In this document: piece after piece, positions 1 to 64,000 of the stretch
How the letters are laid out: every line of letters begins with the position of its first letter
How positions within the stretch are numbered: the stretch's first letter is position 1
Source: Nocardioidaceae bacterium SCSIO 66511
GTDB taxonomy: Bacteria > Actinomycetota > Actinomycetes > Propionibacteriales > Nocardioidaceae
Assembly (NCBI GenBank): GCA_023100825.1
Contig: CP095846.1
Coordinates: forward strand, 806,001-870,000
Reading direction: 5' to 3'
Length of the DNA stretch: 64,000 bases
Notes under the pieces: generated by a model
What the model saw: the letters and a program-made list of their open reading frames with translations, nothing else
Told to the model about the DNA's origin: nothing
The model's database searches: none
Program-made: the position numbers and the translations under genes

Positions 1-807
1 TATCAGCACTTCCTGTTCACACTCCCCGTATCCGAGTTCGCCTCTACCGGGACCGTGGTACTCGATTCCCGCCAGCAACAGCCGCGGGTCACCCCGCCCG
101 ACCGCACGCGCGCGCTCACCGCTGTTGTGAGCGCAGCTCGTGCTCTCGGACTCCACAGCGCGCAGGTCGATCTCGAGATCGCAAGCAATATTCCGGTCGG
201 CAAGGGCTGCGCGAGCTCGACGGCCGACGTGATGGCTTCGATCGCGGCGCTGTTGGACGCAACGCACACCCAGACTCCGGATGCCGTCGTGCATGCATTC
301 GGCGGCTTGGTCGCCAAGGACATCGAGTGGGGGGACTATCTGTTCAGTGACTCGATCGCCTTGTGTCTGCAGCGTTCGCACACGTTGGTGCGCGAGTACG
401 AGACGGACCTGCGGTGGCGCATCGTTTGCGTCGACGAGGGTGGTGTCGTCGACACGGCGCAGTTCCACGTACAGCAACGCGCGTCGCGCCGCCAAGCGCA
501 GCACTTCGATCTGCTTGCCAGGCAGCTCGATACCGCGCTGCGTGAGGGTGACTACGTGACGGCGGCGCAGATCGGAACCGAGAGCGCGCTGATAAACCAG
601 CGCGAACTACCGAAACGGACAATGCCGGTGATGCGTCGTGTCGCGGCCGCCACGGGTGCCCTTGGCCTTGCCGTCGCGCACACCGGGACCGTGATCGGAC
701 TGATCTTCTCCGAGCATCAAGACGACGCCACTCTGCGGATGCACGAGTCGCTTCGACTACTCGACGCGGAGGGGCTCGCACCCCGGATGTTGTCGGTACG
801 GGAGTGA
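1..807 (+). CDS. GHMP kinase, PduX-like L-threonine kinase (5' truncated)
   Basis: The frame is open from base 1, so the true start lies before the window; 268 codons are visible. The GHMP ATP-binding loop appears as IPVGKGCASSTADV, the form typical of PduX-type L-threonine kinases (GKGxASSTAD) rather than homoserine or mevalonate kinases. A C-terminal VAVAHTGTVIGLIF segment also matches that family. The predicted reaction is ATP-dependent phosphorylation of L-threonine to O-phospho-L-threonine in the cytosol. No cobalamin genes are nearby. Instead, the same cluster carries a cysteine-synthase-like PLP enzyme (31495-32529) and an argininosuccinate-lyase-like enzyme (33818-35266), the set associated with 2,3-diaminobutyrate formation. 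I therefore infer that phosphothreonine is the activated substrate for beta-replacement. It converges on the NRPS operon ending at 848. Family call firm; pathway role inferred. Confidence 0.82.
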   Translation, partial: YQHFLFTLPVSEFASTGTVVLDSRQQQPRVTPPDRTRALTAVVSAARALGLHSAQVDLEIASNIPVGKGCASSTADVMASIAALLDATHTQTPDAVVHAFGGLVAKDIEWGDYLFSDSIALCLQRSHTLVREYETDLRWRIVCVDEGGVVDTAQFHVQQRASRRQAQHFDLLARQLDTALREGDYVTAAQIGTESALINQRELPKRTMPVMRRVAAATGALGLAVAHTGTVIGLIFSEHQDDATLRMHESLRLLDAEGLAPRMLSVRE

Positions 808-817
808 CCGTACCGAC
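792..817. terminator. Hairpin at the kinase stop codon, between convergent genes
   Basis: A perfect 10-bp inverted repeat (GTCGGTACGG / CCGTACCGAC) with a 6-nt loop encloses the kinase stop codon and lies before the converging C-domain gene end at 848. There is no clear T tract. It could terminate transcription from both sides. Confidence 0.5.
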
Positions 818-847
818 GACCAGCGGCGCGCCGACCGGCGGTGAGAC

Positions 848-2206
848 TCAGTCGGTGAAACCGAGGGTCTCGCGCAGGAGCCCCGCGAGGTCGTCGGCGG
901 CCGCGGATGAAACGTCAGCGGGTCGGTGATCGAGGTCGACATCGATGACTCCACCTGTGACCCGAACCTCGCATGACAGCACCGACTTCGCGTACCCGAA
1001 CCGCACGGGCGACGGGCGCAGCACATCCAGCTCGCCGGGTGGGCTCTCGGTGAAAGTGAACCGCACGCCGATCTGCTCGTCCTGGACCGGCTCGTCGTCG
1101 AAAACGGCCTCGAAGGGAAGGTCTGCCGTGCCGAGCGCGAGAGTCAGAGTGCGGTGCACGTGGTCCGTGAGCTCGTGGTCGGACGACCTGGTCCAGTTCT
1201 CGGTTGGCGCCACAATGACCGTGTTGGTCAGGTTGCCCAGTGTCGTACCCAACTCCGGTCGCATCCGGGCGGTCGTACAGCATCCGATCGCCGTTTCGGC
1301 AAAGCCCGGGCGCCAGGTGCGCAAGGCGCGATACCAGGACGAGAGGGCGACCGAGACCGCCGACACCTGTTGACTTGTCGCTTGGTCGCGTAGTGCGGTC
1401 CACGCGGCGGCGCCGTTGCCGACATGTACGCGCCGGCCGTCACGGTTGCCACGTACGTGCAGTGGGCAGCGCGGTGTGTCACGGACTGCGCGACGGCGTG
1501 CCTCGACAGCAAACCCGAGGAAGCCGTCCGCCAGCTCGTGCTGCTGCCAGTCGGCGAGATCGCTGATGCGCAGTTGTTCGCGTACTCGGTCAGTACTCGT
1601 GAGGTATGCGGACATCGCCGGACCGAGTATCTGCCACAGACCTTGCTCGTCCAGGTGGAGATCGTGGCCGACGACGCCGATGGCGCCAGATCCGTCGGGC
1701 AACGAGTACACGAGAACCCGGGCCGGCTCGGTTGCGAGCTCGATCGGTTCGCGAGCAGCGATCGTGACGGCGTCCTGAACCCACTCCTGCGGATCGCTTG
1801 CATCCGTGGGTACTGAGTTGATCGACGGCACTGGGATGGGGACGCGGACGGCCACCGGTGTACCGTCCACGTCGAGGCCGACTCCACGACCGAGTGCGTC
1901 GAAGTCGGGTGCGACGGCTGTGAAAGCGGCGGCGAGATCTGCAGCGGGTGTGCGCGGTGCGAACCACAGGGCACCACAGTGGTAGAAGTCGTCGTGCCGG
2001 CCATCGTGGTCGAGCGCCCACAAAGTTTGCTGCTTGTGCGTGAGTCGACTCCCGAGTACCTCCCGGCGCTCGAGGGCTGTCTCCACGGTGCCGAGCAGGC
2101 CGCGTTCGGCTAGTGTGTTCACCGCCTTCGCTCGTTGTGCCGCGTCCATCGCCCGGAGCCGGTCGAGCACGGGCGACCTCGACGCCGTCGTCTCAACCGG
2201 CGGCAT
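848..2206 (-). CDS. Stand-alone condensation-like domain, catalytic His missing
   Basis: About 452 residues with the overall layout of an NRPS condensation domain and no A or T domain. The HHxxxDG active-site motif reads HDLHLDE: the first His and the Asp are kept, but the second, catalytic His is Asp. Normal peptide-bond formation is therefore doubtful, and a structural, docking or recruitment role, or other chemistry, is possible. The ATG at 2206 is chosen over upstream in-frame starts because it overlaps the preceding NRPS gene by only 14 bp and has an AGGTC-type ribosome site. It is the last gene of the leftward operon that begins at 10480 (threonine aldolase, C, C-A-T, C-A-T, C). Sequence between motifs is divergent, so confidence rests on length, context and the partial motif. 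Confidence 0.68.
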   Translation of the reverse strand: MPPVETTASRSPVLDRLRAMDAAQRAKAVNTLAERGLLGTVETALERREVLGSRLTHKQQTLWALDHDGRHDDFYHCGALWFAPRTPAADLAAAFTAVAPDFDALGRGVGLDVDGTPVAVRVPIPVPSINSVPTDASDPQEWVQDAVTIAAREPIELATEPARVLVYSLPDGSGAIGVVGHDLHLDEQGLWQILGPAMSAYLTSTDRVREQLRISDLADWQQHELADGFLGFAVEARRRAVRDTPRCPLHVRGNRDGRRVHVGNGAAAWTALRDQATSQQVSAVSVALSSWYRALRTWRPGFAETAIGCCTTARMRPELGTTLGNLTNTVIVAPTENWTRSSDHELTDHVHRTLTLALGTADLPFEAVFDDEPVQDEQIGVRFTFTESPPGELDVLRPSPVRFGYAKSVLSCEVRVTGGVIDVDLDHRPADVSSAAADDLAGLLRETLGFTD

Positions 2207-5200
2207 TGACCTGCGCCCCGTCGTCCAGTAGTTGATCGAGGACGTCATTGGCGAGGTTCTCGCTTTGTGCATGTCGTTCGATCGCGTCGGCGAGCTGGGC
2301 GATGGTGCTGGCCTCGAGCCACTCGCGTAGCGAAAGCCGGGTGTCGAAGGTACGGCGTACTTCCGCGATCACCTGCGTGGCGATGAGCGAATTTCCGCCG
2401 ATGCCGAAGAACTCCTCGTCGGCACCGACGGACTCGAGGTCGAGCAGCCTGCACCAGATAGCGGCGATGCGTTCCTCGACCGGTCCACTCGGGGCGCGCC
2501 CTGCTGTGCGGCCCACGCGTTCCGCGGCCGGGTCGGGCAGCTCCTGTCGATCGATCTTCCCGTTGGCGTTGAGCGGGAACTCATCCAGCACGATGACAGC
2601 AGTCGGCACCATGTACGGCGGCATCCGCTCGGCGAGGAACGAGCGCAGTTCGGCGACGTCGATCTGGCGGTCACCCGCCTCGATCACGTACGCGGCAAGG
2701 CTGCGGTCAGCGCCATCGCCGTACGGAACGACCAGGGATTCACGTACCGACGGGTGTTCGTTGATGCCGGCAGCGACTTCGAGAAGTTCGATTCGGATGC
2801 CGCGAACCTTCACCTGATGGTCTGCCCGGCCGAGGAAGTGCAGGTTGCCGTCTGGGAGCAGCAGCGCGATGTCGCCGGTTCGATACATCCGCGTACCCGC
2901 ACCTCTGAATGGGTCTGGTACGAACCGGGATGCGGCGAGCCCTGGGCGTCCGAGGTAGCCGCGGGTCACCGAGTCACCGGCGATGTACACCTCTCCTCGG
3001 GCGCCGAACGGCACCGGCTGCATCGATTCGTCGAGCACGTACGTGCGGGTGTTGTGCAACGGAGTGCCCGACCGAACGAACGGGAGGTCGTCACCGCGAG
3101 GGCAGACGTAGAACGTCGAGTCGATGGAGACCTCGGTGACGCCGTAGAGGTTGATCAGGTCGGCGTCGAGTCGTTCGTGGAAGCGGCGCAACAATGAGAC
3201 CGGAACCGGCTCACCGCTGACGAATACGTGGCGAAGAGACGTGCACTCATGCGCGCGATCGGCGGACAGGAACGTTTGCAGCATGGCCGGTACGAAGTGC
3301 AGAGTCGCGACCTCGTTGTCCTTGACGAGGTCGATGAAACGGTCGATGTCGAGATGGACCTTGCCGGGAGCGATCACGGCGCGTCCGCCGATCAGCAGCG
3401 GCCAGAACAGCTCCCACACTGCGGCGTCGAAGCTGTACGCCGTCCACTGCAGCGCCGCCTCATCCGGATGCAGGTCGAAACGCTCACGCATCCACCAGCA
3501 GAAGTTGACCGCACCGCCGTGCTCGATCAGGACACCTTTCGGCCGGCCGGTCGAACCCGAGGTGTACATGACGTAGGCGAGGTTGTTCGGGCGTACGTCT
3601 ACGTCTGGATTGTGCTCGGGGTGGCCGGCGAAAGCCACCTCGCCGTCGTCCGGGTCGAGCTCCACGATGCGTTCTCCGTCGTCCGGAAGCAGCGTGCGTA
3701 GTTTTCCCTCGATGAGCACAACCGAGCAGTCGAGGTCGTGATAGAGGTAGTCGAGCCGGCTGCGTGGGAAGAACGGGTCGAGCGGTGCGTACGCCGCGCC
3801 GGCCTTCAGGATGCCGAGTATTCCGACGGCGAGGTCGAGGCTTGGCTCGGCGCACAGACCCACGATGTCGTCGGGTCGGACACCCCGGGCGATCAGGTCA
3901 TGCGCGAGGCGATTCGCGCGTCGGTTGGTCTCGGCGTACGTGAGGGATTGGTCTCCGAAGACCAAGGCGACGGCGTTTGGGGTCTTGGCGGCCTGCTTCT
4001 CGACCAAGTGATGAAGGCAGCGATCGCTGGGATAGTCGGCGTCCGTCACGTTGTGACGGTGCACTGCGTCGGTCTGCGCGGCTGGCAGCAAGGAGAGCGT
4101 CTCAGTCGACCCGTCCTCGGCGATGAGTTCGCCAAGTGCGGTTGCGAGGCATTGGGGCAACTGGTCAGCGAGGTGGTCGTCAACGACCTCGGGGTCATAG
4201 GTTGCCAACAGCGTGTTCGGAGCGCCGGGCTCCAACCGAACCGTGTAGGCGACGGCTGGTGACGGTGGCGTGGGTCCGGCATCGGGTCGCAGATCGACGG
4301 CAGAGTCGAACAAACTCACGGTGCCGCCCTGCCCGGAGTAGTGATTGCGGTCGGCGCGGGTCATGTGGGCGGCAGTGTGCAGCCGGTGTACGGCAGCGGT
4401 CTGGTCAACAAGCCAGGTCTGCAGGGGACGGCGATCGAGACGGGCGACGAACGGAAGGGTTGTCTCGAAGCCGCCGATCGCGTCGGACAGGCCGGCCGGC
4501 CGCGCGTCGAGGAGTGCGCCGACGGCCGACGGCTCTCCGCCGCGGAATCGGTCCACCACGACGGACCACCCGAGCAGCGCAAGCCATTCGAGTGGCACCT
4601 TGAGATGACTCGCGACCCGGGCGAGGTCGGCGGCAAGACCCGGCGACAGATCATGCTGCGTGGTGCGATGCGGCTCGGGCAGCTTCCGGGGCTCCTCGAA
4701 GAGCGGGGTCGGACCGTCGAGATCATTGAGCGCGATCGACCAGTACTTCTGAAGCGCGTCGCGGTCGAGATGAGCCTCGCGCCATGCTCGGTACTCGGCG
4801 GCGCCGGGTACCGCTGCTGGGTCGTCGCCGGCGGCGAGCGCGACGGCGCGCCGGAGCATCACCAGAGCGGCGCGGTCGTCCAACGCGACCGGACTGTAGG
4901 CGACGACGAGGGCGCTCACCCCCGCGCTGCCTTCGCCGTCGACGACGGCGAACATGGTGCACAGCTGGCCCTCGGAGGTCACGGCCTCATTGACGGACGC
5001 CGCGACCACGGCGGCGGACTCAGCGATCTGTACCGGCGCTACCTCTCCGGTGGGCACTGCCGTTGGCGGCGCGTCGCCCGGGTCACGAACCGTCAGCCTG
5101 GCCGCGGGCGTCTCCTGACCGATCAGGTGCCATGCCCGTTGCACCGCGGCGATAGTGGTGTTGGGCGGGCACGTGATCTCCGCGGTTCCCATCGGCACAA

Positions 5201-5264
5201 GGCTGGGGTCGACCAACAGGTCGATCAGGCGGTCCTCTTGGACGGGTGTGAGTAAGGCGTCCAT
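2193..5264 (-). CDS. NRPS module C-A-T (degenerate C; Ser/diaminopropionate-like A pocket)
   Basis: 1023 residues. The N-terminal ~400 residues look like a C domain, but the active-site position reads SPVALDD, so both His are lost. Residues ~410-930 form a complete adenylation domain with YTSGSTGRPKG, YRTGD and NGKIDR. A carrier domain with GGNSL (Ser for phosphopantetheine) follows near 970. Reading the pocket by hand against PheA numbering gives D-A-W-H-F-S-L-I-D-K. This is close to the serine code (DVWHLSLIDK) and to codes of 2,3-diamino acid domains, so serine or the cluster's diaminobutyrate is a reasonable substrate. Its ATG shares one base with the stop of the upstream gene (TGATG), so translation is coupled. 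Domain call firm, substrate tentative. Confidence 0.88.
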   Translation of the reverse strand: MDALLTPVQEDRLIDLLVDPSLVPMGTAEITCPPNTTIAAVQRAWHLIGQETPAARLTVRDPGDAPPTAVPTGEVAPVQIAESAAVVAASVNEAVTSEGQLCTMFAVVDGEGSAGVSALVVAYSPVALDDRAALVMLRRAVALAAGDDPAAVPGAAEYRAWREAHLDRDALQKYWSIALNDLDGPTPLFEEPRKLPEPHRTTQHDLSPGLAADLARVASHLKVPLEWLALLGWSVVVDRFRGGEPSAVGALLDARPAGLSDAIGGFETTLPFVARLDRRPLQTWLVDQTAAVHRLHTAAHMTRADRNHYSGQGGTVSLFDSAVDLRPDAGPTPPSPAVAYTVRLEPGAPNTLLATYDPEVVDDHLADQLPQCLATALGELIAEDGSTETLSLLPAAQTDAVHRHNVTDADYPSDRCLHHLVEKQAAKTPNAVALVFGDQSLTYAETNRRANRLAHDLIARGVRPDDIVGLCAEPSLDLAVGILGILKAGAAYAPLDPFFPRSRLDYLYHDLDCSVVLIEGKLRTLLPDDGERIVELDPDDGEVAFAGHPEHNPDVDVRPNNLAYVMYTSGSTGRPKGVLIEHGGAVNFCWWMRERFDLHPDEAALQWTAYSFDAAVWELFWPLLIGGRAVIAPGKVHLDIDRFIDLVKDNEVATLHFVPAMLQTFLSADRAHECTSLRHVFVSGEPVPVSLLRRFHERLDADLINLYGVTEVSIDSTFYVCPRGDDLPFVRSGTPLHNTRTYVLDESMQPVPFGARGEVYIAGDSVTRGYLGRPGLAASRFVPDPFRGAGTRMYRTGDIALLLPDGNLHFLGRADHQVKVRGIRIELLEVAAGINEHPSVRESLVVPYGDGADRSLAAYVIEAGDRQIDVAELRSFLAERMPPYMVPTAVIVLDEFPLNANGKIDRQELPDPAAERVGRTAGRAPSGPVEERIAAIWCRLLDLESVGADEEFFGIGGNSLIATQVIAEVRRTFDTRLSLREWLEASTIAQLADAIERHAQSENLANDVLDQLLDDGAQVNAAG

Positions 5265-8011
5265 CAGCGGTCTCCGGTTCCTTGTCTGGCCTCGTCGTTG
5301 ATCACGCTGTCGAGCACGTCGAGGACGGAGGTTGTCGAACCGTCGTCGCCCTCCTCGATCAGCCGGTGCAGAGTCGCGACTGTCGGTTCCTCGAAGAACC
5401 GTGCGAGCGGTACGTCGACCCCGCGTTGCTCTTTGACCTGGAGCAGGATCCGCATCAGCTGCACAGAAGTCGCGCCGACCGAGAACAGTTGGTCGTCAGG
5501 ACCGACTGCTGTGGCCAGTACGGGTGCAACGATCTCGGTCGCGAGTCGCTTCTCCTCAGCGCTGCTCCAATCTGCGGCGGTCTGCGGGCGTGCGTCGCGG
5601 TCGAGCACGAGTTGCCAGCACCCCTGATCGGAAAGGGAACCTGGATCTTCGTGCCACACCAACTCCGCTTCGGCGAGCGGCGCGGGGAGGTCGACGTCTC
5701 CGGCAAGTGCCGTCGACCTGGGTACATCCGAGCAGTCGGCGTACGGCAGGACGACGAATGCCTTCTCCGGAGTGTCGGTATCTGCTGGTGGCAAGACGAC
5801 CCGCGCACCGGGCACGGCCGCCTCCCACGCGCCGGCAAGGCACGTGCGCGTGCCGGCGACCGTGCGGCCGTGTGCATGGCGCAGCACGCGGAGCCCGTTG
5901 CGGGTGCGTCCGACGAGCACGCCCGTGTGTAGCACCCGGGCACCGCCTGCGGCAGGACGCAACGAGTCGGCAGTACGACGCGGGTCGCCCACGTAGCGAG
6001 TGCCCGGGTCGACCGGCAACGTCAGTTGCGCGACCGTCCCGATCGGGCACGGGGCGCCGTCCGGGCCGACGATCCGTGCGCCGTCCTTCGTGGCGTCGGT
6101 CAGTACGCCGTTGTGAACAAACCACTGGGTGGAGGGCGCCTCGGCGAACCACCATCGATTACCGGTGCCGTTCGGCCGACGGTGCCATCTCCGCGTACCG
6201 GCCAGTGAGGTCAACGGCATCTTGGCGCTGAGTACCAGGTCGGCATTCAGGTGCACGCCGTCGTGAGCGGCGAGCAGGTCCGTGGCTTCGGCGGCGTCGT
6301 CGCCGATCACCACGAGGTCCGCACCGGATGCGCCGCAGGCCAATGCGGTCACGACGAGGTCCTCGCCTCCACGAGAGGTGTTGACCGCACACGCTACGCC
6401 GTCGCCAAGGTCGAGACGTGTGATGAGAGCGGTCGCCGCGAGCAGCAGATCGTGTGTCGGTACGCGTGCGAGCACGGTCGGCCCGGGTGCGCTCGACAGG
6501 CCGAGCAGCAGCGCGCCGTCCGCGTCGTCTGGTTCGACATTAGTATTGGCATTGCCGACATCGGTGCCCGTTGGAGGACGAACCGCATTGTCCGTGTCGA
6601 TGGTGTACGCGCCTGGCAGCTGCTCGCGAAGCGCGTTACGCCAGGGAAGCGGGTCGGCGGGATCGATCAGCAAGACGTCGGCACCGCGGCGTAGACCCGC
6701 GAGTACGTTCGCGACGGTCTCGGGTCCTGGCGTTGTCTCGAGCACGAGCCCGTCACCCGGCCCCAAACCCGCCGCGGCGAGTTCGTCGTCACGCCGCGCG
6801 ACGGCCGCGCCGACGACGTCGGCGTCGAGCGTACGGCGGGTGGTGACCAGCCGCGGCGCGTACAACGCCGCGACGCGCGGGTCCTCGACCGGTGAGGGTG
6901 TGGTCGCGGTTTCGATACCGCCCGGTGTTTCGAGGGCACGGTGCAGGGCAGGAAGCGTGGCCGCCGGCCCTGCGAGGTACAACTCTGCAGTTGCGCGAGT
7001 ACGCACGAGCACGGCGCGCCAACCGGCGGATTCGTCGAGCAACGGCTCAACGTGCACATCGCCGTCGAGCCGCAGATCGGGCAGATCGACGACGTCGACC
7101 TCGAGCTGGACGAGTGGCTCGCCGGATGCTTCGTGGAGCATCTCCGATACGGCGCCCGTTGGTGCAGCGGGCCCTAGTTCGCCGGCGCACGACACGGTGC
7201 CGATCAGTGCCTGCATCGTGCGTCCGACCGCAGGCACCGACTCGACTCGTTCGGCCCATCGCTGCGTACGGATCTGGTTCGACTGCCACCCGCAGCTGCC
7301 GAGCGCGATCGCGACATCACGGGCGAGGGCGTCGAGGGCTTCCGTTCGGCCCGCCGCAATACGGTCAGCGACCGGTCGCGAGAGCACATCGAACTGCTCG
7401 TCCGCGACGAACTTCGCGTAGGGGTCCGCCAACGGCGCGCCGATTTCGCGAACGACCTGCTCGATGGCGGTCGGTCCGGGGGCGGGCTGGTTGGTCAACC
7501 AGTAGCAGTGATCGCCGAATGAGACGCGGGCGTCACTAGCCGGAGGACCGTTTCGATATGCGGCCGAGACATCGGCCAGTAGCGCGCCCCACGCGGCACG
7601 GTCGAACAGAGACGCCGACACCGCAAGAGTGACGCTCACCTCGCCTCCCGTGCCATTGCGTTGGCCGATCGACCAGCGCAACGGATGCTCGGGATCGGGT
7701 TCGATGAGCTCTGGAGCGGGGACGCGGGCGGCCGGTTGGACCACCGACTCGAGGAACCACCGACCGCTGTCACGTGTCGCACGGAGTCGCAGTGCTTCGT
7801 GTCGGCGCGCGGTCGAGTCCAATGCCGCGGCGAACCGCTCTTCATCGAGGCTCGACGTGGTGAGACGTACCCGGTGGGTGCCTGAGCCGGTGCGGCCGAA
7901 CTCGGTCGGTAGTGGGATGCGCGCAGAGGACGGCCGCGGTCGGACGCCGTTCCCGCGCTCGGTGGCGACTTGGCGGGCGATTGCGCGTAATGCGCGACTG
8001 CGGTCAGACAT
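5264..8011 (-). CDS. NRPS protein with decayed C and A domains and a carrier domain
   Basis: 915 residues laid out as C-A-T, but the first two domains look dead. The C part has no HHxxxDG. The A part lacks the phosphate loop: where SGSTGxPKG should stand there is SSAPGPTVLA, and the YRTGD motif reads LHTGV. Fragments of the late A-domain pattern remain recognisable (TRYVGDPRRTADSLRP then a degraded GD motif). The carrier domain near residue 840 keeps its serine in VGATSVQL, an unusual form of GGxS. The T domain could therefore still be modified and be loaded in trans by another A domain of the cluster. It overlaps the upstream C-domain gene by 8 bp. It is also consistent with a non-functional relic, but the long intact frame argues for selection. 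Confidence 0.75.
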   Translation of the reverse strand: MSDRSRALRAIARQVATERGNGVRPRPSSARIPLPTEFGRTGSGTHRVRLTTSSLDEERFAAALDSTARRHEALRLRATRDSGRWFLESVVQPAARVPAPELIEPDPEHPLRWSIGQRNGTGGEVSVTLAVSASLFDRAAWGALLADVSAAYRNGPPASDARVSFGDHCYWLTNQPAPGPTAIEQVVREIGAPLADPYAKFVADEQFDVLSRPVADRIAAGRTEALDALARDVAIALGSCGWQSNQIRTQRWAERVESVPAVGRTMQALIGTVSCAGELGPAAPTGAVSEMLHEASGEPLVQLEVDVVDLPDLRLDGDVHVEPLLDESAGWRAVLVRTRATAELYLAGPAATLPALHRALETPGGIETATTPSPVEDPRVAALYAPRLVTTRRTLDADVVGAAVARRDDELAAAGLGPGDGLVLETTPGPETVANVLAGLRRGADVLLIDPADPLPWRNALREQLPGAYTIDTDNAVRPPTGTDVGNANTNVEPDDADGALLLGLSSAPGPTVLARVPTHDLLLAATALITRLDLGDGVACAVNTSRGGEDLVVTALACGASGADLVVIGDDAAEATDLLAAHDGVHLNADLVLSAKMPLTSLAGTRRWHRRPNGTGNRWWFAEAPSTQWFVHNGVLTDATKDGARIVGPDGAPCPIGTVAQLTLPVDPGTRYVGDPRRTADSLRPAAGGARVLHTGVLVGRTRNGLRVLRHAHGRTVAGTRTCLAGAWEAAVPGARVVLPPADTDTPEKAFVVLPYADCSDVPRSTALAGDVDLPAPLAEAELVWHEDPGSLSDQGCWQLVLDRDARPQTAADWSSAEEKRLATEIVAPVLATAVGPDDQLFSVGATSVQLMRILLQVKEQRGVDVPLARFFEEPTVATLHRLIEEGDDGSTTSVLDVLDSVINDEARQGTGDR

Positions 8012-9431
8012 CGGCGCGTCCCCCGTTCAGCAAGTTCAGGACCGTGTCGCGCTCCGCGCGTCCGACGAGCGGGACGTCGCTGACACGTAGGGAGTTGTCG
8101 GCCGCAACCCAGTCGAAGATGCGTGCGAGCCGGTCAGCGAGTCGTCCGGCGGTGTCGCGCTCGAACAACGCATCGCTGAATTCCATCTGGACGGTCGGTC
8201 GCTGGAGACCGAGTGCGAAGGTGGCGTTGAGGTCGAAGCGCGCGACCGCGTAGTCGGCGACGACCGGCTCCGTTCGGATGCCAGCCATCTCGAACGCCGG
8301 AGCCGCCTCATCCAACACCGAACAGAATGCGGTGTACAGCGGGTTACGAGCGTTCCCACGCTCGGCGCCGACAGTACGTACGACCTCGCCGAAGGGCACG
8401 TCCTGGTGTTGCAACGTGCGAGAGAGCGCAGCGCCGGTGGTTCGCACCAGGTCGGCGACGCTTGCGTCCGGATTGATGACGATGCGCACGCAGACCGTGT
8501 TGAGGAAGCACCCGACCATCGGCTGGGTGACGGCGTCGGTACGGCCGGCGACAGGCGTTCCGATCAGAAAGTCGGTGCGTCCGGTGCAGCGGTGGAGCAG
8601 GAGCGCGTAGCAGCTCAGCGCCGCCGAGAACAGGCTTGTGCCGCACTCGCGTGCGAGGCCGGACAGCCCCTGCACGACGGCGGGGTCGATCTCGCGCCGG
8701 AGGGTGATCATCCCTGCACCGACACCGTGCCCTGGTCGGTCGGCGGGCAATGGGAGCTCCGCGACGCCGTCGAGCTCGGTCCTCCAGAAATCCAGCCCGG
8801 CCTGGTCTGTCGTGCGTTGTGCACGCTGCCGGGCGATATCCGAATAGCTGGTGGTCAGTTGCGGAAGGCCGGCATCGTCGGGAGTCCCGCCAGTGCTCAG
8901 CGCCGCGTAGGTACGGGTCAGCTCGGACGAGACGATCGACAGTGAAACACCATCGACGACGAGGTGATTGAAGGTGAAGACCAACAGGTGCTCATCGGAG
9001 GTGAACCGGATCAGCCGTATTCGCATCGGTAGCTCAGCGACCAAGTCGAAGGGGCGATCGAGCTCTTCGCGCAGGACGTGCTGGATGTGCTGTTCGACGC
9101 TGTCGGTCCGGTTGGCGGCAGCGTCGTCGATGCCGGCAGGCTCGGACTCGATCCGTGGTACGGCGCCTTCCGCATCCCACTCGGTGACGTGCTGGCGCGG
9201 AACTCCAGCATGGTCGGGGACGAACCGGGTGCGCAGCGGTTCGTGGCGGCGAACGACATGCTCGATCGCGGTCCGCAGGTTAGGGACGTCCAACTGTCCG
9301 TGCAGGCGCAACGCGACCTGGAGGTTGTACTCCGACGTGTCCGGACGAAGTTGCTGCAGGAACCACAACCCGCGCTGCTGAGGGGCCAGCGGAGCCGGCT
9401 CGTGCGCAGGAGCGGACGGGTTGACTGTCAT
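8004..9431 (-). CDS. Stand-alone NRPS condensation domain, active-type motif
   Basis: 475 residues forming a single C domain with no fused A or T. The C1-like start (PLAPQQRGLWFLQQL), the catalytic motif NHLVVDG and later conserved blocks (GTPVAGR, VGCFLNTV, NPLYTAFC) are all present. The first His is Asn, but the second, catalytic His and the DG are kept, so it should be able to condense. Start (ATG) and the upstream threonine-aldolase stop share four bases (ATGA). Because it lacks carrier domains it must use T domains on other proteins, for instance those of 5264-8011 and 2193-5264 in the same operon. It is the most normal-looking condensation domain of the leftward operon. Confidence 0.88.
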   Translation of the reverse strand: MTVNPSAPAHEPAPLAPQQRGLWFLQQLRPDTSEYNLQVALRLHGQLDVPNLRTAIEHVVRRHEPLRTRFVPDHAGVPRQHVTEWDAEGAVPRIESEPAGIDDAAANRTDSVEQHIQHVLREELDRPFDLVAELPMRIRLIRFTSDEHLLVFTFNHLVVDGVSLSIVSSELTRTYAALSTGGTPDDAGLPQLTTSYSDIARQRAQRTTDQAGLDFWRTELDGVAELPLPADRPGHGVGAGMITLRREIDPAVVQGLSGLARECGTSLFSAALSCYALLLHRCTGRTDFLIGTPVAGRTDAVTQPMVGCFLNTVCVRIVINPDASVADLVRTTGAALSRTLQHQDVPFGEVVRTVGAERGNARNPLYTAFCSVLDEAAPAFEMAGIRTEPVVADYAVARFDLNATFALGLQRPTVQMEFSDALFERDTAGRLADRLARIFDWVAADNSLRVSDVPLVGRAERDTVLNLLNGGRADV

Positions 9432-10480
9432 CCTGCCGCTCCAGCCCGCAGCGGCGCGAAGGTAGCGGCGGCGGCGCGGAGCGCGACGTCGATGTCGTCG
9501 TCCGTCAGGTCACGATGGGTGACGAAGCGGACGACGCCCGGCACGACCTCGGTCACCCGAACGCCGGCCGCCGCCAGTGTCTCGACCAAGTCACCAGCAG
9601 CCGCACCGATGTCGAGTGTCACGATGTTGGTTGTTGGCGGCTCATCCAGCAGGTCGGTGGGAAGGAAGTGCGTGAACCCTTCCCACAGGTCACGCGCGCG
9701 GCGGTGATCGTCGGCGAGGTCGGCGACGCGGCCCAGACCGACGAGTCCGGCTGCAGCGAGGTGACCAGCCTGCCGAAAGGTGGAGCCGAGCGTACGGCGA
9801 AGCACCCGCGCATGCTCGATGAACTCCGCAGACCCACAGAGCACCGAACCCATCGGCGCACCGAGTCCCTTGTACAGCGAGATCGAGACCGAGCAACAGC
9901 GTGCGACTGCTTCGTCCGCGCTGTAGCCCGAGGCGACGGCGGCGTTGAACAGTCTCGCGCCATCGCAGTACAGAGGAACTCCGGCGTCATCGCAGAGGTC
10001 CGCGACGACATCGATCTCGGAGACGGACCACGGCCGCCCCCCGCTGGCGCTGTGAGTGTTCTCGATCGCGACAACTGCTGGGCGCGGTGCGTAGGGATCG
10101 GCTGCGGCAAGGGCGCTCGCCAGAGCGTTCAGGTCGAGCTGACCATGCCGACCGGGCAGCGGCAGGGTCTGCAAGCCTGCCACCTGGGCGAGTGTGTGCG
10201 CCTCCCATGCATGGATGTCCGACGTTGCATGCGTCAGCACCTGGCGGCCGCTCCGACCGTCAGCGACGTTGCACAACGTCAGGAGCGCCACCATGTTGGC
10301 GCTCGTACCGTTGGTGAGGTACAAGCCGGCGTCCTTCCCGACCATCCGTGCGGCGGTGCGCTCGAGTTCGTCAACCGTCGGGTCCTCGCCGTAGAAGTCG
10401 TCGCCGACCTCTGCCGTGACCATTGCTTCACACATGCGGTCATCGGCGACAGTGACTGTGTCAGACCTGAAGTCAGCCAA
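9428..10480 (-). CDS. Low-specificity L-threonine aldolase family, PLP enzyme
   Basis: 350 residues matching the fold-type I threonine aldolase / beta-eliminating lyase family: N-terminal DFRSDTVT, the NGTSAN region, and a PLP-lysine motif SLYKGLGAPMGS. The family interconverts glycine plus an aldehyde with beta-hydroxy-alpha-amino acids. It starts at TTG (10480), supported by GGGAGG seven bases upstream; no closer ATG fits. It is the first gene of the leftward NRPS operon, so it probably makes or trims a beta-hydroxy amino acid building block, or adjusts threonine/glycine supply. It is not a transaldolase of the SHMT-like type. Function in the pathway is inferred from position only. Confidence 0.85.
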   Translation of the reverse strand: MADFRSDTVTVADDRMCEAMVTAEVGDDFYGEDPTVDELERTAARMVGKDAGLYLTNGTSANMVALLTLCNVADGRSGRQVLTHATSDIHAWEAHTLAQVAGLQTLPLPGRHGQLDLNALASALAAADPYAPRPAVVAIENTHSASGGRPWSVSEIDVVADLCDDAGVPLYCDGARLFNAAVASGYSADEAVARCCSVSISLYKGLGAPMGSVLCGSAEFIEHARVLRRTLGSTFRQAGHLAAAGLVGLGRVADLADDHRRARDLWEGFTHFLPTDLLDEPPTTNIVTLDIGAAAGDLVETLAAAGVRVTEVVPGVVRFVTHRDLTDDDIDVALRAAAATFAPLRAGAAG

Positions 10481-10682
10481 GGTTGTGCCTCCCTACGGGT
10501 GCGACGTGCGTACGCGGCGCGGACGCTCCGATTGATGCTCGCGAGGCATGCGCGACGCCAGCCGTCCTTCGCGGGTCTGTCCGCCGGCGACGGTTCTCCT
10601 TCGGGGGTACGTTGTCGCGCCACGGCGGCCGTCATCACCCGTCTACGGTCGGCTACGACCTTCCCATCTCCGAGGAGGAACG
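10481..10682. promoter_or_regulatory. Divergent control region between the two first NRPS operons
   Basis: About 200 bp separates the leftward operon (threonine aldolase first) from the rightward mbtH-A-T operon. Both flanking genes have strong ribosome sites (GGGAGG leftward, GAGGAGG at about 10672 rightward). I could not pick convincing -35/-10 boxes. Confidence 0.4.
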
Positions 10683-10886
10683 ATGGACGATTCCGATACC
10701 CGCGAATACCTGGTCGTGCTGAACGACGAGGAGCAATACTCCATCTGGCTGGCCGACAAGCCGTTGCCAGCAGGGTGGCACACCGACGGAACTCGCGGCA
10801 CGAAGGACGAGTGTCTCGATCACATCGAGCAGGTGTGGACCGACATGCGCCCGCTCAGCGTGCGTAAGCGACTCGCGAACGCCTGA
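10683..10886 (+). CDS. MbtH-like protein
   Basis: 67 residues. It carries the MbtH signature: LNDEEQYSIW, PLPAGW, then CLDHIEQVWTDMRP. MbtH-like proteins bind NRPS adenylation domains and help their folding or activity. The ATG at 10683 has a very good ribosome site (GAGGAGG, 5-11 bases upstream). It sits directly before an A-T gene at 10903 with a 16-bp gap, so that A domain is the obvious partner, though it may serve the other A domains of the cluster too; it is the only MbtH gene visible. Confidence 0.95.
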   Translation: MDDSDTREYLVVLNDEEQYSIWLADKPLPAGWHTDGTRGTKDECLDHIEQVWTDMRPLSVRKRLANA

Positions 10887-10902
10887 CTCGGGCGAGCAGA
10901 CC

Positions 10903-12678
10903 ATGGGTGAGTACAAGCCGGTGCACGAGCTCGTCGCACAGCGTGCGGCAGAGACTCCCGACGCGTGCGCGGTGACCGATGCCGCGGGAACCATCACGTA
11001 CGCGGACCTGGTCGCGCGTGCCGAAACATTGGCGGAGACACTGATCAGGTCCGGACTCACTCCCGGCGACACGGTCGCCGTACAGCTGAGTCGCAGTGGC
11101 GCGGCGATCGTCGCGCTGCTTGCGGTGTCGCGTGCAGGGGGCGGAGCCTTGATGCTGGACATCGACGGGCCGCGCCGCTGGCTGGAGGGCTTCGTCGAGA
11201 TCACTCGCCCCGTCGCCTGGCTCGCGCACGACGATGCGCCCCCGCCACCGTACACAGGGACGGTGATATCTCTCGGCGTCGACGGTACGACGACCGAGCC
11301 CGCCCCTGACGAGGTCCCGATCGGCACGGAGGCTTCGCCGATCGAGTTCCCCGATGTCGAGTCCGAGGACTTGGCGTGCCTCGTGCAGACGTCCGGGACG
11401 ACGGGGCTGCCGAAGCTCGTACGGGTGCCGCAGCGCACCTGGACGACTGCGGCGAAAACGCAATGTCAGTTGCACGGGATCGACGCCGCCGAACGTGGCG
11501 CCTGGCTGTTCCCCTCACACACCAATGTGTCCGTCAGCGTCGTCGTGTGGCCGTTCCTGATCTGTGGAGGCCACCTGTCCGTTCCGCCGGACGATCTGAT
11601 CGGCGCTCCGGAAGAGCTCGCCGAGTGGATCGCCGCCGAGCGGGTGACACAGTGCTTCGCGGTCGCACCACTCGCCGAGGCGTTGGCCAAACAGGACTGG
11701 CCACCGTCCCCGCTGCGTCTACTCCTCACGGGCAGCGATCGGGTTCGTGAGTGGGGTCGGGTCGATCTGCCGTTCGAGGTCGGAAACTGGTATGGCGCGA
11801 ACGAGGTCAACATCGTCACGTCATCGGTGGTGCCGTGGGACCAGCGCATCACCTCGGCGACCGCTGATCGTTCCGAGGGCGAAGGACCGCCGCCGATCGG
11901 ACGCGCGTGGCCCGGCGTCCGGTGGCGGGTCGTCGACCCCGACGGTGCCGACGTTGCCGAGGGAGAGATCGGCGAACTGCTCGTTGGCGGAGACCAACTG
12001 GCAATTGGCTACCACTCGGCGCGCAAGACGGCAGAGAAGTTCACACCGGACGCCGGCGCTGTGCCAGCCGGCGAGCGGATCTACCGGACAGGCGATCTGG
12101 TGCGGGTGCGTGACGGCATCTTCGAACACTGCGGGCGCACCGACGAGCAGGTCAAGATCAATGGCGTGCGGGTAGAGATGGCCGAGGTGGAGGCCGCGCT
12201 GCTCGCCTGTCCCGGCGTCCGGGAAGCAGCGGCAGCCCCTGTTGAGACCGATACGGGACGCCTGCAACTTGTCGGGTACGTGGTCACTGAACCCGGCGCG
12301 CTCGTCGAGGATGCTGGTCTGCGCAGACGGTTGGCCGACCTGCTGCCGGCGCACATGGTCCCGGTCGCGTACGTCCACCTGGATGCGTTGCCCCGTAACC
12401 GCGGCGACAAGATCGACCGTCGTGCGCTGCCCGCTCTGGAATCGTCCCGAGCCGAGACTTCCGACGCCCTAGGCGGGCGCGTCGCAGCCGTGTTCGCTGG
12501 CGTGCTGGAACGGGAGTCTTGTGCACCGAATGACAACTTCTTCCTGCTGGGCGGCGACTCGATGCGCGCCACGCAGGCGGCGCGGACCCTCACCAGCGAG
12601 CTCGGTCGTGAGGTGTCGGTCGAGCAGGTGATCATGCACCCGACACCGCGTGAGCTGAGCGAACTCATCCGCAACTGA
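10903..12678 (+). CDS. Stand-alone NRPS A-T didomain with Asn in place of the alpha-amine-binding Asp
   Basis: 591 residues: an adenylation domain (QTSGTTGLPK, NWYGANE, YRTGDLV, GDKIDR) followed by a carrier domain (FLLGGDSM) at ~545. The region that normally reads FDxxxW, whose Asp holds the substrate alpha-amine, reads HTNVSVS. The hand-read pocket is N-V-S-F-L-T-W-I-V-K. Asn at the first position is the hallmark of A domains for aryl acids such as EntE and DhbE, so a substrate without an alpha-amine (for example a quinoline or other aryl carboxylate) is likely. This would fit a starter unit made by the tryptophan dioxygenase branch. It follows the mbtH gene. Domain call certain; substrate class inferred from a few positions. 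Confidence 0.88.
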   Translation: MGEYKPVHELVAQRAAETPDACAVTDAAGTITYADLVARAETLAETLIRSGLTPGDTVAVQLSRSGAAIVALLAVSRAGGGALMLDIDGPRRWLEGFVEITRPVAWLAHDDAPPPPYTGTVISLGVDGTTTEPAPDEVPIGTEASPIEFPDVESEDLACLVQTSGTTGLPKLVRVPQRTWTTAAKTQCQLHGIDAAERGAWLFPSHTNVSVSVVVWPFLICGGHLSVPPDDLIGAPEELAEWIAAERVTQCFAVAPLAEALAKQDWPPSPLRLLLTGSDRVREWGRVDLPFEVGNWYGANEVNIVTSSVVPWDQRITSATADRSEGEGPPPIGRAWPGVRWRVVDPDGADVAEGEIGELLVGGDQLAIGYHSARKTAEKFTPDAGAVPAGERIYRTGDLVRVRDGIFEHCGRTDEQVKINGVRVEMAEVEAALLACPGVREAAAAPVETDTGRLQLVGYVVTEPGALVEDAGLRRRLADLLPAHMVPVAYVHLDALPRNRGDKIDRRALPALESSRAETSDALGGRVAAVFAGVLERESCAPNDNFFLLGGDSMRATQAARTLTSELGREVSVEQVIMHPTPRELSELIRN

Positions 12679-12689
12679 GCAAGCTGACC

Positions 12690-12732
12690 GGGCGACTGGC
12701 GCAGGCAAGCCGATCACCGGCGCCGGTCGCCC
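12690..12732. terminator. Stem-loop between convergent A-T and thioesterase genes
   Basis: Arms at 12690-12702 and 12720-12732 pair over 13 bp with one wobble (U-G in one orientation) around a 17-nt loop. It fills the short gap between two converging genes, so a two-way terminator is likely. Confidence 0.5.
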
Positions 12733-12747
12733 GCGTACTGCCGGGGA

Positions 12748-13488
12748 TCATTCCGCGAGCAGGAGCTCGAGAGCCTCGGGGCACGACACGAATTCCCAGT
12801 GACTTCCGGGGAGCGTCCTCAGGTCGGCATCGCCGATCTCACGCCACCGTTCGTTCGCTGCCTCTTCGGGCGGTACGACATCGTCGTCGGACCATGCGAG
12901 GGCGGTGACCGGGCAGGGAACTCTCCGCGATGAGTCGTACAGCCAGGGGCGGTGGACGACCACCTCCTGGCGCAACACCTTGGCGCCGATCTGGGCGAGT
13001 TCGGTCGGCATGTCGGGGTTGCCGAGTCCGGCCTGCACCTCCTGCACCTCTGCGACGAAGTCGTGTGTGTCGAGGTCGACCTTGTTCAGGCCGCCGTAGA
13101 GGTCGACATGTGGCGGACCCCACGACGACGCGACGAGTTTGCGTGGCGGCCGGTGCCCGTTGTCAACGAGCCAGTTGATGGTCTCGAGCGCGAACGGCAC
13201 ACCGCCGCAGTGCGCAAAGTAGACCGTCTCCCGGTCGCCCAGCCCGGCGAGGTACTGGCCGAGGTCAGCTGCGTACTCCTCGTGGGTCGCGAACGGTGGC
13301 TCGGGGAATCGGTTCTCCCGCCCCGGCGGTTGCAAGGGTGCGACACTGCCCGCTTTGATCGAGTCCGGCCAGCCGCGGAAGGCCGAAGCGCCGGCACCTG
13401 CATAGGGGAAGCACAGCACGAGTGGTGCGCCGTTGTCCTCCGGACGTCCGCGGAACAACCACTTCTCGGGATTTCGTGTGTTGGCCAT
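12748..13488 (-). CDS. Type II thioesterase-like alpha/beta hydrolase with a Cys nucleophile
   Basis: 246 residues resembling external NRPS thioesterases (GrsT/RifR group): FPYAGAGASAFRGW near the N-terminus and a late GSHWEF with the presumed catalytic His. The nucleophile elbow, normally GHSxG, reads AHCGG, giving Cys at residue 94 (codon 13209-13207). Two other thioesterases in this cluster keep Ser. Cys elbows are known in NRPS thioesterases that form strained rings (obafluorin beta-lactone, sulfazecin beta-lactam), though those are fused type I domains. Here it may be an editing enzyme, an acyl-transfer enzyme or a ring-forming release enzyme. It is divergent from the C-T-C gene. Family call firm; chemistry open. 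Confidence 0.85.
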   Translation of the reverse strand: MANTRNPEKWLFRGRPEDNGAPLVLCFPYAGAGASAFRGWPDSIKAGSVAPLQPPGRENRFPEPPFATHEEYAADLGQYLAGLGDRETVYFAHCGGVPFALETINWLVDNGHRPPRKLVASSWGPPHVDLYGGLNKVDLDTHDFVAEVQEVQAGLGNPDMPTELAQIGAKVLRQEVVVHRPWLYDSSRRVPCPVTALAWSDDDVVPPEEAANERWREIGDADLRTLPGSHWEFVSCPEALELLLAE

Positions 13489-13635
13489 TGTTGAACGCTA
13501 AGTTGCCGGGTCGTTCCTCCAGGCGGGTCTTTCACGTACGTGTCGCGGCGACGTACTGACTGCGCGCGCGTCCGTAACGTCCGAGAAGCAATGCCGTCGC
13601 AATGGGGCATTGGCGATGGATCGGGAGGTGACGCC

Positions 13636-16600
13636 GTGACGACTACTCCGCTGCTGCCGGTCGGCGTGGTGCAGAAACAGATGTGGCTGGTGGATCGGTT
13701 GGATCCGGATGCGAGCATCTACAACGAAGATGTCGCGTTCTGGGTCGACGGTCCCGTCGAGCCAGACGCTCTGGAAGCCGCCTGGCAACAAATCGCACGT
13801 CGCCATGATGCTCTGCGTTATGTGTTCGCCGAGAGCGACGGTGAACTGTTCGTACGCGTGGAGCCTGACAGCGACCTCACGATGGTCAGGACGGCGGTAG
13901 CAGACGAGGCCAGCGCACTGGGTTGGGCGGTCGACTTCGTCCAGCGCACGTACGACATCACCTCGGCGCCCCCGGTCCGGCTCGGGCTGGTCGAGGTGCA
14001 CGACGACCGTCACCTACTTGTCATCGGCTTCCACCACGCGATCATCGATGCTGGATCCATTGGGCTGCTCTTCGATGAGCTGCGCGAGCTCTATGCCGCG
14101 GCGCGAACTGGTCGAGCCGCCGACCTTCGTGAGGTTGATAAGACGTACCTCGACTTCGTCCACGAGACCCAGAACGAACAGCACCAGCAGACCATTGCCC
14201 GACTGCAGAACGACGTTGTCGCGCGGCTCACCGAAGGCGGCGGCGCCCAGAGTGCAGAACTCCCGAGCGACCGCCCGCGTCTGCCGGTGCGCAGCACCCA
14301 CGGCTCGGTTACCGATGCTGAGTTCCCTGCCCAGATCGTCCCGCGGCTGCGCGCATTCGCAGCCGAGAATCGCGTGACGACGTTCCAGATACTGCTCGCC
14401 GGTATGACCACGCTGCTTCGTCGATACACCCGCCTCGACGACATGGTCTTCGGCGTCGGAACCAGCGGTCGCCCTGAGGGTTACGAGAACGCCGTAGGGC
14501 CGTTCGCTTGTTTCGTTCCCGTACGCGCTGCGACACCCGCCGATGCCACGTTCTCGGATCTACTCGACTCCACGCGCAACATCACACTTGGGCTCAGCGG
14601 AGCGCAGTTCGTGCCGTTCAGCAACGTCGTCAACGAGGTCAGCACCACCCGCGATCCGAGCCGGTCGCCGCTGGTCCAGATCGTGTTCAACGCTCCACCT
14701 CTGACCTTCCCCAGGGACACGCTTGCCGGCTGCAGTCTGCAACTCACTCGGCTTCCTCGCACGCGCGCCCGCGTCGACCAACTCATCAACCTCGAGACAG
14801 TTGGCGACGAGATCACACCCAGTGCGGAGTTCGACGACTCGCTGTTCGACGAGGACACCATCGCGACGTTCCTCGGCGAGCTCGGCGTGCTGATCGACGC
14901 CGCGATGAAAGATCCGCAAACCCTGTTGGACGATCTGCCGATCGATTGGCCCGGCGAGCCGCTCGCCTCCGGACTCATCGTCGACGGGGATGCGCCTGAC
15001 GTCGAGGACGATGCCGCTACGCGTACCGTCGTCCGGGCCGATACGTCCTGGACGGTTCTCGACGACACGGGCTTCGTCGGATCCGTGTCTGCGCATCCGG
15101 AAGTACGCGACGCGAATGGTCACGCGGCGCCGGTAGGCGTCGAAGGCGAACTCGTCGTTGCCGGCCAGGTCATCCCGGGGATTCGGGTCCGGCGGACGAG
15201 CGGGGGTCAGCTGCGCTGGCGACGTCCGAGCGTCGCGTCCGACCGGGGAAGCACAGCCAAGTTACGTGGGTCCCACATCGAGGCGCACGTGGTGGAGGTA
15301 TGTCGAGAGCTGCTCGGCAACGACACCGTCGCCGTCGAGGACGACTTCTTCGTCGCCGGCGGACATTCGATGCTGGCGGCGCGTCTCGTGCAACGGCTCG
15401 GTGACGAGTTCGGCGTTGATGTGCCGCTGCTGCTGGTGTTTGAGCACCCGGTGCTGTTCGATCTGGCCGGTGAACTGGAGGCGCAGTTCCCCGAGATCGA
15501 AGAGGTGCTCGAGCGAGTCGAAAGCCTTTCGGATGTCGAGCTGGAAGGCTTGTGGGAGCAGGTACCGGGCGAGGACATCGTCGCTGCCGAGCCGGAGTCG
15601 GTGACCACGGTATCTGGTCACGAGCAGCCGTTCTGGATGATGGAACAGTTCGCTGCGGGTGCCTCGGTGAACACGCTGACGCTACGCGTTCGCGGTACCG
15701 GCGAGCTGGACGTTGACGCGTTCGAGACCGCGCTGAACCGCGTCATCGAACGCGAGGAGATCCTCCGCACCAGTTACGTCGCCGACAATGCCATGAACGC
15801 GGTGCGCCGCGTTCATGACTCCACCTCGGCGTCAGTTGCGGTGCACCATCTCGATGCCGAGTCCGCCGAGCGCCTCGTGCGACAGGAGAGCACGACCGGC
15901 TTCGACATCACCCAAGCGCCCCTCATGCGATGCACCGTCGTGTTCACCGGCGACGACCGCTTCGAGGTGGTCTTCGCGTTCCACCACCTCGTCATGGACT
16001 ACTGGGGCGTCACCAAGGTGATGCTGCCGGCGCTGAGCGCGTACTACCGCGAGGCGATCGGCGGTGTTCTCGCCGAGCTGGACGAACCGCAGGGCTACCG
16101 TCAGGCGATGCTGCGCGACGCCGACTGGCGTACGACACCGCAGGCACGAGCCGAGCAGGAGTACTGGCGCAGGCAGCTGGACGGCATGACGCCGGCGGAG
16201 TTCCCCACTGACCGCGGGCGCCCGGAGACGGTCGACTTCCACGGCGCAACCAGGACGGCGGCCGCGGATGCTGAGCTCGTTCGCGACGTCGAGCGGTACG
16301 TGACCGAACACGGTACGACGCTGTTCGTGGTCGCGGCGGCGGCAGTCGCAGCGACGACGCAGCGATGGTGTGGTGGTGACGATGTCAGTTTCATGTCACC
16401 AGCGGAGAATCGTCGTCACGACGCCGATGTGAAGGTCATGGGTACCTTCGTGAATCTCGTGACGTTGCGGTACCGGTTCGGCGACGACCTGACGTGGCAG
16501 GGGTTGGTGGAGCAAAGTCGACGGCTCGCGTTGGATGCGTACGCACACCAGTCGGTTCCGATCAACGCCGCGATGGCCGAAGCGGGACAGCACAACGCAG

Positions 16601-16920
16601 TCGCGAGTGGCCGTGGCAGCTATCTCGTGCTGAACGTGTTCTCCGATGCCACCGGCCTCGATATCGAGGGTGCGCAGGTCAGCGGTGGCGACATCATTCA
16701 ACACGACTCCGCGAGCACCGACCTGGAGCTGTCGATCATGCACTCGTCCGACGGGTTGGGGCTCACGCTGAAGTACCGCACAAGCCTGTGGGATGCCGAC
16801 ACTGCTGATCGAATCCTTGCCGACGTGCTCGCCATGCTCCACGAAACCGTGACGGGCGGCGATCGTCTCGTCGCGCAATCGGAACCCGCCATAGCCGGTG
16901 CGCGCACCGGTCGAGAGTGA
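13636..16920 (+). CDS. NRPS C-T-C protein with a vestigial A-domain stub
   Basis: 1094 residues from the GTG at 13636, chosen because GGGAGG lies just upstream; an in-frame ATG at 13540 has no ribosome site and adds a low-complexity leader. The first C domain has HHAIIDA near residue 132 and the second HHLVMDY near 780. Both keep the catalytic His and the Asp, but the usual Gly is changed. A carrier domain with AGGHSML lies near 574. Between the first C and the T, about 90 residues keep the tail pattern of an A domain (VLDD, PVGVEGELVVAG, RRTSGGQLRWR) while the nucleotide-binding core is gone. The T domain must be loaded in trans. The following small ORF starts 8 bp after the stop. Confidence 0.9.
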   Translation: MTTTPLLPVGVVQKQMWLVDRLDPDASIYNEDVAFWVDGPVEPDALEAAWQQIARRHDALRYVFAESDGELFVRVEPDSDLTMVRTAVADEASALGWAVDFVQRTYDITSAPPVRLGLVEVHDDRHLLVIGFHHAIIDAGSIGLLFDELRELYAAARTGRAADLREVDKTYLDFVHETQNEQHQQTIARLQNDVVARLTEGGGAQSAELPSDRPRLPVRSTHGSVTDAEFPAQIVPRLRAFAAENRVTTFQILLAGMTTLLRRYTRLDDMVFGVGTSGRPEGYENAVGPFACFVPVRAATPADATFSDLLDSTRNITLGLSGAQFVPFSNVVNEVSTTRDPSRSPLVQIVFNAPPLTFPRDTLAGCSLQLTRLPRTRARVDQLINLETVGDEITPSAEFDDSLFDEDTIATFLGELGVLIDAAMKDPQTLLDDLPIDWPGEPLASGLIVDGDAPDVEDDAATRTVVRADTSWTVLDDTGFVGSVSAHPEVRDANGHAAPVGVEGELVVAGQVIPGIRVRRTSGGQLRWRRPSVASDRGSTAKLRGSHIEAHVVEVCRELLGNDTVAVEDDFFVAGGHSMLAARLVQRLGDEFGVDVPLLLVFEHPVLFDLAGELEAQFPEIEEVLERVESLSDVELEGLWEQVPGEDIVAAEPESVTTVSGHEQPFWMMEQFAAGASVNTLTLRVRGTGELDVDAFETALNRVIEREEILRTSYVADNAMNAVRRVHDSTSASVAVHHLDAESAERLVRQESTTGFDITQAPLMRCTVVFTGDDRFEVVFAFHHLVMDYWGVTKVMLPALSAYYREAIGGVLAELDEPQGYRQAMLRDADWRTTPQARAEQEYWRRQLDGMTPAEFPTDRGRPETVDFHGATRTAAADAELVRDVERYVTEHGTTLFVVAAAAVAATTQRWCGGDDVSFMSPAENRRHDADVKVMGTFVNLVTLRYRFGDDLTWQGLVEQSRRLALDAYAHQSVPINAAMAEAGQHNAVASGRGSYLVLNVFSDATGLDIEGAQVSGGDIIQHDSASTDLELSIMHSSDGLGLTLKYRTSLWDADTADRILADVLAMLHETVTGGDRLVAQSEPAIAGARTGRE

Positions 16921-16927
16921 GGAACGT

Positions 16928-17122
16928 ATGCGTACCGCAGTCCCACCCCAGTTCAGCGCCGACGACCTGCAGCAACTCCTGACCATCGAGCTCACCCAGT
17001 CGTCCGGGTCTCAGGGCGTACGCAACGAGGCGTTCACCGGTGAGCCGACGGGACCGGCGCCGACACCGTCGAGCAACGGTACGGATGGTTGGGACTGGAC
17101 GTCCGGTTCGGGGACGGCATGA
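16928..17122 (+). CDS. Small protein of unknown function (64 aa), coupled to the thioester reductase
   Basis: A 64-residue frame starts 8 bp after the C-T-C stop, with GAGTGAGGA-type sequence upstream, and ends in an ATGA overlap with the reductase gene at 17119. The N-terminal half (PPQFSADDLQQLLTIELTQ) could form an amphipathic helix. The C-terminal half is rich in Gly, Ser, Thr and Pro and ends in a Trp-containing tail (GWDWTSGSGTA). I recognise no carrier, docking or MbtH domain. The two-part layout is reminiscent of a RiPP precursor, but no RiPP maturation enzyme is visible; a linker or docking peptide between NRPS and reductase is as likely. Its position and double coupling argue that it is translated. 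Confidence 0.6.
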   Translation: MRTAVPPQFSADDLQQLLTIELTQSSGSQGVRNEAFTGEPTGPAPTPSSNGTDGWDWTSGSGTA

Positions 17123-18345
17123 CAGCGACTACCGACGCGGAGCGTACGGCGGTCCCTGAAAGCTATCTGCAGTACCTACGCTTGCCCGACGACGTGCAGT
17201 CGGGTGGTGAGGTCGACGTCGACTCCGGCGCGGTCCTCCTGACCGGCGCAACCGGGTTCTTCGGCGCCGCGCTACTCGGGGAGCTGCTCGCCCACGAGCC
17301 GGATCGCCTCGTGTACTGCATCGTGCGGCCCGGCACCGAAGCGCCGAGTGAGCGGCTACGCAACTCACTGATCGAGTTCGGGTTGTGGGACGACGCCTGG
17401 GGCGACCGTGTCCGCGCCGTCGCAGGTGATCTCGCCATGCCAGAGGCGGGACTGAGCAGCCAAGACCTGACGCTGCTGCGCGACGAGGTCTCACTGATCT
17501 ACCACAGTGGGGCGTTCGTGAATCTGGCATTTCCGTTCGAACACGTCGTCGATGCCAATGTCGGCGGTACGGTCGAGATGCTGAGGCTCGCCGGTCGGGG
17601 TCGGCCGAAGCGGATGGCACATATCTCCACCCTGTCAACCATCGACATCGAATCCCGCAACGGCGACGAACTCGCCGATCCGGCGCCGCTCGGTGCGTTC
17701 GAGACGATGACGACTGGCTACACGCGAAGCAAGTGGGTGTCGGAACGGCTCGTTGAAGAGGCGTCCCGGCGCGGCTTGGACGTTCGCTGCCTGCGCCTCG
17801 GCGCGTTGGCAGGACATTCGCGAACAGGCGTGTCGAACCCGAACGACTATGCGTGGCTGGTGGTGAGCGCCTGCCTGGAGATCGGGGCCGTACCACTGCT
17901 TCGAGCCCCGACGAGCTGGTTGCCGGTCGACCACGTCGCGCGTGCCTCGATCGCGCTGACGGCGATGTCGACGGAAACGTACCTCCCCTATCAAGTGCTG
18001 CCGGCCGGGCAGGTCACGTACACGCAGATCTTCAGCTGGCTGCGCCGCGCCGGCTACCACCTGACGACCCTGAGCTTCTCCCGGTGGCGCGACCGGCTGC
18101 GAGGGCGGGCAGAGCACAGTTCCTCGGCAGTTCAAGCCATCGCATCGGTGATCCCGAAGGATGGATTGCCGGGCGAGACGCAGCGGGACCTGCACTCGCC
18201 GCGTACCGAGCGGCTGCTCGCAGAGCAGGGAGCGCCGACTCCGACACTCACCGAGGACACCTTCGGTGTCTTCCTCGACGCCGGGCAGCGGCGCGGGGAG
18301 ATCCCAGCACCGACAAGACGACAGGCGACGGGACGACATGACTGA
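17119..18345 (+). CDS. Stand-alone thioester reductase (NRPS R domain)
   Basis: About 408 residues from the ATG at 17119, which overlaps the previous stop (ATGA). It has the NAD(P)-binding loop TGATGFFGAALLGELL, a catalytic STLSTID segment and YTRSKW. This is the layout of NRPS terminal reductase domains (extended SDR, thioester reductase type). Such domains reduce the carrier-bound thioester with NADPH to an aldehyde, sometimes further to an alcohol, releasing the peptide. Here it is a free protein, as so much of this assembly line is. It implies a reductively released product or an aldehyde intermediate that may cyclise. It is followed directly by a methyltransferase. Confidence 0.88.
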   Translation: MTATTDAERTAVPESYLQYLRLPDDVQSGGEVDVDSGAVLLTGATGFFGAALLGELLAHEPDRLVYCIVRPGTEAPSERLRNSLIEFGLWDDAWGDRVRAVAGDLAMPEAGLSSQDLTLLRDEVSLIYHSGAFVNLAFPFEHVVDANVGGTVEMLRLAGRGRPKRMAHISTLSTIDIESRNGDELADPAPLGAFETMTTGYTRSKWVSERLVEEASRRGLDVRCLRLGALAGHSRTGVSNPNDYAWLVVSACLEIGAVPLLRAPTSWLPVDHVARASIALTAMSTETYLPYQVLPAGQVTYTQIFSWLRRAGYHLTTLSFSRWRDRLRGRAEHSSSAVQAIASVIPKDGLPGETQRDLHSPRTERLLAEQGAPTPTLTEDTFGVFLDAGQRRGEIPAPTRRQATGRHD

Positions 18346-19114
18346 CACGAGCACCGGCGGCACAGCGTCGGCGAGCACTGCCGACGACTACGACCACGTA
18401 GCGCCCTACTACGACACCCTCACCGCGGCTCTGCCGGAAACCAATGAGACGGTCGACTTCATCGCCGCCCATGCCGGCAGCGGCCGCGTGCTCGAGCTCG
18501 GCGTCGGCACCGGACGTGTTGCCTGTCCGCTATCGCTGCGCGGCTACGACGTCACGGGGCTGGACAACTCCGCGGGAATGCTCGCGCGACTGCGTAGCCG
18601 CAGCGACGGCGCGAAAGTCAACATTGCGCTCGGCAGCTTCACGGATCCCCCGGTCGAGGGCGAGTTCACCCTCGTCTATGCGGTGTTCAACACGCTCTTC
18701 TGCGTCATCAACCAGGACGAGCAGCTTCGTGCCATCGAACAGGCGGCAAAGCGCCTCACCCCTGAAGGCACTCTGATCATCGAAACGGACCTACCCGACC
18801 TCGCTCGCTCGGATAGTTCAGGACGTACGCTCAACACCGGCGGCGTTGAGCGGAACCGGGTCTTCATCGAGGCGGCCATGCACGACGCCGCCACCCAGCG
18901 CATACGAACCCAGACGATCATCGTGTCCGAGCAAGGCATTCAGATGTTCCCGCTGATGATGCGCTACTTCTGGCCGAGCGAACTGGACCTCATGGCGAAG
19001 CTGGCCGGCCTGCGACTGGATGCGCGCTATGGCGACTGGCACCGCGGGCCGTACTCGCGCGACAGCTCGCGGCAGATCAGCGTCTACCGCCGCGCCGACA
19101 CGTCCGACCGTTGA
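18338..19114 (+). CDS. SAM-dependent class I methyltransferase
   Basis: 258 residues. It shows the class I SAM-binding pattern: YDHVAPYYDTL near the N-terminus, motif I VLELGVGTGRVACPL, then GLDNSAGML with an acidic residue for the ribose. The start ATG overlaps the reductase stop by 8 bp. It is the last gene of the rightward unit that starts with the C-T-C gene. The family includes small-molecule N-, O- and C-methyltransferases, so the target atom cannot be read from the sequence; tailoring of the peptide or of a building block is the likely role. A strong hairpin follows at 19162. Confidence 0.87.
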   Translation: MTDTSTGGTASASTADDYDHVAPYYDTLTAALPETNETVDFIAAHAGSGRVLELGVGTGRVACPLSLRGYDVTGLDNSAGMLARLRSRSDGAKVNIALGSFTDPPVEGEFTLVYAVFNTLFCVINQDEQLRAIEQAAKRLTPEGTLIIETDLPDLARSDSSGRTLNTGGVERNRVFIEAAMHDAATQRIRTQTIIVSEQGIQMFPLMMRYFWPSELDLMAKLAGLRLDARYGDWHRGPYSRDSSRQISVYRRADTSDR

Positions 19115-19161
19115 GCTGACACGTCGACGCTCGTGCGCAGGTGAACCGCAGCGACGAAAAG

Positions 19162-19201
19162 ATCTGGTGACATCCGATCCGCAGATCGGATGTCACCAGA
19201 T
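19162..19201. terminator. Strong bidirectional intrinsic terminator
   Basis: A perfect 18-bp stem (19162-19179 with 19184-19201) closes a 4-nt loop in the gap between the converging methyltransferase and A-T-C genes. It has AAAA before and TTT after, so it reads as a terminator in both directions. It is the clearest terminator in the window. Confidence 0.88.
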
Positions 19202-19211
19202 TTCCGTTCTG

Positions 19212-22200
19212 CTACGGAGCGGGTCGCGCCGGATTCGCGGCGAGCGGCAGCTGTCGGCGGTTGCCGCGCGGCCAGAGTTGCGTCGTCGACGAGCCGGCAT
19301 CAAGACCCGCGTCGTTCGCAGAACCGCCGTCCCTTACCACTCGAGTATCCGTACCCGTCGCGATCAGTGCCTCGAGATCGACCGCGACGTCGCCGCGCCT
19401 CTGTAGGGTGACGACGCAGCTGCCGTCGGGGCCACCCTCCAGCTGCACGGTTGCTCCGACGCCCGTGCGGGCCGGCGTCGGGCCGTCGACGCCGGGGGTC
19501 GGGCGTACGACGAAGACCACCCCGCGGTCGCTGGTCGGCAACGCGTGATCACCAACTTGCGTGTCGATCGCGGCGACGGCGATCTGCGGAACGGCCGGTA
19601 GCAGTTCGCCACCCTGGGAGTGCAAGCCGAGGAGCTCGGCGGGTACGGCGTGCTTCTCCGCCCAGGCGATGTCGTCGCGCAGGCTTTCTGCACCCGAGGA
19701 TTCGGTGAAGGGGACGAGCAGGGTGGAGGCGAGCGGGGCAACGAGTTTCTCGGTGCCGTCGTATCGTCCATTGACCAGCAGCGCGCCGAGCGTACTTCCA
19801 GTACTCGAGCGCAGTCGTCCCAGTACGAGTCCTGCGGTGTCGAGACCGACTCGTTCGGCTTCCCGGCGCAGTGCAGTGTGCTGCTCTGCGCTGAGAGTAC
19901 GACTCTCGATCATGGTCGAGTGGTCGCTGCCGAGCGGTTCGACCTGCTTCGGCAGCCGCTTCCGCCAGGTCGCGATCAGTTCGGTAGCCGCCGCGCCGGT
20001 GCCCTGTCCGCGCTGAGCACGGGCGAGGTCTCCGAAGCTGAGTGCCGTCGTCGGTGCGGGGGCTGCATCGACGTCGGGCTCAGTGCCGGACGCTCCGTAC
20101 GCCGCGGCAAGTTCGGCGACCACGAGTCGCGCCGATACGGCATCCGCGATCGCATCGTGGAAACACAGGTTCAAGGTTTGGGCGGCACCGTGCTCGAGTA
20201 GGAGGACCCGGAACAACGGACCCGTACTGAGATCGAACGGTCGCGCTGCCCATGCGCGAACCTCGCTTGCAACCGAGTCGTCGCGGCAGACGGACTCGTC
20301 GAAATCGAGCTCGGCGTGCGGGTCGACGATTTGCACGGAGTCGGCCCCGCGGAGCTCGAAGCGAGTGCGTAGCAGATCGTGTCGGGTGGTCACGGTGTCC
20401 AGCGCCGCGAGCAACTCGCCGACGTCCAGCTTTCCCTGGATCTCGACGCTGACGACGTTCCCGGGCGAAGTGACGCCCGCTACGACCTGTTCGGCGATGC
20501 ACAATGCGGCCTGTGCAAAGGTCGCAGGCGCCGATCGGGTGGTGGAGTCTTCGGCGTCGCTGCTGCTCAGCGCATCGTCGAGAGCCTGCGCCCAGGCGCG
20601 CACTGTCGGCACCGAGAACAGTTCCCATACAGGTAGGTCGACGCCGAAGTCCGAGCGGATGCGCGCCACGATTTCCATTGCGAGCAGTGAATGGCCGCCG
20701 AGGTCGAAGAAACCCTGGTCGAGGTCGACTTCAGCCGCACCCAACACCTCGCTCCACAGTTCGGCGATCCGCCGTTGCAGGTCCGTTCGTGGGTCAGCGT
20801 CGGCCGCGTCTTCAGAGACCGAGGAGCCGGCGTCGGCGCGCGCGGCGGCGGCCACCGCTGTGCGGTCGGGTTTGCCGTTCTCGGTGAGTGGGATTGCCTC
20901 GAGCGCCTCGAAGCGCGTCGGCACCATCGAGGCAGGTAGCTCGGTCGTGAGGCGGTTACGCAAACCGGAAACTTCCCCGACGACGTACGCGACGAGTTCG
21001 GTGTTGCCGAGGGAATCCGGTTCGGCGGCTGCGACGCATTGCCGGACGCCAGGCTGCCGCTGCACTGCCGCCTCGACCTCACCGAGCTCGACGCGGAAGC
21101 CGCGGACCTTGACCTGTGTGTCGGCACGTCCGGCGAAGATCGCCCCACCGTCGTTGTCGACGCGCACCAGGTCACCACTCAGATAGCAACGTGCGCCTGG
21201 ATCATCGGCATAGGGGTCCGGCCGGAATCGCTCCGCGGTCAGGCGGGCTCGTCCGTGATACCCCGCAGCAACCATCGATCCGCCGATGGCGAGTTCGGCG
21301 AGCGTGTTGAGTGGCAGGACCTCGAGGTACTCGTCCACCGGATAGTAGGTGGTTCCGGCACTCGGGCGTCCGAGTGGTCGGTAGCCAGGGTTGGTCACCG
21401 GGTGGTACGAACACAGCACTGTGGTCTCCGTCGGCCCGTACCCCTGGTAGAGCGCCGAACAACGCTCCAGCAGCGTGGTCGCCAACCCGTGGCTCATCGC
21501 CTCGCCACCGGTGATAGCGCGCACGGAGCGGCGCCCGTCAGTCCCTAGTCCGGCGAGGGTCATCATCTGCAGCAATGACGGTGTCGCGTAGATGGTGTCG
21601 ACCTGGTGCCGCTCGATCGAATCGAGTAACTCCGAAGGCTCGCGCTGTCGGCTACCGCCGGGAGGTAGCACGACGGTCGCACCATTGGCCAGGGCCGTGA
21701 AGATGTCGATGATCATCATGTCGAACGCGAGGCTCGCGACGGCAAGCACCGTGTTCTCGGCGTTCACGCTCGGCTCCTCGCTCGCGACCACCTCGGCGAG
21801 CTGCGCCATCTGGGCCTGCTGCACCATCACGCCCTTCGGCTCGCCCGTTGAGCCGGAGGTGTAGATGACGTAGGCGATGTCATCGAGCGCGGGAGCCATG
21901 CCAGAGACGCCGTCGTACAGCGCGGCATCGGCCGCGAGCTCGTCGAGCAGTGCCTTGTCGCCCTCGTAGCCGATCGTGAGTTCGCGGGCAGCGGCGTTGT
22001 CGGTGACCAGCAGAGACGGAGATGCGTCGCTTATCGTCCGGCGCAGCCGAGGCGTCGGATGCTCCGGCTCGCAAGGCACGATGGCTCGGCCGCTCGCGAA
22101 CGCACCCAGTACGAGGGCCAGGACCTCCGGGCTGCGCTCGGCGCAGATCGCGATCCAACCGCCCGCCGGGACTCGCTCGTCCAGGAGCGCGGCGTATCGC

Positions 22201-22364
22201 CCGGCTCGGGTAGCGAGCATTCGAAACGTCCACGGCTTCCCGGTCCAGCACAGGGCTGTGTCATCGGGGTGTTCGGCGGCATATCGCGCGAACCGCGTCG
22301 GCAGATCGACAGCCACCCGCTGGTCCTGCTCGACGGCGAACATGTCGGTTGACGTGGTGGTCAT
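19212..22364 (-). CDS. NRPS A-T-C protein, C-terminal C domain inactive-looking
   Basis: 1050 residues from the ATG at 22364 (GGGGAG upstream). The A domain (~20-510) is complete: YTSGSTGEPKG, GYGPTETT, YLSGDLV, NGKPDR. The hand-read pocket is D-M-I-Y-I-G-G-V-L-K, which I do not match to a known amino acid; it keeps the Asp that binds an alpha-amine. A carrier domain (FDLGGHSLL) follows near 560. The C-terminal ~430 residues are C-like, but the motif reads HDAIADA, with the catalytic second His changed to Asp, as also seen in 848-2206. The A-T-C order means this module hands its own aminoacyl group to the attached C domain or docks to a partner. It is last in a leftward unit after the hydrolase and P450. 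Confidence 0.88.
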   Translation of the reverse strand: MTTTSTDMFAVEQDQRVAVDLPTRFARYAAEHPDDTALCWTGKPWTFRMLATRAGRYAALLDERVPAGGWIAICAERSPEVLALVLGAFASGRAIVPCEPEHPTPRLRRTISDASPSLLVTDNAAARELTIGYEGDKALLDELAADAALYDGVSGMAPALDDIAYVIYTSGSTGEPKGVMVQQAQMAQLAEVVASEEPSVNAENTVLAVASLAFDMMIIDIFTALANGATVVLPPGGSRQREPSELLDSIERHQVDTIYATPSLLQMMTLAGLGTDGRRSVRAITGGEAMSHGLATTLLERCSALYQGYGPTETTVLCSYHPVTNPGYRPLGRPSAGTTYYPVDEYLEVLPLNTLAELAIGGSMVAAGYHGRARLTAERFRPDPYADDPGARCYLSGDLVRVDNDGGAIFAGRADTQVKVRGFRVELGEVEAAVQRQPGVRQCVAAAEPDSLGNTELVAYVVGEVSGLRNRLTTELPASMVPTRFEALEAIPLTENGKPDRTAVAAAARADAGSSVSEDAADADPRTDLQRRIAELWSEVLGAAEVDLDQGFFDLGGHSLLAMEIVARIRSDFGVDLPVWELFSVPTVRAWAQALDDALSSSDAEDSTTRSAPATFAQAALCIAEQVVAGVTSPGNVVSVEIQGKLDVGELLAALDTVTTRHDLLRTRFELRGADSVQIVDPHAELDFDESVCRDDSVASEVRAWAARPFDLSTGPLFRVLLLEHGAAQTLNLCFHDAIADAVSARLVVAELAAAYGASGTEPDVDAAPAPTTALSFGDLARAQRGQGTGAAATELIATWRKRLPKQVEPLGSDHSTMIESRTLSAEQHTALRREAERVGLDTAGLVLGRLRSSTGSTLGALLVNGRYDGTEKLVAPLASTLLVPFTESSGAESLRDDIAWAEKHAVPAELLGLHSQGGELLPAVPQIAVAAIDTQVGDHALPTSDRGVVFVVRPTPGVDGPTPARTGVGATVQLEGGPDGSCVVTLQRRGDVAVDLEALIATGTDTRVVRDGGSANDAGLDAGSSTTQLWPRGNRRQLPLAANPARPAP

Positions 22365-22427
22365 GGGAGCAACTCCCCGCATTCCTCGATCTGGTGGGTC
22401 AACAGGTGTCCTGAAGTTCGATGCTTC

Positions 22428-23636
22428 TCACTCGCCGAGGCGAACAGGTAACTGCTGTAGCTGCCGGAACAACGGCGTTGGCATCCAGCGCAGTTGCTCC
22501 GGCTCGACGGCGAGTGCCATCTGTGGGAACCGTTCGAAGATGGCTGGCAGGGCGATGCGGGCCTCTGCCAGCGACAAGAGTGCGCCGACGCAGCGATGGA
22601 TGCCGGCCCCGAAGCCGAGGTGCGGGTTGTCAGTGCGTGTCACATCGAAGACGTCCGCGTCACGGTATCGACGCGGATCCCGGTTGCCGGCTTGCAGCAA
22701 TCCCGCGACGACCTCGCCGGCGGGCACCGTACGGCCGCTGTAAATGACGTCCTCCAACGCAACGGCGAGTGTCACGCCGAGAGGAGACTCGAAACGCATT
22801 GCCTCGTCAACGGCGAGCGGCCACAGCGCGGGGTCGTTCTCAACTAGCCGACGCTGCTCGGGGTGGGTGAGCAGGAGCATCAGGCCACTTGTGAGAAGCC
22901 CGATCGTCGTCTCGTGTCCGGCGATGAGGAGATGGAACGTGATCCCTATGACCTCCTCTTCGCTGAGTACCTCGTCCTCGTCGAGGGCATTGACCAGCAC
23001 AGTCATCAGGTCGTCGCCCGGATCGGCGCGCTTCATGGCGATGAGGCTCTTGCAGTACTGCGCAAGATTGCGTTGAGACTCGCGTAGCGAGTCGGTTGAG
23101 GTGCCGCCGGCACCGCTCTGCACCAACCCATCCATCCAGCGGCGGAAACTGAGCCGGTCGCTGTTCGGGATGCCCATGACACGGCACAGGACCGTCAGCG
23201 GCAGCGCGACTCCGAACGCGTGGACGAGGTCGACCTCCTCGCGTCCTTCCATACCGTCGAGCAGCCGGTCGACGAGCTCGGAGATCCATCCCTCGAGTTC
23301 CTTGACCCGTCGGTTCGTAAACGTCGCTTGAACCGTTTTTCGCATGCGCGTGTGGTCAGGCGGGTCGACCGAGAGCAGGTTCTTGTTCGTGAGCAGGTCC
23401 GTGCCACCGGTGTACTCGATGACACCCGCGGGCGCGTTACGCAGATCTCGGCTCAGCCGGGGATCGGTGAGTGATTCCTTGATGTCGTCGTAGCGCGACA
23501 GGGTCCACATGTCGAAGCCGTGTGGCGAACGGGCGCGAGACACGGGTTCCTCGTCGCGCAGGTGCGCGTACACCGGGTAGGGGTCTTCGACGAACCGATG
23601 AGTGAAGAGCGGATGTCGGTCGACGATCGTGGTCAT
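22428..23636 (-). CDS. Cytochrome P450
   Basis: 402 residues from the ATG at 23636, which has GGAGG seven bases upstream; longer in-frame extensions lack this. I-helix LLIAGHETT and heme loop FGAGIHRCVG are both intact, so it should be a working bacterial class I P450 of the broad CYP107-like type. These hydroxylate or otherwise oxidise small natural products with ferredoxin partners, which are not encoded here. It lies between the secreted hydrolase-like gene and the A-T-C NRPS, same strand, so late tailoring or oxidation of a building block loaded by that NRPS is likely. It differs from the second P450 at 38902, whose I-helix has the GGDEST form. Confidence 0.92.
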   Translation of the reverse strand: MTTIVDRHPLFTHRFVEDPYPVYAHLRDEEPVSRARSPHGFDMWTLSRYDDIKESLTDPRLSRDLRNAPAGVIEYTGGTDLLTNKNLLSVDPPDHTRMRKTVQATFTNRRVKELEGWISELVDRLLDGMEGREEVDLVHAFGVALPLTVLCRVMGIPNSDRLSFRRWMDGLVQSGAGGTSTDSLRESQRNLAQYCKSLIAMKRADPGDDLMTVLVNALDEDEVLSEEEVIGITFHLLIAGHETTIGLLTSGLMLLLTHPEQRRLVENDPALWPLAVDEAMRFESPLGVTLAVALEDVIYSGRTVPAGEVVAGLLQAGNRDPRRYRDADVFDVTRTDNPHLGFGAGIHRCVGALLSLAEARIALPAIFERFPQMALAVEPEQLRWMPTPLFRQLQQLPVRLGE

Positions 23637-23662
23637 GATGGTCCTCCGCGTGCTGACGGTGG

Positions 23663-25147
23663 TCAGGACGACTCGCCGGGCAGCGACGTCGTGCAGGTCG
23701 TGCGTTTCGGTGCCCAGCCGAGCGTCAGGAACATCGTCGCTGTCGTATCGATGCACGAGTCACGCCCGAGCTGGATGCTGCCGCTGCCGCGTACGTGCAC
23801 AGTGCGGGCGCCGAGTCGGCTGGCCGTCCGTCGAGCGCCTTTGTACGGTGCCAGCGGGTCGTCGTCCGCGGTGAGAACGAGCACGGGTACGTCGTGCGGG
23901 TTCGTCCAGGGTCCGGAGAATCGCTCCTTCGCCTCGGTCGGCCAGGCGTAGCACTTGAACTCCGCGTAGCCGTAGCGGCCGCCGATCAGCGGAGCAGCTC
24001 GCTTGGAGCGGCGCAACTGGTCGTCGAAGCTGGCGGGATCGTCCGGAAAGGTTCGGTCGAGACAGGTTTGCGAGTAGAACTCGGCGAATGCGCGGTCGTC
24101 GCCCTGGTTCAACGGGGCCATCGGCACCGCTTGCTTCTCAGCGGCGGCAAGGTTCTTCGCAAGCTCCGGCCACTGCTGCGGGAAGAGCATCGCGCCCGAT
24201 ACGAGGTCGACGAGTGCGCCGTCGGTGAGTACGTCCCAGCGTCCCGGATGGTTGAGCCGGTTCTTGCGAGTCTTGTCGAGCAATGCGGTGAACGCCAGGT
24301 GCGGATGTCCGTTGCCGAACGTACACAGCTTTTCGTTCGACTTGCACCAGGAGAAGAACGTGCGCATCGTTCGCTCGGTGGCGATCGACTGTTCGATGTC
24401 GAAGGCGAACGGACGGTCGACGTACTGCGGAGTGTCGAACGGCGAGTCGAGCACCAGGGCCGCGACTCTCTTCGGGAACATCGCGAGGTAGTTCTCCGCC
24501 AACGTCGATCCGCCGGCAGCCGTCACGATCCGCAGTTGACGCTCGCCCAGGGCGGCGCGAACACGGTCGAGGTCGCGAGCCGATGTCGTACTGCTCAGAT
24601 GCGGGAGCAGGCGTCCGCTTTGCTCTTGGCACTTGGCAGCGAGATCGGTCGCCTCCTGGATGCGCTTTTCCCGATCGGCAGTGGTCTGCGCCGCCGAGAG
24701 CGGCGCCTCAATGCGTCGCTCTTCCTCGTACGTCACGCATGACACGAGGGGCGAGCTGTGACCAACGCCGCGGGTGTCGAGCCCGATGACGTCATGGAAC
24801 CTGTTGATCTCGTCGAAAGCCTGCGGAAACTGCTGGACGAAGCCGGTGCCGCCGCCATTCTGCGTGCCTGCGTTGACGACGACCGAACCACGGTTGAATC
24901 CGCTCGTTGCGGGCTTGCGCGTAAGCGCGATCTGAATGGACCGACCGGACGGTTCGGAGTAGTCGATCGGCACCGCGAGCATCGCGCACTGGTACCCGTC
25001 ATCTCCACAGGCTTGCCAGTCGATTCCCGCGGTCTCCTCGTTCGTGGCGCTCGAAGGACTGTGTACGCCCACCATGAAGAAGGACGCAACCAGACCGGCG
25101 GCGATCACTGCGATCGCGAGTCGTTTGCGCATGTGTACCGCAATCAA
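23663..25147 (-). CDS. Secreted tripeptidyl-aminopeptidase-like alpha/beta hydrolase, active site altered
   Basis: About 490 residues. An N-terminal signal sequence (RKRLAIAVIAAGLVAS, hydrophobic) suggests export. The body resembles secreted actinobacterial alpha/beta-hydrolase exopeptidases of the TAP type, with the LDTRGVGHSSP oxyanion region and several paired Cys. The nucleophile elbow reads AGGSTLAEN instead of GGSYG. The C-terminal Gly-x-Gly-His-x region reads GSGSIQLG, so the catalytic His seems replaced by Ser. A TTG at 25147 has AAGGAG eight bases upstream; the ATG at 25132 is the alternative. It opens the leftward unit hydrolase, P450, A-T-C. It could act on the exported product, as in prodrug activation, but lost residues make a non-catalytic binding or immunity role possible. 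Confidence 0.72.
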   Translation of the reverse strand: MIAVHMRKRLAIAVIAAGLVASFFMVGVHSPSSATNEETAGIDWQACGDDGYQCAMLAVPIDYSEPSGRSIQIALTRKPATSGFNRGSVVVNAGTQNGGGTGFVQQFPQAFDEINRFHDVIGLDTRGVGHSSPLVSCVTYEEERRIEAPLSAAQTTADREKRIQEATDLAAKCQEQSGRLLPHLSSTTSARDLDRVRAALGERQLRIVTAAGGSTLAENYLAMFPKRVAALVLDSPFDTPQYVDRPFAFDIEQSIATERTMRTFFSWCKSNEKLCTFGNGHPHLAFTALLDKTRKNRLNHPGRWDVLTDGALVDLVSGAMLFPQQWPELAKNLAAAEKQAVPMAPLNQGDDRAFAEFYSQTCLDRTFPDDPASFDDQLRRSKRAAPLIGGRYGYAEFKCYAWPTEAKERFSGPWTNPHDVPVLVLTADDDPLAPYKGARRTASRLGARTVHVRGSGSIQLGRDSCIDTTATMFLTLGWAPKRTTCTTSLPGESS

Positions 25148-25320
25148 TGTTCCTGCTCCTTGTCTTGGGCGTCGCCATTGGCCGTCGGCTCGACGGGTGG
25201 GGCGTTCGTGACCCCGAGTATGTCCTCGGGGTGGCATGGCATGAGAGGGAGAAACAGGTTTGGAACAGGTCCCCGTGTATTGCGTTCAAGGACACGGAGA
25301 CTTGCTGACGACCGGATCGG

Positions 25321-26709
25321 ATGTGTGCGGAGGTGTTGACGATCGCGACGATCGCTCGAACAGAGCCGGCTCCCAAACCGCCCCTCGTGGACGGATGGGA
25401 TCACAGTGGCGTACCGGGTTTCGGTGCGCCGGTCATCGACATCGACTGGCTGTCAACGCTGTACGGCTGGCTCGACAACACCCTTTACGTCGCGCCGGAC
25501 GGCACCCACATGGGCGACTATGAGTTGTCCTCCGGCACCAATCAGTTGACCCCGCCGCGCTTGTTCACCGACGCATTGCGTGCATTCGGACCCAGGCAGT
25601 ACTGGGAGATGAACACCTACAGCGGCCCGCTCGGAGACGATCAGCTGCGTGACGCAGTCGCGACGTACGAGAACAGCGTGAACGGTTGGAGTATCGGGCG
25701 CGACAATGTCGTCGTCACCTACGGAGCACACGAGGGTGTGCAAATCGCATTGCGTTCACTGCCGTCGTCGGGAAGACGCGCTCTCGTACTCGGACCTCAA
25801 GTGCCGCTGATCTTCCAAGCACTGCTGCAACAGGGCTACACCTTTCGCGAGCTTTGGGGCGAGCAGCAACACGAGCTCGTACCGTCGGCCGACCGAGTAC
25901 TGGACACGATCGCAGCGTGCCGTCCGGACGTCGTCGTCCTCACGTCGCCGAACAACCCCACCGGCGACACGTACACGCCGGACGAGCTCGATGCGATCGG
26001 GGCCGCGGTGATCGATCGCGGAGGGTATCTCGTCGTGGACAAGATCCTGTCCGACAGTTGTCTGCCCGGCAACTCGATGACCGGCGGAACCTCACGCCAG
26101 CTGGGGGAATGGATTATTACCGGCAGATGCCTGGTCGTCGACAGCTTGTCGAAGCGGCGCGCTATCAGCGGACTTCGGACGGGCTATCTGCTCGCAGCAG
26201 CGGAGCTGGTGGAGCGACATTCGGCGACCGAGATCGGCGGTTGCCCGCCGCTGCTGCTGGCCGCCGCTGCTGCCGATGACCTGGCGACCTCGGCACGCAT
26301 CCACGTCAGCGCGAACAACAACGGTGCGAGTATCAGCGCGCACGATGTAGCACACGTCGATGACCTGCAGCGCATGCGCTCGACTGTCGAGCACAACTTC
26401 GAGTTCGCGCGTGACGCATTGGGTTCGTACTGGGCTTGGGATACGAAGCATGCGGGTTGTTTCAACTGCGTGGTGGGAATCCACGTCGACCCAGCCCTCG
26501 TCGACGACCGTGAACGCTGCGAGATGCTCTTCACCGAGTCGGTCTCGTGCTACCCGCTGAGTACGTTCGCCGTGGACCCGGCTCTCGTCGCCGGCAGAGC
26601 TTCGGGGTTGCTCGAGTTGCGGCTTACCTGTGCTGCGGAGTCGGTACGGTTCGCAGAGACCATCGCGCGAACCAAACGCGCGCTCGACGCAAGGGGCCAC
26701 CGCTCATAG
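25321..26709 (+). CDS. PLP-dependent aminotransferase, class I/II
   Basis: 462 residues with the fold-type I aminotransferase pattern: SGPLGDDQLRDAV near the N-terminus, TSPNNPTGD in the PLP-binding region, and the Schiff-base lysine in DSLSKRRAISGLRTGY. The long N-terminus and unusual LSK motif set it apart from housekeeping aspartate aminotransferases. The start is taken at the ATG at 25321, with a GTG twelve bases on as alternative. It is a single rightward gene between the divergent hydrolase operon and the convergent dioxygenase, so it belongs to the cluster. It probably makes or converts a non-proteinogenic amino acid; I cannot say which. The second aminotransferase (27523-28785) is a better fit for the kynurenine step. 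Confidence 0.83.
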   Translation: MCAEVLTIATIARTEPAPKPPLVDGWDHSGVPGFGAPVIDIDWLSTLYGWLDNTLYVAPDGTHMGDYELSSGTNQLTPPRLFTDALRAFGPRQYWEMNTYSGPLGDDQLRDAVATYENSVNGWSIGRDNVVVTYGAHEGVQIALRSLPSSGRRALVLGPQVPLIFQALLQQGYTFRELWGEQQHELVPSADRVLDTIAACRPDVVVLTSPNNPTGDTYTPDELDAIGAAVIDRGGYLVVDKILSDSCLPGNSMTGGTSRQLGEWIITGRCLVVDSLSKRRAISGLRTGYLLAAAELVERHSATEIGGCPPLLLAAAAADDLATSARIHVSANNNGASISAHDVAHVDDLQRMRSTVEHNFEFARDALGSYWAWDTKHAGCFNCVVGIHVDPALVDDRERCEMLFTESVSCYPLSTFAVDPALVAGRASGLLELRLTCAAESVRFAETIARTKRALDARGHRS

Positions 26710-26755
26710 CGGACGTCGTCGCCGCACCGCTTCGAACTGCAAACCGAGCAGGAAG

Positions 26756-27526
26756 TCAGGCAGTTTCGGTGGCTAGGTGCGGGCACGCCGCGGCCGCCGC
26801 ATTGGAGTCGGCCGGCTTGTCGTCGCTCTCGGTCGCTGCCGCGTTCTCGTGCATCGTCGAGACCGCACTCCAGAGCGGCGCGAACGGCATGCGCAGGCGT
26901 CGCGCGAGGTAGTCGGAGCCGGCAGAGCCGCCGGTGCCGTCGGCGTGCGCGCCGATCATTCGGTTCACGAGCTCGAGGTGCATCACCTTCCAACGCCACG
27001 CCTTGCGGGACAGGTCGAGCATGCCGAGCACGATCTTCGCGAGGTCGGGGTGCTCCGGGTCGCCCGGTCGTAGTAGCCCGGGCAGCCTGACCTGTTCCCG
27101 GTCGCACGCGGCGAGCAGCGACGCGAGCAACGCGGAGTGACCGCCGACGCCGAGGAGTCGGTCGAACTGGCGGAACTGTCGCGACTGCGCACCAGACGCG
27201 GTTCCGAGCTCAGTACGAAATGATGCGAAGCGGCCGGGCGGCATCGTCGCGAGCACATCGAGGTTCGAGGCCATCACATCGACGACAGTCGCGCACCGCT
27301 GTACGCATTCTTCTGCGTCGAGGTAGCGCATCTGTTCGATGGCTGCGGTCGCTTCGTCCATGTCGAGCAGAACCTGATTGAGCCACAGCTCACTGGTTTG
27401 GTGGGTGACGATGAAGAAGTGCTCGCACGTATGGGTCAGCGTCACCTCGTCTCGCGCGCGGGGATGCTGCAAATCAAGTAGCTCATCGACGTTGATGTAG
27501 CCGGCATAAGTGAGATCGTCGCTCAC
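26756..27526 (-). CDS. Tryptophan 2,3-dioxygenase family protein
   Basis: 256 residues from the GTG at 27526, which overlaps the upstream aminotransferase stop (GTGA); the longer frame to 27778 only reads back through that gene. The family marks are clear: HTCEHFFIVTHQTSELW, FRTELGTASGAQSRQFR, a heme-ligand His in KVMHLELVNRMIG and the GTGGSAGSDYL loop. The enzyme opens the indole ring of L-tryptophan to N-formylkynurenine with heme and O2. No kynurenine formamidase or kynureninase is visible, so this is not general catabolism. A dioxygenase next to an aminotransferase matches the thiocoraline-type route to 3-hydroxyquinaldate. The active-site stretch SGAQS differs from the usual SGFQS, which may reflect a modified (for example beta-hydroxy) substrate. 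Confidence 0.92.
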   Translation of the reverse strand: MSDDLTYAGYINVDELLDLQHPRARDEVTLTHTCEHFFIVTHQTSELWLNQVLLDMDEATAAIEQMRYLDAEECVQRCATVVDVMASNLDVLATMPPGRFASFRTELGTASGAQSRQFRQFDRLLGVGGHSALLASLLAACDREQVRLPGLLRPGDPEHPDLAKIVLGMLDLSRKAWRWKVMHLELVNRMIGAHADGTGGSAGSDYLARRLRMPFAPLWSAVSTMHENAAATESDDKPADSNAAAAACPHLATETA

Positions 27527-28785
27527 GTTGTCGCCTCGCTTCGTACGTCTCGGGTGTCGCCCCATTCGCGACACGCCTGGATGATCTCCCGGACACCATC
27601 GACGAGCTGGTCTCGGTCTCCGGCCATCGAGATGCGGATGAGGTCGCGCGCGACCGGATCGTCGTCGACGGCGAATGCCGCTGCCGGTGCAACGCCCACT
27701 CCACGTTCGTCGAGCAGTCGGTCCGCGAACTGCTGCGCGCCCAGTCCCGACTGCGCGATGTTGAGCAACGCGTACCAACCACCGGCCGGCGGGACGTCGA
27801 TCAGTCCTTCGGCAATCAGATCCGGCATGACTGCGTCCCTGGACGCGCGCACGTATGCCACGTTGTCGCGTACCGCGTCATGCTCGTCCAGCGCAGCGAG
27901 AGCTCCTCGCTGAGCCGGCGTGGGCGGAGCGATGATCGTCGCTTCCTGAACTCTGCGTACCAGTGCTGCGAAGCGATCGTTCGGCGCTACCACGTATCCG
28001 ACGCGGCATCCGGTCATGGCGTGGCTCTTGGAGAAGGTGAAGGCCGAGAACACCCGTCGCTCGGCCGGGTCGATGTCGGCTTCGAGCGTGGCGAGCGGTG
28101 TGTGCTTCCCGTCGTACACGAAGTCTTCGTACGCTTCGTCGCTGATCACGATCCAATCGCGCTCGGTCGCGAGCGTGAGCAGCTCGCGCCGGTCGCGGTC
28201 GTCCGCGACAGCACCGGTCGGATTGGCCGGGGAGTTGACGACGATCACCCGGGTCTGCGCCGTGGCGCTTTGTGCGATCCTGTCGACGTCCAGTCCGTAG
28301 TGCTTACCGAGCGGGTATGCGAGCGTCTCGTAGCCGTTCACCGCACCCTGCTGGCGGTAGATCGGCCAGTGCACCTGGGGAATCAGCCACGCCGAACCGG
28401 GGGTGTGTACCGCTTTGCCCACCGCCGAAAGACCCTGGCATGAGCCGGGTGCGACGAAAACGTAGTCGGGTGATACATCGAGGCCCTGTCGAATGAGCTT
28501 GGCAGTCAAGGCTTCCCGCAGCTCTGACGCACCCTCGGCACTCGTGTAGGCGGTGTCTCCGGAGGAGATCGCATCAGTCATCGCTGTCACCACCGACGGC
28601 GGCATGCCATAGGCCGGTTCGCCGACGTGGAGTGCGTTGACGTCTCGGCCGTGGGTCAGCATCCAACGGTGGGATGCTCGAAACACCTTGTGCAGAACGG
28701 ACTCCGGTACGCCCTCCATCGGAAAGTATTCCGCGGAGGCTGCGTCGGGTACGCCGGCCGCCGGACGATCTGTCAACTCGGTCAT
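27523..28785 (-). CDS. PLP aminotransferase, class I, coupled to the tryptophan dioxygenase
   Basis: 420 residues with a full class I aminotransferase pattern: SSGDTAYTSAEGASELREAL, NSPANPTG, SDEAYEDFVYDG and the PLP lysine in FTFSKSHAMTGCR. It overlaps the dioxygenase start by four bases and follows the SDR by 27 bp, so the three genes form one leftward operon. In thiocoraline-type pathways an aminotransferase acts on a (hydroxy)kynurenine; the resulting keto acid closes with the aniline nitrogen to a quinoline-2-carboxylate. That is the role I infer here. Alternatives are supply of a keto acid or transamination of another amino acid. Family certain, substrate inferred from the gene pair. 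Confidence 0.88.
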   Translation of the reverse strand: MTELTDRPAAGVPDAASAEYFPMEGVPESVLHKVFRASHRWMLTHGRDVNALHVGEPAYGMPPSVVTAMTDAISSGDTAYTSAEGASELREALTAKLIRQGLDVSPDYVFVAPGSCQGLSAVGKAVHTPGSAWLIPQVHWPIYRQQGAVNGYETLAYPLGKHYGLDVDRIAQSATAQTRVIVVNSPANPTGAVADDRDRRELLTLATERDWIVISDEAYEDFVYDGKHTPLATLEADIDPAERRVFSAFTFSKSHAMTGCRVGYVVAPNDRFAALVRRVQEATIIAPPTPAQRGALAALDEHDAVRDNVAYVRASRDAVMPDLIAEGLIDVPPAGGWYALLNIAQSGLGAQQFADRLLDERGVGVAPAAAFAVDDDPVARDLIRISMAGDRDQLVDGVREIIQACREWGDTRDVRSEATT

Positions 28786-28812
28786 GTGTTGTCCTCTCCT
28801 CGGATAGGGTTG

Positions 28813-29580
28813 TCACGCACTGCGGCCGCCGTCGACCGTCGCCAAGGCTCCGGTGACCCAGCCCGATACGGATGGGTCGAGCAGCATGCACACATAGCGG
28901 GCGACATCGTCCGGTTGGCCGAAACGCCCCATTGGCGTCGTGCGGAGTAGACCCTCGCGCAGCGTCGCCGTGTGCTGCTCATCGAGTCCGAGGTCGGCGT
29001 ACATCGGGGTGTCGACAGCGCCCGGGACGACGGCGTTCACTCGCACGTCTGGGGCGAGTTCGTGTGCGAGCGAGCGCGTGAGACTGTTCGCGGCAGCCTT
29101 GCTTGCCCCGTACAGGGCACGATTTGGCATCGCGACGACACCGCCGATCGACGTCACGTTGACGACGCTCCCGCCGGCCGCACGTAACGCAGGGAGCAGC
29201 GCTTGCACGAGTGCGGCTGGTGCCCTGACGTTCACGGCGAGCATGCGATCCAGGTCTGCGAGATCTGCAGCGTCGATCGACGCGAAGCGAGCGAGCCCGG
29301 CGCAGTTGACCAGCCCGTCGAGTCGATCGGAGCGTTGGTCGACGATTTCGCGCAGGCGAGGCGGGGTATCGGGATCCGTCACATCGGCGACGACAGGCAC
29401 CACGAGTCCATCACCACCACCGTCGGGGTAGGTGTCTGCGACGGCTGCAAGCTCGTCCCCGCGACGGGCGACTGCGAGGACGGTCGCACCCGCCGCGGCG
29501 AGGCGGCATGCAACGGCGCGGCCGATGCCGGAACTCGCTCCGGTGACTGCCACGGTGGCGCCGAGTGCCCAAGTGCCCAT
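28813..29580 (-). CDS. Short-chain dehydrogenase/reductase
   Basis: 255 residues, classical SDR. It has the nucleotide-binding TGASSGIG, the NVTSIGG serine and the catalytic YGASK, so it should be active with NAD(P)H. It is the first gene of the leftward operon SDR, aminotransferase, tryptophan dioxygenase. The likely role is oxidation of a beta-hydroxyl or reduction of a carbonyl in the tryptophan-derived unit, but SDR substrate cannot be read from motifs. A 10-bp perfect inverted repeat lies in the divergent gap to the A-T gene at 29771. Confidence 0.88.
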   Translation of the reverse strand: MGTWALGATVAVTGASSGIGRAVACRLAAAGATVLAVARRGDELAAVADTYPDGGGDGLVVPVVADVTDPDTPPRLREIVDQRSDRLDGLVNCAGLARFASIDAADLADLDRMLAVNVRAPAALVQALLPALRAAGGSVVNVTSIGGVVAMPNRALYGASKAAANSLTRSLAHELAPDVRVNAVVPGAVDTPMYADLGLDEQHTATLREGLLRTTPMGRFGQPDDVARYVCMLLDPSVSGWVTGALATVDGGRSA

Positions 29581-29703
29581 GTCGTACTGCGCCTTCCGGT
29601 CGGGTACCCAGTCACCATCGCGTCCTGCCCGAGGGGGCGCAGCCGATCTGTCGCGGATGTTCCATGGCCGCCGCCGGATCTGCCCGGAATCCTTCGGCCG
29701 TGT

Positions 29704-29730
29704 TGTCAGCCAGGTGCCTACTGGCTGACA
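29704..29730. promoter_or_regulatory. Perfect 10-bp inverted repeat in a divergent promoter region
   Basis: TGTCAGCCAG and CTGGCTGACA are separated by 7 bp, 40 bp before the A-T start at 29771 and 124 bp before the SDR. The spacing fits a dimeric repressor site about two helical turns long, or a leader hairpin. No matching copy was noticed in other cluster promoters. Confidence 0.42.
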
Positions 29731-29770
29731 GTTCGATGCGATGGCACACCGGAGAGCGAGGGAGGTCCAG

Positions 29771-31498
29771 GTGCGGGACGGTGATGTGGCGCACGACGTG
29801 ATCCACTATCGCGTCGGATACTGGGTAGGACTGACCCCTGACAACCCGGCGATCGTAGATGGCGACACGGTGCTGACCTACGCCGAGTTGGATGCCCGTG
29901 CGGCGTCAGTGGCGGCTCGGCTCGCCGGCGACGGCGTCGGTATCGAGGACAGCGTTGCGGTCCAGATACCGCGTGGCCACCGCGCTGTGATCGCCTTCCT
30001 GGCGGTTCTCAAGGCCGGCGCCCGATATGTGCCGATCGACCCGTCCTATCCGGCGGATAGACAACGGTTCATGTGCGATGACTCCGACAGCGCTCGCACC
30101 GTCACCGAGGACTATGTGGACGCGGCGATTGCCGAACCGTCTACTGAGCCGCGGCGCGAGGTCGTGGGATCCAATGCTGCGTACGCCGTTTACACCTCGG
30201 GCTCCACCGGAGCTCCCAAGGGCGTGATCGTCGAACATCGCAACGTATGCGCATTTCTCGATGAACCGCGGCTCGCCGTCCAGTCCGGCGAGACGGTCGC
30301 ACAGAACGTGTCGATCAGCTTCGATGTGGCGACCTTCGAGATCTGGGGCGCACTCTGTAACGGCGCCTGTCTGGTGATACTGGCCGGAGGGCGTTCGGTT
30401 GCCGAGTTGGCGGCCGACATCCGCCGGGTGCGTCCCGACTGGATGTTCTTGACCGCCGGAGTGTTCCACCTGATGGTCGAACATGACCTCGACGCGCTTG
30501 CTTCGGTAGGCACCTTGCAGGCCGGCGGTGACGTGCTCGCGCCATCGCGGTGGATGCGTGCAGCGGCAACGACGCGCCGCGGTCTGTTCAACGCGTACGG
30601 TCCGTCAGAAACGACGGTGTACTCCGCCTTGTACCGCGCCGAGCCGTACGAGCAGCTGGAGACATCGGTTCCTATCGGCGTTGCTCCCGTCGGTGAGCGC
30701 CTCGCCCTCGGCGAAGGCGGGGATCGGCATGGCACCGGAGAGATTCTCATCGGCGGCGTCGGGGTTTCGCGCGGGTACCATCGGCGTCCCCGGCTGACTG
30801 CGGAGCGGTTCGTTCCCGATCCTGATTCACCGCACGCCGGAGCTCGACGCTATCGGTCGGGTGACCTCGGCAGCGTTGACGGCAACGGCGTATACCGCAT
30901 GCACGGGAGAATCGACCGGCAGGTGAAGGTGCGCGGCCATCGAATCGAGCTCGCCGAGATCGAGGCGGTGCTCTGCGCGCACCCGGAGGTGCGGCAGGCC
31001 GCAGCGGTGACCTTCGATGTCGGCGCCGAGAAGCGCCTCGGCGTGTTCGCCTCGCCGTCAGCGCCCGGCGCGGTCTCGTCGAACGATCTGCGCATCTGGA
31101 TGCGGGAGGCCGTACCTGAGTACATGGTTCCGGCCAATGTTCAGGTCATCGATGAGATCCCGTTAGACGGCAACGGCAAAGTGCACCGTGCTGCATTGCC
31201 GTCGCCTTGGACCCGCCGCGCCGATCTGGCCGCGCTCGGACCACCCGCGCGCCCGAACTCCGCGCTCGAGCAACGGTTGTGCGAGCTGTGGGCCGACACG
31301 CTTCAGATCGATGAGGTCGGTATCGACGACAACTACTTCCTTCTCGGGGGCGACTCGCTGCGCAGCATCTCGCTCCTTGCGAACCTCAACGAATTGGGCT
31401 TCGAGGTGACGGCCGAGGAGTTCCTCGCCAACCAGAGCGTCGGCGAGCTCGCCGATCTACTCGAATCGAATGCGGGCAGGGAGACGGTGGCATCGTGA
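29771..31498 (+). CDS. Stand-alone NRPS A-T didomain
   Basis: 575 residues from the GTG at 29771, chosen for GGAGG five bases upstream; the ATG at 29741 lies before that ribosome site. The A domain has YTSGSTGAPKG, NAYGPSETT, YRSGDLG and NGKVHR, and is followed by a carrier domain (FLLGGDSL). The hand-read pocket is D-V-F-F-L-A-A-V-Y-K, rich in hydrophobic residues and with the alpha-amine Asp, so a hydrophobic amino acid is more likely than a charged one; I do not match it to a known code. It heads a long coupled operon: A-T, beta-replacement PLP enzyme, tiny ORF, ATP-grasp, lyase, thioesterase, TIM-barrel protein. With no C domain attached it must pass its amino acid to a free C domain. Confidence 0.92.
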   Translation: MRDGDVAHDVIHYRVGYWVGLTPDNPAIVDGDTVLTYAELDARAASVAARLAGDGVGIEDSVAVQIPRGHRAVIAFLAVLKAGARYVPIDPSYPADRQRFMCDDSDSARTVTEDYVDAAIAEPSTEPRREVVGSNAAYAVYTSGSTGAPKGVIVEHRNVCAFLDEPRLAVQSGETVAQNVSISFDVATFEIWGALCNGACLVILAGGRSVAELAADIRRVRPDWMFLTAGVFHLMVEHDLDALASVGTLQAGGDVLAPSRWMRAAATTRRGLFNAYGPSETTVYSALYRAEPYEQLETSVPIGVAPVGERLALGEGGDRHGTGEILIGGVGVSRGYHRRPRLTAERFVPDPDSPHAGARRYRSGDLGSVDGNGVYRMHGRIDRQVKVRGHRIELAEIEAVLCAHPEVRQAAAVTFDVGAEKRLGVFASPSAPGAVSSNDLRIWMREAVPEYMVPANVQVIDEIPLDGNGKVHRAALPSPWTRRADLAALGPPARPNSALEQRLCELWADTLQIDEVGIDDNYFLLGGDSLRSISLLANLNELGFEVTAEEFLANQSVGELADLLESNAGRETVAS

Positions 31499-32529
31499 CT
31501 CAGCTTTCCGGCCGGACCCCCGACGACGCGCTGCGCGTCTACGAGCTACCGCAGTTCGTACGGCTGCGGAGCGGGGTCGTGGCCGTCTGCTTTCCGCTGA
31601 TGAAGCTGCTCGTCGCGCGGCACATCATCGACCACGCGCTCGCGAACGGCATGATCCGACCAGGGACGCGAGTGCTCGAGACAACGTCGGGCACGTTCGG
31701 ACTAGGACTCGCGCAGGTGTGCGCAGTGCGCGGGTTGCCGCTGACCTTGGTGACTGATCCCGTCGTCGATGAGTCCTTTCGCAACAAACTCGAAGCGCTC
31801 GGCGCCGACATCGACATTGTCGAACATCCCGCCGCCGAAGGGGGATACCAGCGCTCGCGGCTCGACCGGCTCGAGCAGCTGCGCAGCAATGAACCCGACG
31901 CGTTCGTGCCCGAGCAGTACGCGAACCCGCAGAATCCGGCCGCGTACGGTTCGGTCGCCGACCTGATCACCGAGCACGTCGGACGCGTCGACCATCTCGT
32001 CGGCTGCGTTGGTTCCGGTGGCTCGATGTGCGGATTGTCCGCGGGGCTACGGCGCTCCCAGAGCACCCTCGACGTCGTGGGTGTCGACACCCACGGCAGT
32101 GTTCTGTTCGGTATGCAGGACCGGCCGCGGGTGTTGCGCGGTCTCGGCAACAGCCTGATCCCGCCGAACGTCGCCCACGAGGCGTTCACGTCCGTGCACT
32201 GGGTCAATGCCGCCGAGGCGACCACGGCGACCCGACGTCTCCTGCGCGAAGAGGCGTTGTTCCGCGGCCCGACCAGTGGAGCGTCGTACCTTGTCGCGCA
32301 ATGGGTGAAGCAACGGAATCCCGATGACACCGTCGTCGCTGTCATGGCCGACGAGGGCGAGCGTTATCTGGACACGGTGTACAACCCCGGCTGGCGCCGC
32401 GAACACGACTGCGTGCTCAAGCAGCTCCCCACCGATCCGGTCGCCGTGACGAGTCCCGCTGAAGCGCAGGAACTCGGCACCTGGAGTCGGATGAAGTGGG
32501 TGAGCACAAAGGCAGAGGTGGCCGCGTGA
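31495..32529 (+). CDS. Cysteine-synthase-like PLP enzyme (beta-replacement)
   Basis: 344 residues of the fold-type II cysteine synthase / SbnA group. ETTSGTFGLGLA corresponds to the TSGNTG substrate loop, and VGSGGSMCGL to the phosphate-binding GTGGT loop. The PLP lysine is in CFPLMKLLVAR, replacing the usual GGSxKDR. It starts with GTG overlapping the A-T stop (GTGA). In diaminobutyrate pathways such an enzyme exchanges the phosphate of O-phosphothreonine for an amine, probably from an amino acid donor such as aspartate. The threonine kinase at the window's left edge and the lyase three genes on fit this. Diaminopropionate or cysteine formation are the alternatives. Family firm, substrate inferred. 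Confidence 0.85.
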   Translation: MTQLSGRTPDDALRVYELPQFVRLRSGVVAVCFPLMKLLVARHIIDHALANGMIRPGTRVLETTSGTFGLGLAQVCAVRGLPLTLVTDPVVDESFRNKLEALGADIDIVEHPAAEGGYQRSRLDRLEQLRSNEPDAFVPEQYANPQNPAAYGSVADLITEHVGRVDHLVGCVGSGGSMCGLSAGLRRSQSTLDVVGVDTHGSVLFGMQDRPRVLRGLGNSLIPPNVAHEAFTSVHWVNAAEATTATRRLLREEALFRGPTSGASYLVAQWVKQRNPDDTVVAVMADEGERYLDTVYNPGWRREHDCVLKQLPTDPVAVTSPAEAQELGTWSRMKWVSTKAEVAA

Positions 32530-32600
32530 CAAACGTGCATGCGGAAGTGGCCGTGGACTTGGAAGCCGTCGATCTTGCGAACGATCGGCTCCAGAGGTGA
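32526..32600 (+). CDS. Tiny ORF (24 aa), uncertain
   Basis: A GTG overlaps the PLP-enzyme stop (GTGA) and opens a 24-codon frame, rich in Val, Ala, Asp and Glu, that ends 12 bp before the ATP-grasp ATG. It has no recognisable motif. The overlap suggests ribosomes may pass through it and so reach the next gene, making it a possible coupling or leader peptide. It may equally be a chance frame. Confidence 0.3.
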   Translation: MTNVHAEVAVDLEAVDLANDRLQR

Positions 32601-32612
32601 GAGGTAGGCTGT

Positions 32613-33821
32613 ATGACGCATCGCGTGGCGGTGTTCGTCGAGAGCAATACGACGGGCCATGGTGCGGAGCTGCTCCACGTTACGCGGAGACTGGGACTCG
32701 ACCCAGTGCTGCTCGCGCGGAACCCCGCGCGTTATCCGTTCGCGGTCGACAGCGCCCGCGTTCTGACGGCTGACACTGCAGATCCGGACGCGGTGCTTGC
32801 CAGATTGCGTGACCTACCCGGCCGGATCGTACTCGTCACCTCAGCGTCTGATCGCTTCGTCGAGACGGCGGCACGGGTCGCGGCGGCGTTGCAACTGCGG
32901 GGACCGAACGCCGAAGCCGTCGCCAGCTGTAACGACAAGGCGCGCCAACGCGAAGTCCTGGCCGCGGCGGGCGTTGCCGTGCCGCAATGGATGGTTGCTG
33001 GGGACGCACAGTCGGCCGGCACTTGCGCTGAGCAGATCGACCGACCGTTCGTCGTGAAGCCGGTGACCGGCAGCGGTTCGGTGGGTGTGCGGTTGTGTAC
33101 GACCCCGGCTGAGGTCGCAGCGCACGCGGGCGCGTTGCTCGCCGGGTCGGTCGACGAGCGCGGCGAGGCGCTGCCCGGGGCGGTTCTCGTCGAGCAGGCC
33201 GTACCCGGTCGTGAACTCTCGGTGGAGATCCTCGGTGGCGAGGTGGTCGGTGTCACTGAGACGCGCCTCGGTTCGCCGCCGCATTTCATCGAGGTCGGGC
33301 ACGAGCATCCGGCACGCCTGACGACCGATGATGCGGAACGAGTCACTGGTCTTGCCCTTGCCGCGGTCCGTGCGCTTGGTCTCTCGGACCAGAACGCACA
33401 CGTCGAGGTGCGCTTCACCGACGACTCCGAATGGATCATCGAGGTCAACCCGCGCCTACCAGGTGGACTCATCACCAGGCTCGTGCGCGTCGCGACCGGC
33501 GTTGACATGCTTGCGGCGCATCTGCAGGCATTGCTGGGCGAGCAGCCTGTCTCCGCGCCTGGCCGGCGTCGGGGTGCGGCCATCGGATTCGCCATCAACC
33601 CGCCTCCTGGAACGCGCCCCGACCTAGGTGAGGTGAGGTCCCTTCCCGGAGTCGTGGAGGTCGCGTACGACCACTCCCGCGTCGGCAGTGCAGGGCACGG
33701 CGACTTCCGAGACCGAGTCGGCTGGGTGCTTGCCGAAGGCGCCGACTCAGAGGAGGCCGCCGAGCGGGTCGAGTCCGCGCTCGAATTGCTCATCGGTACC
33801 GCGGACAGGTGTCCCGCGTGA
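32613..33821 (+). CDS. ATP-grasp ligase
   Basis: 402 residues with the ATP-grasp layout: CNDKARQREVLAAAGVAVP before the nucleotide site, FVVKPVTGSGSVGVR as the glycine-rich loop, and EVNPRLPGG with the metal-binding Glu and Asn. It resembles the carboxylate-amine ligase branch (BacD/carbamoyl-phosphate-like), which forms an acyl phosphate and joins it to an amine, for example making dipeptides or amides. It lies between the beta-replacement enzyme and the lyase gene, overlapping the latter. It may build an amide on the diamino acid, or ligate the peptide outside the NRPS. The start is an ATG with GAGAGG upstream. Substrate unknown. Confidence 0.85.
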   Translation: MTHRVAVFVESNTTGHGAELLHVTRRLGLDPVLLARNPARYPFAVDSARVLTADTADPDAVLARLRDLPGRIVLVTSASDRFVETAARVAAALQLRGPNAEAVASCNDKARQREVLAAAGVAVPQWMVAGDAQSAGTCAEQIDRPFVVKPVTGSGSVGVRLCTTPAEVAAHAGALLAGSVDERGEALPGAVLVEQAVPGRELSVEILGGEVVGVTETRLGSPPHFIEVGHEHPARLTTDDAERVTGLALAAVRALGLSDQNAHVEVRFTDDSEWIIEVNPRLPGGLITRLVRVATGVDMLAAHLQALLGEQPVSAPGRRRGAAIGFAINPPPGTRPDLGEVRSLPGVVEVAYDHSRVGSAGHGDFRDRVGWVLAEGADSEEAAERVESALELLIGTADRCPA

Positions 33822-35266
33822 CCGGGCGGCTGACCGCGACCCTCCTTCCGGAGGCGCAGGCGATCGTGCAACAGCCAGGCGTGGACAAGGCGTTAGCGGG
33901 TGAGCTGCGCACTGCCATGGACGTCGACCGAGCACACCTGATCATGCTCGTCGAACGCGGGATCGTCCCCGCTCCGGCCGGCTTGGCCGTGCTGGATGCC
34001 ATCGACAAACTGGACGCAACCGACCTGACCGGCCTACGGGAACGTCCCGCGCCGCGCGGGTGGTATCTGATGTACGAGGCCTACCTCTGCGAGCAACTCG
34101 ACCTCGAGGTGGCCGGCTGGCTGCCGACGGCGCGCTCGCGTAACGATCTGGCCGCGACACTCGCGGCGATGTCACTGCGGCGGGCGCTCGCCGACCTCGG
34201 CGCCAAGGTGGTGCGACTGCACCTCGCACTCCTGCGGCAAGCACGCACCCACCTGCACACGGTGATGCCTGGGTTCACGCACGGACAGCCTGCGCTGCCC
34301 GTCACGTACGCGCACTACCTCGCCGCTGTCGCCGGCGAGGTCGGACGCGCACTGCGGCATATGCTGACGGCGATCGAAGACCTCGACGAGTGTCCGCTCG
34401 GTGCGGGTGCCATGGGAGGCACTTCCATTCCGATCGACACGCGGCGCACTGCAGAACTGCTCGGCTTCACCCGTCCGGCGAGGAACTCGTTGGCCGCTGT
34501 TGCCTCACGCGACACGGCGCGTCGACTGTGCGCCGACGCCACCGGAATCGCCGATCTGCTCAGTCGGGTTGCCACGGACCTGCACGGGTGGGTCAGTCTG
34601 CCGGAGCCGCTGCTTCGATTGCCCGACTTCCTGGTCGGCCAGAGCTCGATGATGCCCCAGAAGCGCAACGCCTACATGCTCGAACACATCCAAGGACGCG
34701 CATCCGCTGCCCTCGGCGCCTTCACCGCGATGTCGGCCGGTACCCAGAAGGCGCCGTTCACCAACTCGATTGCGGTGCACACGGAAGCGACGCGCTACGT
34801 CGAGGAGGCTGTACGTGTCACGACCGAGACGGTCACCCTGTTGCGACTGGTTGTGTCGTATGCGATCCCCGATCGCGAGGCGATGCTCGCGCGGGCGGAG
34901 TCCGGCATGACCCAGGCGACGGAGATCGCCAACCGGCTGGCGTTCGTGGACGGTCGAGGTTTCCGCGCCGCCCACGAGATCGTCGGCGCGGCGGCGCGCC
35001 ATGCGGTCCAGCGCGACATTTCGCTGCGCGAGGCCGTCAGGGCAGACACGGCGACCACGGTCGACGCGTTGGACGTGACCTCCGTAGCCGAAGCGAACTG
35101 CTACGGAGGTGGACCGGCACCGCAGACCGTTCAACAGGACCTCGCCGGCCTCACCAGCGCGCTGTTGGTCGCTCGGCGCGATCTGCGCGCGGCGAGCGCG
35201 AGGTGGGAGTCCACCCACGGTCGCATCGCGCGGGCGGTCGACGAACTGCGCCAGGAGTACGCATGA
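33818..35266 (+). CDS. Argininosuccinate-lyase-like enzyme
   Basis: 482 residues of the fumarase/aspartase superfamily, argininosuccinate lyase branch. TARSRNDL, PGFTHGQPALPV (catalytic His region), PLGAGAMGGTSIPID and the flexible signature loop SSMMPQKRNAY are all present, so it is probably active. The family eliminates fumarate from an N-succinyl compound, leaving a free amine. No arginine genes are near. With the threonine kinase and cysteine-synthase-like enzyme it completes the set known for 2,3-diaminobutyrate: aspartate adds to the phosphothreonine-derived intermediate and this enzyme then removes fumarate. Start taken at GTG 33818 (GTGA overlap with the ATP-grasp stop, GGACAGG upstream); a GTG at 33809 is possible. 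Confidence 0.87.
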   Translation: MTGRLTATLLPEAQAIVQQPGVDKALAGELRTAMDVDRAHLIMLVERGIVPAPAGLAVLDAIDKLDATDLTGLRERPAPRGWYLMYEAYLCEQLDLEVAGWLPTARSRNDLAATLAAMSLRRALADLGAKVVRLHLALLRQARTHLHTVMPGFTHGQPALPVTYAHYLAAVAGEVGRALRHMLTAIEDLDECPLGAGAMGGTSIPIDTRRTAELLGFTRPARNSLAAVASRDTARRLCADATGIADLLSRVATDLHGWVSLPEPLLRLPDFLVGQSSMMPQKRNAYMLEHIQGRASAALGAFTAMSAGTQKAPFTNSIAVHTEATRYVEEAVRVTTETVTLLRLVVSYAIPDREAMLARAESGMTQATEIANRLAFVDGRGFRAAHEIVGAAARHAVQRDISLREAVRADTATTVDALDVTSVAEANCYGGGPAPQTVQQDLAGLTSALLVARRDLRAASARWESTHGRIARAVDELRQEYA

Positions 35267-36075
35267 CGATCAGTGACACAGCGGTGGATCGGTGGCTCAC
35301 GTGCCCGTCACCTCGCCCGGCCGCGCGGGCACGGCTGTTCTGTCTCCCGCATGCAGGGGCAGGAGCCTCGGCGTACAACGGTTGGCCGGAGAAGCTCGCC
35401 GAACACACCGACGTCGAGGTGATCCCGGTACGCCCGCCCGGTCGCGAGTCGCGACTCGCGGAGTTGCCCCGTCTGGACCCTTCGGAGCTCACCGATGCGC
35501 TCGAGCGACGGCTCGACCGACCATATGCGCTCTTCGGGCACAGCGTCGGCGCTCGCCTCGCCTTCGAGGTCGTACGCGAGCTGCGTCGGCGCGGGCTGCC
35601 CGAGCCGGTGTTCTTGGGTGCCTCGGCATGTCCCGCCCCACAGCTTCCGGTCGAGTCACCGGAAGACTCGACCCTGTCCGACGATGCATTCCTCGATCGT
35701 GTCGCGAGCATCGGCGGCATGCCGGCGCATGTGCTGACCGACCCGGAGGTGCGGGAACTCGTGCTGCCTGCATTGCGAGCCGACTTCGACTACGTCGACA
35801 CGTACCGCTACGAGCCCGAGTCCCCACTCCGCGTACTGCTGCACGCGTTCGGCGGCGATGACGACCCAGAGGCCCGGCCAGACCAGATCCAGGCATGGCA
35901 AAGCCAGACTGTCGGACCGTTTCGGTGCACGATCCTCCGCGGCGATCACTTCTTCGTCACGGAGCAGCGCGATGCGGTGATCCGCCAGGTCGCAGAATCA
36001 CTGGAGTCCGCATTTGATGCCTCGCTCAGCATTGCCGGCGACGCCGACTCGACACTCGACGGCCATCGATCATGA
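35263..36075 (+). CDS. Type II thioesterase
   Basis: 270 residues, external NRPS thioesterase type. FCLPHAGAGASAYNGW, the nucleophile elbow GHSVG with normal Ser, and GDHFFV with the catalytic His are all present. These enzymes clear wrongly primed or stalled carrier domains. The ATG overlaps the lyase stop (ATGA), and the next gene starts inside its stop; the frame is open for a long way upstream but only as a shadow of the lyase gene. Its place in the diaminobutyrate operon suggests service to T domains of the cluster in general. Call firm. Confidence 0.92.
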   Translation: MTISDTAVDRWLTCPSPRPAARARLFCLPHAGAGASAYNGWPEKLAEHTDVEVIPVRPPGRESRLAELPRLDPSELTDALERRLDRPYALFGHSVGARLAFEVVRELRRRGLPEPVFLGASACPAPQLPVESPEDSTLSDDAFLDRVASIGGMPAHVLTDPEVRELVLPALRADFDYVDTYRYEPESPLRVLLHAFGGDDDPEARPDQIQAWQSQTVGPFRCTILRGDHFFVTEQRDAVIRQVAESLESAFDASLSIAGDADSTLDGHRS

Positions 36076-36905
36076 GTACGCCGCCGGTGTGTCTTTGGGC
36101 AGGCACACTTGCCGACCATGACCTGATCACGAGGCTGCACGCGGCTGCGGAGGCGGAGTACGCGTCGCTGTCTGCGTCCCCGACCGAGTTGGTTGCGGCC
36201 GTGGCGGCCGACGACGGCCGCGCTGTGCAAGAGGTACTCGATGACACCGGTTTGACCCTCGCCTGCTTGGACCCTGTCGCCACCTGGGTTCCTGGTGCTG
36301 TCGCCGCCCATCCTGCGCACAATGCGCACGCGCGTGTAACCGTGCAGACGTGCCTGGAACTGGCTGAGCGGTTTGCCATCCCGTTACTGAACGCCGTTGA
36401 CGTCACCTGGCGGCCGCTCGAGGCCGAAGCGCGGGACGGATTCGCCGAGCTTGCTGCCGCAGCCGCGAAGCGGGGTGTCAAGCTCGCGGTCGAACCCCAG
36501 GTCTACTCGGGGGTGCCTGACCTCGAAACCGGAGTGGATTTGTGCTCGCACGCGGGAATGGGCACCGCGCTACTCGTCGATCTGTGGCATCTGAATCGCA
36601 TGGACTCGTCGGTCGATCTTGCGAGCCTGCCGATCGCAGCGCTCCAAGTCGCAGACGGTCCGCGCCGTGCCGCGTCCGATCTGGTCACCGAAAGCATTAC
36701 GGCTCGTCTTACGCCGGGTTCAGGGGAGTTCGATCTCGCCGATCAGCTGCGCACGTTGGGGGTTCGCGCAGAGACCCCGATCGGACCGGAGCTGTTCGGT
36801 GCCAAGGTATCGGCCGACGATGCTGTAGCACACGTGGCCGGGGCACTGACGGCCACCTGCGGGATCATCGCCGATGCGGCACGCGAGCGGGTCAGTCCCA
36901 GGTGA
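36072..36905 (+). CDS. Xylose-isomerase-like TIM-barrel protein
   Basis: 277 residues of the AP-endonuclease-2 / sugar-phosphate isomerase TIM-barrel family. VKLAVEPQVYSG holds a typical metal-ligand Glu, DLWHLNRM a metal-ligand Asp and His, and ALQVADGPR a further Asp. Members are isomerases, epimerases or dehydratases on sugars, inosose or hydroxypyruvate-like compounds. It is last in the operon that begins at 29771, coupled by ATGA to the thioesterase. Nothing in the cluster clearly needs a sugar isomerase, so its substrate may be a small hydroxy or keto compound. Its 3' end overlaps the convergent winged-helix gene by 14 bp. Confidence 0.75.
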   Translation: MSTPPVCLWAGTLADHDLITRLHAAAEAEYASLSASPTELVAAVAADDGRAVQEVLDDTGLTLACLDPVATWVPGAVAAHPAHNAHARVTVQTCLELAERFAIPLLNAVDVTWRPLEAEARDGFAELAAAAAKRGVKLAVEPQVYSGVPDLETGVDLCSHAGMGTALLVDLWHLNRMDSSVDLASLPIAALQVADGPRRAASDLVTESITARLTPGSGEFDLADQLRTLGVRAETPIGPELFGAKVSADDAVAHVAGALTATCGIIADAARERVSPR

Positions 36906-37983
36906 CCGCCGGTGCGTCGTCGCCGGTTGAGGCGGCGACGGCAGCGGCACGGTCCTCGGCCGCGTCCTTGTCTGTCGGGGTGAGCCGGTCGAACGGTTCG
37001 ATCGTCACCTCGCTCGACGAGCTGCGGTAGCGCCATACGCCGGCGACCTCTCCGTTCACGAGGAGGGCGCCCGGTCCGGACAACGCCTTGAACACCTCCT
37101 TGCGACGCGTTGAGTCGGGCACGAGCAACGCACGGTCGACCTGGCGTAAGTACGGATCGTTCGGCGGCACCAGCGCGACTCCCTCCGGAGGTTCTGCCGT
37201 ACGCAAGCCGTCGAGCAGAGACTCGGGAAGGTCACACCTCTTCGATCCGACCTTGACCTTGACGAGGTCGCTCTCGAACTCGTTCCAGACTCGGGTGATG
37301 CCAGTAGTACCGGCCTCCTGCCAGTCCCGGTAGAGCGTTTTGGTGATCGGGCCGTTGACCCTGAGGAACGTCTCGAGGAACGTCTTGCGTGGGTTCTCGG
37401 TACGTTGCTGCTTCACCTTCGGGCGCGGATAGAAGATCGTGGCGCGGTTTTCCGACGGACCGATGACGATCTGCGCCTGTCGTACGGCCGCCCGGAACAA
37501 CCCGTCCGGCACGTGTACGGCATCGCATCGCTGGCAGTACGACGACAGGGACGGCGACACTTCGTCGGCGACCTGCCGGCTCGCGTCACCCTTGGGTGTC
37601 CTGCCTGTCACGATTTTCCCCAGTGCGGCGGCGACCTCATCGACCGCGTCGACGAACGCCGCGCCGCCGTCGTCGGACTCGAGCGGGGCGAGGGCGTCGC
37701 GCACCAGGTCGAGTTGGTCGGCGCTGTGTGCGTGCGGAGCCCCGCGTACGGACCACATGCACACTGCCGGGCCGGCGGGCGTGATCGCGTCCGCAATCGC
37801 CTTCTTGTCCACGCGCGCGGTGCGCTGGGAGAGTGCCTGCTCGCCGTTGGACTGACGGCTACCTTGCATTCCCAACAGGAGCAGATCCTCGAGCACGCCG
37901 TCTTCGGAGCGCCGACCCAGGCCATGCCCGTTCCATCGATAGCCGAGCCAACGGTCTCTGTCCACGGTGACGGTATTACTCAT
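36892..37983 (-). CDS. Winged-helix DNA-binding protein of the YcaQ/AlkZ (HTH_42) family
   Basis: 363 residues from the ATG at 37983. It has the N-terminal region LLLLGMQGSRQSNGEQALSQR, a central SSYCQRCDAVHVPDGLFR and a C-terminal part with LLVNGEVAGVWRYR, as in HTH_42 proteins. Family members include DNA glycosylases that unhook bulky or crosslinked bases, and several sit in clusters for genotoxic natural products as self-resistance (AlkZ for azinomycin). Where AlkZ has the catalytic Gln-x-Gln, this protein has Gln-Gly-Ser, the form of a less studied subfamily, so activity is uncertain. It lies between the two thioesterase regions of the cluster, 11 bp after the leftward thioesterase, likely co-transcribed. 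Housekeeping repair is the alternative. Confidence 0.75.
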   Translation of the reverse strand: MSNTVTVDRDRWLGYRWNGHGLGRRSEDGVLEDLLLLGMQGSRQSNGEQALSQRTARVDKKAIADAITPAGPAVCMWSVRGAPHAHSADQLDLVRDALAPLESDDGGAAFVDAVDEVAAALGKIVTGRTPKGDASRQVADEVSPSLSSYCQRCDAVHVPDGLFRAAVRQAQIVIGPSENRATIFYPRPKVKQQRTENPRKTFLETFLRVNGPITKTLYRDWQEAGTTGITRVWNEFESDLVKVKVGSKRCDLPESLLDGLRTAEPPEGVALVPPNDPYLRQVDRALLVPDSTRRKEVFKALSGPGALLVNGEVAGVWRYRSSSSEVTIEPFDRLTPTDKDAAEDRAAAVAASTGDDAPAVTWD

Positions 37984-37993
37984 GCGGGCGAGC

Positions 37994-38791
37994 CTACGGG
38001 GAGTCGGACTGCGCGGCTTGTAGGACATCGCCGGCGATGCGCAGGATCTCATCGACGTAATCGACGAGGTAGAAATGGTCGCCGGGAAAAGTGCGCATCG
38101 TGAATCCGCCGGTTGTCACATCTGCCCACTCGTACATATCCGATGCCGGAGCGATCGAATCGGATTCGCCGGCCATGGCTATGACCGGGACATCGATACT
38201 GCCGCTGGCCGCAGGGTCGACGTAGGCGGCGCTGATGGTGAGATCGGCGCGGATGGCAGGGGTGAACAGATCGCGCAGTTCAGGAAGGTCGAGGACCTCG
38301 GCCTCGGTGCCGCCCCACTCGGCGAGTGCCTGCCACATCTGGTCATCGGGCAATTCATGCACGGTGCTTGTGACGGGCACAGTTGGGGCGACATGCGCGG
38401 ACACGATGAGTCCACACAGCGTGGCTCCGGCGTCGATAATTCGTCGAGCGGTCTCGAACGCGACAGAGGCGCCCATGCTGTGGCCGAACAGAACGATCGG
38501 CGTATCGACGGCTTGCTCACCGACGTCCGCGAGGAGTTCCGTAGCGAGTGCGTCCCCGATCTGTCCGACGCTGTCCGCGAATGGTTCGGCGAGGCGTTCG
38601 TGGCGCCCTGGGTACTGCACGGACGACAGCGCGACACCGTCGGGGACCGCCGACGTCCAGGGTCGAAAGTACGTGGCGCTGCCGCCGGAGTGGGGACAGC
38701 AGACGATGCGTGGCGTACCCGGCGCGAGTCGATCGCCGTGCTGCCAGCGTCTCGTGGCCGGTGCGTTCGGAGCCGTGGCGCGGTGGATCAC
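37994..38791 (-). CDS. Type II thioesterase (third in cluster)
   Basis: 265 residues from the GTG at 38791; an upstream GTG at 38839 is possible but would crowd the divergent P450 promoter. CCPHSGGSATYFRPW, the Ser elbow GHSMG and GDHFYLV with the catalytic His are normal for external NRPS thioesterases. It is divergent from the P450 at 38902, and that P450 converges on an A-T gene. A thioesterase, a P450 and an A-T together is the arrangement used to beta-hydroxylate a carrier-bound amino acid and then release it, as in the tryptophan branch of thiocoraline-type pathways. I infer release of hydroxylated tryptophan; general editing is the alternative. Confidence 0.88.
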   Translation of the reverse strand: MIHRATAPNAPATRRWQHGDRLAPGTPRIVCCPHSGGSATYFRPWTSAVPDGVALSSVQYPGRHERLAEPFADSVGQIGDALATELLADVGEQAVDTPIVLFGHSMGASVAFETARRIIDAGATLCGLIVSAHVAPTVPVTSTVHELPDDQMWQALAEWGGTEAEVLDLPELRDLFTPAIRADLTISAAYVDPAASGSIDVPVIAMAGESDSIAPASDMYEWADVTTGGFTMRTFPGDHFYLVDYVDEILRIAGDVLQAAQSDSP

Positions 38792-38901
38792 CCGTAGAGT
38801 CTCGGTGTTGTTGCGACGCCTGGTCGACCGACCTTGCACAGATCATTCACGGGTCATTCGTGGGACTCGTCGTCGCGCTTCTTAGCCGGGATCGTGGTGT
38901 G

Positions 38902-40119
38902 GTGATCACCGGACTCGACTTCGATCTCACCGACCCGCAGACCTTCCGCGCCGGGGAACACGGGCATCTCGTCGAACTATGGGAGCTGATGCGCACCCGC
39001 GGTCGAGTGTTCTGGCAGCCGTACGAGGACACGGGCTTCTGGTCGGTCATCTCGTACGCCGATATCTGCACGATCTACCGCGATCGGGAGAACTTCACGT
39101 CGGAGCGCGGAACTATTCTCGATACGCTACTTGCCGGCGGTGATCCCGCCGGCGGACGCATGCTCGCGGTGACCGATGGCGCACGACATCGAGCGCTGCG
39201 TAAGGCGATGAGCCGATTCTTCACGCCGCGGCATCTCGAGTCGGTCGAGCAGTCGATCGCGCGGCGTACGGCACGCGTCGTCGACGAGGCGGTGGAACAA
39301 GGCGCGGTCGACTTCGCAACGGATGTCTGCGAGCGTCTCCCGATCGAGGCCATCTGTGACCTGATGGAGGTGCCGGAGGCCGATCGTCCGCAGCTACTCA
39401 CCTACACCAAAGCAGCGCTGTCGTCTGATGCAGAGGACAGCTCCGAACTTGACGCAATCAGTGCTCGGAGCGAGTTGTTGCTCTACCTTTCTGACTTGGT
39501 GGCCATGCGGCGGAGCGATCCGGGCGATGACATCGTCAGCGTGCTCACGAGCGCCGAGGTCGAGGGCGAGCCGTTGGACGACGACGATCTCGCGCTGAAC
39601 TGCTACTCCCTGATCCTCGGCGGCGACGAGTCGACGCGCGTATCTGCCGGTACCGGCGCTCTCGCGTTCGCGCGGTGCCCGTCGCAATGGACAGCTCTAC
39701 GGGAATCCCGCGACACGACGCGGGACCTGCTGCCTGCGGCTGTCGAGGAGGTGCTGCGCTGGAGTACGCCGTCGATGCATTTCGCTCGAACCGCGACTGC
39801 CGATGTGCGGATCGGCGGGCAAACCATTCGCCGCGGCGACGTCGTCGTTCTGTGGCTGAGCGCGGCCAACCTGGATCCGGAGCAGTTCGAACGGCCCGGA
39901 CGGTTCGACATCGGCCGTCCGGCGCACGATCACCTGACCTTCGGGCAGGGCAGACACTATTGCCCAGGAGCGGTCATGGCTCGCATCGAATTGCGCTGCC
40001 TTTTCGACGCGCTTCGTAACCAGGTTGCCAGGATCGAGGAGACCGCCGAACCGAGGCAGGTCTACTCGAACTTTCTGTTCGGTCACAGCAGCCTGCCGTT
40101 TCGGCTGCACCGCGTCTGA
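38902..40119 (+). CDS. Cytochrome P450, carrier-bound amino acid beta-hydroxylase type
   Basis: 405 residues; GTG at 38899 or 38902 are the plausible starts, since the frame upstream is a shadow of the thioesterase. The heme loop FGQGRHYCPG is intact. The I-helix reads LILGGDESTR rather than AGxETT, and the K-helix region EEVLRWSTPSMHFAR resembles P450s of the CYP163/NovI type that beta-hydroxylate amino acids held on an A-T protein. An A-T gene (40172-42031, aromatic-type pocket) converges on it 52 bp away. I infer beta-hydroxylation of tryptophan (or another aromatic amino acid) on that carrier. Family firm; substrate inferred from neighbours. Confidence 0.88.
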   Translation: MITGLDFDLTDPQTFRAGEHGHLVELWELMRTRGRVFWQPYEDTGFWSVISYADICTIYRDRENFTSERGTILDTLLAGGDPAGGRMLAVTDGARHRALRKAMSRFFTPRHLESVEQSIARRTARVVDEAVEQGAVDFATDVCERLPIEAICDLMEVPEADRPQLLTYTKAALSSDAEDSSELDAISARSELLLYLSDLVAMRRSDPGDDIVSVLTSAEVEGEPLDDDDLALNCYSLILGGDESTRVSAGTGALAFARCPSQWTALRESRDTTRDLLPAAVEEVLRWSTPSMHFARTATADVRIGGQTIRRGDVVVLWLSAANLDPEQFERPGRFDIGRPAHDHLTFGQGRHYCPGAVMARIELRCLFDALRNQVARIEETAEPRQVYSNFLFGHSSLPFRLHRV

Positions 40120-40132
40120 CTCGACGCACGGT

Positions 40133-40159
40133 GCCGCACAACTCGATTCGTTGTGCGGC
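40133..40159. terminator. Stem-loop between convergent P450 and A-T genes
   Basis: A perfect 10-bp stem (GCCGCACAAC / GTTGTGCGGC) with a 7-nt loop, extendable by several more pairs with a mismatch, fills the gap between two converging genes. A T tract is lacking; it can still serve as a two-way terminator. Confidence 0.6.
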
Positions 40160-40171
40160 GCCGGTGCGAGA

Positions 40172-42031
40172 TCAGGCGCGGCGGTCGGCCAACGCGGTCA
40201 GACCTGCCGGAGTCGCCGCCTCGAAGGCGTCGCGCAGTGGCAGCCGTACTCCTGCTCGTTTGGTGAGCATGCTGATCAGTCGGGTGAACTTGATCGAGTC
40301 CCCGCCCAGGCTGAAGAAGTCGTCGTCGGATCCGACCGCGTCGACTGCTGGCAGGTTCGAGACGAACAGCTCACGTACGATGCCTTCGAGGTCGCCGGAA
40401 ACGTCACTCGACAGCAGCGAGTGGTCACTCGGCTCGGCCGACCCGGACGGGTCGTCACGCCCGAGGGAGTCCCCCGAGACGGGGAGCCGGGACCGGTCGA
40501 TCTTGCCGTGCGCATTGGCTGGCATCTTGTCGAGCACGATCAGTCGGGCCGGCAGCATGTAGCGAGGGAGCTTGTCGGAAAGGTCGTGCTGCACGTCCTC
40601 GAGATGGGCGCCCGCGGCTAGCGTCACCCAGGCGATGATGCTGTCGCTCCCCGGCTCGAGCTGGCGTACCCCGACGGCCGCAGTGGACACTGCCGGGTGT
40701 GCGGCGAGCGTCGCTTCGATTTCTCCTAGCTCGATCCGGAAGCCGCGTAGCTTGACCTGGGCGTCGCTCCGTCCGACGAACTCGAAATGCCCATCCGGGC
40801 GATGTAAACCCAGGTCGCCCGTGAGGTAGACCCGCTCGCCGGGATTCCCGTTCGGGTCTGGGCGGAATCGCGCAGCAGTCTGCCGCGGCCGGCCGAGGTA
40901 TGCGCGCGCGATGCCGTGGCCGCCGACCCTGATCTGGCCGACCTGGCTGCTGTCGACGGCGGTGAGGTCGTCGTTCACGATGTCGACGCGGGTGTCCTCG
41001 AAGGCGGTGCCGATGTCGGCGCGGTGCCCGGCATGCAGGGGATCGCTCAGAGTTGCGCCGACGGTCGTCTCGGTCGGCCCGTACCCGTTGATGAGGGTAC
41101 GCCCGGGCGCCCACGCGTCGACGATTCCCTGCGTGCAAGTGTCGCCCGTCGAGACGACGGTTCCGCCACGGAGCACATCGCCCGATGGGTCCAAAGCGCC
41201 GAGTGCGACAGGCGGCAGAGTCGCGTGGGTGATGCGGCGATCAGTGAGTGTGTTTGCGAGCGGCTCGCCGGGAAGCAGCTCTTCGGACGTGGTGAGGTGC
41301 AGCGTTGCACCGTGCAACAACGCCAGCGTGATGTCCCAGAACGCGGCGTCGAAGCTGGGTGACGCCCACTGCAGCACTTGGTCGCCTTCGCCGGTGCCGA
41401 TCCTGCGAGCCTGAGTCGAGCTGAGCCGGTCCATCCCGTCGTGCGTGATCGCCACGCCTTTTGGCTGACCGGTCGAGCCAGAGGTGTAGATCAGGTACGC
41501 GAGGTTGTCCGGACACAGCGATGAGAGTCGTTCGGTGTCGGCGACAACGTGGTCGGGCACGCCAGGCGCGCTCGCTTCGGCGATCGCCATGTGGTCGATG
41601 TCGACCGGCCAGGGCGGCCGACCCGTGTGCAGCAGGAGTTCCGGACCGGCGTCGGCGATCGTGAACGCGACTCGCTCGGCCGGGTAGGACGGGTCGAGAG
41701 GCAGGTACGCCGCGCCCGATTGCAGGACCCCGAGCAGTCCGACCAGCCAGTCGCTCGAGTCACGGTCTGCGATGAGCGCGACGATCGATTCCGGTCCGAC
41801 TCCGCGCTTGATCAAGCGTCGTGCCACGCGACGCGACGCCCGTGCGAGCTGTCGGTACGTCAGTGCGCGGTCCGGTGCCACGACCGCGGGAGCGCTAGCG
41901 TGCCGAGCAACGGTCTCCTCGAAGAGGGTGACAGCGGTCGTTACGCGCATTTCGGTCGCGATCGGGCACTCTGTATGGCCTGCTGTGCCGGGTCCGGCGG
42001 CAGGTATGACGAGCTCTCCGGGCGTGGTCAT
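40172..42031 (-). CDS. Stand-alone NRPS A-T didomain, aromatic-type pocket
   Basis: 619 residues from the ATG at 42031, which overlaps the regulator stop (ATGA). The A domain has YTSGSTGQPKG, NGYGPTETT, YLTGDLG and HGKIDR; the carrier domain has FSLGGDSI near residue 570. The hand-read pocket is D-A-W-T-V-T-G-V-G-K, sharing the first four positions with PheA (DAWTIAAVCK), so an aromatic amino acid is likely. Given the tryptophan dioxygenase and the adjacent P450, tryptophan is my best guess. Such A-T proteins hold the amino acid for beta-hydroxylation. It is co-transcribed with the regulator upstream. Domain call certain. Confidence 0.92.
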   Translation of the reverse strand: MTTPGELVIPAAGPGTAGHTECPIATEMRVTTAVTLFEETVARHASAPAVVAPDRALTYRQLARASRRVARRLIKRGVGPESIVALIADRDSSDWLVGLLGVLQSGAAYLPLDPSYPAERVAFTIADAGPELLLHTGRPPWPVDIDHMAIAEASAPGVPDHVVADTERLSSLCPDNLAYLIYTSGSTGQPKGVAITHDGMDRLSSTQARRIGTGEGDQVLQWASPSFDAAFWDITLALLHGATLHLTTSEELLPGEPLANTLTDRRITHATLPPVALGALDPSGDVLRGGTVVSTGDTCTQGIVDAWAPGRTLINGYGPTETTVGATLSDPLHAGHRADIGTAFEDTRVDIVNDDLTAVDSSQVGQIRVGGHGIARAYLGRPRQTAARFRPDPNGNPGERVYLTGDLGLHRPDGHFEFVGRSDAQVKLRGFRIELGEIEATLAAHPAVSTAAVGVRQLEPGSDSIIAWVTLAAGAHLEDVQHDLSDKLPRYMLPARLIVLDKMPANAHGKIDRSRLPVSGDSLGRDDPSGSAEPSDHSLLSSDVSGDLEGIVRELFVSNLPAVDAVGSDDDFFSLGGDSIKFTRLISMLTKRAGVRLPLRDAFEAATPAGLTALADRRA

Positions 42032-42612
42032 GCCGGTTCCAGCAGGTAGCCGCGACCCCACACGGTGACGATGGCGAGTCTGACGGGCTTGATGCGCCGC
42101 CGCAGACGCAGGATGCGTAAGTCGAGTGCGTTGCGGTGGTCATCGCACTCCTCGCCCCAGGCGCGCTCGATGAGCTGATCGCGTGAGGCGACTCGTTGGA
42201 AGTTGTCGACGAGTACGTGCATGATCGCTGCCTCGGTATCGGCCAGTGGCAATCGTGCCGCGTTCGTACACAGGACATTGTCTGGACTTATCGCCGGAAT
42301 CTGCTCGTTCCGGGCCCGTTGAATCAGGCTTTCGACTCGGGCATCTACGTCGCTTTGTTTCAGTGGCGGTCGCACCCAATCCTCTAGCGGATCGGTACAT
42401 TCCGGTGCTTCTGCGTTGGATTCCGCGACCCACAGCACAGGAGTGCGGTTGCTCAGGAAGCGATCGCGTTCGCAATATTGCAGCGGCCAGCGTAAGAACT
42501 GGATGTCGTCGCGCGGGAGACGTCGCCGTCGGCTCTCTGGGGCATCGGCGGATAAGGTCTGCCCGGCGGCGTCCGTTGCCGGACGCGAGGTTAAGGGGTT
42601 CGTACGGTTCAT
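42028..42612 (-). CDS. OmpR/PhoB-type winged-helix transcriptional regulator, no clear receiver
   Basis: About 194 residues from the ATG at 42612 (an ATG at 42663 is possible; neither has a strong ribosome site). The C-terminal ~90 residues form an OmpR-type effector domain: DTEAAIMHVLVDN, then RNALDLRILRLRRRI and TVWGRGYLL. The N-terminal ~95 residues do not show the Asp phosphorylation site or other receiver-domain marks and I do not recognise them. Such receiver-less or atypical regulators often control antibiotic clusters. It is the first gene of the operon with the A-T at 40172 and lies at the cluster's right edge, so it is the best candidate for the pathway regulator. Confidence 0.78.
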   Translation of the reverse strand: MNRTNPLTSRPATDAAGQTLSADAPESRRRRLPRDDIQFLRWPLQYCERDRFLSNRTPVLWVAESNAEAPECTDPLEDWVRPPLKQSDVDARVESLIQRARNEQIPAISPDNVLCTNAARLPLADTEAAIMHVLVDNFQRVASRDQLIERAWGEECDDHRNALDLRILRLRRRIKPVRLAIVTVWGRGYLLEPA

Positions 42613-43265
42613 TGCGCTCAACGGCGCGTCGGTGATCCTCAAGGTTGAATTCTCCCTCGGCATGCGTACCCGGCGGTCGTGCCCCGAGGTTGTGTCGCCG
42701 GTACTCGAATTGTTGCCGATTGAGCGAGGATCAAAACATGTTTCTCGTAGGTTGCAAAACGCCGGTCGGCGCGCTAAACGTGGGCGTTATAACGTAGCGT
42801 GATGGCGCGTAGAAGGAGTCTTTCTCGCATCTGTTGCCGGAGCCGACTGCCAGCCTAATATCGCAACTCGACGTACGGAGTGTTAACAGCTGTGGCGCCT
42901 GTGGCATACGTTCGGCCAACCCGACGACGCGAGTGCACATTCGTGTCGGGTATTACGTTGAACCGCTCATCCATTGGAAGTCCGAGTGTGTCGACGGCAG
43001 GCGATCGCCGGCTGCGTCCAACCACCCGCGGATGACCTCGCCGTGGCGTCGTGTTGCCGAAAGATTCACGACAGGCAGCCGCATGGGCACCGCGCTACAT
43101 GGTCAATTCGGGTCGTCATGGTGTGCCCGGGTGTCGTCCCCGGCGATTCGGGGCAAGCCGACTTCGGAGTAACGACGATGGCACGCGTACTGGACGGGAG
43201 CCACGCATGGCAGTGAACGACGCGTCGACGTCACCGAATCCTTGTACCGTCGCCACGCAAGTCCG
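42613..43265. other. Intergenic region at the right edge of the cluster
   Basis: About 650 bp with no convincing gene; frames here are short and without ribosome sites. It is less GC-rich than its surroundings around 42720-42800, where a perfect 10-bp palindrome (CGTTATAACG, 42785-42794) lies. This is probably the promoter and operator area of the leftward regulator operon and perhaps of the rightward HAD gene. Confidence 0.4.
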
Positions 43266-44012
43266 ATGCGACACGTGACGGGTTCGAACGGTCGCCAACT
43301 CGTCGCGGCGGCCGGTGTGGTCCTCGATATCGCAGGCACGATGAGTCCGAGCGCGGAGTTCACCAGGGGCCCGTACTCGTACGCGCGGACTCGCCTCATC
43401 AACACCGTGGTTCGACCCGAGGCCGAGCTTCGCGAGGTGGTAGCCGATGTCGTCGCCGACGTACGCCGCGTGGTCGGTCGGTCCGAGGCCGACGTGCACG
43501 AGGTTGCGCAGGTACTCGAGAGGTGGAGCGACGAAGGCCGAGCGGTGGCACCGCTGAGTACCCTGCAGAATGCGATCTGCCGACGAGGCTTCGTCTCCGG
43601 CGAATTGCGGGGGAGCGTGTTCCCCGACGTCCACGGGACACTCGTCCGCTGGCAAGCGGCCGGTGTCCCGCTGTATGTCTACTCGTCCTGGGCGGCGCCG
43701 GTCCAGCAGCAGTGGTTCTCCTACAGCGACGAAGCCGGCGTAGCGTCCCTGTTCAGTGGCCACTTCGATAGCCGGACCACCGGCGTGAAGACTCAACCCG
43801 CCGCCTATACGCGCATAGCAGGCGTGCTCAACTCACCTCCAGAGAACCTGGTGTTCCTCTCGGCCGCTCGTGGCGCGTTGGACGCCGCGAGTACGGCGGG
43901 CTGGTCAACCGTCGGGGTTCGTCGCCCGGGCGAAGCTCAGGACGATCTCGGTGACCATCCAGGTGTCACCAGCTTCGACGAACTCGATCTCTCGGTCGCA
44001 CCCTCCTACTGA
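43266..44012 (+). CDS. Enolase-phosphatase E1-like HAD protein
   Basis: 248 residues resembling acireductone synthase / enolase-phosphatase E1 (MtnC): HAD motif I as LDIAGTMSP (DxxGT), a motif II-like VYSSWAAPVQQQW and the lysine motif in SRTTGVKTQPAAYTRIA. MtnC works in the methionine salvage pathway on 2,3-diketo-5-methylthiopentyl-1-phosphate. The usual DxEGT Glu is Ala here. No other methionine-salvage gene is near, and no mtnB or mtnD is visible. The start is taken at the ATG at 43266. It may be an orphan salvage enzyme or have been recruited by the adjacent NRPS cluster. Family likely, role uncertain. Confidence 0.68.
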   Translation: MRHVTGSNGRQLVAAAGVVLDIAGTMSPSAEFTRGPYSYARTRLINTVVRPEAELREVVADVVADVRRVVGRSEADVHEVAQVLERWSDEGRAVAPLSTLQNAICRRGFVSGELRGSVFPDVHGTLVRWQAAGVPLYVYSSWAAPVQQQWFSYSDEAGVASLFSGHFDSRTTGVKTQPAAYTRIAGVLNSPPENLVFLSAARGALDAASTAGWSTVGVRRPGEAQDDLGDHPGVTSFDELDLSVAPSY

Positions 44013-44087
44013 CGAGCCGGCGGTACGCTCTGACTCGCGCAACGGTGGCAACCCGCATAGGCTGGTGAACCCGGGAATCGGTTTCTT

Positions 44088-44702
44088 GTGGGGTGGACGT
44101 TGGGGCGCATCTCGTCCGAGGATCGTCGTGACCAGCTCGTCGAGGCTGCGATCCGGGTCGCCACCCGCGAAGGTGTCGGCGCCGTGACCACCCGCACCGT
44201 CGCCGCCGAGGCGGATGCGACCCCGGGAATCGTGCACTACGTGTACCGGTCGATGACAGAGCTGCTCGGCGACATGATCAAGGCGATCGCCGACGAACAG
44301 GTCCAGCGCGTCACGTCGGTGCAGATCGAGGGTACGAACGTACGGGAATGTCTCGAGCGGGCGTTCGAAGCGTTGTGGACGACCCTCGAGTCGGAGCCCG
44401 ACGTGCACCTGCTCACGTACGAGGTGACCGACCACGCGTTGCGTCATCCCGAGCTCGCAGAGCTGGCCGACTGGCAGTACCAGTGCTACTTCGACGCGGC
44501 CACGGCGGCGCTCGGTGCGGTCGCGAAGGCGGCGGACATCGAATGGAGTGTGCCGGTGCGCTCACTCGCCCGCCTGATCGTCGCCGTCAACGACGGCATC
44601 AGCCTTGCCTGGTTGGTCGACCGCGACACTGACCGGGCGCGCGAGACGTACGGCCACGTCATCGATCATCTCGTAGAGGTGGCACGGCCGGTCGGGCGTT
44701 GA
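44088..44702 (+). CDS. TetR-family transcriptional regulator
   Basis: 204 residues. The N-terminal helix-turn-helix is typical of TetR: RRDQLVEAAIRVATREG, then TTRTVAAEADATPGIVHYVYRS. The C-terminal ligand domain is of a general type. The GTG at 44088 is taken as start. It converges on menA and is not in an obvious operon. Its target may be itself or the HAD gene upstream; nothing points clearly to the NRPS cluster. Family call firm. Confidence 0.88.
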   Translation: MGWTLGRISSEDRRDQLVEAAIRVATREGVGAVTTRTVAAEADATPGIVHYVYRSMTELLGDMIKAIADEQVQRVTSVQIEGTNVRECLERAFEALWTTLESEPDVHLLTYEVTDHALRHPELAELADWQYQCYFDAATAALGAVAKAADIEWSVPVRSLARLIVAVNDGISLAWLVDRDTDRARETYGHVIDHLVEVARPVGR

Positions 44703-44720
44703 GTCGTACGCTGCGCCGAC

Positions 44721-45611
44721 TCAGCCCAGTGCCAGCCCGATACCCAGCCCGAAGCCGTACGCGAGGGTGGTGAGTCCGGTGTTCTGCAGCACCGGGATCA
44801 GCGCCATGCCTGTCGCCCCGCGTACGACCGGCAGCACAGCGCGTACGCCCGGCAGGAGCGCGACGAGTGCGAGCAGCACCCACGGGGTGGCGACGACGAG
44901 TACGCCGATCACAACCAGTGCGACGATCTGGAGCGCGACGAACAGGATCCGGGTGCCGCGGTCGCCGAGCACTACGGCGAGGGTGAGCTTGTCAGACTCC
45001 CGGTCGGTCGGAATGTCGCGCAGGTTGTTCGCGACCAGGATCGCGCAGATCAGCACCCCGAGACCGACGGCCGCTGCGACCGACGGCCAGGTGATGTCTT
45101 CGACCTGGACGTACGTCGTGCCGACTCCGGCGACCAGGCCGAAGAAGACGAACACGCTGACCTCGCCGAGGGCGCGGTAGCCGTACGGTGTCGAACCGCC
45201 CGTGTAGAACCACGCGGCAGCGATGGCGGCGGCGCCGATCAGCAGTAGCCACCAGGTCGTCACGGCTGCGAGCACTAGGCCGGCAACGGCTGCGACGGCG
45301 AAGCAGGTGAACGCGGCCGTCTTCACCGAGCTCGCTGTCGCGACGCCGGAGCCCACGAGGCGAAGCGGGCCGACCCGCTCGTCGTCGGTGCCGCGCACTC
45401 CGTCGGAGTAGTCGTTTGCGTAGTTGACGCCGATCTGCAGGATCAGCGCGAGCACAAGGCAGAGCACGGCGCGCCACCACACGACGGAGTCCGCGTACGC
45501 GGCAGCGCCCGTGCCGGCGATGACCGGGGAGATGGCGGCCGGAAGCGTACGCGGGCGAGCGCCCTCGATCCATTGCGATGCGGTTGCCACGAGCGGCAAT
45601 TCTGGCAGCAC
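44721..45611 (-). CDS. menA: 1,4-dihydroxy-2-naphthoate polyprenyltransferase
   Basis: 296 residues, a UbiA-family membrane prenyltransferase with about eight or nine hydrophobic helices. The prenyl-diphosphate-binding motif NYANDYSDGVRGTD is intact, as is the second Asp-rich loop NNLRDIPTDRESDK. MenA attaches the isoprenoid tail to 1,4-dihydroxy-2-naphthoate in the membrane, giving demethylmenaquinone. menE, menC and menD lie just to the right, which confirms the assignment. A MITE-like element (45664-45831) lies 52 bp before its start and could affect its promoter. Confidence 0.95.
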   Translation of the reverse strand: MLPELPLVATASQWIEGARPRTLPAAISPVIAGTGAAAYADSVVWWRAVLCLVLALILQIGVNYANDYSDGVRGTDDERVGPLRLVGSGVATASSVKTAAFTCFAVAAVAGLVLAAVTTWWLLLIGAAAIAAAWFYTGGSTPYGYRALGEVSVFVFFGLVAGVGTTYVQVEDITWPSVAAAVGLGVLICAILVANNLRDIPTDRESDKLTLAVVLGDRGTRILFVALQIVALVVIGVLVVATPWVLLALVALLPGVRAVLPVVRGATGMALIPVLQNTGLTTLAYGFGLGIGLALG

Positions 45612-45663
45612 CGGTCGACGCGGCCGACGCCGGGACCGGTCGGTCAGGATGCCGGTGCGCAGG

Positions 45664-45831
45664 CTAGTGCCCTGCGTTTGAAGTACCTTGACGTCTTTCG
45701 CCGCCCAGGCGGCGCCCCGCGGCGTCCTCGTCGTCGGAAATAGGACCGACTATGCCCGTCCTCCTCGTCCTTGCGGATGCATCCACCTGGACGACGCCTT
45801 CCGTAAATCCACTTCAAACGCAGGACACTAG
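45664..45831. mobile_element. MITE-like element with 21-bp terminal inverted repeats
   Basis: A 168-bp segment is bounded by CTAGTGCCCTGCGTTTGAAGT (45664-45684) and its inverse at 45811-45831, matching at 20 of 21 positions. It is too short to code for a transposase and holds a GC-rich hairpin (GCCGCCCAGGCGGC). CTAG at both ends may be the target duplication, leaving 17-bp repeats. It lies on the 3' end of the lipoprotein gene and before menA. I infer a non-autonomous transposable element moved by a transposase elsewhere in the genome. No second copy was noticed in the window. Confidence 0.75.
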
Positions 45832-46881
45832 GAACGGTGCGTCGCGGTTGAGGATCATCTGCAACACCACAGCGGGCGACTCGGCCGGCTCGATAGCGAT
45901 CGACTGCACGGAGCCGTCGACCGTGACGTCGCCGACAGTGAAGTAGTCGGCGAACGGCTGGTTCGACACCGGCGACCTACCGTCCTCGAGCAGTTCGCGG
46001 CGATGGTCGGCATCGGACTCCGCGGTTTCGTCATCGCCGAAGCGAAGCCGAGCGAGCGCTGCCGGATCGCCGTCGCGTGGTCCGATGGTGACAGCCGCCG
46101 CAGTCGGCGACTCGAGATCCTCGTACGGCTCCATTGCCTGTGCCGCCGTCTCCGGGTCTGCGTGACTATGACCGCCGAATGCGGCCATCGGGTCGCAGCT
46201 CTCCTCGCCCGACTGAGCGTAGACATACTCGGCGTCGATCTCGTCGCCGTCGACGAGACCGTCGAACGTACCGGCATCGGCGAGCGTCTCGTGTTCGTCG
46301 GTGTACTCGGTCAGACCTTCCTCGTCTCGTGCCGACACGACGAGCCGCTCGTCGGGTTGTACGAGGATGGCGGTGCCGAGATCGAGATAGAGAGCGGCCT
46401 CATCGGGTTCGAAGTCGTTGACGTCGGCGGTGAGCAACGTGCCGTCGTCGGCGGCTTTCGACGCGTATCCCGCCTTCTCCAATTCGCCGATCGTCGCCTC
46501 GAGGTCGACGTCGTCCGAGACGGCTCGAATCGTCAGCGGCGAGTCGTCGTACGTCATCGCTTCCCACTCGATGTCGGCTGCACGCAAGGGCGAACCGTCC
46601 ACCGCGAGGTACTGCACCAGCGAGGACACGCCCCACTGCGCGTCGGAGGCGCCGTTGATGTACTTCTCGGCATCGGCTTCGCCGTCGAGGTTCAGCCGCT
46701 TCTCGGTCGCAGCAACGTTGTGGAACTCGAAGCTCCCTGCGGAGGCTGGAAGCAGGGCGAGCGCATTCGCGTACGCTGCTGGCGGATTTGCGTCGTCGGC
46801 GGTGTCCGACCCGTCGTCGGAGCATCCAGCGACGAGCAGGGCGGCGCCGACCGCGGCGGCGAGCGGAAGTGCGGGGTTCAT
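45814..46881 (-). CDS. Predicted lipoprotein of unknown function, 3' end recoded by an insertion
   Basis: 355 residues. The N-terminus is a lipoprotein signal (ALPLAAAVGAALLVAGC) with the lipobox LVAG-C, so the mature protein should be anchored outside the membrane. The body is very acidic (many Asp and Glu) and I recognise no domain. The last codons, L-V-S-C-V and the stop, come from the terminal repeat of the MITE-like element at 45664. If the element is removed with one CTAG copy, the frame reads on as L-A-C-A-P-A-S and stops, so the protein has been only slightly altered. It is divergent from menE by 46 bp. Confidence 0.8.
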   Translation of the reverse strand: MNPALPLAAAVGAALLVAGCSDDGSDTADDANPPAAYANALALLPASAGSFEFHNVAATEKRLNLDGEADAEKYINGASDAQWGVSSLVQYLAVDGSPLRAADIEWEAMTYDDSPLTIRAVSDDVDLEATIGELEKAGYASKAADDGTLLTADVNDFEPDEAALYLDLGTAILVQPDERLVVSARDEEGLTEYTDEHETLADAGTFDGLVDGDEIDAEYVYAQSGEESCDPMAAFGGHSHADPETAAQAMEPYEDLESPTAAAVTIGPRDGDPAALARLRFGDDETAESDADHRRELLEDGRSPVSNQPFADYFTVGDVTVDGSVQSIAIEPAESPAVVLQMILNRDAPFLVSCV

Positions 46882-46927
46882 GGTGCGGTGAGCGTACCGA
46901 GGTCTGAGACCTCATACTCTTGCCGGG

Positions 46928-47971
46928 ATGACCGAACCGAGCCTGCGCCCGTTGACGGGTACGCCACGCGAGCTGATCGGACTGCTCCGCGATTGGCTCG
47001 AAGGTCCCGAGCCGGCCGAGCCCGTCATCGTGTCGACCTCGGGTTCCACGGGGCAGCCGAAGAACGTGGCGCTCTCCCGTGCCGCCGTCGTCGCATCCGC
47101 ACGCGCGACGGACGACCGGTTGGCCGGCCCCGGGCAGTGGCTGCTCGACCTGCCGGCCACGTACGTCGCCGGGCTGCAGGTGGTCGTACGCTCGCTTCTC
47201 GCCGGGTACGAACCCGTCGTCGCGGCCGAACATCCGACCTTTGCGGATGCGGTTGCTGCGCTGTCGGCCGAGGTGCGCTATCTGTCTCTCGTACCCACGC
47301 AGTTGCACCGTCTGGCGACGTCGGGAGAGCTGAGACTGCTTCGAGGGTTCGACGCGGTGCTGCTCGGTGGCTCGGCCGCGTCTCCCGCGCTGCTGACCGA
47401 GGCTCGGTCGGCGGGTGTACGCGTCGTTCGCACGTACGGGATGAGCGAGACGAGCGGCGGCTGCGTGTACGACGGTAAGCCGCTCGACGGCGTCACGGTC
47501 CGGATCGGCGACGATCGACGTGTGTACCTTGCCGGCCCGATGCGCTTCGACGGTTACGTCGATGACCCGGCGGCAACGGATGCCGTTCTCGATGGCGGCT
47601 GGTTCGCGACCTCCGACCTGGGTGAGGTCGACGCCGACGGCACGTTGCGCATCATCGGCCGAATCGACGACGTGGTTGTCAGCGGCGGCGTCAACGTACC
47701 GCTGCCGGCAGTCACCGAGGCGGTGCGTGCGTATCCGTCGGTTGTCGACGCGGCCGTCGTCGGCGTCGACGACGACGAGTGGGGTACGCGGGTCGTTGCG
47801 TGCGTCGTCGCTGCCGACGCGATCGACCTGGCGTCCGTACGCGATGCCGTGCAGTCGGCCGGTCTCCCACGTACCTGGGCGCCGCGCCAGCTGGTCGTAC
47901 TCGACTCGATGCCGCTACTGGCCAACGGGAAGGTCGATCGGCTGGCGTTGCGAGCTGTCGCGAACCAGTGA
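46928..47971 (+). CDS. menE: o-Succinylbenzoate-CoA ligase
   Basis: 347 residues, a short member of the acyl-adenylating family: STSGSTGQPKNVALS, TYGMSETSGGCVYDG, TSDLGEVDADG and LLANGKVDR. The short N-terminal domain is typical of actinobacterial MenE. It activates o-succinylbenzoate with ATP and CoA for ring closure by MenB. menC follows 60 bp on and menD further right, so it is part of the menaquinone pathway. It has no carrier domain and is not part of the NRPS system. Confidence 0.94.
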   Translation: MTEPSLRPLTGTPRELIGLLRDWLEGPEPAEPVIVSTSGSTGQPKNVALSRAAVVASARATDDRLAGPGQWLLDLPATYVAGLQVVVRSLLAGYEPVVAAEHPTFADAVAALSAEVRYLSLVPTQLHRLATSGELRLLRGFDAVLLGGSAASPALLTEARSAGVRVVRTYGMSETSGGCVYDGKPLDGVTVRIGDDRRVYLAGPMRFDGYVDDPAATDAVLDGGWFATSDLGEVDADGTLRIIGRIDDVVVSGGVNVPLPAVTEAVRAYPSVVDAAVVGVDDDEWGTRVVACVVAADAIDLASVRDAVQSAGLPRTWAPRQLVVLDSMPLLANGKVDRLALRAVANQ

Positions 47972-48031
47972 TGTCCGCCGCCGGCCCAGCCGACTCAGCG
48001 GCTGGTGGCGCGTACGCTGCGCTGCGTGGAC

Positions 48032-48967
48032 ATGTTCACGTACTCGATCCCCATGCGCACGCGGTTCCGCGGCATCACGAACCGCGACGGCATGTTGCTG
48101 CGCGGCGAGGCGGGCTGGGCGGAGTTCAGCCCGTTCTGGGACTACGACGCGTCGCAGTCTCGGCCGTGGCTCGACGCCGCACTCGACTCGGCGGCGCATC
48201 CGTGGCCGGAGCCGGTACGTGACCGAGTAGCGGTCAACTGCACGGTTCCCGCGGTCGATGCCGACCGCGCGCGGGCGATCGCCGGAGGCGACCACGGCTG
48301 TCGTACCGCGAAGGTGAAGGTCGCCGAGCCGGGCCAGACGCTCTCCGACGACATCGCCCGTGTCGAGGCCGTACGCGACGCGCTGGGTCCGGACGCACGA
48401 ATCCGAGTGGATGCCAACGGCGCTTGGGATGTCGACGATGCAGTCATCGCGATCCGCGCGCTCGACCGGGCCGCCGCAGGGCTCGAGTACGTCGAGCAGC
48501 CGACTGCCGCGGTGGAAGACCTCGCTGCCGTACGCAAGCGGGTCGATGTGCCGATCGCGGCCGACGAGTCGATCCGGCGCGCGAGCGATCCGATGCGGGT
48601 GAAGCAGCTCGGCGCTGCAGACGTGGCGGTGCTCAAAGTCCAGCCACTAGGGGGAGCGCGCGCCTGCCTGCGCATCGCCAACGACATCGGCCTGCCCGTC
48701 GTCGTCTCCAGTGCGCTCGAGACGTCGATCGGCATCGCTGCCGGAGTCGCCCTCGCCGCAGCGCTTCCGGAACTGCCGTACGCATGCGGCCTCGCCACCA
48801 CCAGGCTGCTGACGGCCGACGTCGTCGATGACCCACTCACGCCGATCGACGGTGCCTTGCCGGTCGTACGCCCCGAGCCGAAGCCAGACCTCGCCGACGT
48901 ACGCGCCGATGACGAGACGGCCAAGCGTTGGGCCGCGCGCCTCGCAGACGTAGGGGCCCGCCGCTGA
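48032..48967 (+). CDS. menC: o-Succinylbenzoate synthase
   Basis: About 311 residues from the ATG at 48032; in-frame GTGs at 48026 and 48005 are possible. Enolase superfamily: the catalytic lysine region TAKVKVAEPG (KxK), metal ligands in VDANGAWD, EQP and ADESI, then a second lysine in VLKVQPLGG. It dehydrates SHCHC to o-succinylbenzoate in menaquinone synthesis. It follows menE on the same strand. A hairpin at 48953 closes the unit before the convergent transporter. Confidence 0.94.
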   Translation: MFTYSIPMRTRFRGITNRDGMLLRGEAGWAEFSPFWDYDASQSRPWLDAALDSAAHPWPEPVRDRVAVNCTVPAVDADRARAIAGGDHGCRTAKVKVAEPGQTLSDDIARVEAVRDALGPDARIRVDANGAWDVDDAVIAIRALDRAAAGLEYVEQPTAAVEDLAAVRKRVDVPIAADESIRRASDPMRVKQLGAADVAVLKVQPLGGARACLRIANDIGLPVVVSSALETSIGIAAGVALAAALPELPYACGLATTRLLTADVVDDPLTPIDGALPVVRPEPKPDLADVRADDETAKRWAARLADVGARR

Positions 48968-48980
48968 CGCGACGGGCCCC
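48953..48980. terminator. GC-rich hairpin at the end of menC
   Basis: GGGGCCCG and CGGGCCCC form a perfect 8-bp stem (9 with the flanking A-T pair) around a 12-nt loop that includes the menC stop codon. It lies before the convergent binding-protein gene ending at 49005, so a shared terminator is likely. Confidence 0.6.
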
Positions 48981-49004
48981 TCGATTCGGTCTACGACCGG
49001 GTGA

Positions 49005-50726
49005 CTACTTCTGCCAGCCGATGTCCTCGGCGTGCGGGAGCATGAACCCGGCGAGGCCGGCGCCGCTGGTGCCGGAGTAGTTCGCGAGATCCTTCTTCGC
49101 GGCATCCATCTTCGGGCCCGCGTACAGCGGGAACATCCCGACCATGGCCAGCGCCTCCTTCTCGCCCTCGTTCATTGCGGCGATCGCGTCGGCGGAGTCC
49201 TCGTGAGTCGGCGCCTCCTTCAGCAGCTTGTCGATCTCCGGCGTGCCCACGCCCGAGTAGTTGCTCTCGGACTTGCTGCACATGAGCTGGCAGGCCCACA
49301 CGTAGCCGTACGGGTCCGTGCTCGACCAGCCCATCTTGATGACGTCGTAGTCGCCATCGGTGAGTGCCTTGGAGAAGTCTGCGGCCGGCCGGTTGTCGAT
49401 GTTCATCTTCAGGCCGATCTCCTTGGCCATCTGCTGCTGTGCACGGGCCGTCGCCTCGGCAACGGGATCATCGCCGAAGTTGACGTACGTGAACTCCGCG
49501 ACCTCGCCGTCCTTCTCGCGGAACCCGTCGTCGCCTTCGGTCCAGCCGGCGTCGTCGAGGACCTTCTTGGCTGCCTCGGGATCGTACTTACCGAGATCAC
49601 CAAGGTTGTCCTCGTAGCCGTCCTGCCAGGGGAAGATGTTCGCCGAGTTGGGAGGCTCCTCTTCCCAGTCGAGGCCCTGGAAGGCGATCTCGATCAACTG
49701 CTCGCGATCGGTGCCCATCACGAATGCCTCGCGCGCCTCCTGGTCCTTGAACAGCGCGCTGTCCTGACCGAAGCTGTAGACAGCCGTCGACTTGTCGTAG
49801 TTGCGCCGGATCACGGCACCGTCGACATCGCGCACCTGCTCGAGAGCGTCACCGCTGTCGATCTCGACGTCGTCGATCTGGCCGTTCCGGAAGGCGCTGA
49901 CCGCAGCGCTCGGCTCCATCTGGTTGTACGTGACGGTGTCCAGCTTCGGCTCCGGGCCCCACCACTTCGGGTTCGGCTTGAGCGTGAGCGTGTCCTTGGA
50001 CAGGTTGTCGACCACGTACGGACCCGCCAGCAGGTCGTTGTCGATGTTGTTGATCCAGCCGCTCTTGTAGTACTCCGGATCCTCGTTCTTCGGGTGCAGC
50101 AGCTGCGGGAAGACCAGCTCGTAGGGGTACGAGGGGGTCTTCCAGGTCACGAGAACCTCGTTGTCCTTGTCGCCCTTTTTCACGCTCTTGATCGTGTCGT
50201 AGCCGACCGTCGACGCGGGGTTGTACCGGCTGTCGCCGCTGTTGGTGATCCAGGTCGTCTTGAACGAGCGCCAGTCGATCGGCGTGCCGTCGTTCCACTT
50301 CGCGTCCGGGTTGACGGTGTACTTGACCGTCTGCGGATCATCGCTGATCTGCTCTACGTCCTCGAGGAAGTTCGGGTTGGGCGATGGGTTGCCCTTCTCG
50401 TCGTAGTCCCAGAGTGACGGCTGGGTCCACATCATGATCTCCGACCCCGAAACGCTGTTGCCGTCGACGTTGAAGCCGTTGAAGTTCGGACCGAGGTTGT
50501 CGATCGGAAGAGTGAGTGTGCCGCCGTCCTTGACGTTGTCGCGCGACTGCGGGTTGTTGTACGCGACGCCCTGCTCCGGCATCGGCAGCGGACTCGAGTT
50601 CACGGGCACGCCCTCGGCCGACAGTTTGTCGACCTTCTGCGTGTCCTCATCATCGCCCCCGCCGCACGCGGCGACAGCCAGCAACGCGGCGGTGCTGACC
50701 ACCGCGAGCGTCTGCTTCATCCTCAT
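49005..50726 (-). CDS. Oligopeptide ABC transporter substrate-binding lipoprotein
   Basis: 573 residues from the ATG at 50726 (AGGAGGG just upstream; an ATG at 50720 is the alternative). A lipoprotein signal (LAVVSTAALLAVAAC) anchors it outside the membrane. The body is a family 5 solute-binding protein (SBP_bac_5), with the typical VKYTVNPDAKWNDGTPI stretch. It binds peptides or similar solutes and hands them to the permeases encoded upstream. It is the last gene of the leftward operon of two permeases, a fused ATPase and this protein. A role in product uptake or export cannot be shown; nutrient peptide uptake is most likely. Confidence 0.93.
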   Translation of the reverse strand: MRMKQTLAVVSTAALLAVAACGGGDDEDTQKVDKLSAEGVPVNSSPLPMPEQGVAYNNPQSRDNVKDGGTLTLPIDNLGPNFNGFNVDGNSVSGSEIMMWTQPSLWDYDEKGNPSPNPNFLEDVEQISDDPQTVKYTVNPDAKWNDGTPIDWRSFKTTWITNSGDSRYNPASTVGYDTIKSVKKGDKDNEVLVTWKTPSYPYELVFPQLLHPKNEDPEYYKSGWINNIDNDLLAGPYVVDNLSKDTLTLKPNPKWWGPEPKLDTVTYNQMEPSAAVSAFRNGQIDDVEIDSGDALEQVRDVDGAVIRRNYDKSTAVYSFGQDSALFKDQEAREAFVMGTDREQLIEIAFQGLDWEEEPPNSANIFPWQDGYEDNLGDLGKYDPEAAKKVLDDAGWTEGDDGFREKDGEVAEFTYVNFGDDPVAEATARAQQQMAKEIGLKMNIDNRPAADFSKALTDGDYDVIKMGWSSTDPYGYVWACQLMCSKSESNYSGVGTPEIDKLLKEAPTHEDSADAIAAMNEGEKEALAMVGMFPLYAGPKMDAAKKDLANYSGTSGAGLAGFMLPHAEDIGWQK

Positions 50727-50772
50727 GAACCCTCCTGGGTTTGTTGTGTCTCTGCGTCGAATTCTTCGACTC

Positions 50773-52869
50773 TCATCTCGGGAAGTGGCACGCACGTAAT
50801 TGGTCGACCACCCCCTCGCCGAGCAGTCCGGGATCGTCCGTCTCACAGCGGCTGCGATCCTCCTCGGGGAGCTCGCGATAGACGGGGCACCGCGTGCGGA
50901 ACCGGCAGCCTTCGAGGTGCTGGGTCGCGCTGGGCAGGTCGCCGGTGAGCAACGTACGTTCACGTTCGCGCTCGACCTTCGGGTCGGGAATGGGCACGGC
51001 CGAGAGCAGGGCGGCGGTGTAGGGATGCCGCGGGTGGGTGAAGACCTGCTCGATCTCCCCGACCTCGACGACCCGACCGAGGTACATCACCGCGACCCGG
51101 TCTGCGATGTGGCGTACGACCGACAGATCATGCGCGACGAACAGGTACGAAAGCCCGAGCTTGGCCTGCAGGTCTTCCAGCAGGTTCATCACGCCGGCCT
51201 GGATCGACACGTCGAGCGCCGAGACGGGCTCATCGAGCACGATGAGCTCCGGCTCCACGGCGAGAGCCCGGCCGATGCCGATGCGCTGACGCTGACCGCC
51301 GGAGAACTGCTCGGGGAAGCGGTCGACGTGATCCGGGTTGAGCCCGACGAGCTCCATCAGGTCGCCGATGCGGTCGTTGATCCGCTTGCGATTCCAGCCC
51401 TGGGCGCGCAACGGCTCGGCCAGGATGTCGTACACCGTCATCCGCGGGTCGAGTGATGCCATCGGGTCCTGGAACACGATCTGCAGGTCACCGCGCAGCT
51501 TATGCCGCTCGGACCGGCCCTTCACGGCACCGACGTCGGTGCCCATCACGACGATGCGGCCGTTCTCCGGTGCCTTGAGCTGCATGATCTCCAGCAGCGT
51601 GGTCGACTTGCCGCAGCCGGACTCGCCGACGAGCGCGAGCGTTTCTCCGCGCTTGATATCGAAGGTGACCCCGTCGACGGCGCGTACGGTGCCGGCCTTG
51701 CGACGGAGCATGCCGCTCGTCAGCGTGAAGTACTTCTTCAGATCCTCGACCTCGAGCACGCTCTCGAGCTCGGACCGAGGCGCGTCGCCGACGACCGACT
51801 CGGGTGCCTCCGGTACGGGGAACACATCGGTGGGCGTCAACCCGCGAGCGACGAACTCGCCGGCACGTACGCACGCGACGACGTGGTCCTCTGGCTCCTG
51901 ATGTGCCAGCAGTGGAGGCTCCTCGGTGCGGCAACGATCCTCGACCATCGGGCAGCGCGGCGCGAACGGGCACCCCGGAGGAAGATCGACGAGCGCGGGC
52001 GGATTGCCCTCGATCGGTACGAGGCGCTCGGCCTTGCCCTGGTCGGGTCGCGGCACCGCGCCCAGGAGCCCCATCGTGTAAGGCATCTGCGGCCGGTAGA
52101 AGATGTCGTCGACCGTGCCGCGCTCGACCGGGCGGCCGGCGTACATGATGAGCACGTCGTCGGCCATCCCGGCTACGACGCCGAGGTCGTGAGTGATCAT
52201 CACGACCGCGGCCCCGGTTTCCCGCTGTGCGGTCTTGAGTACGTCGAGAATCTGCGCCTGGATGGTGACGTCGAGCGCAGTCGTCGGTTCGTCGGCGATG
52301 ATCACCTTCGGGTCGTTCGCCATGGCGATGGCGATCATCACCCGCTGTCGCATACCGCCGGAGAACTCGTGCGGGTACGACTTCAACCGCTCGTCGGGCC
52401 GAGGGATGCCGACCAGATCGAGGAGCTCGATGGAGCGCTCTCGTACTTGGGCGCGGGTGAGGTCCTGGTGGACGTCGAGCGCCTCGGCGATCTGCTCGCC
52501 GATGGTGAACACCGGCGTCAACGCGGAGAGCGGATCCTGGAAGATCATCGCGATATCTCTGCCGCGGATGCCCGACAGCTCCGCGTCGTCGAGGCCGACC
52601 AACTCGCGGTCGCCCAACATGATCGATCCGCGTACGGCGGCGGTGGTCGGAAGCAAACCCATGATGGCAAGGGAAGTGACCGACTTGCCGGATCCGGACT
52701 CACCCGCGATCGCGAGAGTACGCCCGGGCCGCAGGTCGTACGAGACTCCGCGGACGGCCTGCACCTTGCCGGCCTCACTGGCGAAGTCGACCTGCAGGTC
52801 ACGCACGCTGAGCACGGTGCCGTCGGGTGCTCCGAACGTCGGAGCGGAGCTCAGTGGCTCGGCGGTCAT
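50773..52869 (-). CDS. Peptide ABC transporter, two fused ATPase domains (DppD-DppF type)
   Basis: 698 residues with two complete ABC ATPase domains. The first has GESGSGKSV, FSGGMRQRV and ADEPTTALD; the second has GESGCGKST, FSGGQRQRI and LDEPVSALD. Each is followed by the Cys-containing oligopeptide/dipeptide C-terminal extension (CPFAPRCPMVEDRC; CRFRTRCPVYREL). In many bacteria these are separate proteins; fusion is common in actinobacteria. It powers the two permeases upstream. Its start overlaps the permease stop (ATGA) and the binding-protein gene follows 46 bp on. Confidence 0.95.
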   Translation of the reverse strand: MTAEPLSSAPTFGAPDGTVLSVRDLQVDFASEAGKVQAVRGVSYDLRPGRTLAIAGESGSGKSVTSLAIMGLLPTTAAVRGSIMLGDRELVGLDDAELSGIRGRDIAMIFQDPLSALTPVFTIGEQIAEALDVHQDLTRAQVRERSIELLDLVGIPRPDERLKSYPHEFSGGMRQRVMIAIAMANDPKVIIADEPTTALDVTIQAQILDVLKTAQRETGAAVVMITHDLGVVAGMADDVLIMYAGRPVERGTVDDIFYRPQMPYTMGLLGAVPRPDQGKAERLVPIEGNPPALVDLPPGCPFAPRCPMVEDRCRTEEPPLLAHQEPEDHVVACVRAGEFVARGLTPTDVFPVPEAPESVVGDAPRSELESVLEVEDLKKYFTLTSGMLRRKAGTVRAVDGVTFDIKRGETLALVGESGCGKSTTLLEIMQLKAPENGRIVVMGTDVGAVKGRSERHKLRGDLQIVFQDPMASLDPRMTVYDILAEPLRAQGWNRKRINDRIGDLMELVGLNPDHVDRFPEQFSGGQRQRIGIGRALAVEPELIVLDEPVSALDVSIQAGVMNLLEDLQAKLGLSYLFVAHDLSVVRHIADRVAVMYLGRVVEVGEIEQVFTHPRHPYTAALLSAVPIPDPKVERERERTLLTGDLPSATQHLEGCRFRTRCPVYRELPEEDRSRCETDDPGLLGEGVVDQLRACHFPR

Positions 52870-53780
52870 GCCTTACCTCCCGATTCGGACGACGGGTCGA
52901 GTGCATCGCGCAGGCCGTCGCCGATCATGGTCATCGCGAAGCACAGCGCGACGAGTAGCCCGGCGGGGATGAGGAACATCCAGGGTGCCGTGTCGAGGGT
53001 CTTGGACCCGTTGTCGATCAGCACACCGAGCGAGGTGTCGGGCGGGTTGATACCGAACCCGACGAACGAGAGCGCCGTCTCGAGCTCGACGGCGTACACG
53101 ACCCCGAGCACGGTGTGAATGATCAGGATCGAGCCCAGGTTGGGGATCAGATGCCGCCGTAGGATCGTGAACGAGCCGACGCCCATGAACTTGGCGGCCG
53201 AAACGTACTCACGCTCTCGCAGCGACAGCGCGACCGAGCGGATCACTCGGGCGTATCCGACCCAGCCGAGCAGCATCAGCGCGAGGGTCAGCCAGAGCCA
53301 GCCGTTGGTGCCGGACGCGCTCGAGGTCACGATCGCGATGACCAGGAAGGCGGGGATCACGAGCAACATGTCGAGGATCCAGGTGCCCACCTTCTCGATC
53401 CAGCCGCCGAAGTACGCAACGGCAGTGCCGACCAGGGCGGCGATGACGGTGATGCCGATCGAGGCGATGAAGCCGATCATCAGCGAACGGCCGAGACCGC
53501 GGATGGACAGCGCAAACAGGTCGCCGCCGGCGTTGTCGGTGCCGAACCAATGATCCCCCGACGGGGCTTCCTTGAGGGCCAGGAAGTCGAGCTCTTCGTA
53601 CTCGTACTTGGCGAACATCGGTCCGATCAGCGTGAACGCGACGAGCAGCAATACGATGAACAATCCGACGACGGCGGACTTGTTGCGCATGTAGCGGCGT
53701 ACGAGCAGGCGACCCTTGGACGTGCGTTGGATCGCGACGCGCTCGTCGGCCTCGACTGTGGTGACGGTGGGGGTAGTCAT
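52866..53780 (-). CDS. Peptide ABC transporter permease (DppC type)
   Basis: 304 residues from the ATG at 53780, with AGGAGG seven bases upstream; a longer frame to 53825 overlaps the other permease. It has the N-terminal extension and about six membrane helices of DppC-like permeases, with the EREYVSAAKFMGVGSFTIL coupling loop that contacts the ATPase. It forms the channel with the DppB-like protein encoded upstream. Second gene of the operon. Confidence 0.93.
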   Translation of the reverse strand: MTTPTVTTVEADERVAIQRTSKGRLLVRRYMRNKSAVVGLFIVLLLVAFTLIGPMFAKYEYEELDFLALKEAPSGDHWFGTDNAGGDLFALSIRGLGRSLMIGFIASIGITVIAALVGTAVAYFGGWIEKVGTWILDMLLVIPAFLVIAIVTSSASGTNGWLWLTLALMLLGWVGYARVIRSVALSLREREYVSAAKFMGVGSFTILRRHLIPNLGSILIIHTVLGVVYAVELETALSFVGFGINPPDTSLGVLIDNGSKTLDTAPWMFLIPAGLLVALCFAMTMIGDGLRDALDPSSESGGKA

Positions 53781-53793
53781 CGCGTACCTCCTT

Positions 53794-54753
53794 CTAGATC
53801 CGTATCCGCGGGTCGAGCATCGCAATCGCCAGATCGGCGAGGATCAGCCCGACGCAGGTCGCGACACCGCCGAGGAACGCGACGGCGACGGTGCCGTTGA
53901 TGTCGTTCTTGCTCAGCGTGTCGATGAAGTAGTAGCCGGCGCCGTTGATGGAGAAGATCTTCTCGACGAACACCGACCCGGTGACGATCGTCGTGATGCT
54001 CAATGCGACGCCCATCGCCGTCGGGATGAGCGAGGTACGCAGCGCGTGGCGACGGATGGCGACGTTCTTGCGGAGACCCTTCGCTCGCGCAGTACGTACG
54101 TAGTCGTCGTTGATGGTATCGAGCAGATACGTGCGTTGGGTGAAGTGGTACGAGACGTACCCGGCGAGAGTGAGGGTCAGCGTCGGTAGCGCGATGTAGC
54201 GGAAGAAGTCGACGAAGCCGCCTTCGATCGGCCCGGTGACGTACAACGGGTTCATCCCGGTGGACTCGTGGAACCGCAGGTAGGCGAGCTGGATGAGCAG
54301 CCCGATCACGAACGTCGGGGTGACGAGGACGAGCACGCTGACCGCGTTCGCGGTGCGGTCGACCGCGCTGTACTTGCGGATCGCGGTCGCGACGCCGATC
54401 GAGATGCCGATCACGATGGCCAGGATGGTCGCGATCGTCACCAGCTCGAGGCTGATCAGCGCCCGATGCCAGAGGACCTCGTTGATCGGCTCGCCCTGTG
54501 GGCTCTTGCCGAAATCGAGGTGCAGCACGATGTCTTTGACCCATGTGCCGTAGCGCTCGAAGATCGACGTCTTGTCGTTGATGTTCGCGTAGTTCAGCGA
54601 ATTGTCGATCGAGGTGTCGGAGGGCTGCGGACGCATCGCGAGGTAGTTGGAGCGCGGATCGAGGAACCAGGACGCGAGGAAGTACGTCGCGCTCGTCGCC
54701 ACGAACAGCATGGCCAGGTAGCTGACCATGCGGCGCATGATGAATTTCAGCAC
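53794..54753 (-). CDS. Peptide ABC transporter permease (DppB type)
   Basis: 319 residues with about six membrane helices. It starts with MLKFIMRRMVSYLAMLF, the usual DppB-like first helix, and carries the coupling loop DDYVRTARAKGLRKNVAIRR. The long periplasmic segment after helix 1 is typical. It is the first gene of the leftward transporter operon, 13 bp before the next permease gene, and is divergent from menD by 243 bp. Confidence 0.93.
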   Translation of the reverse strand: MLKFIMRRMVSYLAMLFVATSATYFLASWFLDPRSNYLAMRPQPSDTSIDNSLNYANINDKTSIFERYGTWVKDIVLHLDFGKSPQGEPINEVLWHRALISLELVTIATILAIVIGISIGVATAIRKYSAVDRTANAVSVLVLVTPTFVIGLLIQLAYLRFHESTGMNPLYVTGPIEGGFVDFFRYIALPTLTLTLAGYVSYHFTQRTYLLDTINDDYVRTARAKGLRKNVAIRRHALRTSLIPTAMGVALSITTIVTGSVFVEKIFSINGAGYYFIDTLSKNDINGTVAVAFLGGVATCVGLILADLAIAMLDPRIRI

Positions 54754-54996
54754 AGGACCTTACCCCGGTAGACGCAAAAATAAGCCGCGTCGGTGGATCC
54801 GGCCCATTTAGTCGTACTTCGGCCCGCCGCGCGTGACACTTGTGAGTGTGAACATAACCGTTAGCCGGGTCGCGTAACCATCCGGGGCAGTCACGATTTA
54901 GCAACGGCTGTTGAGGAGTAAGGTCACGAAGGTGGTCTGGATGGCTGTTGGGACGAGCTCTGTGACCCCCGTCACGAGGCGAGCGAGGCGATCGCC
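54754..54996. promoter_or_regulatory. Divergent promoter region of the peptide transporter and menD
   Basis: 243 bp between two divergent genes, with AT-rich patches near 54776 and around 54850-54900. The menD GTG has GAGG-type sequence upstream. I could not assign precise promoter boxes. Confidence 0.4.
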
Positions 54997-56622
54997 GTGA
55001 GTACCGCTGTGGCCGTGGCGCAGGTCGTCGTCGACGAGCTCGTCCGCGCGGGCGTACGAGACGCGGTGCTGTCGCCGGGCTCTCGGTCGGCCCCGCTCGC
55101 GTACGCCCTCCACGACGCGGATCTGGCCGGGACCCTGCGGCTGCACGTCCGCGTCGACGAGCGCAGCGCGGGCTTCCTCGCGGTGGGGCTCTCGAAGGGG
55201 TCGCACCGTCCGGTGCCGGTCGTGACGACGTCGGGTACCGCGGTCGCGAACCTCCATCCGGCCGTGCTCGAGGCGGCGCACGCCCGGGTGCCGATCATCG
55301 TCGTCAGTGCCGATCGACCGGCCGAGCTGCGCGACACGGGCGCGAACCAGACCACCGACCAGGTCAAGGTGTTCGGCACTGCCGTGACGAGGTACGCGGA
55401 GATTCCGGCGGCCGACGTCGTGCCCGAGAGCACCGCGGACTGGAGGTCGGTCACCGCGCGCACCGTTGCGGCCACCAGATCCGGTCCGGTCCAGCTGAAC
55501 ATCTGTTTCCGTGAACCGCTCGTGTCGGAGGTGGTCGAGGTACCGGCGGGGCGCGCCGACGGGGCGCCGTGGACCACCTGGCCCGCGTGCCCCCAGCGCG
55601 ATGCTGTGCCGCTGGCCGCGGGTCCGCGTACGGTCGTCATCGCCGGGGACGACGCGGGGCCGCCCGCGCGGCAACTGGCCGAGCGCGCCGACTGGCCGCT
55701 CCTCGCCGAGCCGACCTCGGGTTCACGCACCGGCACTCATCCGATCGCCACGTACCGGTTGCTACTCGCCAAACCGGAGCTCGCCGAGCGGATCGAGCGA
55801 GTCGTCGTCTTCGGTCACCCGACGTTGTCGCGCCCGGTCACCAGGCTGCTGGACCGCGCAGACGTCGAGGTCGTCGTCGTTGCGTCCGCCGACGCTCCGG
55901 TGGTGCGCGGGGCGGCCTGCGTCGTCGAAGCCGCCGAGGCGCCGGAACCGGTCGACGACGGCTGGTTGGACGAGTGGCGCGCGGCCGACGAGCGACTGCG
56001 GACGCTCCTCGACGAGTTGTTGGCCGACCAGACGGAGCTGACGCCGTACGACGTCGCGCGCACCGTCTCGCAGGCGCTGCCGCCGGAAGGGCTACTGGTC
56101 GTCGGATCGTCGAACCCGGTCCGCGATCTCGATCTGATGTCGCTGCCGTACACCGTCGGTGAACGCCGGATGGTGATGGCGAACCGCGGTCTCGCCGGCA
56201 TCGACGGCACCGTATCGACGGCGGTCGGGGCAGCTCTCGGTCGCCGGTCGTCACGTTCCCTCGCGTACGTCGGCGACCTCACGTTCCTGCACGACAGCAA
56301 CGGGTTGCTACTCGGCCCAGACGAGCCACGGCCCGATCTGACCATCGTGGTGGCGAACGACGACGGCGGCAGCATCTTCGCCACCCTGGAGCAAGGGGCC
56401 GAGGAGTACGCCGGCTCGTTCGAGCGCATCTTCGCGACCCCGACGGGCGCCGATCTCGGTCGGCTCTGTGCCGCGATGGGAGTCACGCATCGACGGGTCG
56501 AGTCCCAGCAGGCGCTTGCCGAGGCACTGTCTCGCGTACCGGACGGCATAGAGGTGGTCGAGGTGGTCATCGGGCGCACGGATCGCCGGGCGCTCGACGC
56601 TGCTATCCGCGCGCTGGCCTGA
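54997..56622 (+). CDS. menD: SEPHCHC synthase
   Basis: 541 residues, a thiamine-diphosphate enzyme of the MenD family. The N-terminal LSPGSRSAPLAYAL, the catalytic Glu in VDERSAGFLAVGL, TSGTAVANLHPAV and ANQTTDQVKVFG are all characteristic. It joins 2-oxoglutarate and isochorismate in the menaquinone pathway. The GTG at 54997 gives the standard MenD N-terminus. The other men genes (menA, menE, menC) lie 7-10 kb to the left, separated by the peptide transporter. Confidence 0.95.
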   Translation: MSTAVAVAQVVVDELVRAGVRDAVLSPGSRSAPLAYALHDADLAGTLRLHVRVDERSAGFLAVGLSKGSHRPVPVVTTSGTAVANLHPAVLEAAHARVPIIVVSADRPAELRDTGANQTTDQVKVFGTAVTRYAEIPAADVVPESTADWRSVTARTVAATRSGPVQLNICFREPLVSEVVEVPAGRADGAPWTTWPACPQRDAVPLAAGPRTVVIAGDDAGPPARQLAERADWPLLAEPTSGSRTGTHPIATYRLLLAKPELAERIERVVVFGHPTLSRPVTRLLDRADVEVVVVASADAPVVRGAACVVEAAEAPEPVDDGWLDEWRAADERLRTLLDELLADQTELTPYDVARTVSQALPPEGLLVVGSSNPVRDLDLMSLPYTVGERRMVMANRGLAGIDGTVSTAVGAALGRRSSRSLAYVGDLTFLHDSNGLLLGPDEPRPDLTIVVANDDGGSIFATLEQGAEEYAGSFERIFATPTGADLGRLCAAMGVTHRRVESQQALAEALSRVPDGIEVVEVVIGRTDRRALDAAIRALA

Positions 56623-56656
56623 GCCCGGCGTTCCCGCGATTACCCGCCTGTGTCCG

Positions 56657-56759
56657 CGACTACCCGTCTGCCTGGTTCCGCTCGCTGTCGGTTTCCCGCT
56701 TCCTTCGGTACGACTACTCGTCTGCCCGGTTTCTCGTCGCTTTCGGCTTCCCCGCTTCC
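56657..56759. repeat. Degenerate direct repeat, two units of about 47-49 bp
   Basis: Units at 56657-56703 and 56711-56759 both run from CGACTAC through GTCTGCC and TTTC to CCCGCTTCC with scattered changes. It looks like an old tandem duplication in non-coding DNA. No function is suggested. Confidence 0.5.
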
Positions 56760-56864
56760 GCCGGCTGGGTAAAAGACGCGGCGACGCGGGAGCCGCAGCT
56801 ACGGCATCGGGTTGCTTGCCGGCTAACCCGTTTCGGTCGGCTTTTGCGGGGTCAGTGGCGGTCG

Positions 56865-56886
56865 TTCACCAGGTAAACATGGTGAA
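56865..56886. promoter_or_regulatory. Inverted repeat, possible operator
   Basis: TTCACCA and TGGTGAA form perfect 7-bp arms 8 bp apart, giving a 22-bp site like those bound by dimeric repressors. It lies 324 bp before the GMC oxidoreductase gene. No regulator gene is adjacent, so this is only suggestive. Confidence 0.35.
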
Positions 56887-57209
56887 ACTCCACTCTGCAT
56901 GGCAGGGACACCGTGCAAAGTGACTGCTCACCGTGCTCGTTGGTACGCCCGTGGCCGCCGGTACGGATGTGACACCGAAACCGAACGTTACCCCGGTCCC
57001 ATATTAAAGTGGCGGGGAAGCCGCCGAGCAACCGAACCGAAACGGCGCCTCCGCGCGTCGCCGCGTCTTTGCGCCGGCCGAAGGAAGCCGGTAAGCCGAC
57101 AGTGGCCGGAATCGGGCAGACGGGAAGTCGCCCGGTAGGAGAACGGAAGCGTCGAGCGCCGCGCTTCGTGGGAAACTGTGCACGCGAGCCGCAACCTGAG
57201 GAGAGCGCG

Positions 57210-58790
57210 ATGGCCGACCAATTCGACTACGTGGTCGTCGGTGCCGGAAGCGCGGGTGCTGTCGTCGCGTCCCGGCTCAGCGAGGATCCGGGCGTACGAG
57301 TACTGCTCCTCGAAGCGGGTGGTGATGACGACGCGGATGAGATCCGGGTGCCGGCGATGTTCCCGACGCTGTTCAAGACCCGTTGGGACTGGAACTACTC
57401 GACCACCGAGCAGAAGCAGCTCGACTCGCGGCGCGCGTACTGGCCGCGGATGAAGGCGCTCGGCGGATGCTCATCGATGAACGCGATGATCTACATCCGT
57501 GGCAACGCCGCAGACTACGACGAGTGGCGGGACTCCTACGGCGCGACCGGCTGGGGTTACGAAGACGTCCTGCCGTACTTCGTCCGCGCGGAGGGCAACA
57601 CCCGGCTCGGTCAGCCGTACCACGGGATGGACGGACCGCTCCATGTCGAGGACCGGCGCTACACCCACGAGCTCAGTCATGCCTGGGTCGACGCCGCGGT
57701 GGCGGCGGGCCTCAAATACACCGACGACTTCAACGGTGCGGAGCAGGAGGGCGCCGGGCTGTACCAGGTGACCTGCAAAGACGGGTTGCGATGGTCGGTC
57801 GCCGACGCTTACCTGCGTCCCGCGCTCGACCGGCCCAACCTCGTCGTACGAACGCGCGCACGCGTCGGGCGGATCGAGTTCAGCGGTACGCGCGCGGTCG
57901 GTGTGCGGTACCGCCACCAAGGCGATGAGCAGGTCGCGTACGCAGACGGTGAGGTCGTACTCAGCGGCGGAGCGATCAACTCACCGCAGCTGCTGATGCT
58001 GTCGGGAGTCGGCCCGGCCGCGCACCTGCGTGAGCACGCGATCGACGTCGTCGCGGATCTGCCCGGAGTCGGTCAGAACCTGCACGACCATCCGGCGTCG
58101 CCGCTGATCTGGCATACGAAGGACACCACCGACGTCATCGACTTCGCCAACCTCAGCGGTCTGCTGAGTGCCAAGCTACGCGGCGTCGGTCCACTGACCT
58201 CCAATGTCGGCGAGGCGGGTGCGTTCTTCCGGAGCCGGCCAGAGTTGGACGCGCCCGACCTGCAGGTGCACATGGCGCCGACCGGCTTCTACGACAACGG
58301 TCTGCACGAGGCGCAGTCGCGCAAGGTCACGGTCGCGTCGACGTTGGTTCGCGTCGAGAGCCGGGGTACGTTGCGACTTCGATCGGCCAACCCTGATTGG
58401 CATCCGGAGATCGACCCCGCGTACTTCGACAACCCGATAGACCTCGACGCGCAGGTTGCCGGGATGCAGCGGTTGGTGGAGATCGCGACGCATGCGCCGT
58501 TCGCCCCGTACCTCGCGCAGCCGTGGCTTCCCTCCACCTCACAGCCGTCGGACGACGACCTGCGCGCCGTCATTCGCTCGAAGACACAGACGTTGTACCA
58601 CCCAGTCGGCACCTGTGCGATGGGGTCGGGCGATGAAACCGTCGTCGACCCCGAGCTTCGCGTACGTGGTGTCGACGGCCTCCGCGTGGTGGACGCATCG
58701 GTGATGCCGGTCGTACCCCGGGGAAACACCAACGCACCAACGATCATGATCGGTGAACGAGCCGCCGACCTGCTGAAGGAGCGCGTATGA
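57210..58790 (+). CDS. GMC-family oxidoreductase (choline-dehydrogenase-like)
   Basis: 526 residues from the ATG at 57210, with GAGGAGAG upstream. GMC flavoenzyme: FAD loop DYVVVGAGSAGAVVASRL, LLLEAGG, GGCSSMNAMIYIRG, and a C-terminal catalytic His in LYHPVGTCAMG plus NTNAPTIMIGERAADLL. The length and pattern fit choline dehydrogenase and related alcohol dehydrogenases. It overlaps an aldehyde dehydrogenase gene by four bases, so an alcohol would be oxidised to aldehyde, then acid. Choline to betaine is one option; other alcohols (for example polyethylene glycol or sugar alcohols) are possible. Confidence 0.9.
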   Translation: MADQFDYVVVGAGSAGAVVASRLSEDPGVRVLLLEAGGDDDADEIRVPAMFPTLFKTRWDWNYSTTEQKQLDSRRAYWPRMKALGGCSSMNAMIYIRGNAADYDEWRDSYGATGWGYEDVLPYFVRAEGNTRLGQPYHGMDGPLHVEDRRYTHELSHAWVDAAVAAGLKYTDDFNGAEQEGAGLYQVTCKDGLRWSVADAYLRPALDRPNLVVRTRARVGRIEFSGTRAVGVRYRHQGDEQVAYADGEVVLSGGAINSPQLLMLSGVGPAAHLREHAIDVVADLPGVGQNLHDHPASPLIWHTKDTTDVIDFANLSGLLSAKLRGVGPLTSNVGEAGAFFRSRPELDAPDLQVHMAPTGFYDNGLHEAQSRKVTVASTLVRVESRGTLRLRSANPDWHPEIDPAYFDNPIDLDAQVAGMQRLVEIATHAPFAPYLAQPWLPSTSQPSDDDLRAVIRSKTQTLYHPVGTCAMGSGDETVVDPELRVRGVDGLRVVDASVMPVVPRGNTNAPTIMIGERAADLLKERV

Positions 58791-60264
58791 CCAAAACGTT
58801 CGAGTCGCTGAACCCGGTGACCGGTGACGTCGTCGGCACTCACCCGGTCGACGGGTCTGCGGAGGTCGGTGCGGCCGTCGGCAAGGCATTCGAGGCGGCC
58901 AAGTGGTGGGGCGAGCTCGGCTTCGACGGGCGAGCCGAACACCTCGACCGATGGAAAGGCGTACTCGCGCGGCGACTCGGACAGCTCGCGGCAGCGATGC
59001 ACGACGAGACCGGCAAACCGTACGCCGACGCGCAGCTCGAAGCAGGCTTGGCGATCGACCACCTCGGCTGGGCCGCAAAACATGCCAAGAAGGTCCTCGG
59101 GCGCCGCCGGGTCCCATCCGGTCTCCTGATGGCCAACCACACGGCACACCTCGAATATCAGCCACTCGGCGTCGTGGGCGTCATCGGTCCGTGGAACTAC
59201 CCGGTCTTCACGCCGATGGGCTCCATCGCGTACGCGCTGGCGGCAGGTAACGCGGTCGTCTTCAAACCGAGCGAGTACACCGCCGGAGTCGGGCAGTGGC
59301 TCGCCGACTCGTTCGCCGAAGCGGTGCCAGATCACCCGGTGCTGCAGGTGGTGACGGGCTTCGGTGAGACCGGTGCGGCTCTGTGTCGTTCGGGTGTCAA
59401 CAAGATCGCCTTCACCGGGTCGACGGCGACCGGCAAACGCGTGATGGCCACGTGCGCTGAGACACTCACTCCCGTCGTGATCGAGGCCGGTGGCAAGGAC
59501 GTACTCGTCGTCGACGATGACGCTGACCTCGAAGCGGCCGCCGACGCGGCCGTCTGGGGAGCGATGTCGAACGCGGGCCAGACGTGTACCGGCGTCGAGC
59601 GGGTGTACGTACATGAGCGTGTACACGACGAGTTCGTCGCGGGTGTGCGCGCACGGGCCGAGCAGGTGCGCGCAGATGTCGACGGGCAGATCGGGCCGAT
59701 CACGATGCCGTCGCAGCTGAAGGTGATCCGCGACCACATCGAGGACGCGACCCGGCGTGGGGGTCAGGCCCTCGTCGGGGAGCCGACGCCGTTGGCGAGG
59801 CCTTCGTACAGCCGACGGTGCTCGTCGACGTGCCGGAGGACTCCCTCGCTGTCACCGACGAGACGTTCGGCCCGACCGTCACGATCGCGAAGGTCTCGTC
59901 GATGGACGAGGCGGTACGTCTGGCCAACGCGTCCCGGTACGGGCTCGGTGCAACGGTGTTCTCGAAGCGCCGCGGCGACGCGATCGCGCGACGCATCCGC
60001 TCGGGCATGGCGTCGGTGAACTCCGTCATCTCGTTCGCGGCGATTCCATCGCTGCCGTTTGGCGGCGTCGGTGACTCTGGCTTCGGGCGCATCCACGGAG
60101 CAGACGGTCTACGCGAGTTCGCGAGTCCGAAGTCCGTTGCAGCGCAGCGGTTCAAGGCCCCGCTGACCCTGACGACGTTCGCGCGTACGGCCAAGGACGA
60201 CTCGCTCTTTGCACAGCTGATCACCGTGCTGCACGGGCGTACGCCCACTCTCCCCAAACGCTGA
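58787..60264 (+). pseudogene. Aldehyde dehydrogenase, interrupted by a one-base frameshift
   Basis: The first ~330 codons encode a normal NAD(P) aldehyde dehydrogenase: GPWNYPVFTPMGS, FTGSTATGKRV, catalytic Glu in VIEAGGKD and Cys in NAGQTCTGV. Near 59777-59780 a run of four G appears to lack one base. The frame then runs into 80-odd Arg/Ser-rich codons and stops at 60019, while the correct continuation (GADAVGEAFVQPTVLVDV ... ETFGP ... LPFGGVGDSGFG) is open in another frame to 60264. One added G restores the whole protein (~492 residues). It is coupled by ATGA to the GMC gene. Either a true recent mutation or a sequencing/assembly error in a G run; the clean downstream frame favours error or very recent change. 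Confidence 0.85.
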
Positions 60265-60275
60265 CGAGCCGGCCG

Positions 60276-62663
60276 TCAGATGTCGGCGGTCTCCGGTTCG
60301 TCGGTGCCGGCGCGTCCGCGGATCGGCAACGAGTCGAACGCCGCCGGTGGCTCGCGCCACAGCTGCTGCGGCTCGCCTTTACGCGCCGAGTCGATCGCCC
60401 GCCACACGCGATCAGGAGTGCATGGCATGTCGATGTGCCGTACGCCGAGATGGCTCACGGCATCGACGACGGCGTTCTGCACCGCCGGTGTGGCGCCGAC
60501 GGTCGCCGACTCGCCAATCCCCTTGGCACCAAGGGGATTGAGCGGCGTCGGTGTCTCGGTGTTCGCCACCTCGAGCGAGGGTACGTCGGCCGCAGCCGGC
60601 AGCGCGTAGTCGGCGAACGTCGAGGTCAGGGGAGTGCCTTCCGCGTCGTACACGAACTCCTCCCAGAGCGCCTGTGCGATGCCTTGCGCAGCGCCACCGT
60701 GCTGCTGGCCTTGTACGAGCAGCGGATTGAGGATCCGCCCACAGTCGTCGACCGCGATGTGCCGCAGCGGTGTCACCTGGCCGGTCTCGGTGTCGACCTC
60801 GACGGCAGAAAGATGCGCACCGAACGGGAACGTGGCGCCCTCCGCGGCAAAGTCGTAACCCGAGCGCAGCGGGGAGTCGTGCTCGGCTGCGTACGACGCG
60901 ACCTCTGCCCATTGCAGCGAGACGTTCGGTACGCCGGCGACGCTGAACTCGCCGGCGTCGTTGAGCTGCACGTCCTCGACCGCGGCCTCGAGCATAGACG
61001 CCGCAATGCCTCGCGCCTGCTCGAGAACCGCGTCGGCGGCGCCGACGACGGCATTTCCTCCGAGCTGAAGCGATCGCGAGCCGCCCGTACCGCTGCCGCG
61101 CGGCACCCGATCGGTGTCGGACTGCGCGTACGTCACCGACTCGATCGGGATACCGAGGCGCTCGGCTACCAGCATCGAGAAGGCTGTCGCGTGTCCTTGC
61201 CCGTGAGCGGACGTGCCGGCCATCGCGGTAACCGTCGCATCGGGGTGCACTTCGACGAAGCCGTACTCACCCGCGCCGCCTCCGGTCACCTCGGCGTAGA
61301 GCGCGATGCCGATGCCCAGCTGACGTACGGAGTTTGCGTCACGACGTCGTTGTTGCTCGGCGACGAGCTCGTCGTAGCCGCCGATCCGCAGCGCTTCGCG
61401 TAGCGGCAGGTCGTAGTCGCCGTTGTCGTACGTGGTGCCGACGCGCGTCTCGTACGGAAAGGCGTCGGACGGGATCAGGTTTCGCCGGCGCAGCTCGATC
61501 GGATCGAGGTCGAGCTCGTCCGCGGCCAGGTCGATCATCCGCTCCAGCAGCGCCGCCGACTCCGGACGCCCGGCCCCGCGGAAAGCGCCCACCGGAGTCG
61601 TGTTCGTCATTGCTGCGATCGCGGAGTAGTGGATGGCGGGGAGCTCGTAGACGCCCTGAGCCATCGTGCGCGTCGGACCGAGCGCCAGCGCGCCGCCGAA
61701 GCCCGCGTACGCGCCGCAGTCGCCGATCACCCGCCAGCGCATACCCGTGAACGTGCCGTCGGCTCGTACGCCGAGCTCGGCGTACTGCACTTGGTCACGC
61801 CCGTGCATCGACAGCATCGCCTCGCTGCGCGTCTCGGTCCATTTCACCGGCCTGCCGAGGCGGCGGGCGGCCGCGATGACCGCGATGTGGTCGGTGATGA
61901 GCGCGGGCTTGCCACCGAATGCGCCACCGACGTGCGGTGCGACCACGCGGACGGCATCGCGGTCGAGGCCGAACGTCCGCGAGATCATCGAGCGGCTCAG
62001 ATGCGGCATCTGCGTTGAAACGTGCACGGTGAGGTGATCGCCGTTGGGCTCGACCAGCAACGCGTTGCCCTCGATCGGTGCGACGGCGACCCGCTGGTTC
62101 TCGACCCGGGCGCGTACGACGTGGTCGGCACCGGCAAGCGGGTCCACCTCGGGATCGTCGCGTACGCCCGCGGCGATATTGCTGCCGAGCTCCTCGAACT
62201 GCAACGGGGCGTCCGCGGCCAGCGCGGCTTCGGCGTCGCTGACGGTATCGAGCGGCTCCAGATCGGCATCGATGAGCTCGAGCGCATCGGTTGCCGCGGC
62301 GGGTGTTTCGGCGATCACCAGCGCAATGGAGTCGCCGACGAAGCGGACGCGGTCGGTCGCCAGCGGCGGGCGGCTGCAGGCCTCGTTGACGGGCGAGAAG
62401 CCGGCGAACGGCGTGAGACCGAGGTCGTCGGCCGTGTACACCGCGACAACTCCCGGAAGGGCGGTCGCCTCGGTGGTGTCGATCGAGGCTATGCGGGCAT
62501 GAGCGAACGTCGACCGCACGAAGGCGGCATGCAGTACGCCTGCGGGCTGTACGTTGTCTACGTAGGTTCCGTGACCGCGTACGAGAGCAGGGTCCTCGAC
62601 GCGACGGACTGATGTTCCGAGTATCGATCCGGGCACGTCAGCGACCTTACGCCGCCGTGCCAA
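60276..62663 (-). CDS. Molybdenum hydroxylase large subunit (xanthine dehydrogenase / CoxL-like)
   Basis: 795 residues, complete in length for the molybdopterin-binding subunit of the xanthine oxidase family. GSILGTSVRRVEDPALVRGHGTY at the start, HVGGAFGGK, AFRGAGRPE, TSAHGQGHATAF and the active-site Glu in GAKGIGESATVGATPA are present. The active-site loop AFRGAGR is of the form II type, not the CSFR loop of true CO dehydrogenase. The oxidised substrate is probably an aldehyde, purine or N-heterocycle. The FAD and iron-sulfur subunit genes (CoxM, CoxS types) are not beside it, so it must use partners elsewhere. It is convergent to the aldehyde dehydrogenase. Confidence 0.9.
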   Translation of the reverse strand: MARRRKVADVPGSILGTSVRRVEDPALVRGHGTYVDNVQPAGVLHAAFVRSTFAHARIASIDTTEATALPGVVAVYTADDLGLTPFAGFSPVNEACSRPPLATDRVRFVGDSIALVIAETPAAATDALELIDADLEPLDTVSDAEAALAADAPLQFEELGSNIAAGVRDDPEVDPLAGADHVVRARVENQRVAVAPIEGNALLVEPNGDHLTVHVSTQMPHLSRSMISRTFGLDRDAVRVVAPHVGGAFGGKPALITDHIAVIAAARRLGRPVKWTETRSEAMLSMHGRDQVQYAELGVRADGTFTGMRWRVIGDCGAYAGFGGALALGPTRTMAQGVYELPAIHYSAIAAMTNTTPVGAFRGAGRPESAALLERMIDLAADELDLDPIELRRRNLIPSDAFPYETRVGTTYDNGDYDLPLREALRIGGYDELVAEQQRRRDANSVRQLGIGIALYAEVTGGGAGEYGFVEVHPDATVTAMAGTSAHGQGHATAFSMLVAERLGIPIESVTYAQSDTDRVPRGSGTGGSRSLQLGGNAVVGAADAVLEQARGIAASMLEAAVEDVQLNDAGEFSVAGVPNVSLQWAEVASYAAEHDSPLRSGYDFAAEGATFPFGAHLSAVEVDTETGQVTPLRHIAVDDCGRILNPLLVQGQQHGGAAQGIAQALWEEFVYDAEGTPLTSTFADYALPAAADVPSLEVANTETPTPLNPLGAKGIGESATVGATPAVQNAVVDAVSHLGVRHIDMPCTPDRVWRAIDSARKGEPQQLWREPPAAFDSLPIRGRAGTDEPETADI

Positions 62664-62675
62664 CCTGCAGGCCCG

Positions 62676-63317
62676 TCAGTCGTGTCGACCGGTCACGGCG
62701 ACGCTGAGGCCGAGACCGATCATGGAGAACCCGCCGACCGCCTGCACGGCCTCACTCCGCCGCGCCGACCGCGCGAACCAGGATCGCACGCCGCTCGCAA
62801 CCAGCGCCCACACGCTGTCGCTGAGTACCGCGACGACCGCGGCGAGTAGACCGAGCAGCAACATCTGCAGGGGTACGTGACCTGATGAGCGGTCGACGAA
62901 CTGCGGCAGCACCGACGCGAAGATGATGAAGCCCTTCGGGTTGGCGACGGCGACCACAAACCCCTCGCGCATCGACCGCCACGCACTCTGGGCGCTCGCG
63001 AACTCGGGAGTCGCGAGCGACGCGGAGAACGCAGCCCTGCTGCGGATCGCGCGCAGCCCGAGCCAGACGAGGTACGCCGCGCCGGCGTACTTGAGGATGG
63101 TGAACGCCGTGATCGAAGTGGCGACCAACTGGCCGACTCCGAGCGCCACCAGGACGGCGAGTGCGAACATTCCGGCCGCGTTGCCGAGCACCGAGGCAAG
63201 CGCGGTACGCCGGCCGTACGCGAGCGCACGGCCGACGACGAACATCACGCTCGGTCCGGGAATCGCGATCAGGATGAACGCTGCTGCGCCGAAGGCGAGG
63301 AACTGGTCGATGGTCAC
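62676..63317 (-). CDS. LysE-family amino acid exporter
   Basis: 213 residues with about six membrane helices and the LysE/RhtB pattern: FILIAIPGPSVMFVVGRALAYGRR near the N-terminus and VAVANPKGFIIFASVLPQFV in the middle. The family exports amino acids or related small molecules. It is 12 bp upstream of the molybdenum-hydroxylase gene on the same strand, so co-transcription is possible. Substrate unknown. Confidence 0.9.
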   Translation of the reverse strand: MTIDQFLAFGAAAFILIAIPGPSVMFVVGRALAYGRRTALASVLGNAAGMFALAVLVALGVGQLVATSITAFTILKYAGAAYLVWLGLRAIRSRAAFSASLATPEFASAQSAWRSMREGFVVAVANPKGFIIFASVLPQFVDRSSGHVPLQMLLLGLLAAVVAVLSDSVWALVASGVRSWFARSARRSEAVQAVGGFSMIGLGLSVAVTGRHD

Positions 63318-63363
63318 CGGCAGATGATCTCACCGATGTCATCGTTTCGACCAGGTATTTCGT

Positions 63364-63762
63364 TCAGCGGAGTGCAGGTAGAACCTTCAGCGTGAGCATC
63401 GGGGCAAGGTCGTCGTACGCCTCGGCGCCGGCGGGGTCCAGCCAGCGCAGCTCCTCGATCTCGCCGGCGACAACGGGACGAGGATCGGATACATCTGCGG
63501 TGAACACCGTCGAGTCGATGTACGTATCGGGCTCGTTCGCCGCGGGGGCCCGCCACTCCCCGAGCAGTACGAGGTCGTCGAGGGCGACGACGATGCCGAC
63601 CTCCTCGGCGGTCTCACGTACGACGGCCAGCTCGGGTGTCTCCCCGGGTTCGAGCTTGCCGCCGGGGAGCATGAAGCGATGGGTGCCGCGCTTGCGTACG
63701 GTCAGCAGCCGACCCGCACCATCGTGAATGCAGATCGCCGCCACCACGATCACCTCGGCCAC
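63364..63762 (-). CDS. NUDIX hydrolase
   Basis: 132 residues with a full Nudix box, GKLEPGETPELAVVRETAEEVG, matching GX5EX7REUXEEXGU; written here as its start GKLEPGETPE and end RETAEEVG. The protein has the MutT-like size and the N-terminal VVAAICIHDGAGRLL strand. It hydrolyses a nucleoside diphosphate linked to another moiety; the exact substrate cannot be read. It lies 46 bp before the LysE gene and 3 bp after the partial gene at the window end, same strand. Confidence 0.92.
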   Translation of the reverse strand: MAEVIVVAAICIHDGAGRLLTVRKRGTHRFMLPGGKLEPGETPELAVVRETAEEVGIVVALDDLVLLGEWRAPAANEPDTYIDSTVFTADVSDPRPVVAGEIEELRWLDPAGAEAYDDLAPMLTLKVLPALR

Positions 63763-63765
63763 GAC

Positions 63766-64000
63766 TCAGAACCCTTCGTCGGCGCAGGCGTCGCGGGCGT
63801 CGGCGAGGGCCTCGACGAACTCGTCACTCGTTGCGACGAACGTCTCGTTCGAGATGGCGCGCGGTTTGCGGATCGCGTCGTACAGGTCTGCGTACGTGTC
63901 GTCCTGAGCCTCCGCGAGCATCGCAAGCGACTCGGCCGCAGAGAGCCGCGCTAGATCGGGCGGGTAGTCGTCCTGGTCGCCGGCCGTCAGCTCGAATCCG
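63766..64000 (-). CDS. C-terminal part of an unrecognised protein (5' end beyond window)
   Basis: On the minus strand a frame is open from the window edge to a TGA at 63766-63768, giving 77 codons. It is acidic and helical-looking (LSAAESLAMLAEAQDDTYAD, ATSDEFVEALADARDACADE). The stop is 3 bp from the NUDIX start, so the two are probably co-transcribed. I do not recognise the family. The overlapping plus-strand frame (63679-63954) is taken as a shadow. Confidence 0.55.
   Translation of the reverse strand, partial: GFELTAGDQDDYPPDLARLSAAESLAMLAEAQDDTYADLYDAIRKPRAISNETFVATSDEFVEALADARDACADEGF

Follow-up and report, generated by a model that had tools for sequence, protein, structure and literature searches.

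The diamino acids of friulimicin and laspartomycin are ring residues and are not known to be carboxamides, and laspartomycin carries 2,3-diaminopropionate (Dap) instead of 2,3-diaminobutyrate (Dab). In genome G476, genes for a PALP enzyme, an argininosuccinate-lyase-like (ASL) enzyme, an ATP-grasp ligase, an A domain and a kinase follow one another, accompanied by NRPS modules in friulimicin order. Judging partly from this module order, we take the locus to be the friulimicin dab locus of Actinoplanes friuliensis. From its gene order, we would assign the name DabC to the ATP-grasp enzyme rather than to the kinase. Two further clusters, in the Streptomyces genomes G868 and G566, appear from their module order to be of laspartomycin type.

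The window analysed here, a stretch of 64,000 nucleotides from Nocardioidaceae bacterium SCSIO 66511, holds a gene set that on sequence comparison most likely belongs to this known kind, the friulimicin-type diamino-acid genes (Table 1). We consider, with a probability of about 0.7, that the four genes act jointly to provide a single NRPS product with a 2,3-diamino acid, which is most likely 2,3-diaminobutyrate, and that the A domain of the C-A-T gene probably loads it. The kinase would convert L-threonine into O-phospho-L-threonine, whose phosphate the PALP enzyme would exchange for the L-aspartate amine. The lyase would eliminate fumarate and leave the second amine, and at some point between the PALP and lyase steps the ATP-grasp enzyme would link amino acids through an amide bond. 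The product would probably be loaded by the A domain named above. Homology, clade membership, synteny, co-occurrence and gene fusions were observed directly, and from them we infer the reactions, the product and its loading. The preliminary description had associated these genes with friulimicin, and enzymes like those of the window do occur next to friulimicin-type NRPS genes. Its three-gene set of kinase, PALP and ASL is present in the cluster but was incomplete, since the ATP-grasp gene, the fourth member, had been missed. As to the PduX-like and pacidamycin-type labels that it also used, the NCBIfam matches included no PduX model, and none of the loci was recognised as a uridyl-peptide cluster.

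Table 1. Position and assignment of genes in the window
Coordinates	Strand	Feature	Basis or remark
1..807	+	GHMP kinase, probable O-phosphothreonine maker	Start ~0.2 kb left of window; Pfam GHMP_kinases_N
2193..5264	-	C-A-T gene: degenerate C-like part, A, T; best candidate diamino-acid loader	Code DAWHFSLIDK
9428..10480	-	GntG-family PLP aldolase	NF041359, 290 bits, over cut-off of 230
10683..10886	+	MbtH-like protein gene	PF03621, E 7.7e-20 at G000:C1:816686-816832
29741..31498	+	A-T protein overlapping PALP start	Pfam; code DVFFQGAVYK (alignment), DVFLLAAVYK (by eye)
31495..32529	+	PALP (DabA-type), putative beta-replacement enzyme	Pfam PALP; DabA-type clade 100/99
32613..33821	+	ATP-grasp ligase, constant fourth member	Pfam ATP-grasp_4; N half of NF002563
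33818..35266	+	ASL-like lyase, probable fumarate release	Pfam Lyase_1; C half of NF002563

The PALP gene matches the Pfam family with E 1.5e-38 and scores 464 bits against a profile built without it. In the tree, it shares with the G476 PALP a 42-row clade (100/99) lying outside SbnA and cysteine synthases (CysK), the two groups whose company the preliminary description had regarded as speaking against its proposal. Within this DabA-type clade the window PALP sits on a branch of 1.27, and the tree singles out no exact sister for it. Frames for the tree were chosen by profile, and rows L017, L029 and L030 were included; eight near-duplicate cassette rows, L023, L025 (stops) and the Actinoplanes-set rows L069, L070, L073, L076 and L079 were left out. 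KDR-type PALPs of G048 and G038, two order-level matches, formed the outgroup. The KDR-type PALP of G048 adjoins an SbnB-like gene and NRPS genes.

A diaminopropionate pathway of SbnA/SbnB type, or simply an ordinary cysteine synthase accompanied by an argininosuccinate lyase, is highly improbable at this locus. It is true that SbnA is the nearest solved relative of the PALP, and that lyases of this kind are named argH in public annotation. The PALP, however, lies outside SbnA and CysK and reaches 237 bits against TIGR03945 (the NCBIfam SbnA family), under the cut-off of 350, and no Pfam match to an ornithine cyclodeaminase (SbnB-type) was found among the 50 window ORFs scanned. The lyase scores 234 bits against TIGR00838 (argH), under the cut-off of 279.5, and in its tree it groups with the cassette ASLs (20 cassette ASLs, 91/93), apart from the genome's own ArgH-type rows. 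CysK-family and ArgH genes that pass the family cut-offs are present elsewhere in the genome. Based on the trees and family cut-offs, SbnA/SbnB diaminopropionate synthesis, primary cysteine synthase and argininosuccinate lyase were rejected.

The ATP-grasp gene and the start of the ASL gene share 4 nt. Against profiles built without them, the window ATP-grasp and ASL score 406 and 522 bits, respectively, and the SSMMPQKRN loop is intact in the lyase. This kind of PALP occurs in 33 of 392 Streptomyces genomes, and ATP-grasp and lyase genes adjoin it in all 33 loci. A simple scheme of PALP followed by lyase leaves the ATP-grasp enzyme without a job. The best solved relative of the ATP-grasp family profile is the L-amino-acid ligase BL00235. 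Both window enzymes match halves of the ATP-grasp-ASL fusion family NF002563 / PRK02186 (309 bits for ATP-grasp, 369 bits for ASL); they are encoded by two separate genes in the window, and each scores under the 625-bit cut-off set for the fusion. Fusions of ATP-grasp with ASL were found in L050 and L056, and fusions of PALP with ATP-grasp in L061, L062, L086 and L149. The first kind of fusion, the match to the two halves of NF002563 and the grouping with amide-forming L-amino-acid ligases would all suit a pair acting like SAICAR synthetase and adenylosuccinate lyase, in which aspartate would be joined to a carboxylate and fumarate removed to give a carboxamide and not free diaminobutyrate. 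Such a role is nevertheless improbable, as the same genes are present in the clusters that we assign to friulimicin and laspartomycin, whose diamino acids are ring residues. Counting against the four-gene route to a diamino acid, DabB is likened in a published account to the deaminase VioK, and not to a lyase (PMC4052310).

The kinase is the most divergent part of the window's gene set. Its ORF is open at the left edge of the window and its frame extends upstream in the genome (L003), where TTG/GTG codons lie in frame some 215-240 nt ahead of the first window position. The GHMP_kinases_N match has E 1e-7, and the score is 170 bits against a cassette-kinase profile built without it. In the kinase tree, from which six near-duplicates were left out, it joins neither of the two groups of cassette kinases, and its branch, at 3.64, is the longest. 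The whole NRPS cluster is collinear in the sister species G001, and pN/pS values against G001 range from 0.11 to 0.27 for the kinase, PALP, ATP-grasp and ASL genes; the cassette genes are under purifying selection. A distance of about 30 kb between the kinase and the other two enzymes had been pointed out before, and we measured 30.7 kb from kinase to PALP in the window and 30.6 kb in G001. The split is real and conserved, yet it is not striking, because it is kept in G001, the kinase lies beyond the A-domain gene in the friulimicin-type cluster, and none was found in four of the 33 Streptomyces genomes.

Both the distance and the strong divergence could indicate that the kinase does something else, and that the other three enzymes, PALP, ATP-grasp and lyase, use O-phosphoserine of primary metabolism to form 2,3-diaminopropionate. 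In line with this, the kinase was not found, with five first-look candidates scored per genome, in four Streptomyces genomes that have the other three genes (G868, G566, G660 and G892), of which the first two are laspartomycin-like; in these two, scanning 100 and 80 kb, respectively, around the cassette with a profile also disclosed no kinase. We nevertheless regard this explanation as unlikely. The sister species retains the kinase; the kinase's top relative among 394 genomes of the class belongs to an NRPS cluster that also carries PALP, ASL and ATP-grasp genes, and a PALP gene is present in seven of seven fetched neighbourhoods of its relatives. In Streptomyces, a kinase was detected in 29 of the 33 genomes with this PALP and in 90 of the 359 others (Fisher p 9e-13), where a score of no kinase, based on the five candidates, is not proof of absence. 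Because those 90 genomes also have a family kinase, the kinase alone is no proof of the pathway. Its apparent absence from the laspartomycin-like clusters, whose product carries Dap, is what one would expect if the kinase provides the donor derived from threonine. Partial sets, which speak against the four-gene reading, were observed as well: in L058-L060 kinase and PALP occur but neither ASL nor ATP-grasp, and L051 and L052 combine kinase and PALP with two or three genes of ATP-grasp type, while the stretch examined contains no ASL.

Among the cluster's five A domains, that of the C-A-T gene is the best candidate for loading the diamino acid, although its code and tree position also place it near serine. 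The pocket reported for it previously was confirmed. The part described as a C domain has no Pfam match and, by a simple pattern, no HHxxxDG-like motif, and matches solved C domains weakly (best E 3.7e-5). In a tree of 40 chosen rows out of those collected, DDVQ-type A domains from further clusters with the cassette are its sister group (95/81), and serine domains are the neighbours (94/93). The earlier suggestion that this module could load the diamino acid gains from its sister group and is tempered by the proximity to serine. The MbtH-like gene is the sole MbtH match in the genome.

A GntG-family aldolase adjoins the cassette in five of the 33 Streptomyces loci and in three plasmid loci. 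As a tentative extension, Dab and Dap of the friulimicin/laspartomycin kind might be made through an obligatory ATP-dependent, amide-linked intermediate, formed by the ATP-grasp enzyme before fumarate release, and in GntG-type clusters, including this one, the kinase might receive from the aldolase not L-threonine but another beta-hydroxy amino acid (allo-threonine or a longer one), giving a different 2,3-diamino acid. We think this combination possible, but on balance doubtful.

With this locus, the putative makers of friulimicin-type diamino acids extend to a lineage distant from Streptomyces, and within the set the ATP-grasp ligase proves as constant as the lyase. Its step poses a concrete question in the making of an antibiotic building block. 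Clusters with and without the kinase offer a natural experiment, by which the donor amino acid becomes testable.

Compared with the described systems, the window is related to SbnA/SbnB of staphyloferrin B (diaminopropionate) through the PALP superfamily and in that an O-phospho amino acid is probably used; the PALPs form separate clades, and the window has a lyase and an ATP-grasp enzyme in place of an SbnB-type gene. The laspartomycin-type clusters resemble it in PALP, ASL and ATP-grasp and differ in the kinase, which was not found there. In the friulimicin-type G476, as in the window, PALP, ASL, ATP-grasp and kinase are located in one NRPS cluster and the PALPs belong to one clade, but the order PALP-ASL-ATP-grasp-A domain-kinase contrasts with A-T, PALP, ATP-grasp, ASL and a kinase 30 kb away. 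None of the five A domains of the window has the code DIWQSTADDK, and the NRPS is otherwise unlike that of G476. GntG-type clusters share both the cassette and the GntG aldolase with the window (Streptomyces NBC_01707 L054, G751 L118, G659 L123, G575 L130, G537 L147, G562 L148 and S. globosus L062). In these clusters the kinase adjoins PALP or ASL, unlike in the window, while the DDVQ-type A domains of L054, L118, L148 and L062 make up the sister group of the A domain in the window's C-A-T gene.

Pfam identifies four proteins in the gene set: a GHMP kinase, PALP, ATP-grasp and Lyase_1/ASL. The preliminary description had proposed three of them (kinase, cysteine-synthase-like and argininosuccinate-lyase-like enzymes) as a 2,3-diaminobutyrate set; these were all recovered, while the ATP-grasp protein had been missed as a fourth member. 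It is very probable that the set produces a 2,3-diamino acid, with 2,3-diaminobutyrate as its most likely product. Because the A-T and PALP genes overlap, A-T, PALP, ATP-grasp and ASL form a single tight gene series. The ATP-grasp and lyase proteins match one half each of the ATP-grasp-ASL fusion family NF002563. The kinase frame is open at the left edge of the window, and in-frame TTG/GTG codons lie ~ 215-240 nt upstream of position 1 in the genome, a single contig of 4,609,448 bases of which the window covers 806,001-870,000.

Coordinates of the gene set and its surroundings in the window
Feature	Position	Remark
GHMP kinase	1-807	
NRPS-like protein	848-2272	
C-A-T	2193-5264	
NRPS-like protein	5264-8011	carrier domain
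GntG aldolase	9428-10480	
Putative starter genes	10903-12678, 22428-29580, 38548-42061	
Thioester-reductase-like protein	17089-18345	NAD_binding_4
A-T gene	29741-31498	4-nt overlap with PALP start
PALP	31495-32529	
ATP-grasp gene	32613-33821	between PALP and lyase; 4-nt overlap with lyase start
ASL-like lyase	33818-35266	
AlkZ-like DNA glycosylase	36892-38052	
Menaquinone-like genes	44721-56622	

Lysine K37 of PALP shows no change across the seven PALPs compared, and K109, K149, E277, N279 and R281 of ATP-grasp are likewise invariant in 12 sequences; the ASL loop SSMMPQKRN is intact in the lyase and the GxxSSTAD motif is kept in the kinase. In the scheme that we infer, threonine would be converted to O-phosphothreonine, this to an aspartate adduct, and the adduct to diaminobutyrate and fumarate. 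The scheme gives ATP-grasp no task. The closest solved relatives of its profile are the L-amino-acid ligase BL00235 and then BacD, so it most likely forms an amide bond between amino acids. Gene fusions of ATP-grasp with ASL (loci L050 and L056) and with PALP (L061, L062, L086 and L149) place it between PALP and lyase.

In the PALP tree (73 rows), the window protein falls inside a 42-row clade (100/99) with that of the friulimicin-type genome G476, the other 40 rows being labelled cassette or kinase-paired PALPs or, for a single row, metallophore-type. Its sister group (90/79) comprises L061, L062, L085, L086 and L149, rows that represent a second cassette kind. S. aureus SbnA, a Kribbella-like SbnA and CysK-family proteins of the own genome stay outside, in agreement with the diaminobutyrate-type enzyme proposed earlier. 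At the PLP lysine, 34 of the clade's 41 rows other than the metallophore-type one have a motif of MKLL type and none has KDR (0/41); KDR occurs in the five second-kind rows and in the SbnA rows. The window PALP has a long branch (1.27) and no resolved exact sister within the clade. In the ASL tree (28 rows), the window lyase belongs with the cassette ASLs, a group of 20 rows (91/93), and the ArgH-type proteins of the own genome fall elsewhere.

The window kinase has the longest branch (3.64) in its tree (44 rows) and lies outside both kinase groups; this divergent position is the weakest point of the case. On the other hand, it was matched at E 1e-8 in 24/394 class genomes, own included, and its best match (G1052, 34% identical) belongs to an NRPS cluster that also contains PALP, ASL and ATP-grasp. 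Seven neighbourhoods of its relatives, fetched from among the 23 other genomes, contain PALP in all seven, ATP-grasp in four and ASL in two.

In a sister species of the same genus (G001), counterparts of all 32 tested window proteins are collinear, from the kinase through UbiA at 45 kb, and the cluster is thus a unit. The ~ 30 kb between kinase and PALP, pointed out in the preliminary description, recurs there (30.6 kb). One extra base breaks the frame of the PALP gene in this species (L005/L008), possibly a sequencing error or real decay. Between the two species, pN/pS is 0.17 for the kinase, 0.27 for ATP-grasp, 0.21 for ASL, and 0.11 and 0.24 for PALP in two pieces. No kinase match was found in other genomes of the family (20 same-family genomes listed), and PALP at E 1e-40 was found in 0/35 same-family genomes of other genera.

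This PALP kind occurs in 33/392 Streptomyces genomes (E 1e-95). In stretches of up to 20 kb, ATP-grasp and ASL accompany it at all 33 loci and the kinase at 28. Genome-wide (E 1e-30), the kinase was detected in 29/33 PALP-bearing versus 90/359 other Streptomyces genomes (Fisher p 9e-13); it is therefore linked to the cassette, though also found without it. As a rough control, 14 fetched loci (of 16 matches) with other PALP genes gave no ASL, three ATP-grasp and one kinase; these came from plain tblastn, whose sensitivity is below that of the profiles applied to the cassette loci. All four genes are present in 43/53 profile-scanned loci, which were picked by PALP or kinase match and so give no rate.

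PALP at E 1e-40 was detected in 15/396 phylum genomes, own included. In the nearest of them (G330, PALP 54% identical), all four genes adjoin, and no Condensation-domain match was found in that genome. A wider scan of genome contigs disclosed five loci: Blastocatellia L049 and Pyrinomonadaceae L050 with all four genes; L048, an actinobacterial MAG, with three before the contig end; and Actinoplanes regularis L051 and Pandoraea horticolens L052 (9-kb contig) with kinase, PALP and three and two ATP-grasp-type genes, respectively, and no ASL within the stretch scanned. Among ten plasmid neighbourhoods (from 79 kinase and 121 PALP records), all four genes are carried by plasmids of Streptomyces (ITFR-16, NBC_01707, NBC_01351, S. 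globosus), Azospirillum oryzae, Sinorhizobium fredii and Kitasatospora NBC_00039, and only kinase and PALP by those of Aminobacter, Mesorhizobium and Bosea. These plasmids with kinase and PALP alone (L058, L059, L060) are conjugative or rhizobial and have a gene annotated as threonine synthase nearby, and L058 and L059 also a homoserine-lactone synthase gene. Two Streptomyces loci are possible metallophore pathways: L044 (PALP, DUF364 protein, ATP-grasp ligase, MR_MLE and MFS genes) and L045 (PALP, DUF364 protein, kinase, FecCD/periplasmic-binding genes).

The five A-domain codes of the cluster are DAWHFSLIDK, NVSFLGWIVK, DMIYIGGVLK, DVFFQGAVYK (by eye DVFLLAAVYK) and DAWTVTGVGK. The first, extracted from the C-A-T, is the pocket code read previously. 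In a tree of 40 A domains, five DDVQ-type domains from other cassette clusters form the sister group of the C-A-T domain (95/81), followed outward by two serine-type domains (94/93) and the DIWQ group (88/94). The S. globosus cluster L062 combines serine-type and DDLQVSTIDK domains, so serine is probably not the substrate of the DDVQ type. The C-A-T is the best of the five candidates for loading the diamino acid, a role initially suggested for it, and serine is also compatible with it. Its C-like part looks degenerate. The long NRPS-like proteins on either side, without Pfam C or A match, are probably degenerate C and A domains.

A GntG aldolase family gene, also beside the cassette in 5/33 Streptomyces loci and plasmid loci L054, L056 and L062, may alter which beta-hydroxy amino acid enters the pathway. 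Several further genes suggest an aromatic starter derived from tryptophan, perhaps of quinaldic or quinoxaline type: they encode a tryptophan-dioxygenase-like protein, two class I/II aminotransferases, an SDR and two P450s, together with A domains NVSFLGWIVK (Asn in the first position, as is common for aryl acids) and DAWTVTGVGK. The AlkZ-like gene inside the cluster may serve self-resistance and would then point to a product that damages DNA. With a separate thioester-reductase-like protein, the peptide may leave as aldehyde or alcohol. Genes for UbiA, an AMP-ligase, an enolase-like protein and a TPP enzyme, interrupted by those of an oligopeptide ABC transporter, resemble menaquinone biosynthesis genes, and the right border of the cluster probably lies near 44 kb.

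In G476, PALP, ASL, ATP-grasp, an A-domain gene (DIWQSTADDK, C domain undetected) and kinase precede the NRPS modules. These read, by code, Asp, a C domain without A domain, Pip, Asp/MeAsp and Asp, then Gly, Asp, Gly, DAFFWGEVFK, Val and Pro. Of the friulimicin residues, Dab2, Pip3, MeAsp4, 2,3-Dab9 and Pro11 are given in a review (PMC12473245), where a figure legend writes Dab as 2,4-diaminobutyrate. As its module order is that of friulimicin, G476 is taken as the producer, and with the A-less module at Dab2, Dab is probably loaded in trans by the A domain encoded separately. The DIWQSTADDK code occurs in 18/101 A-domain rows collected.

Genomes G868 and G566 carry the same separate A domain, and their modules read Asp, C without A, Pip, Gly and Asp, then Gly, Asp, Gly, Thr, an Ile/Val-like code and Pro. 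This order is that of laspartomycin, in which residue 2 is diaminopropionate. The kinase was not found in four of the 33 PALP-bearing Streptomyces genomes, these two laspartomycin-like ones among them, whereas it is present in friulimicin-type G476. Since O-phosphoserine is supplied by primary metabolism and O-phosphothreonine is not, this pattern fits a kinase required only for the threonine-derived diamino acid.
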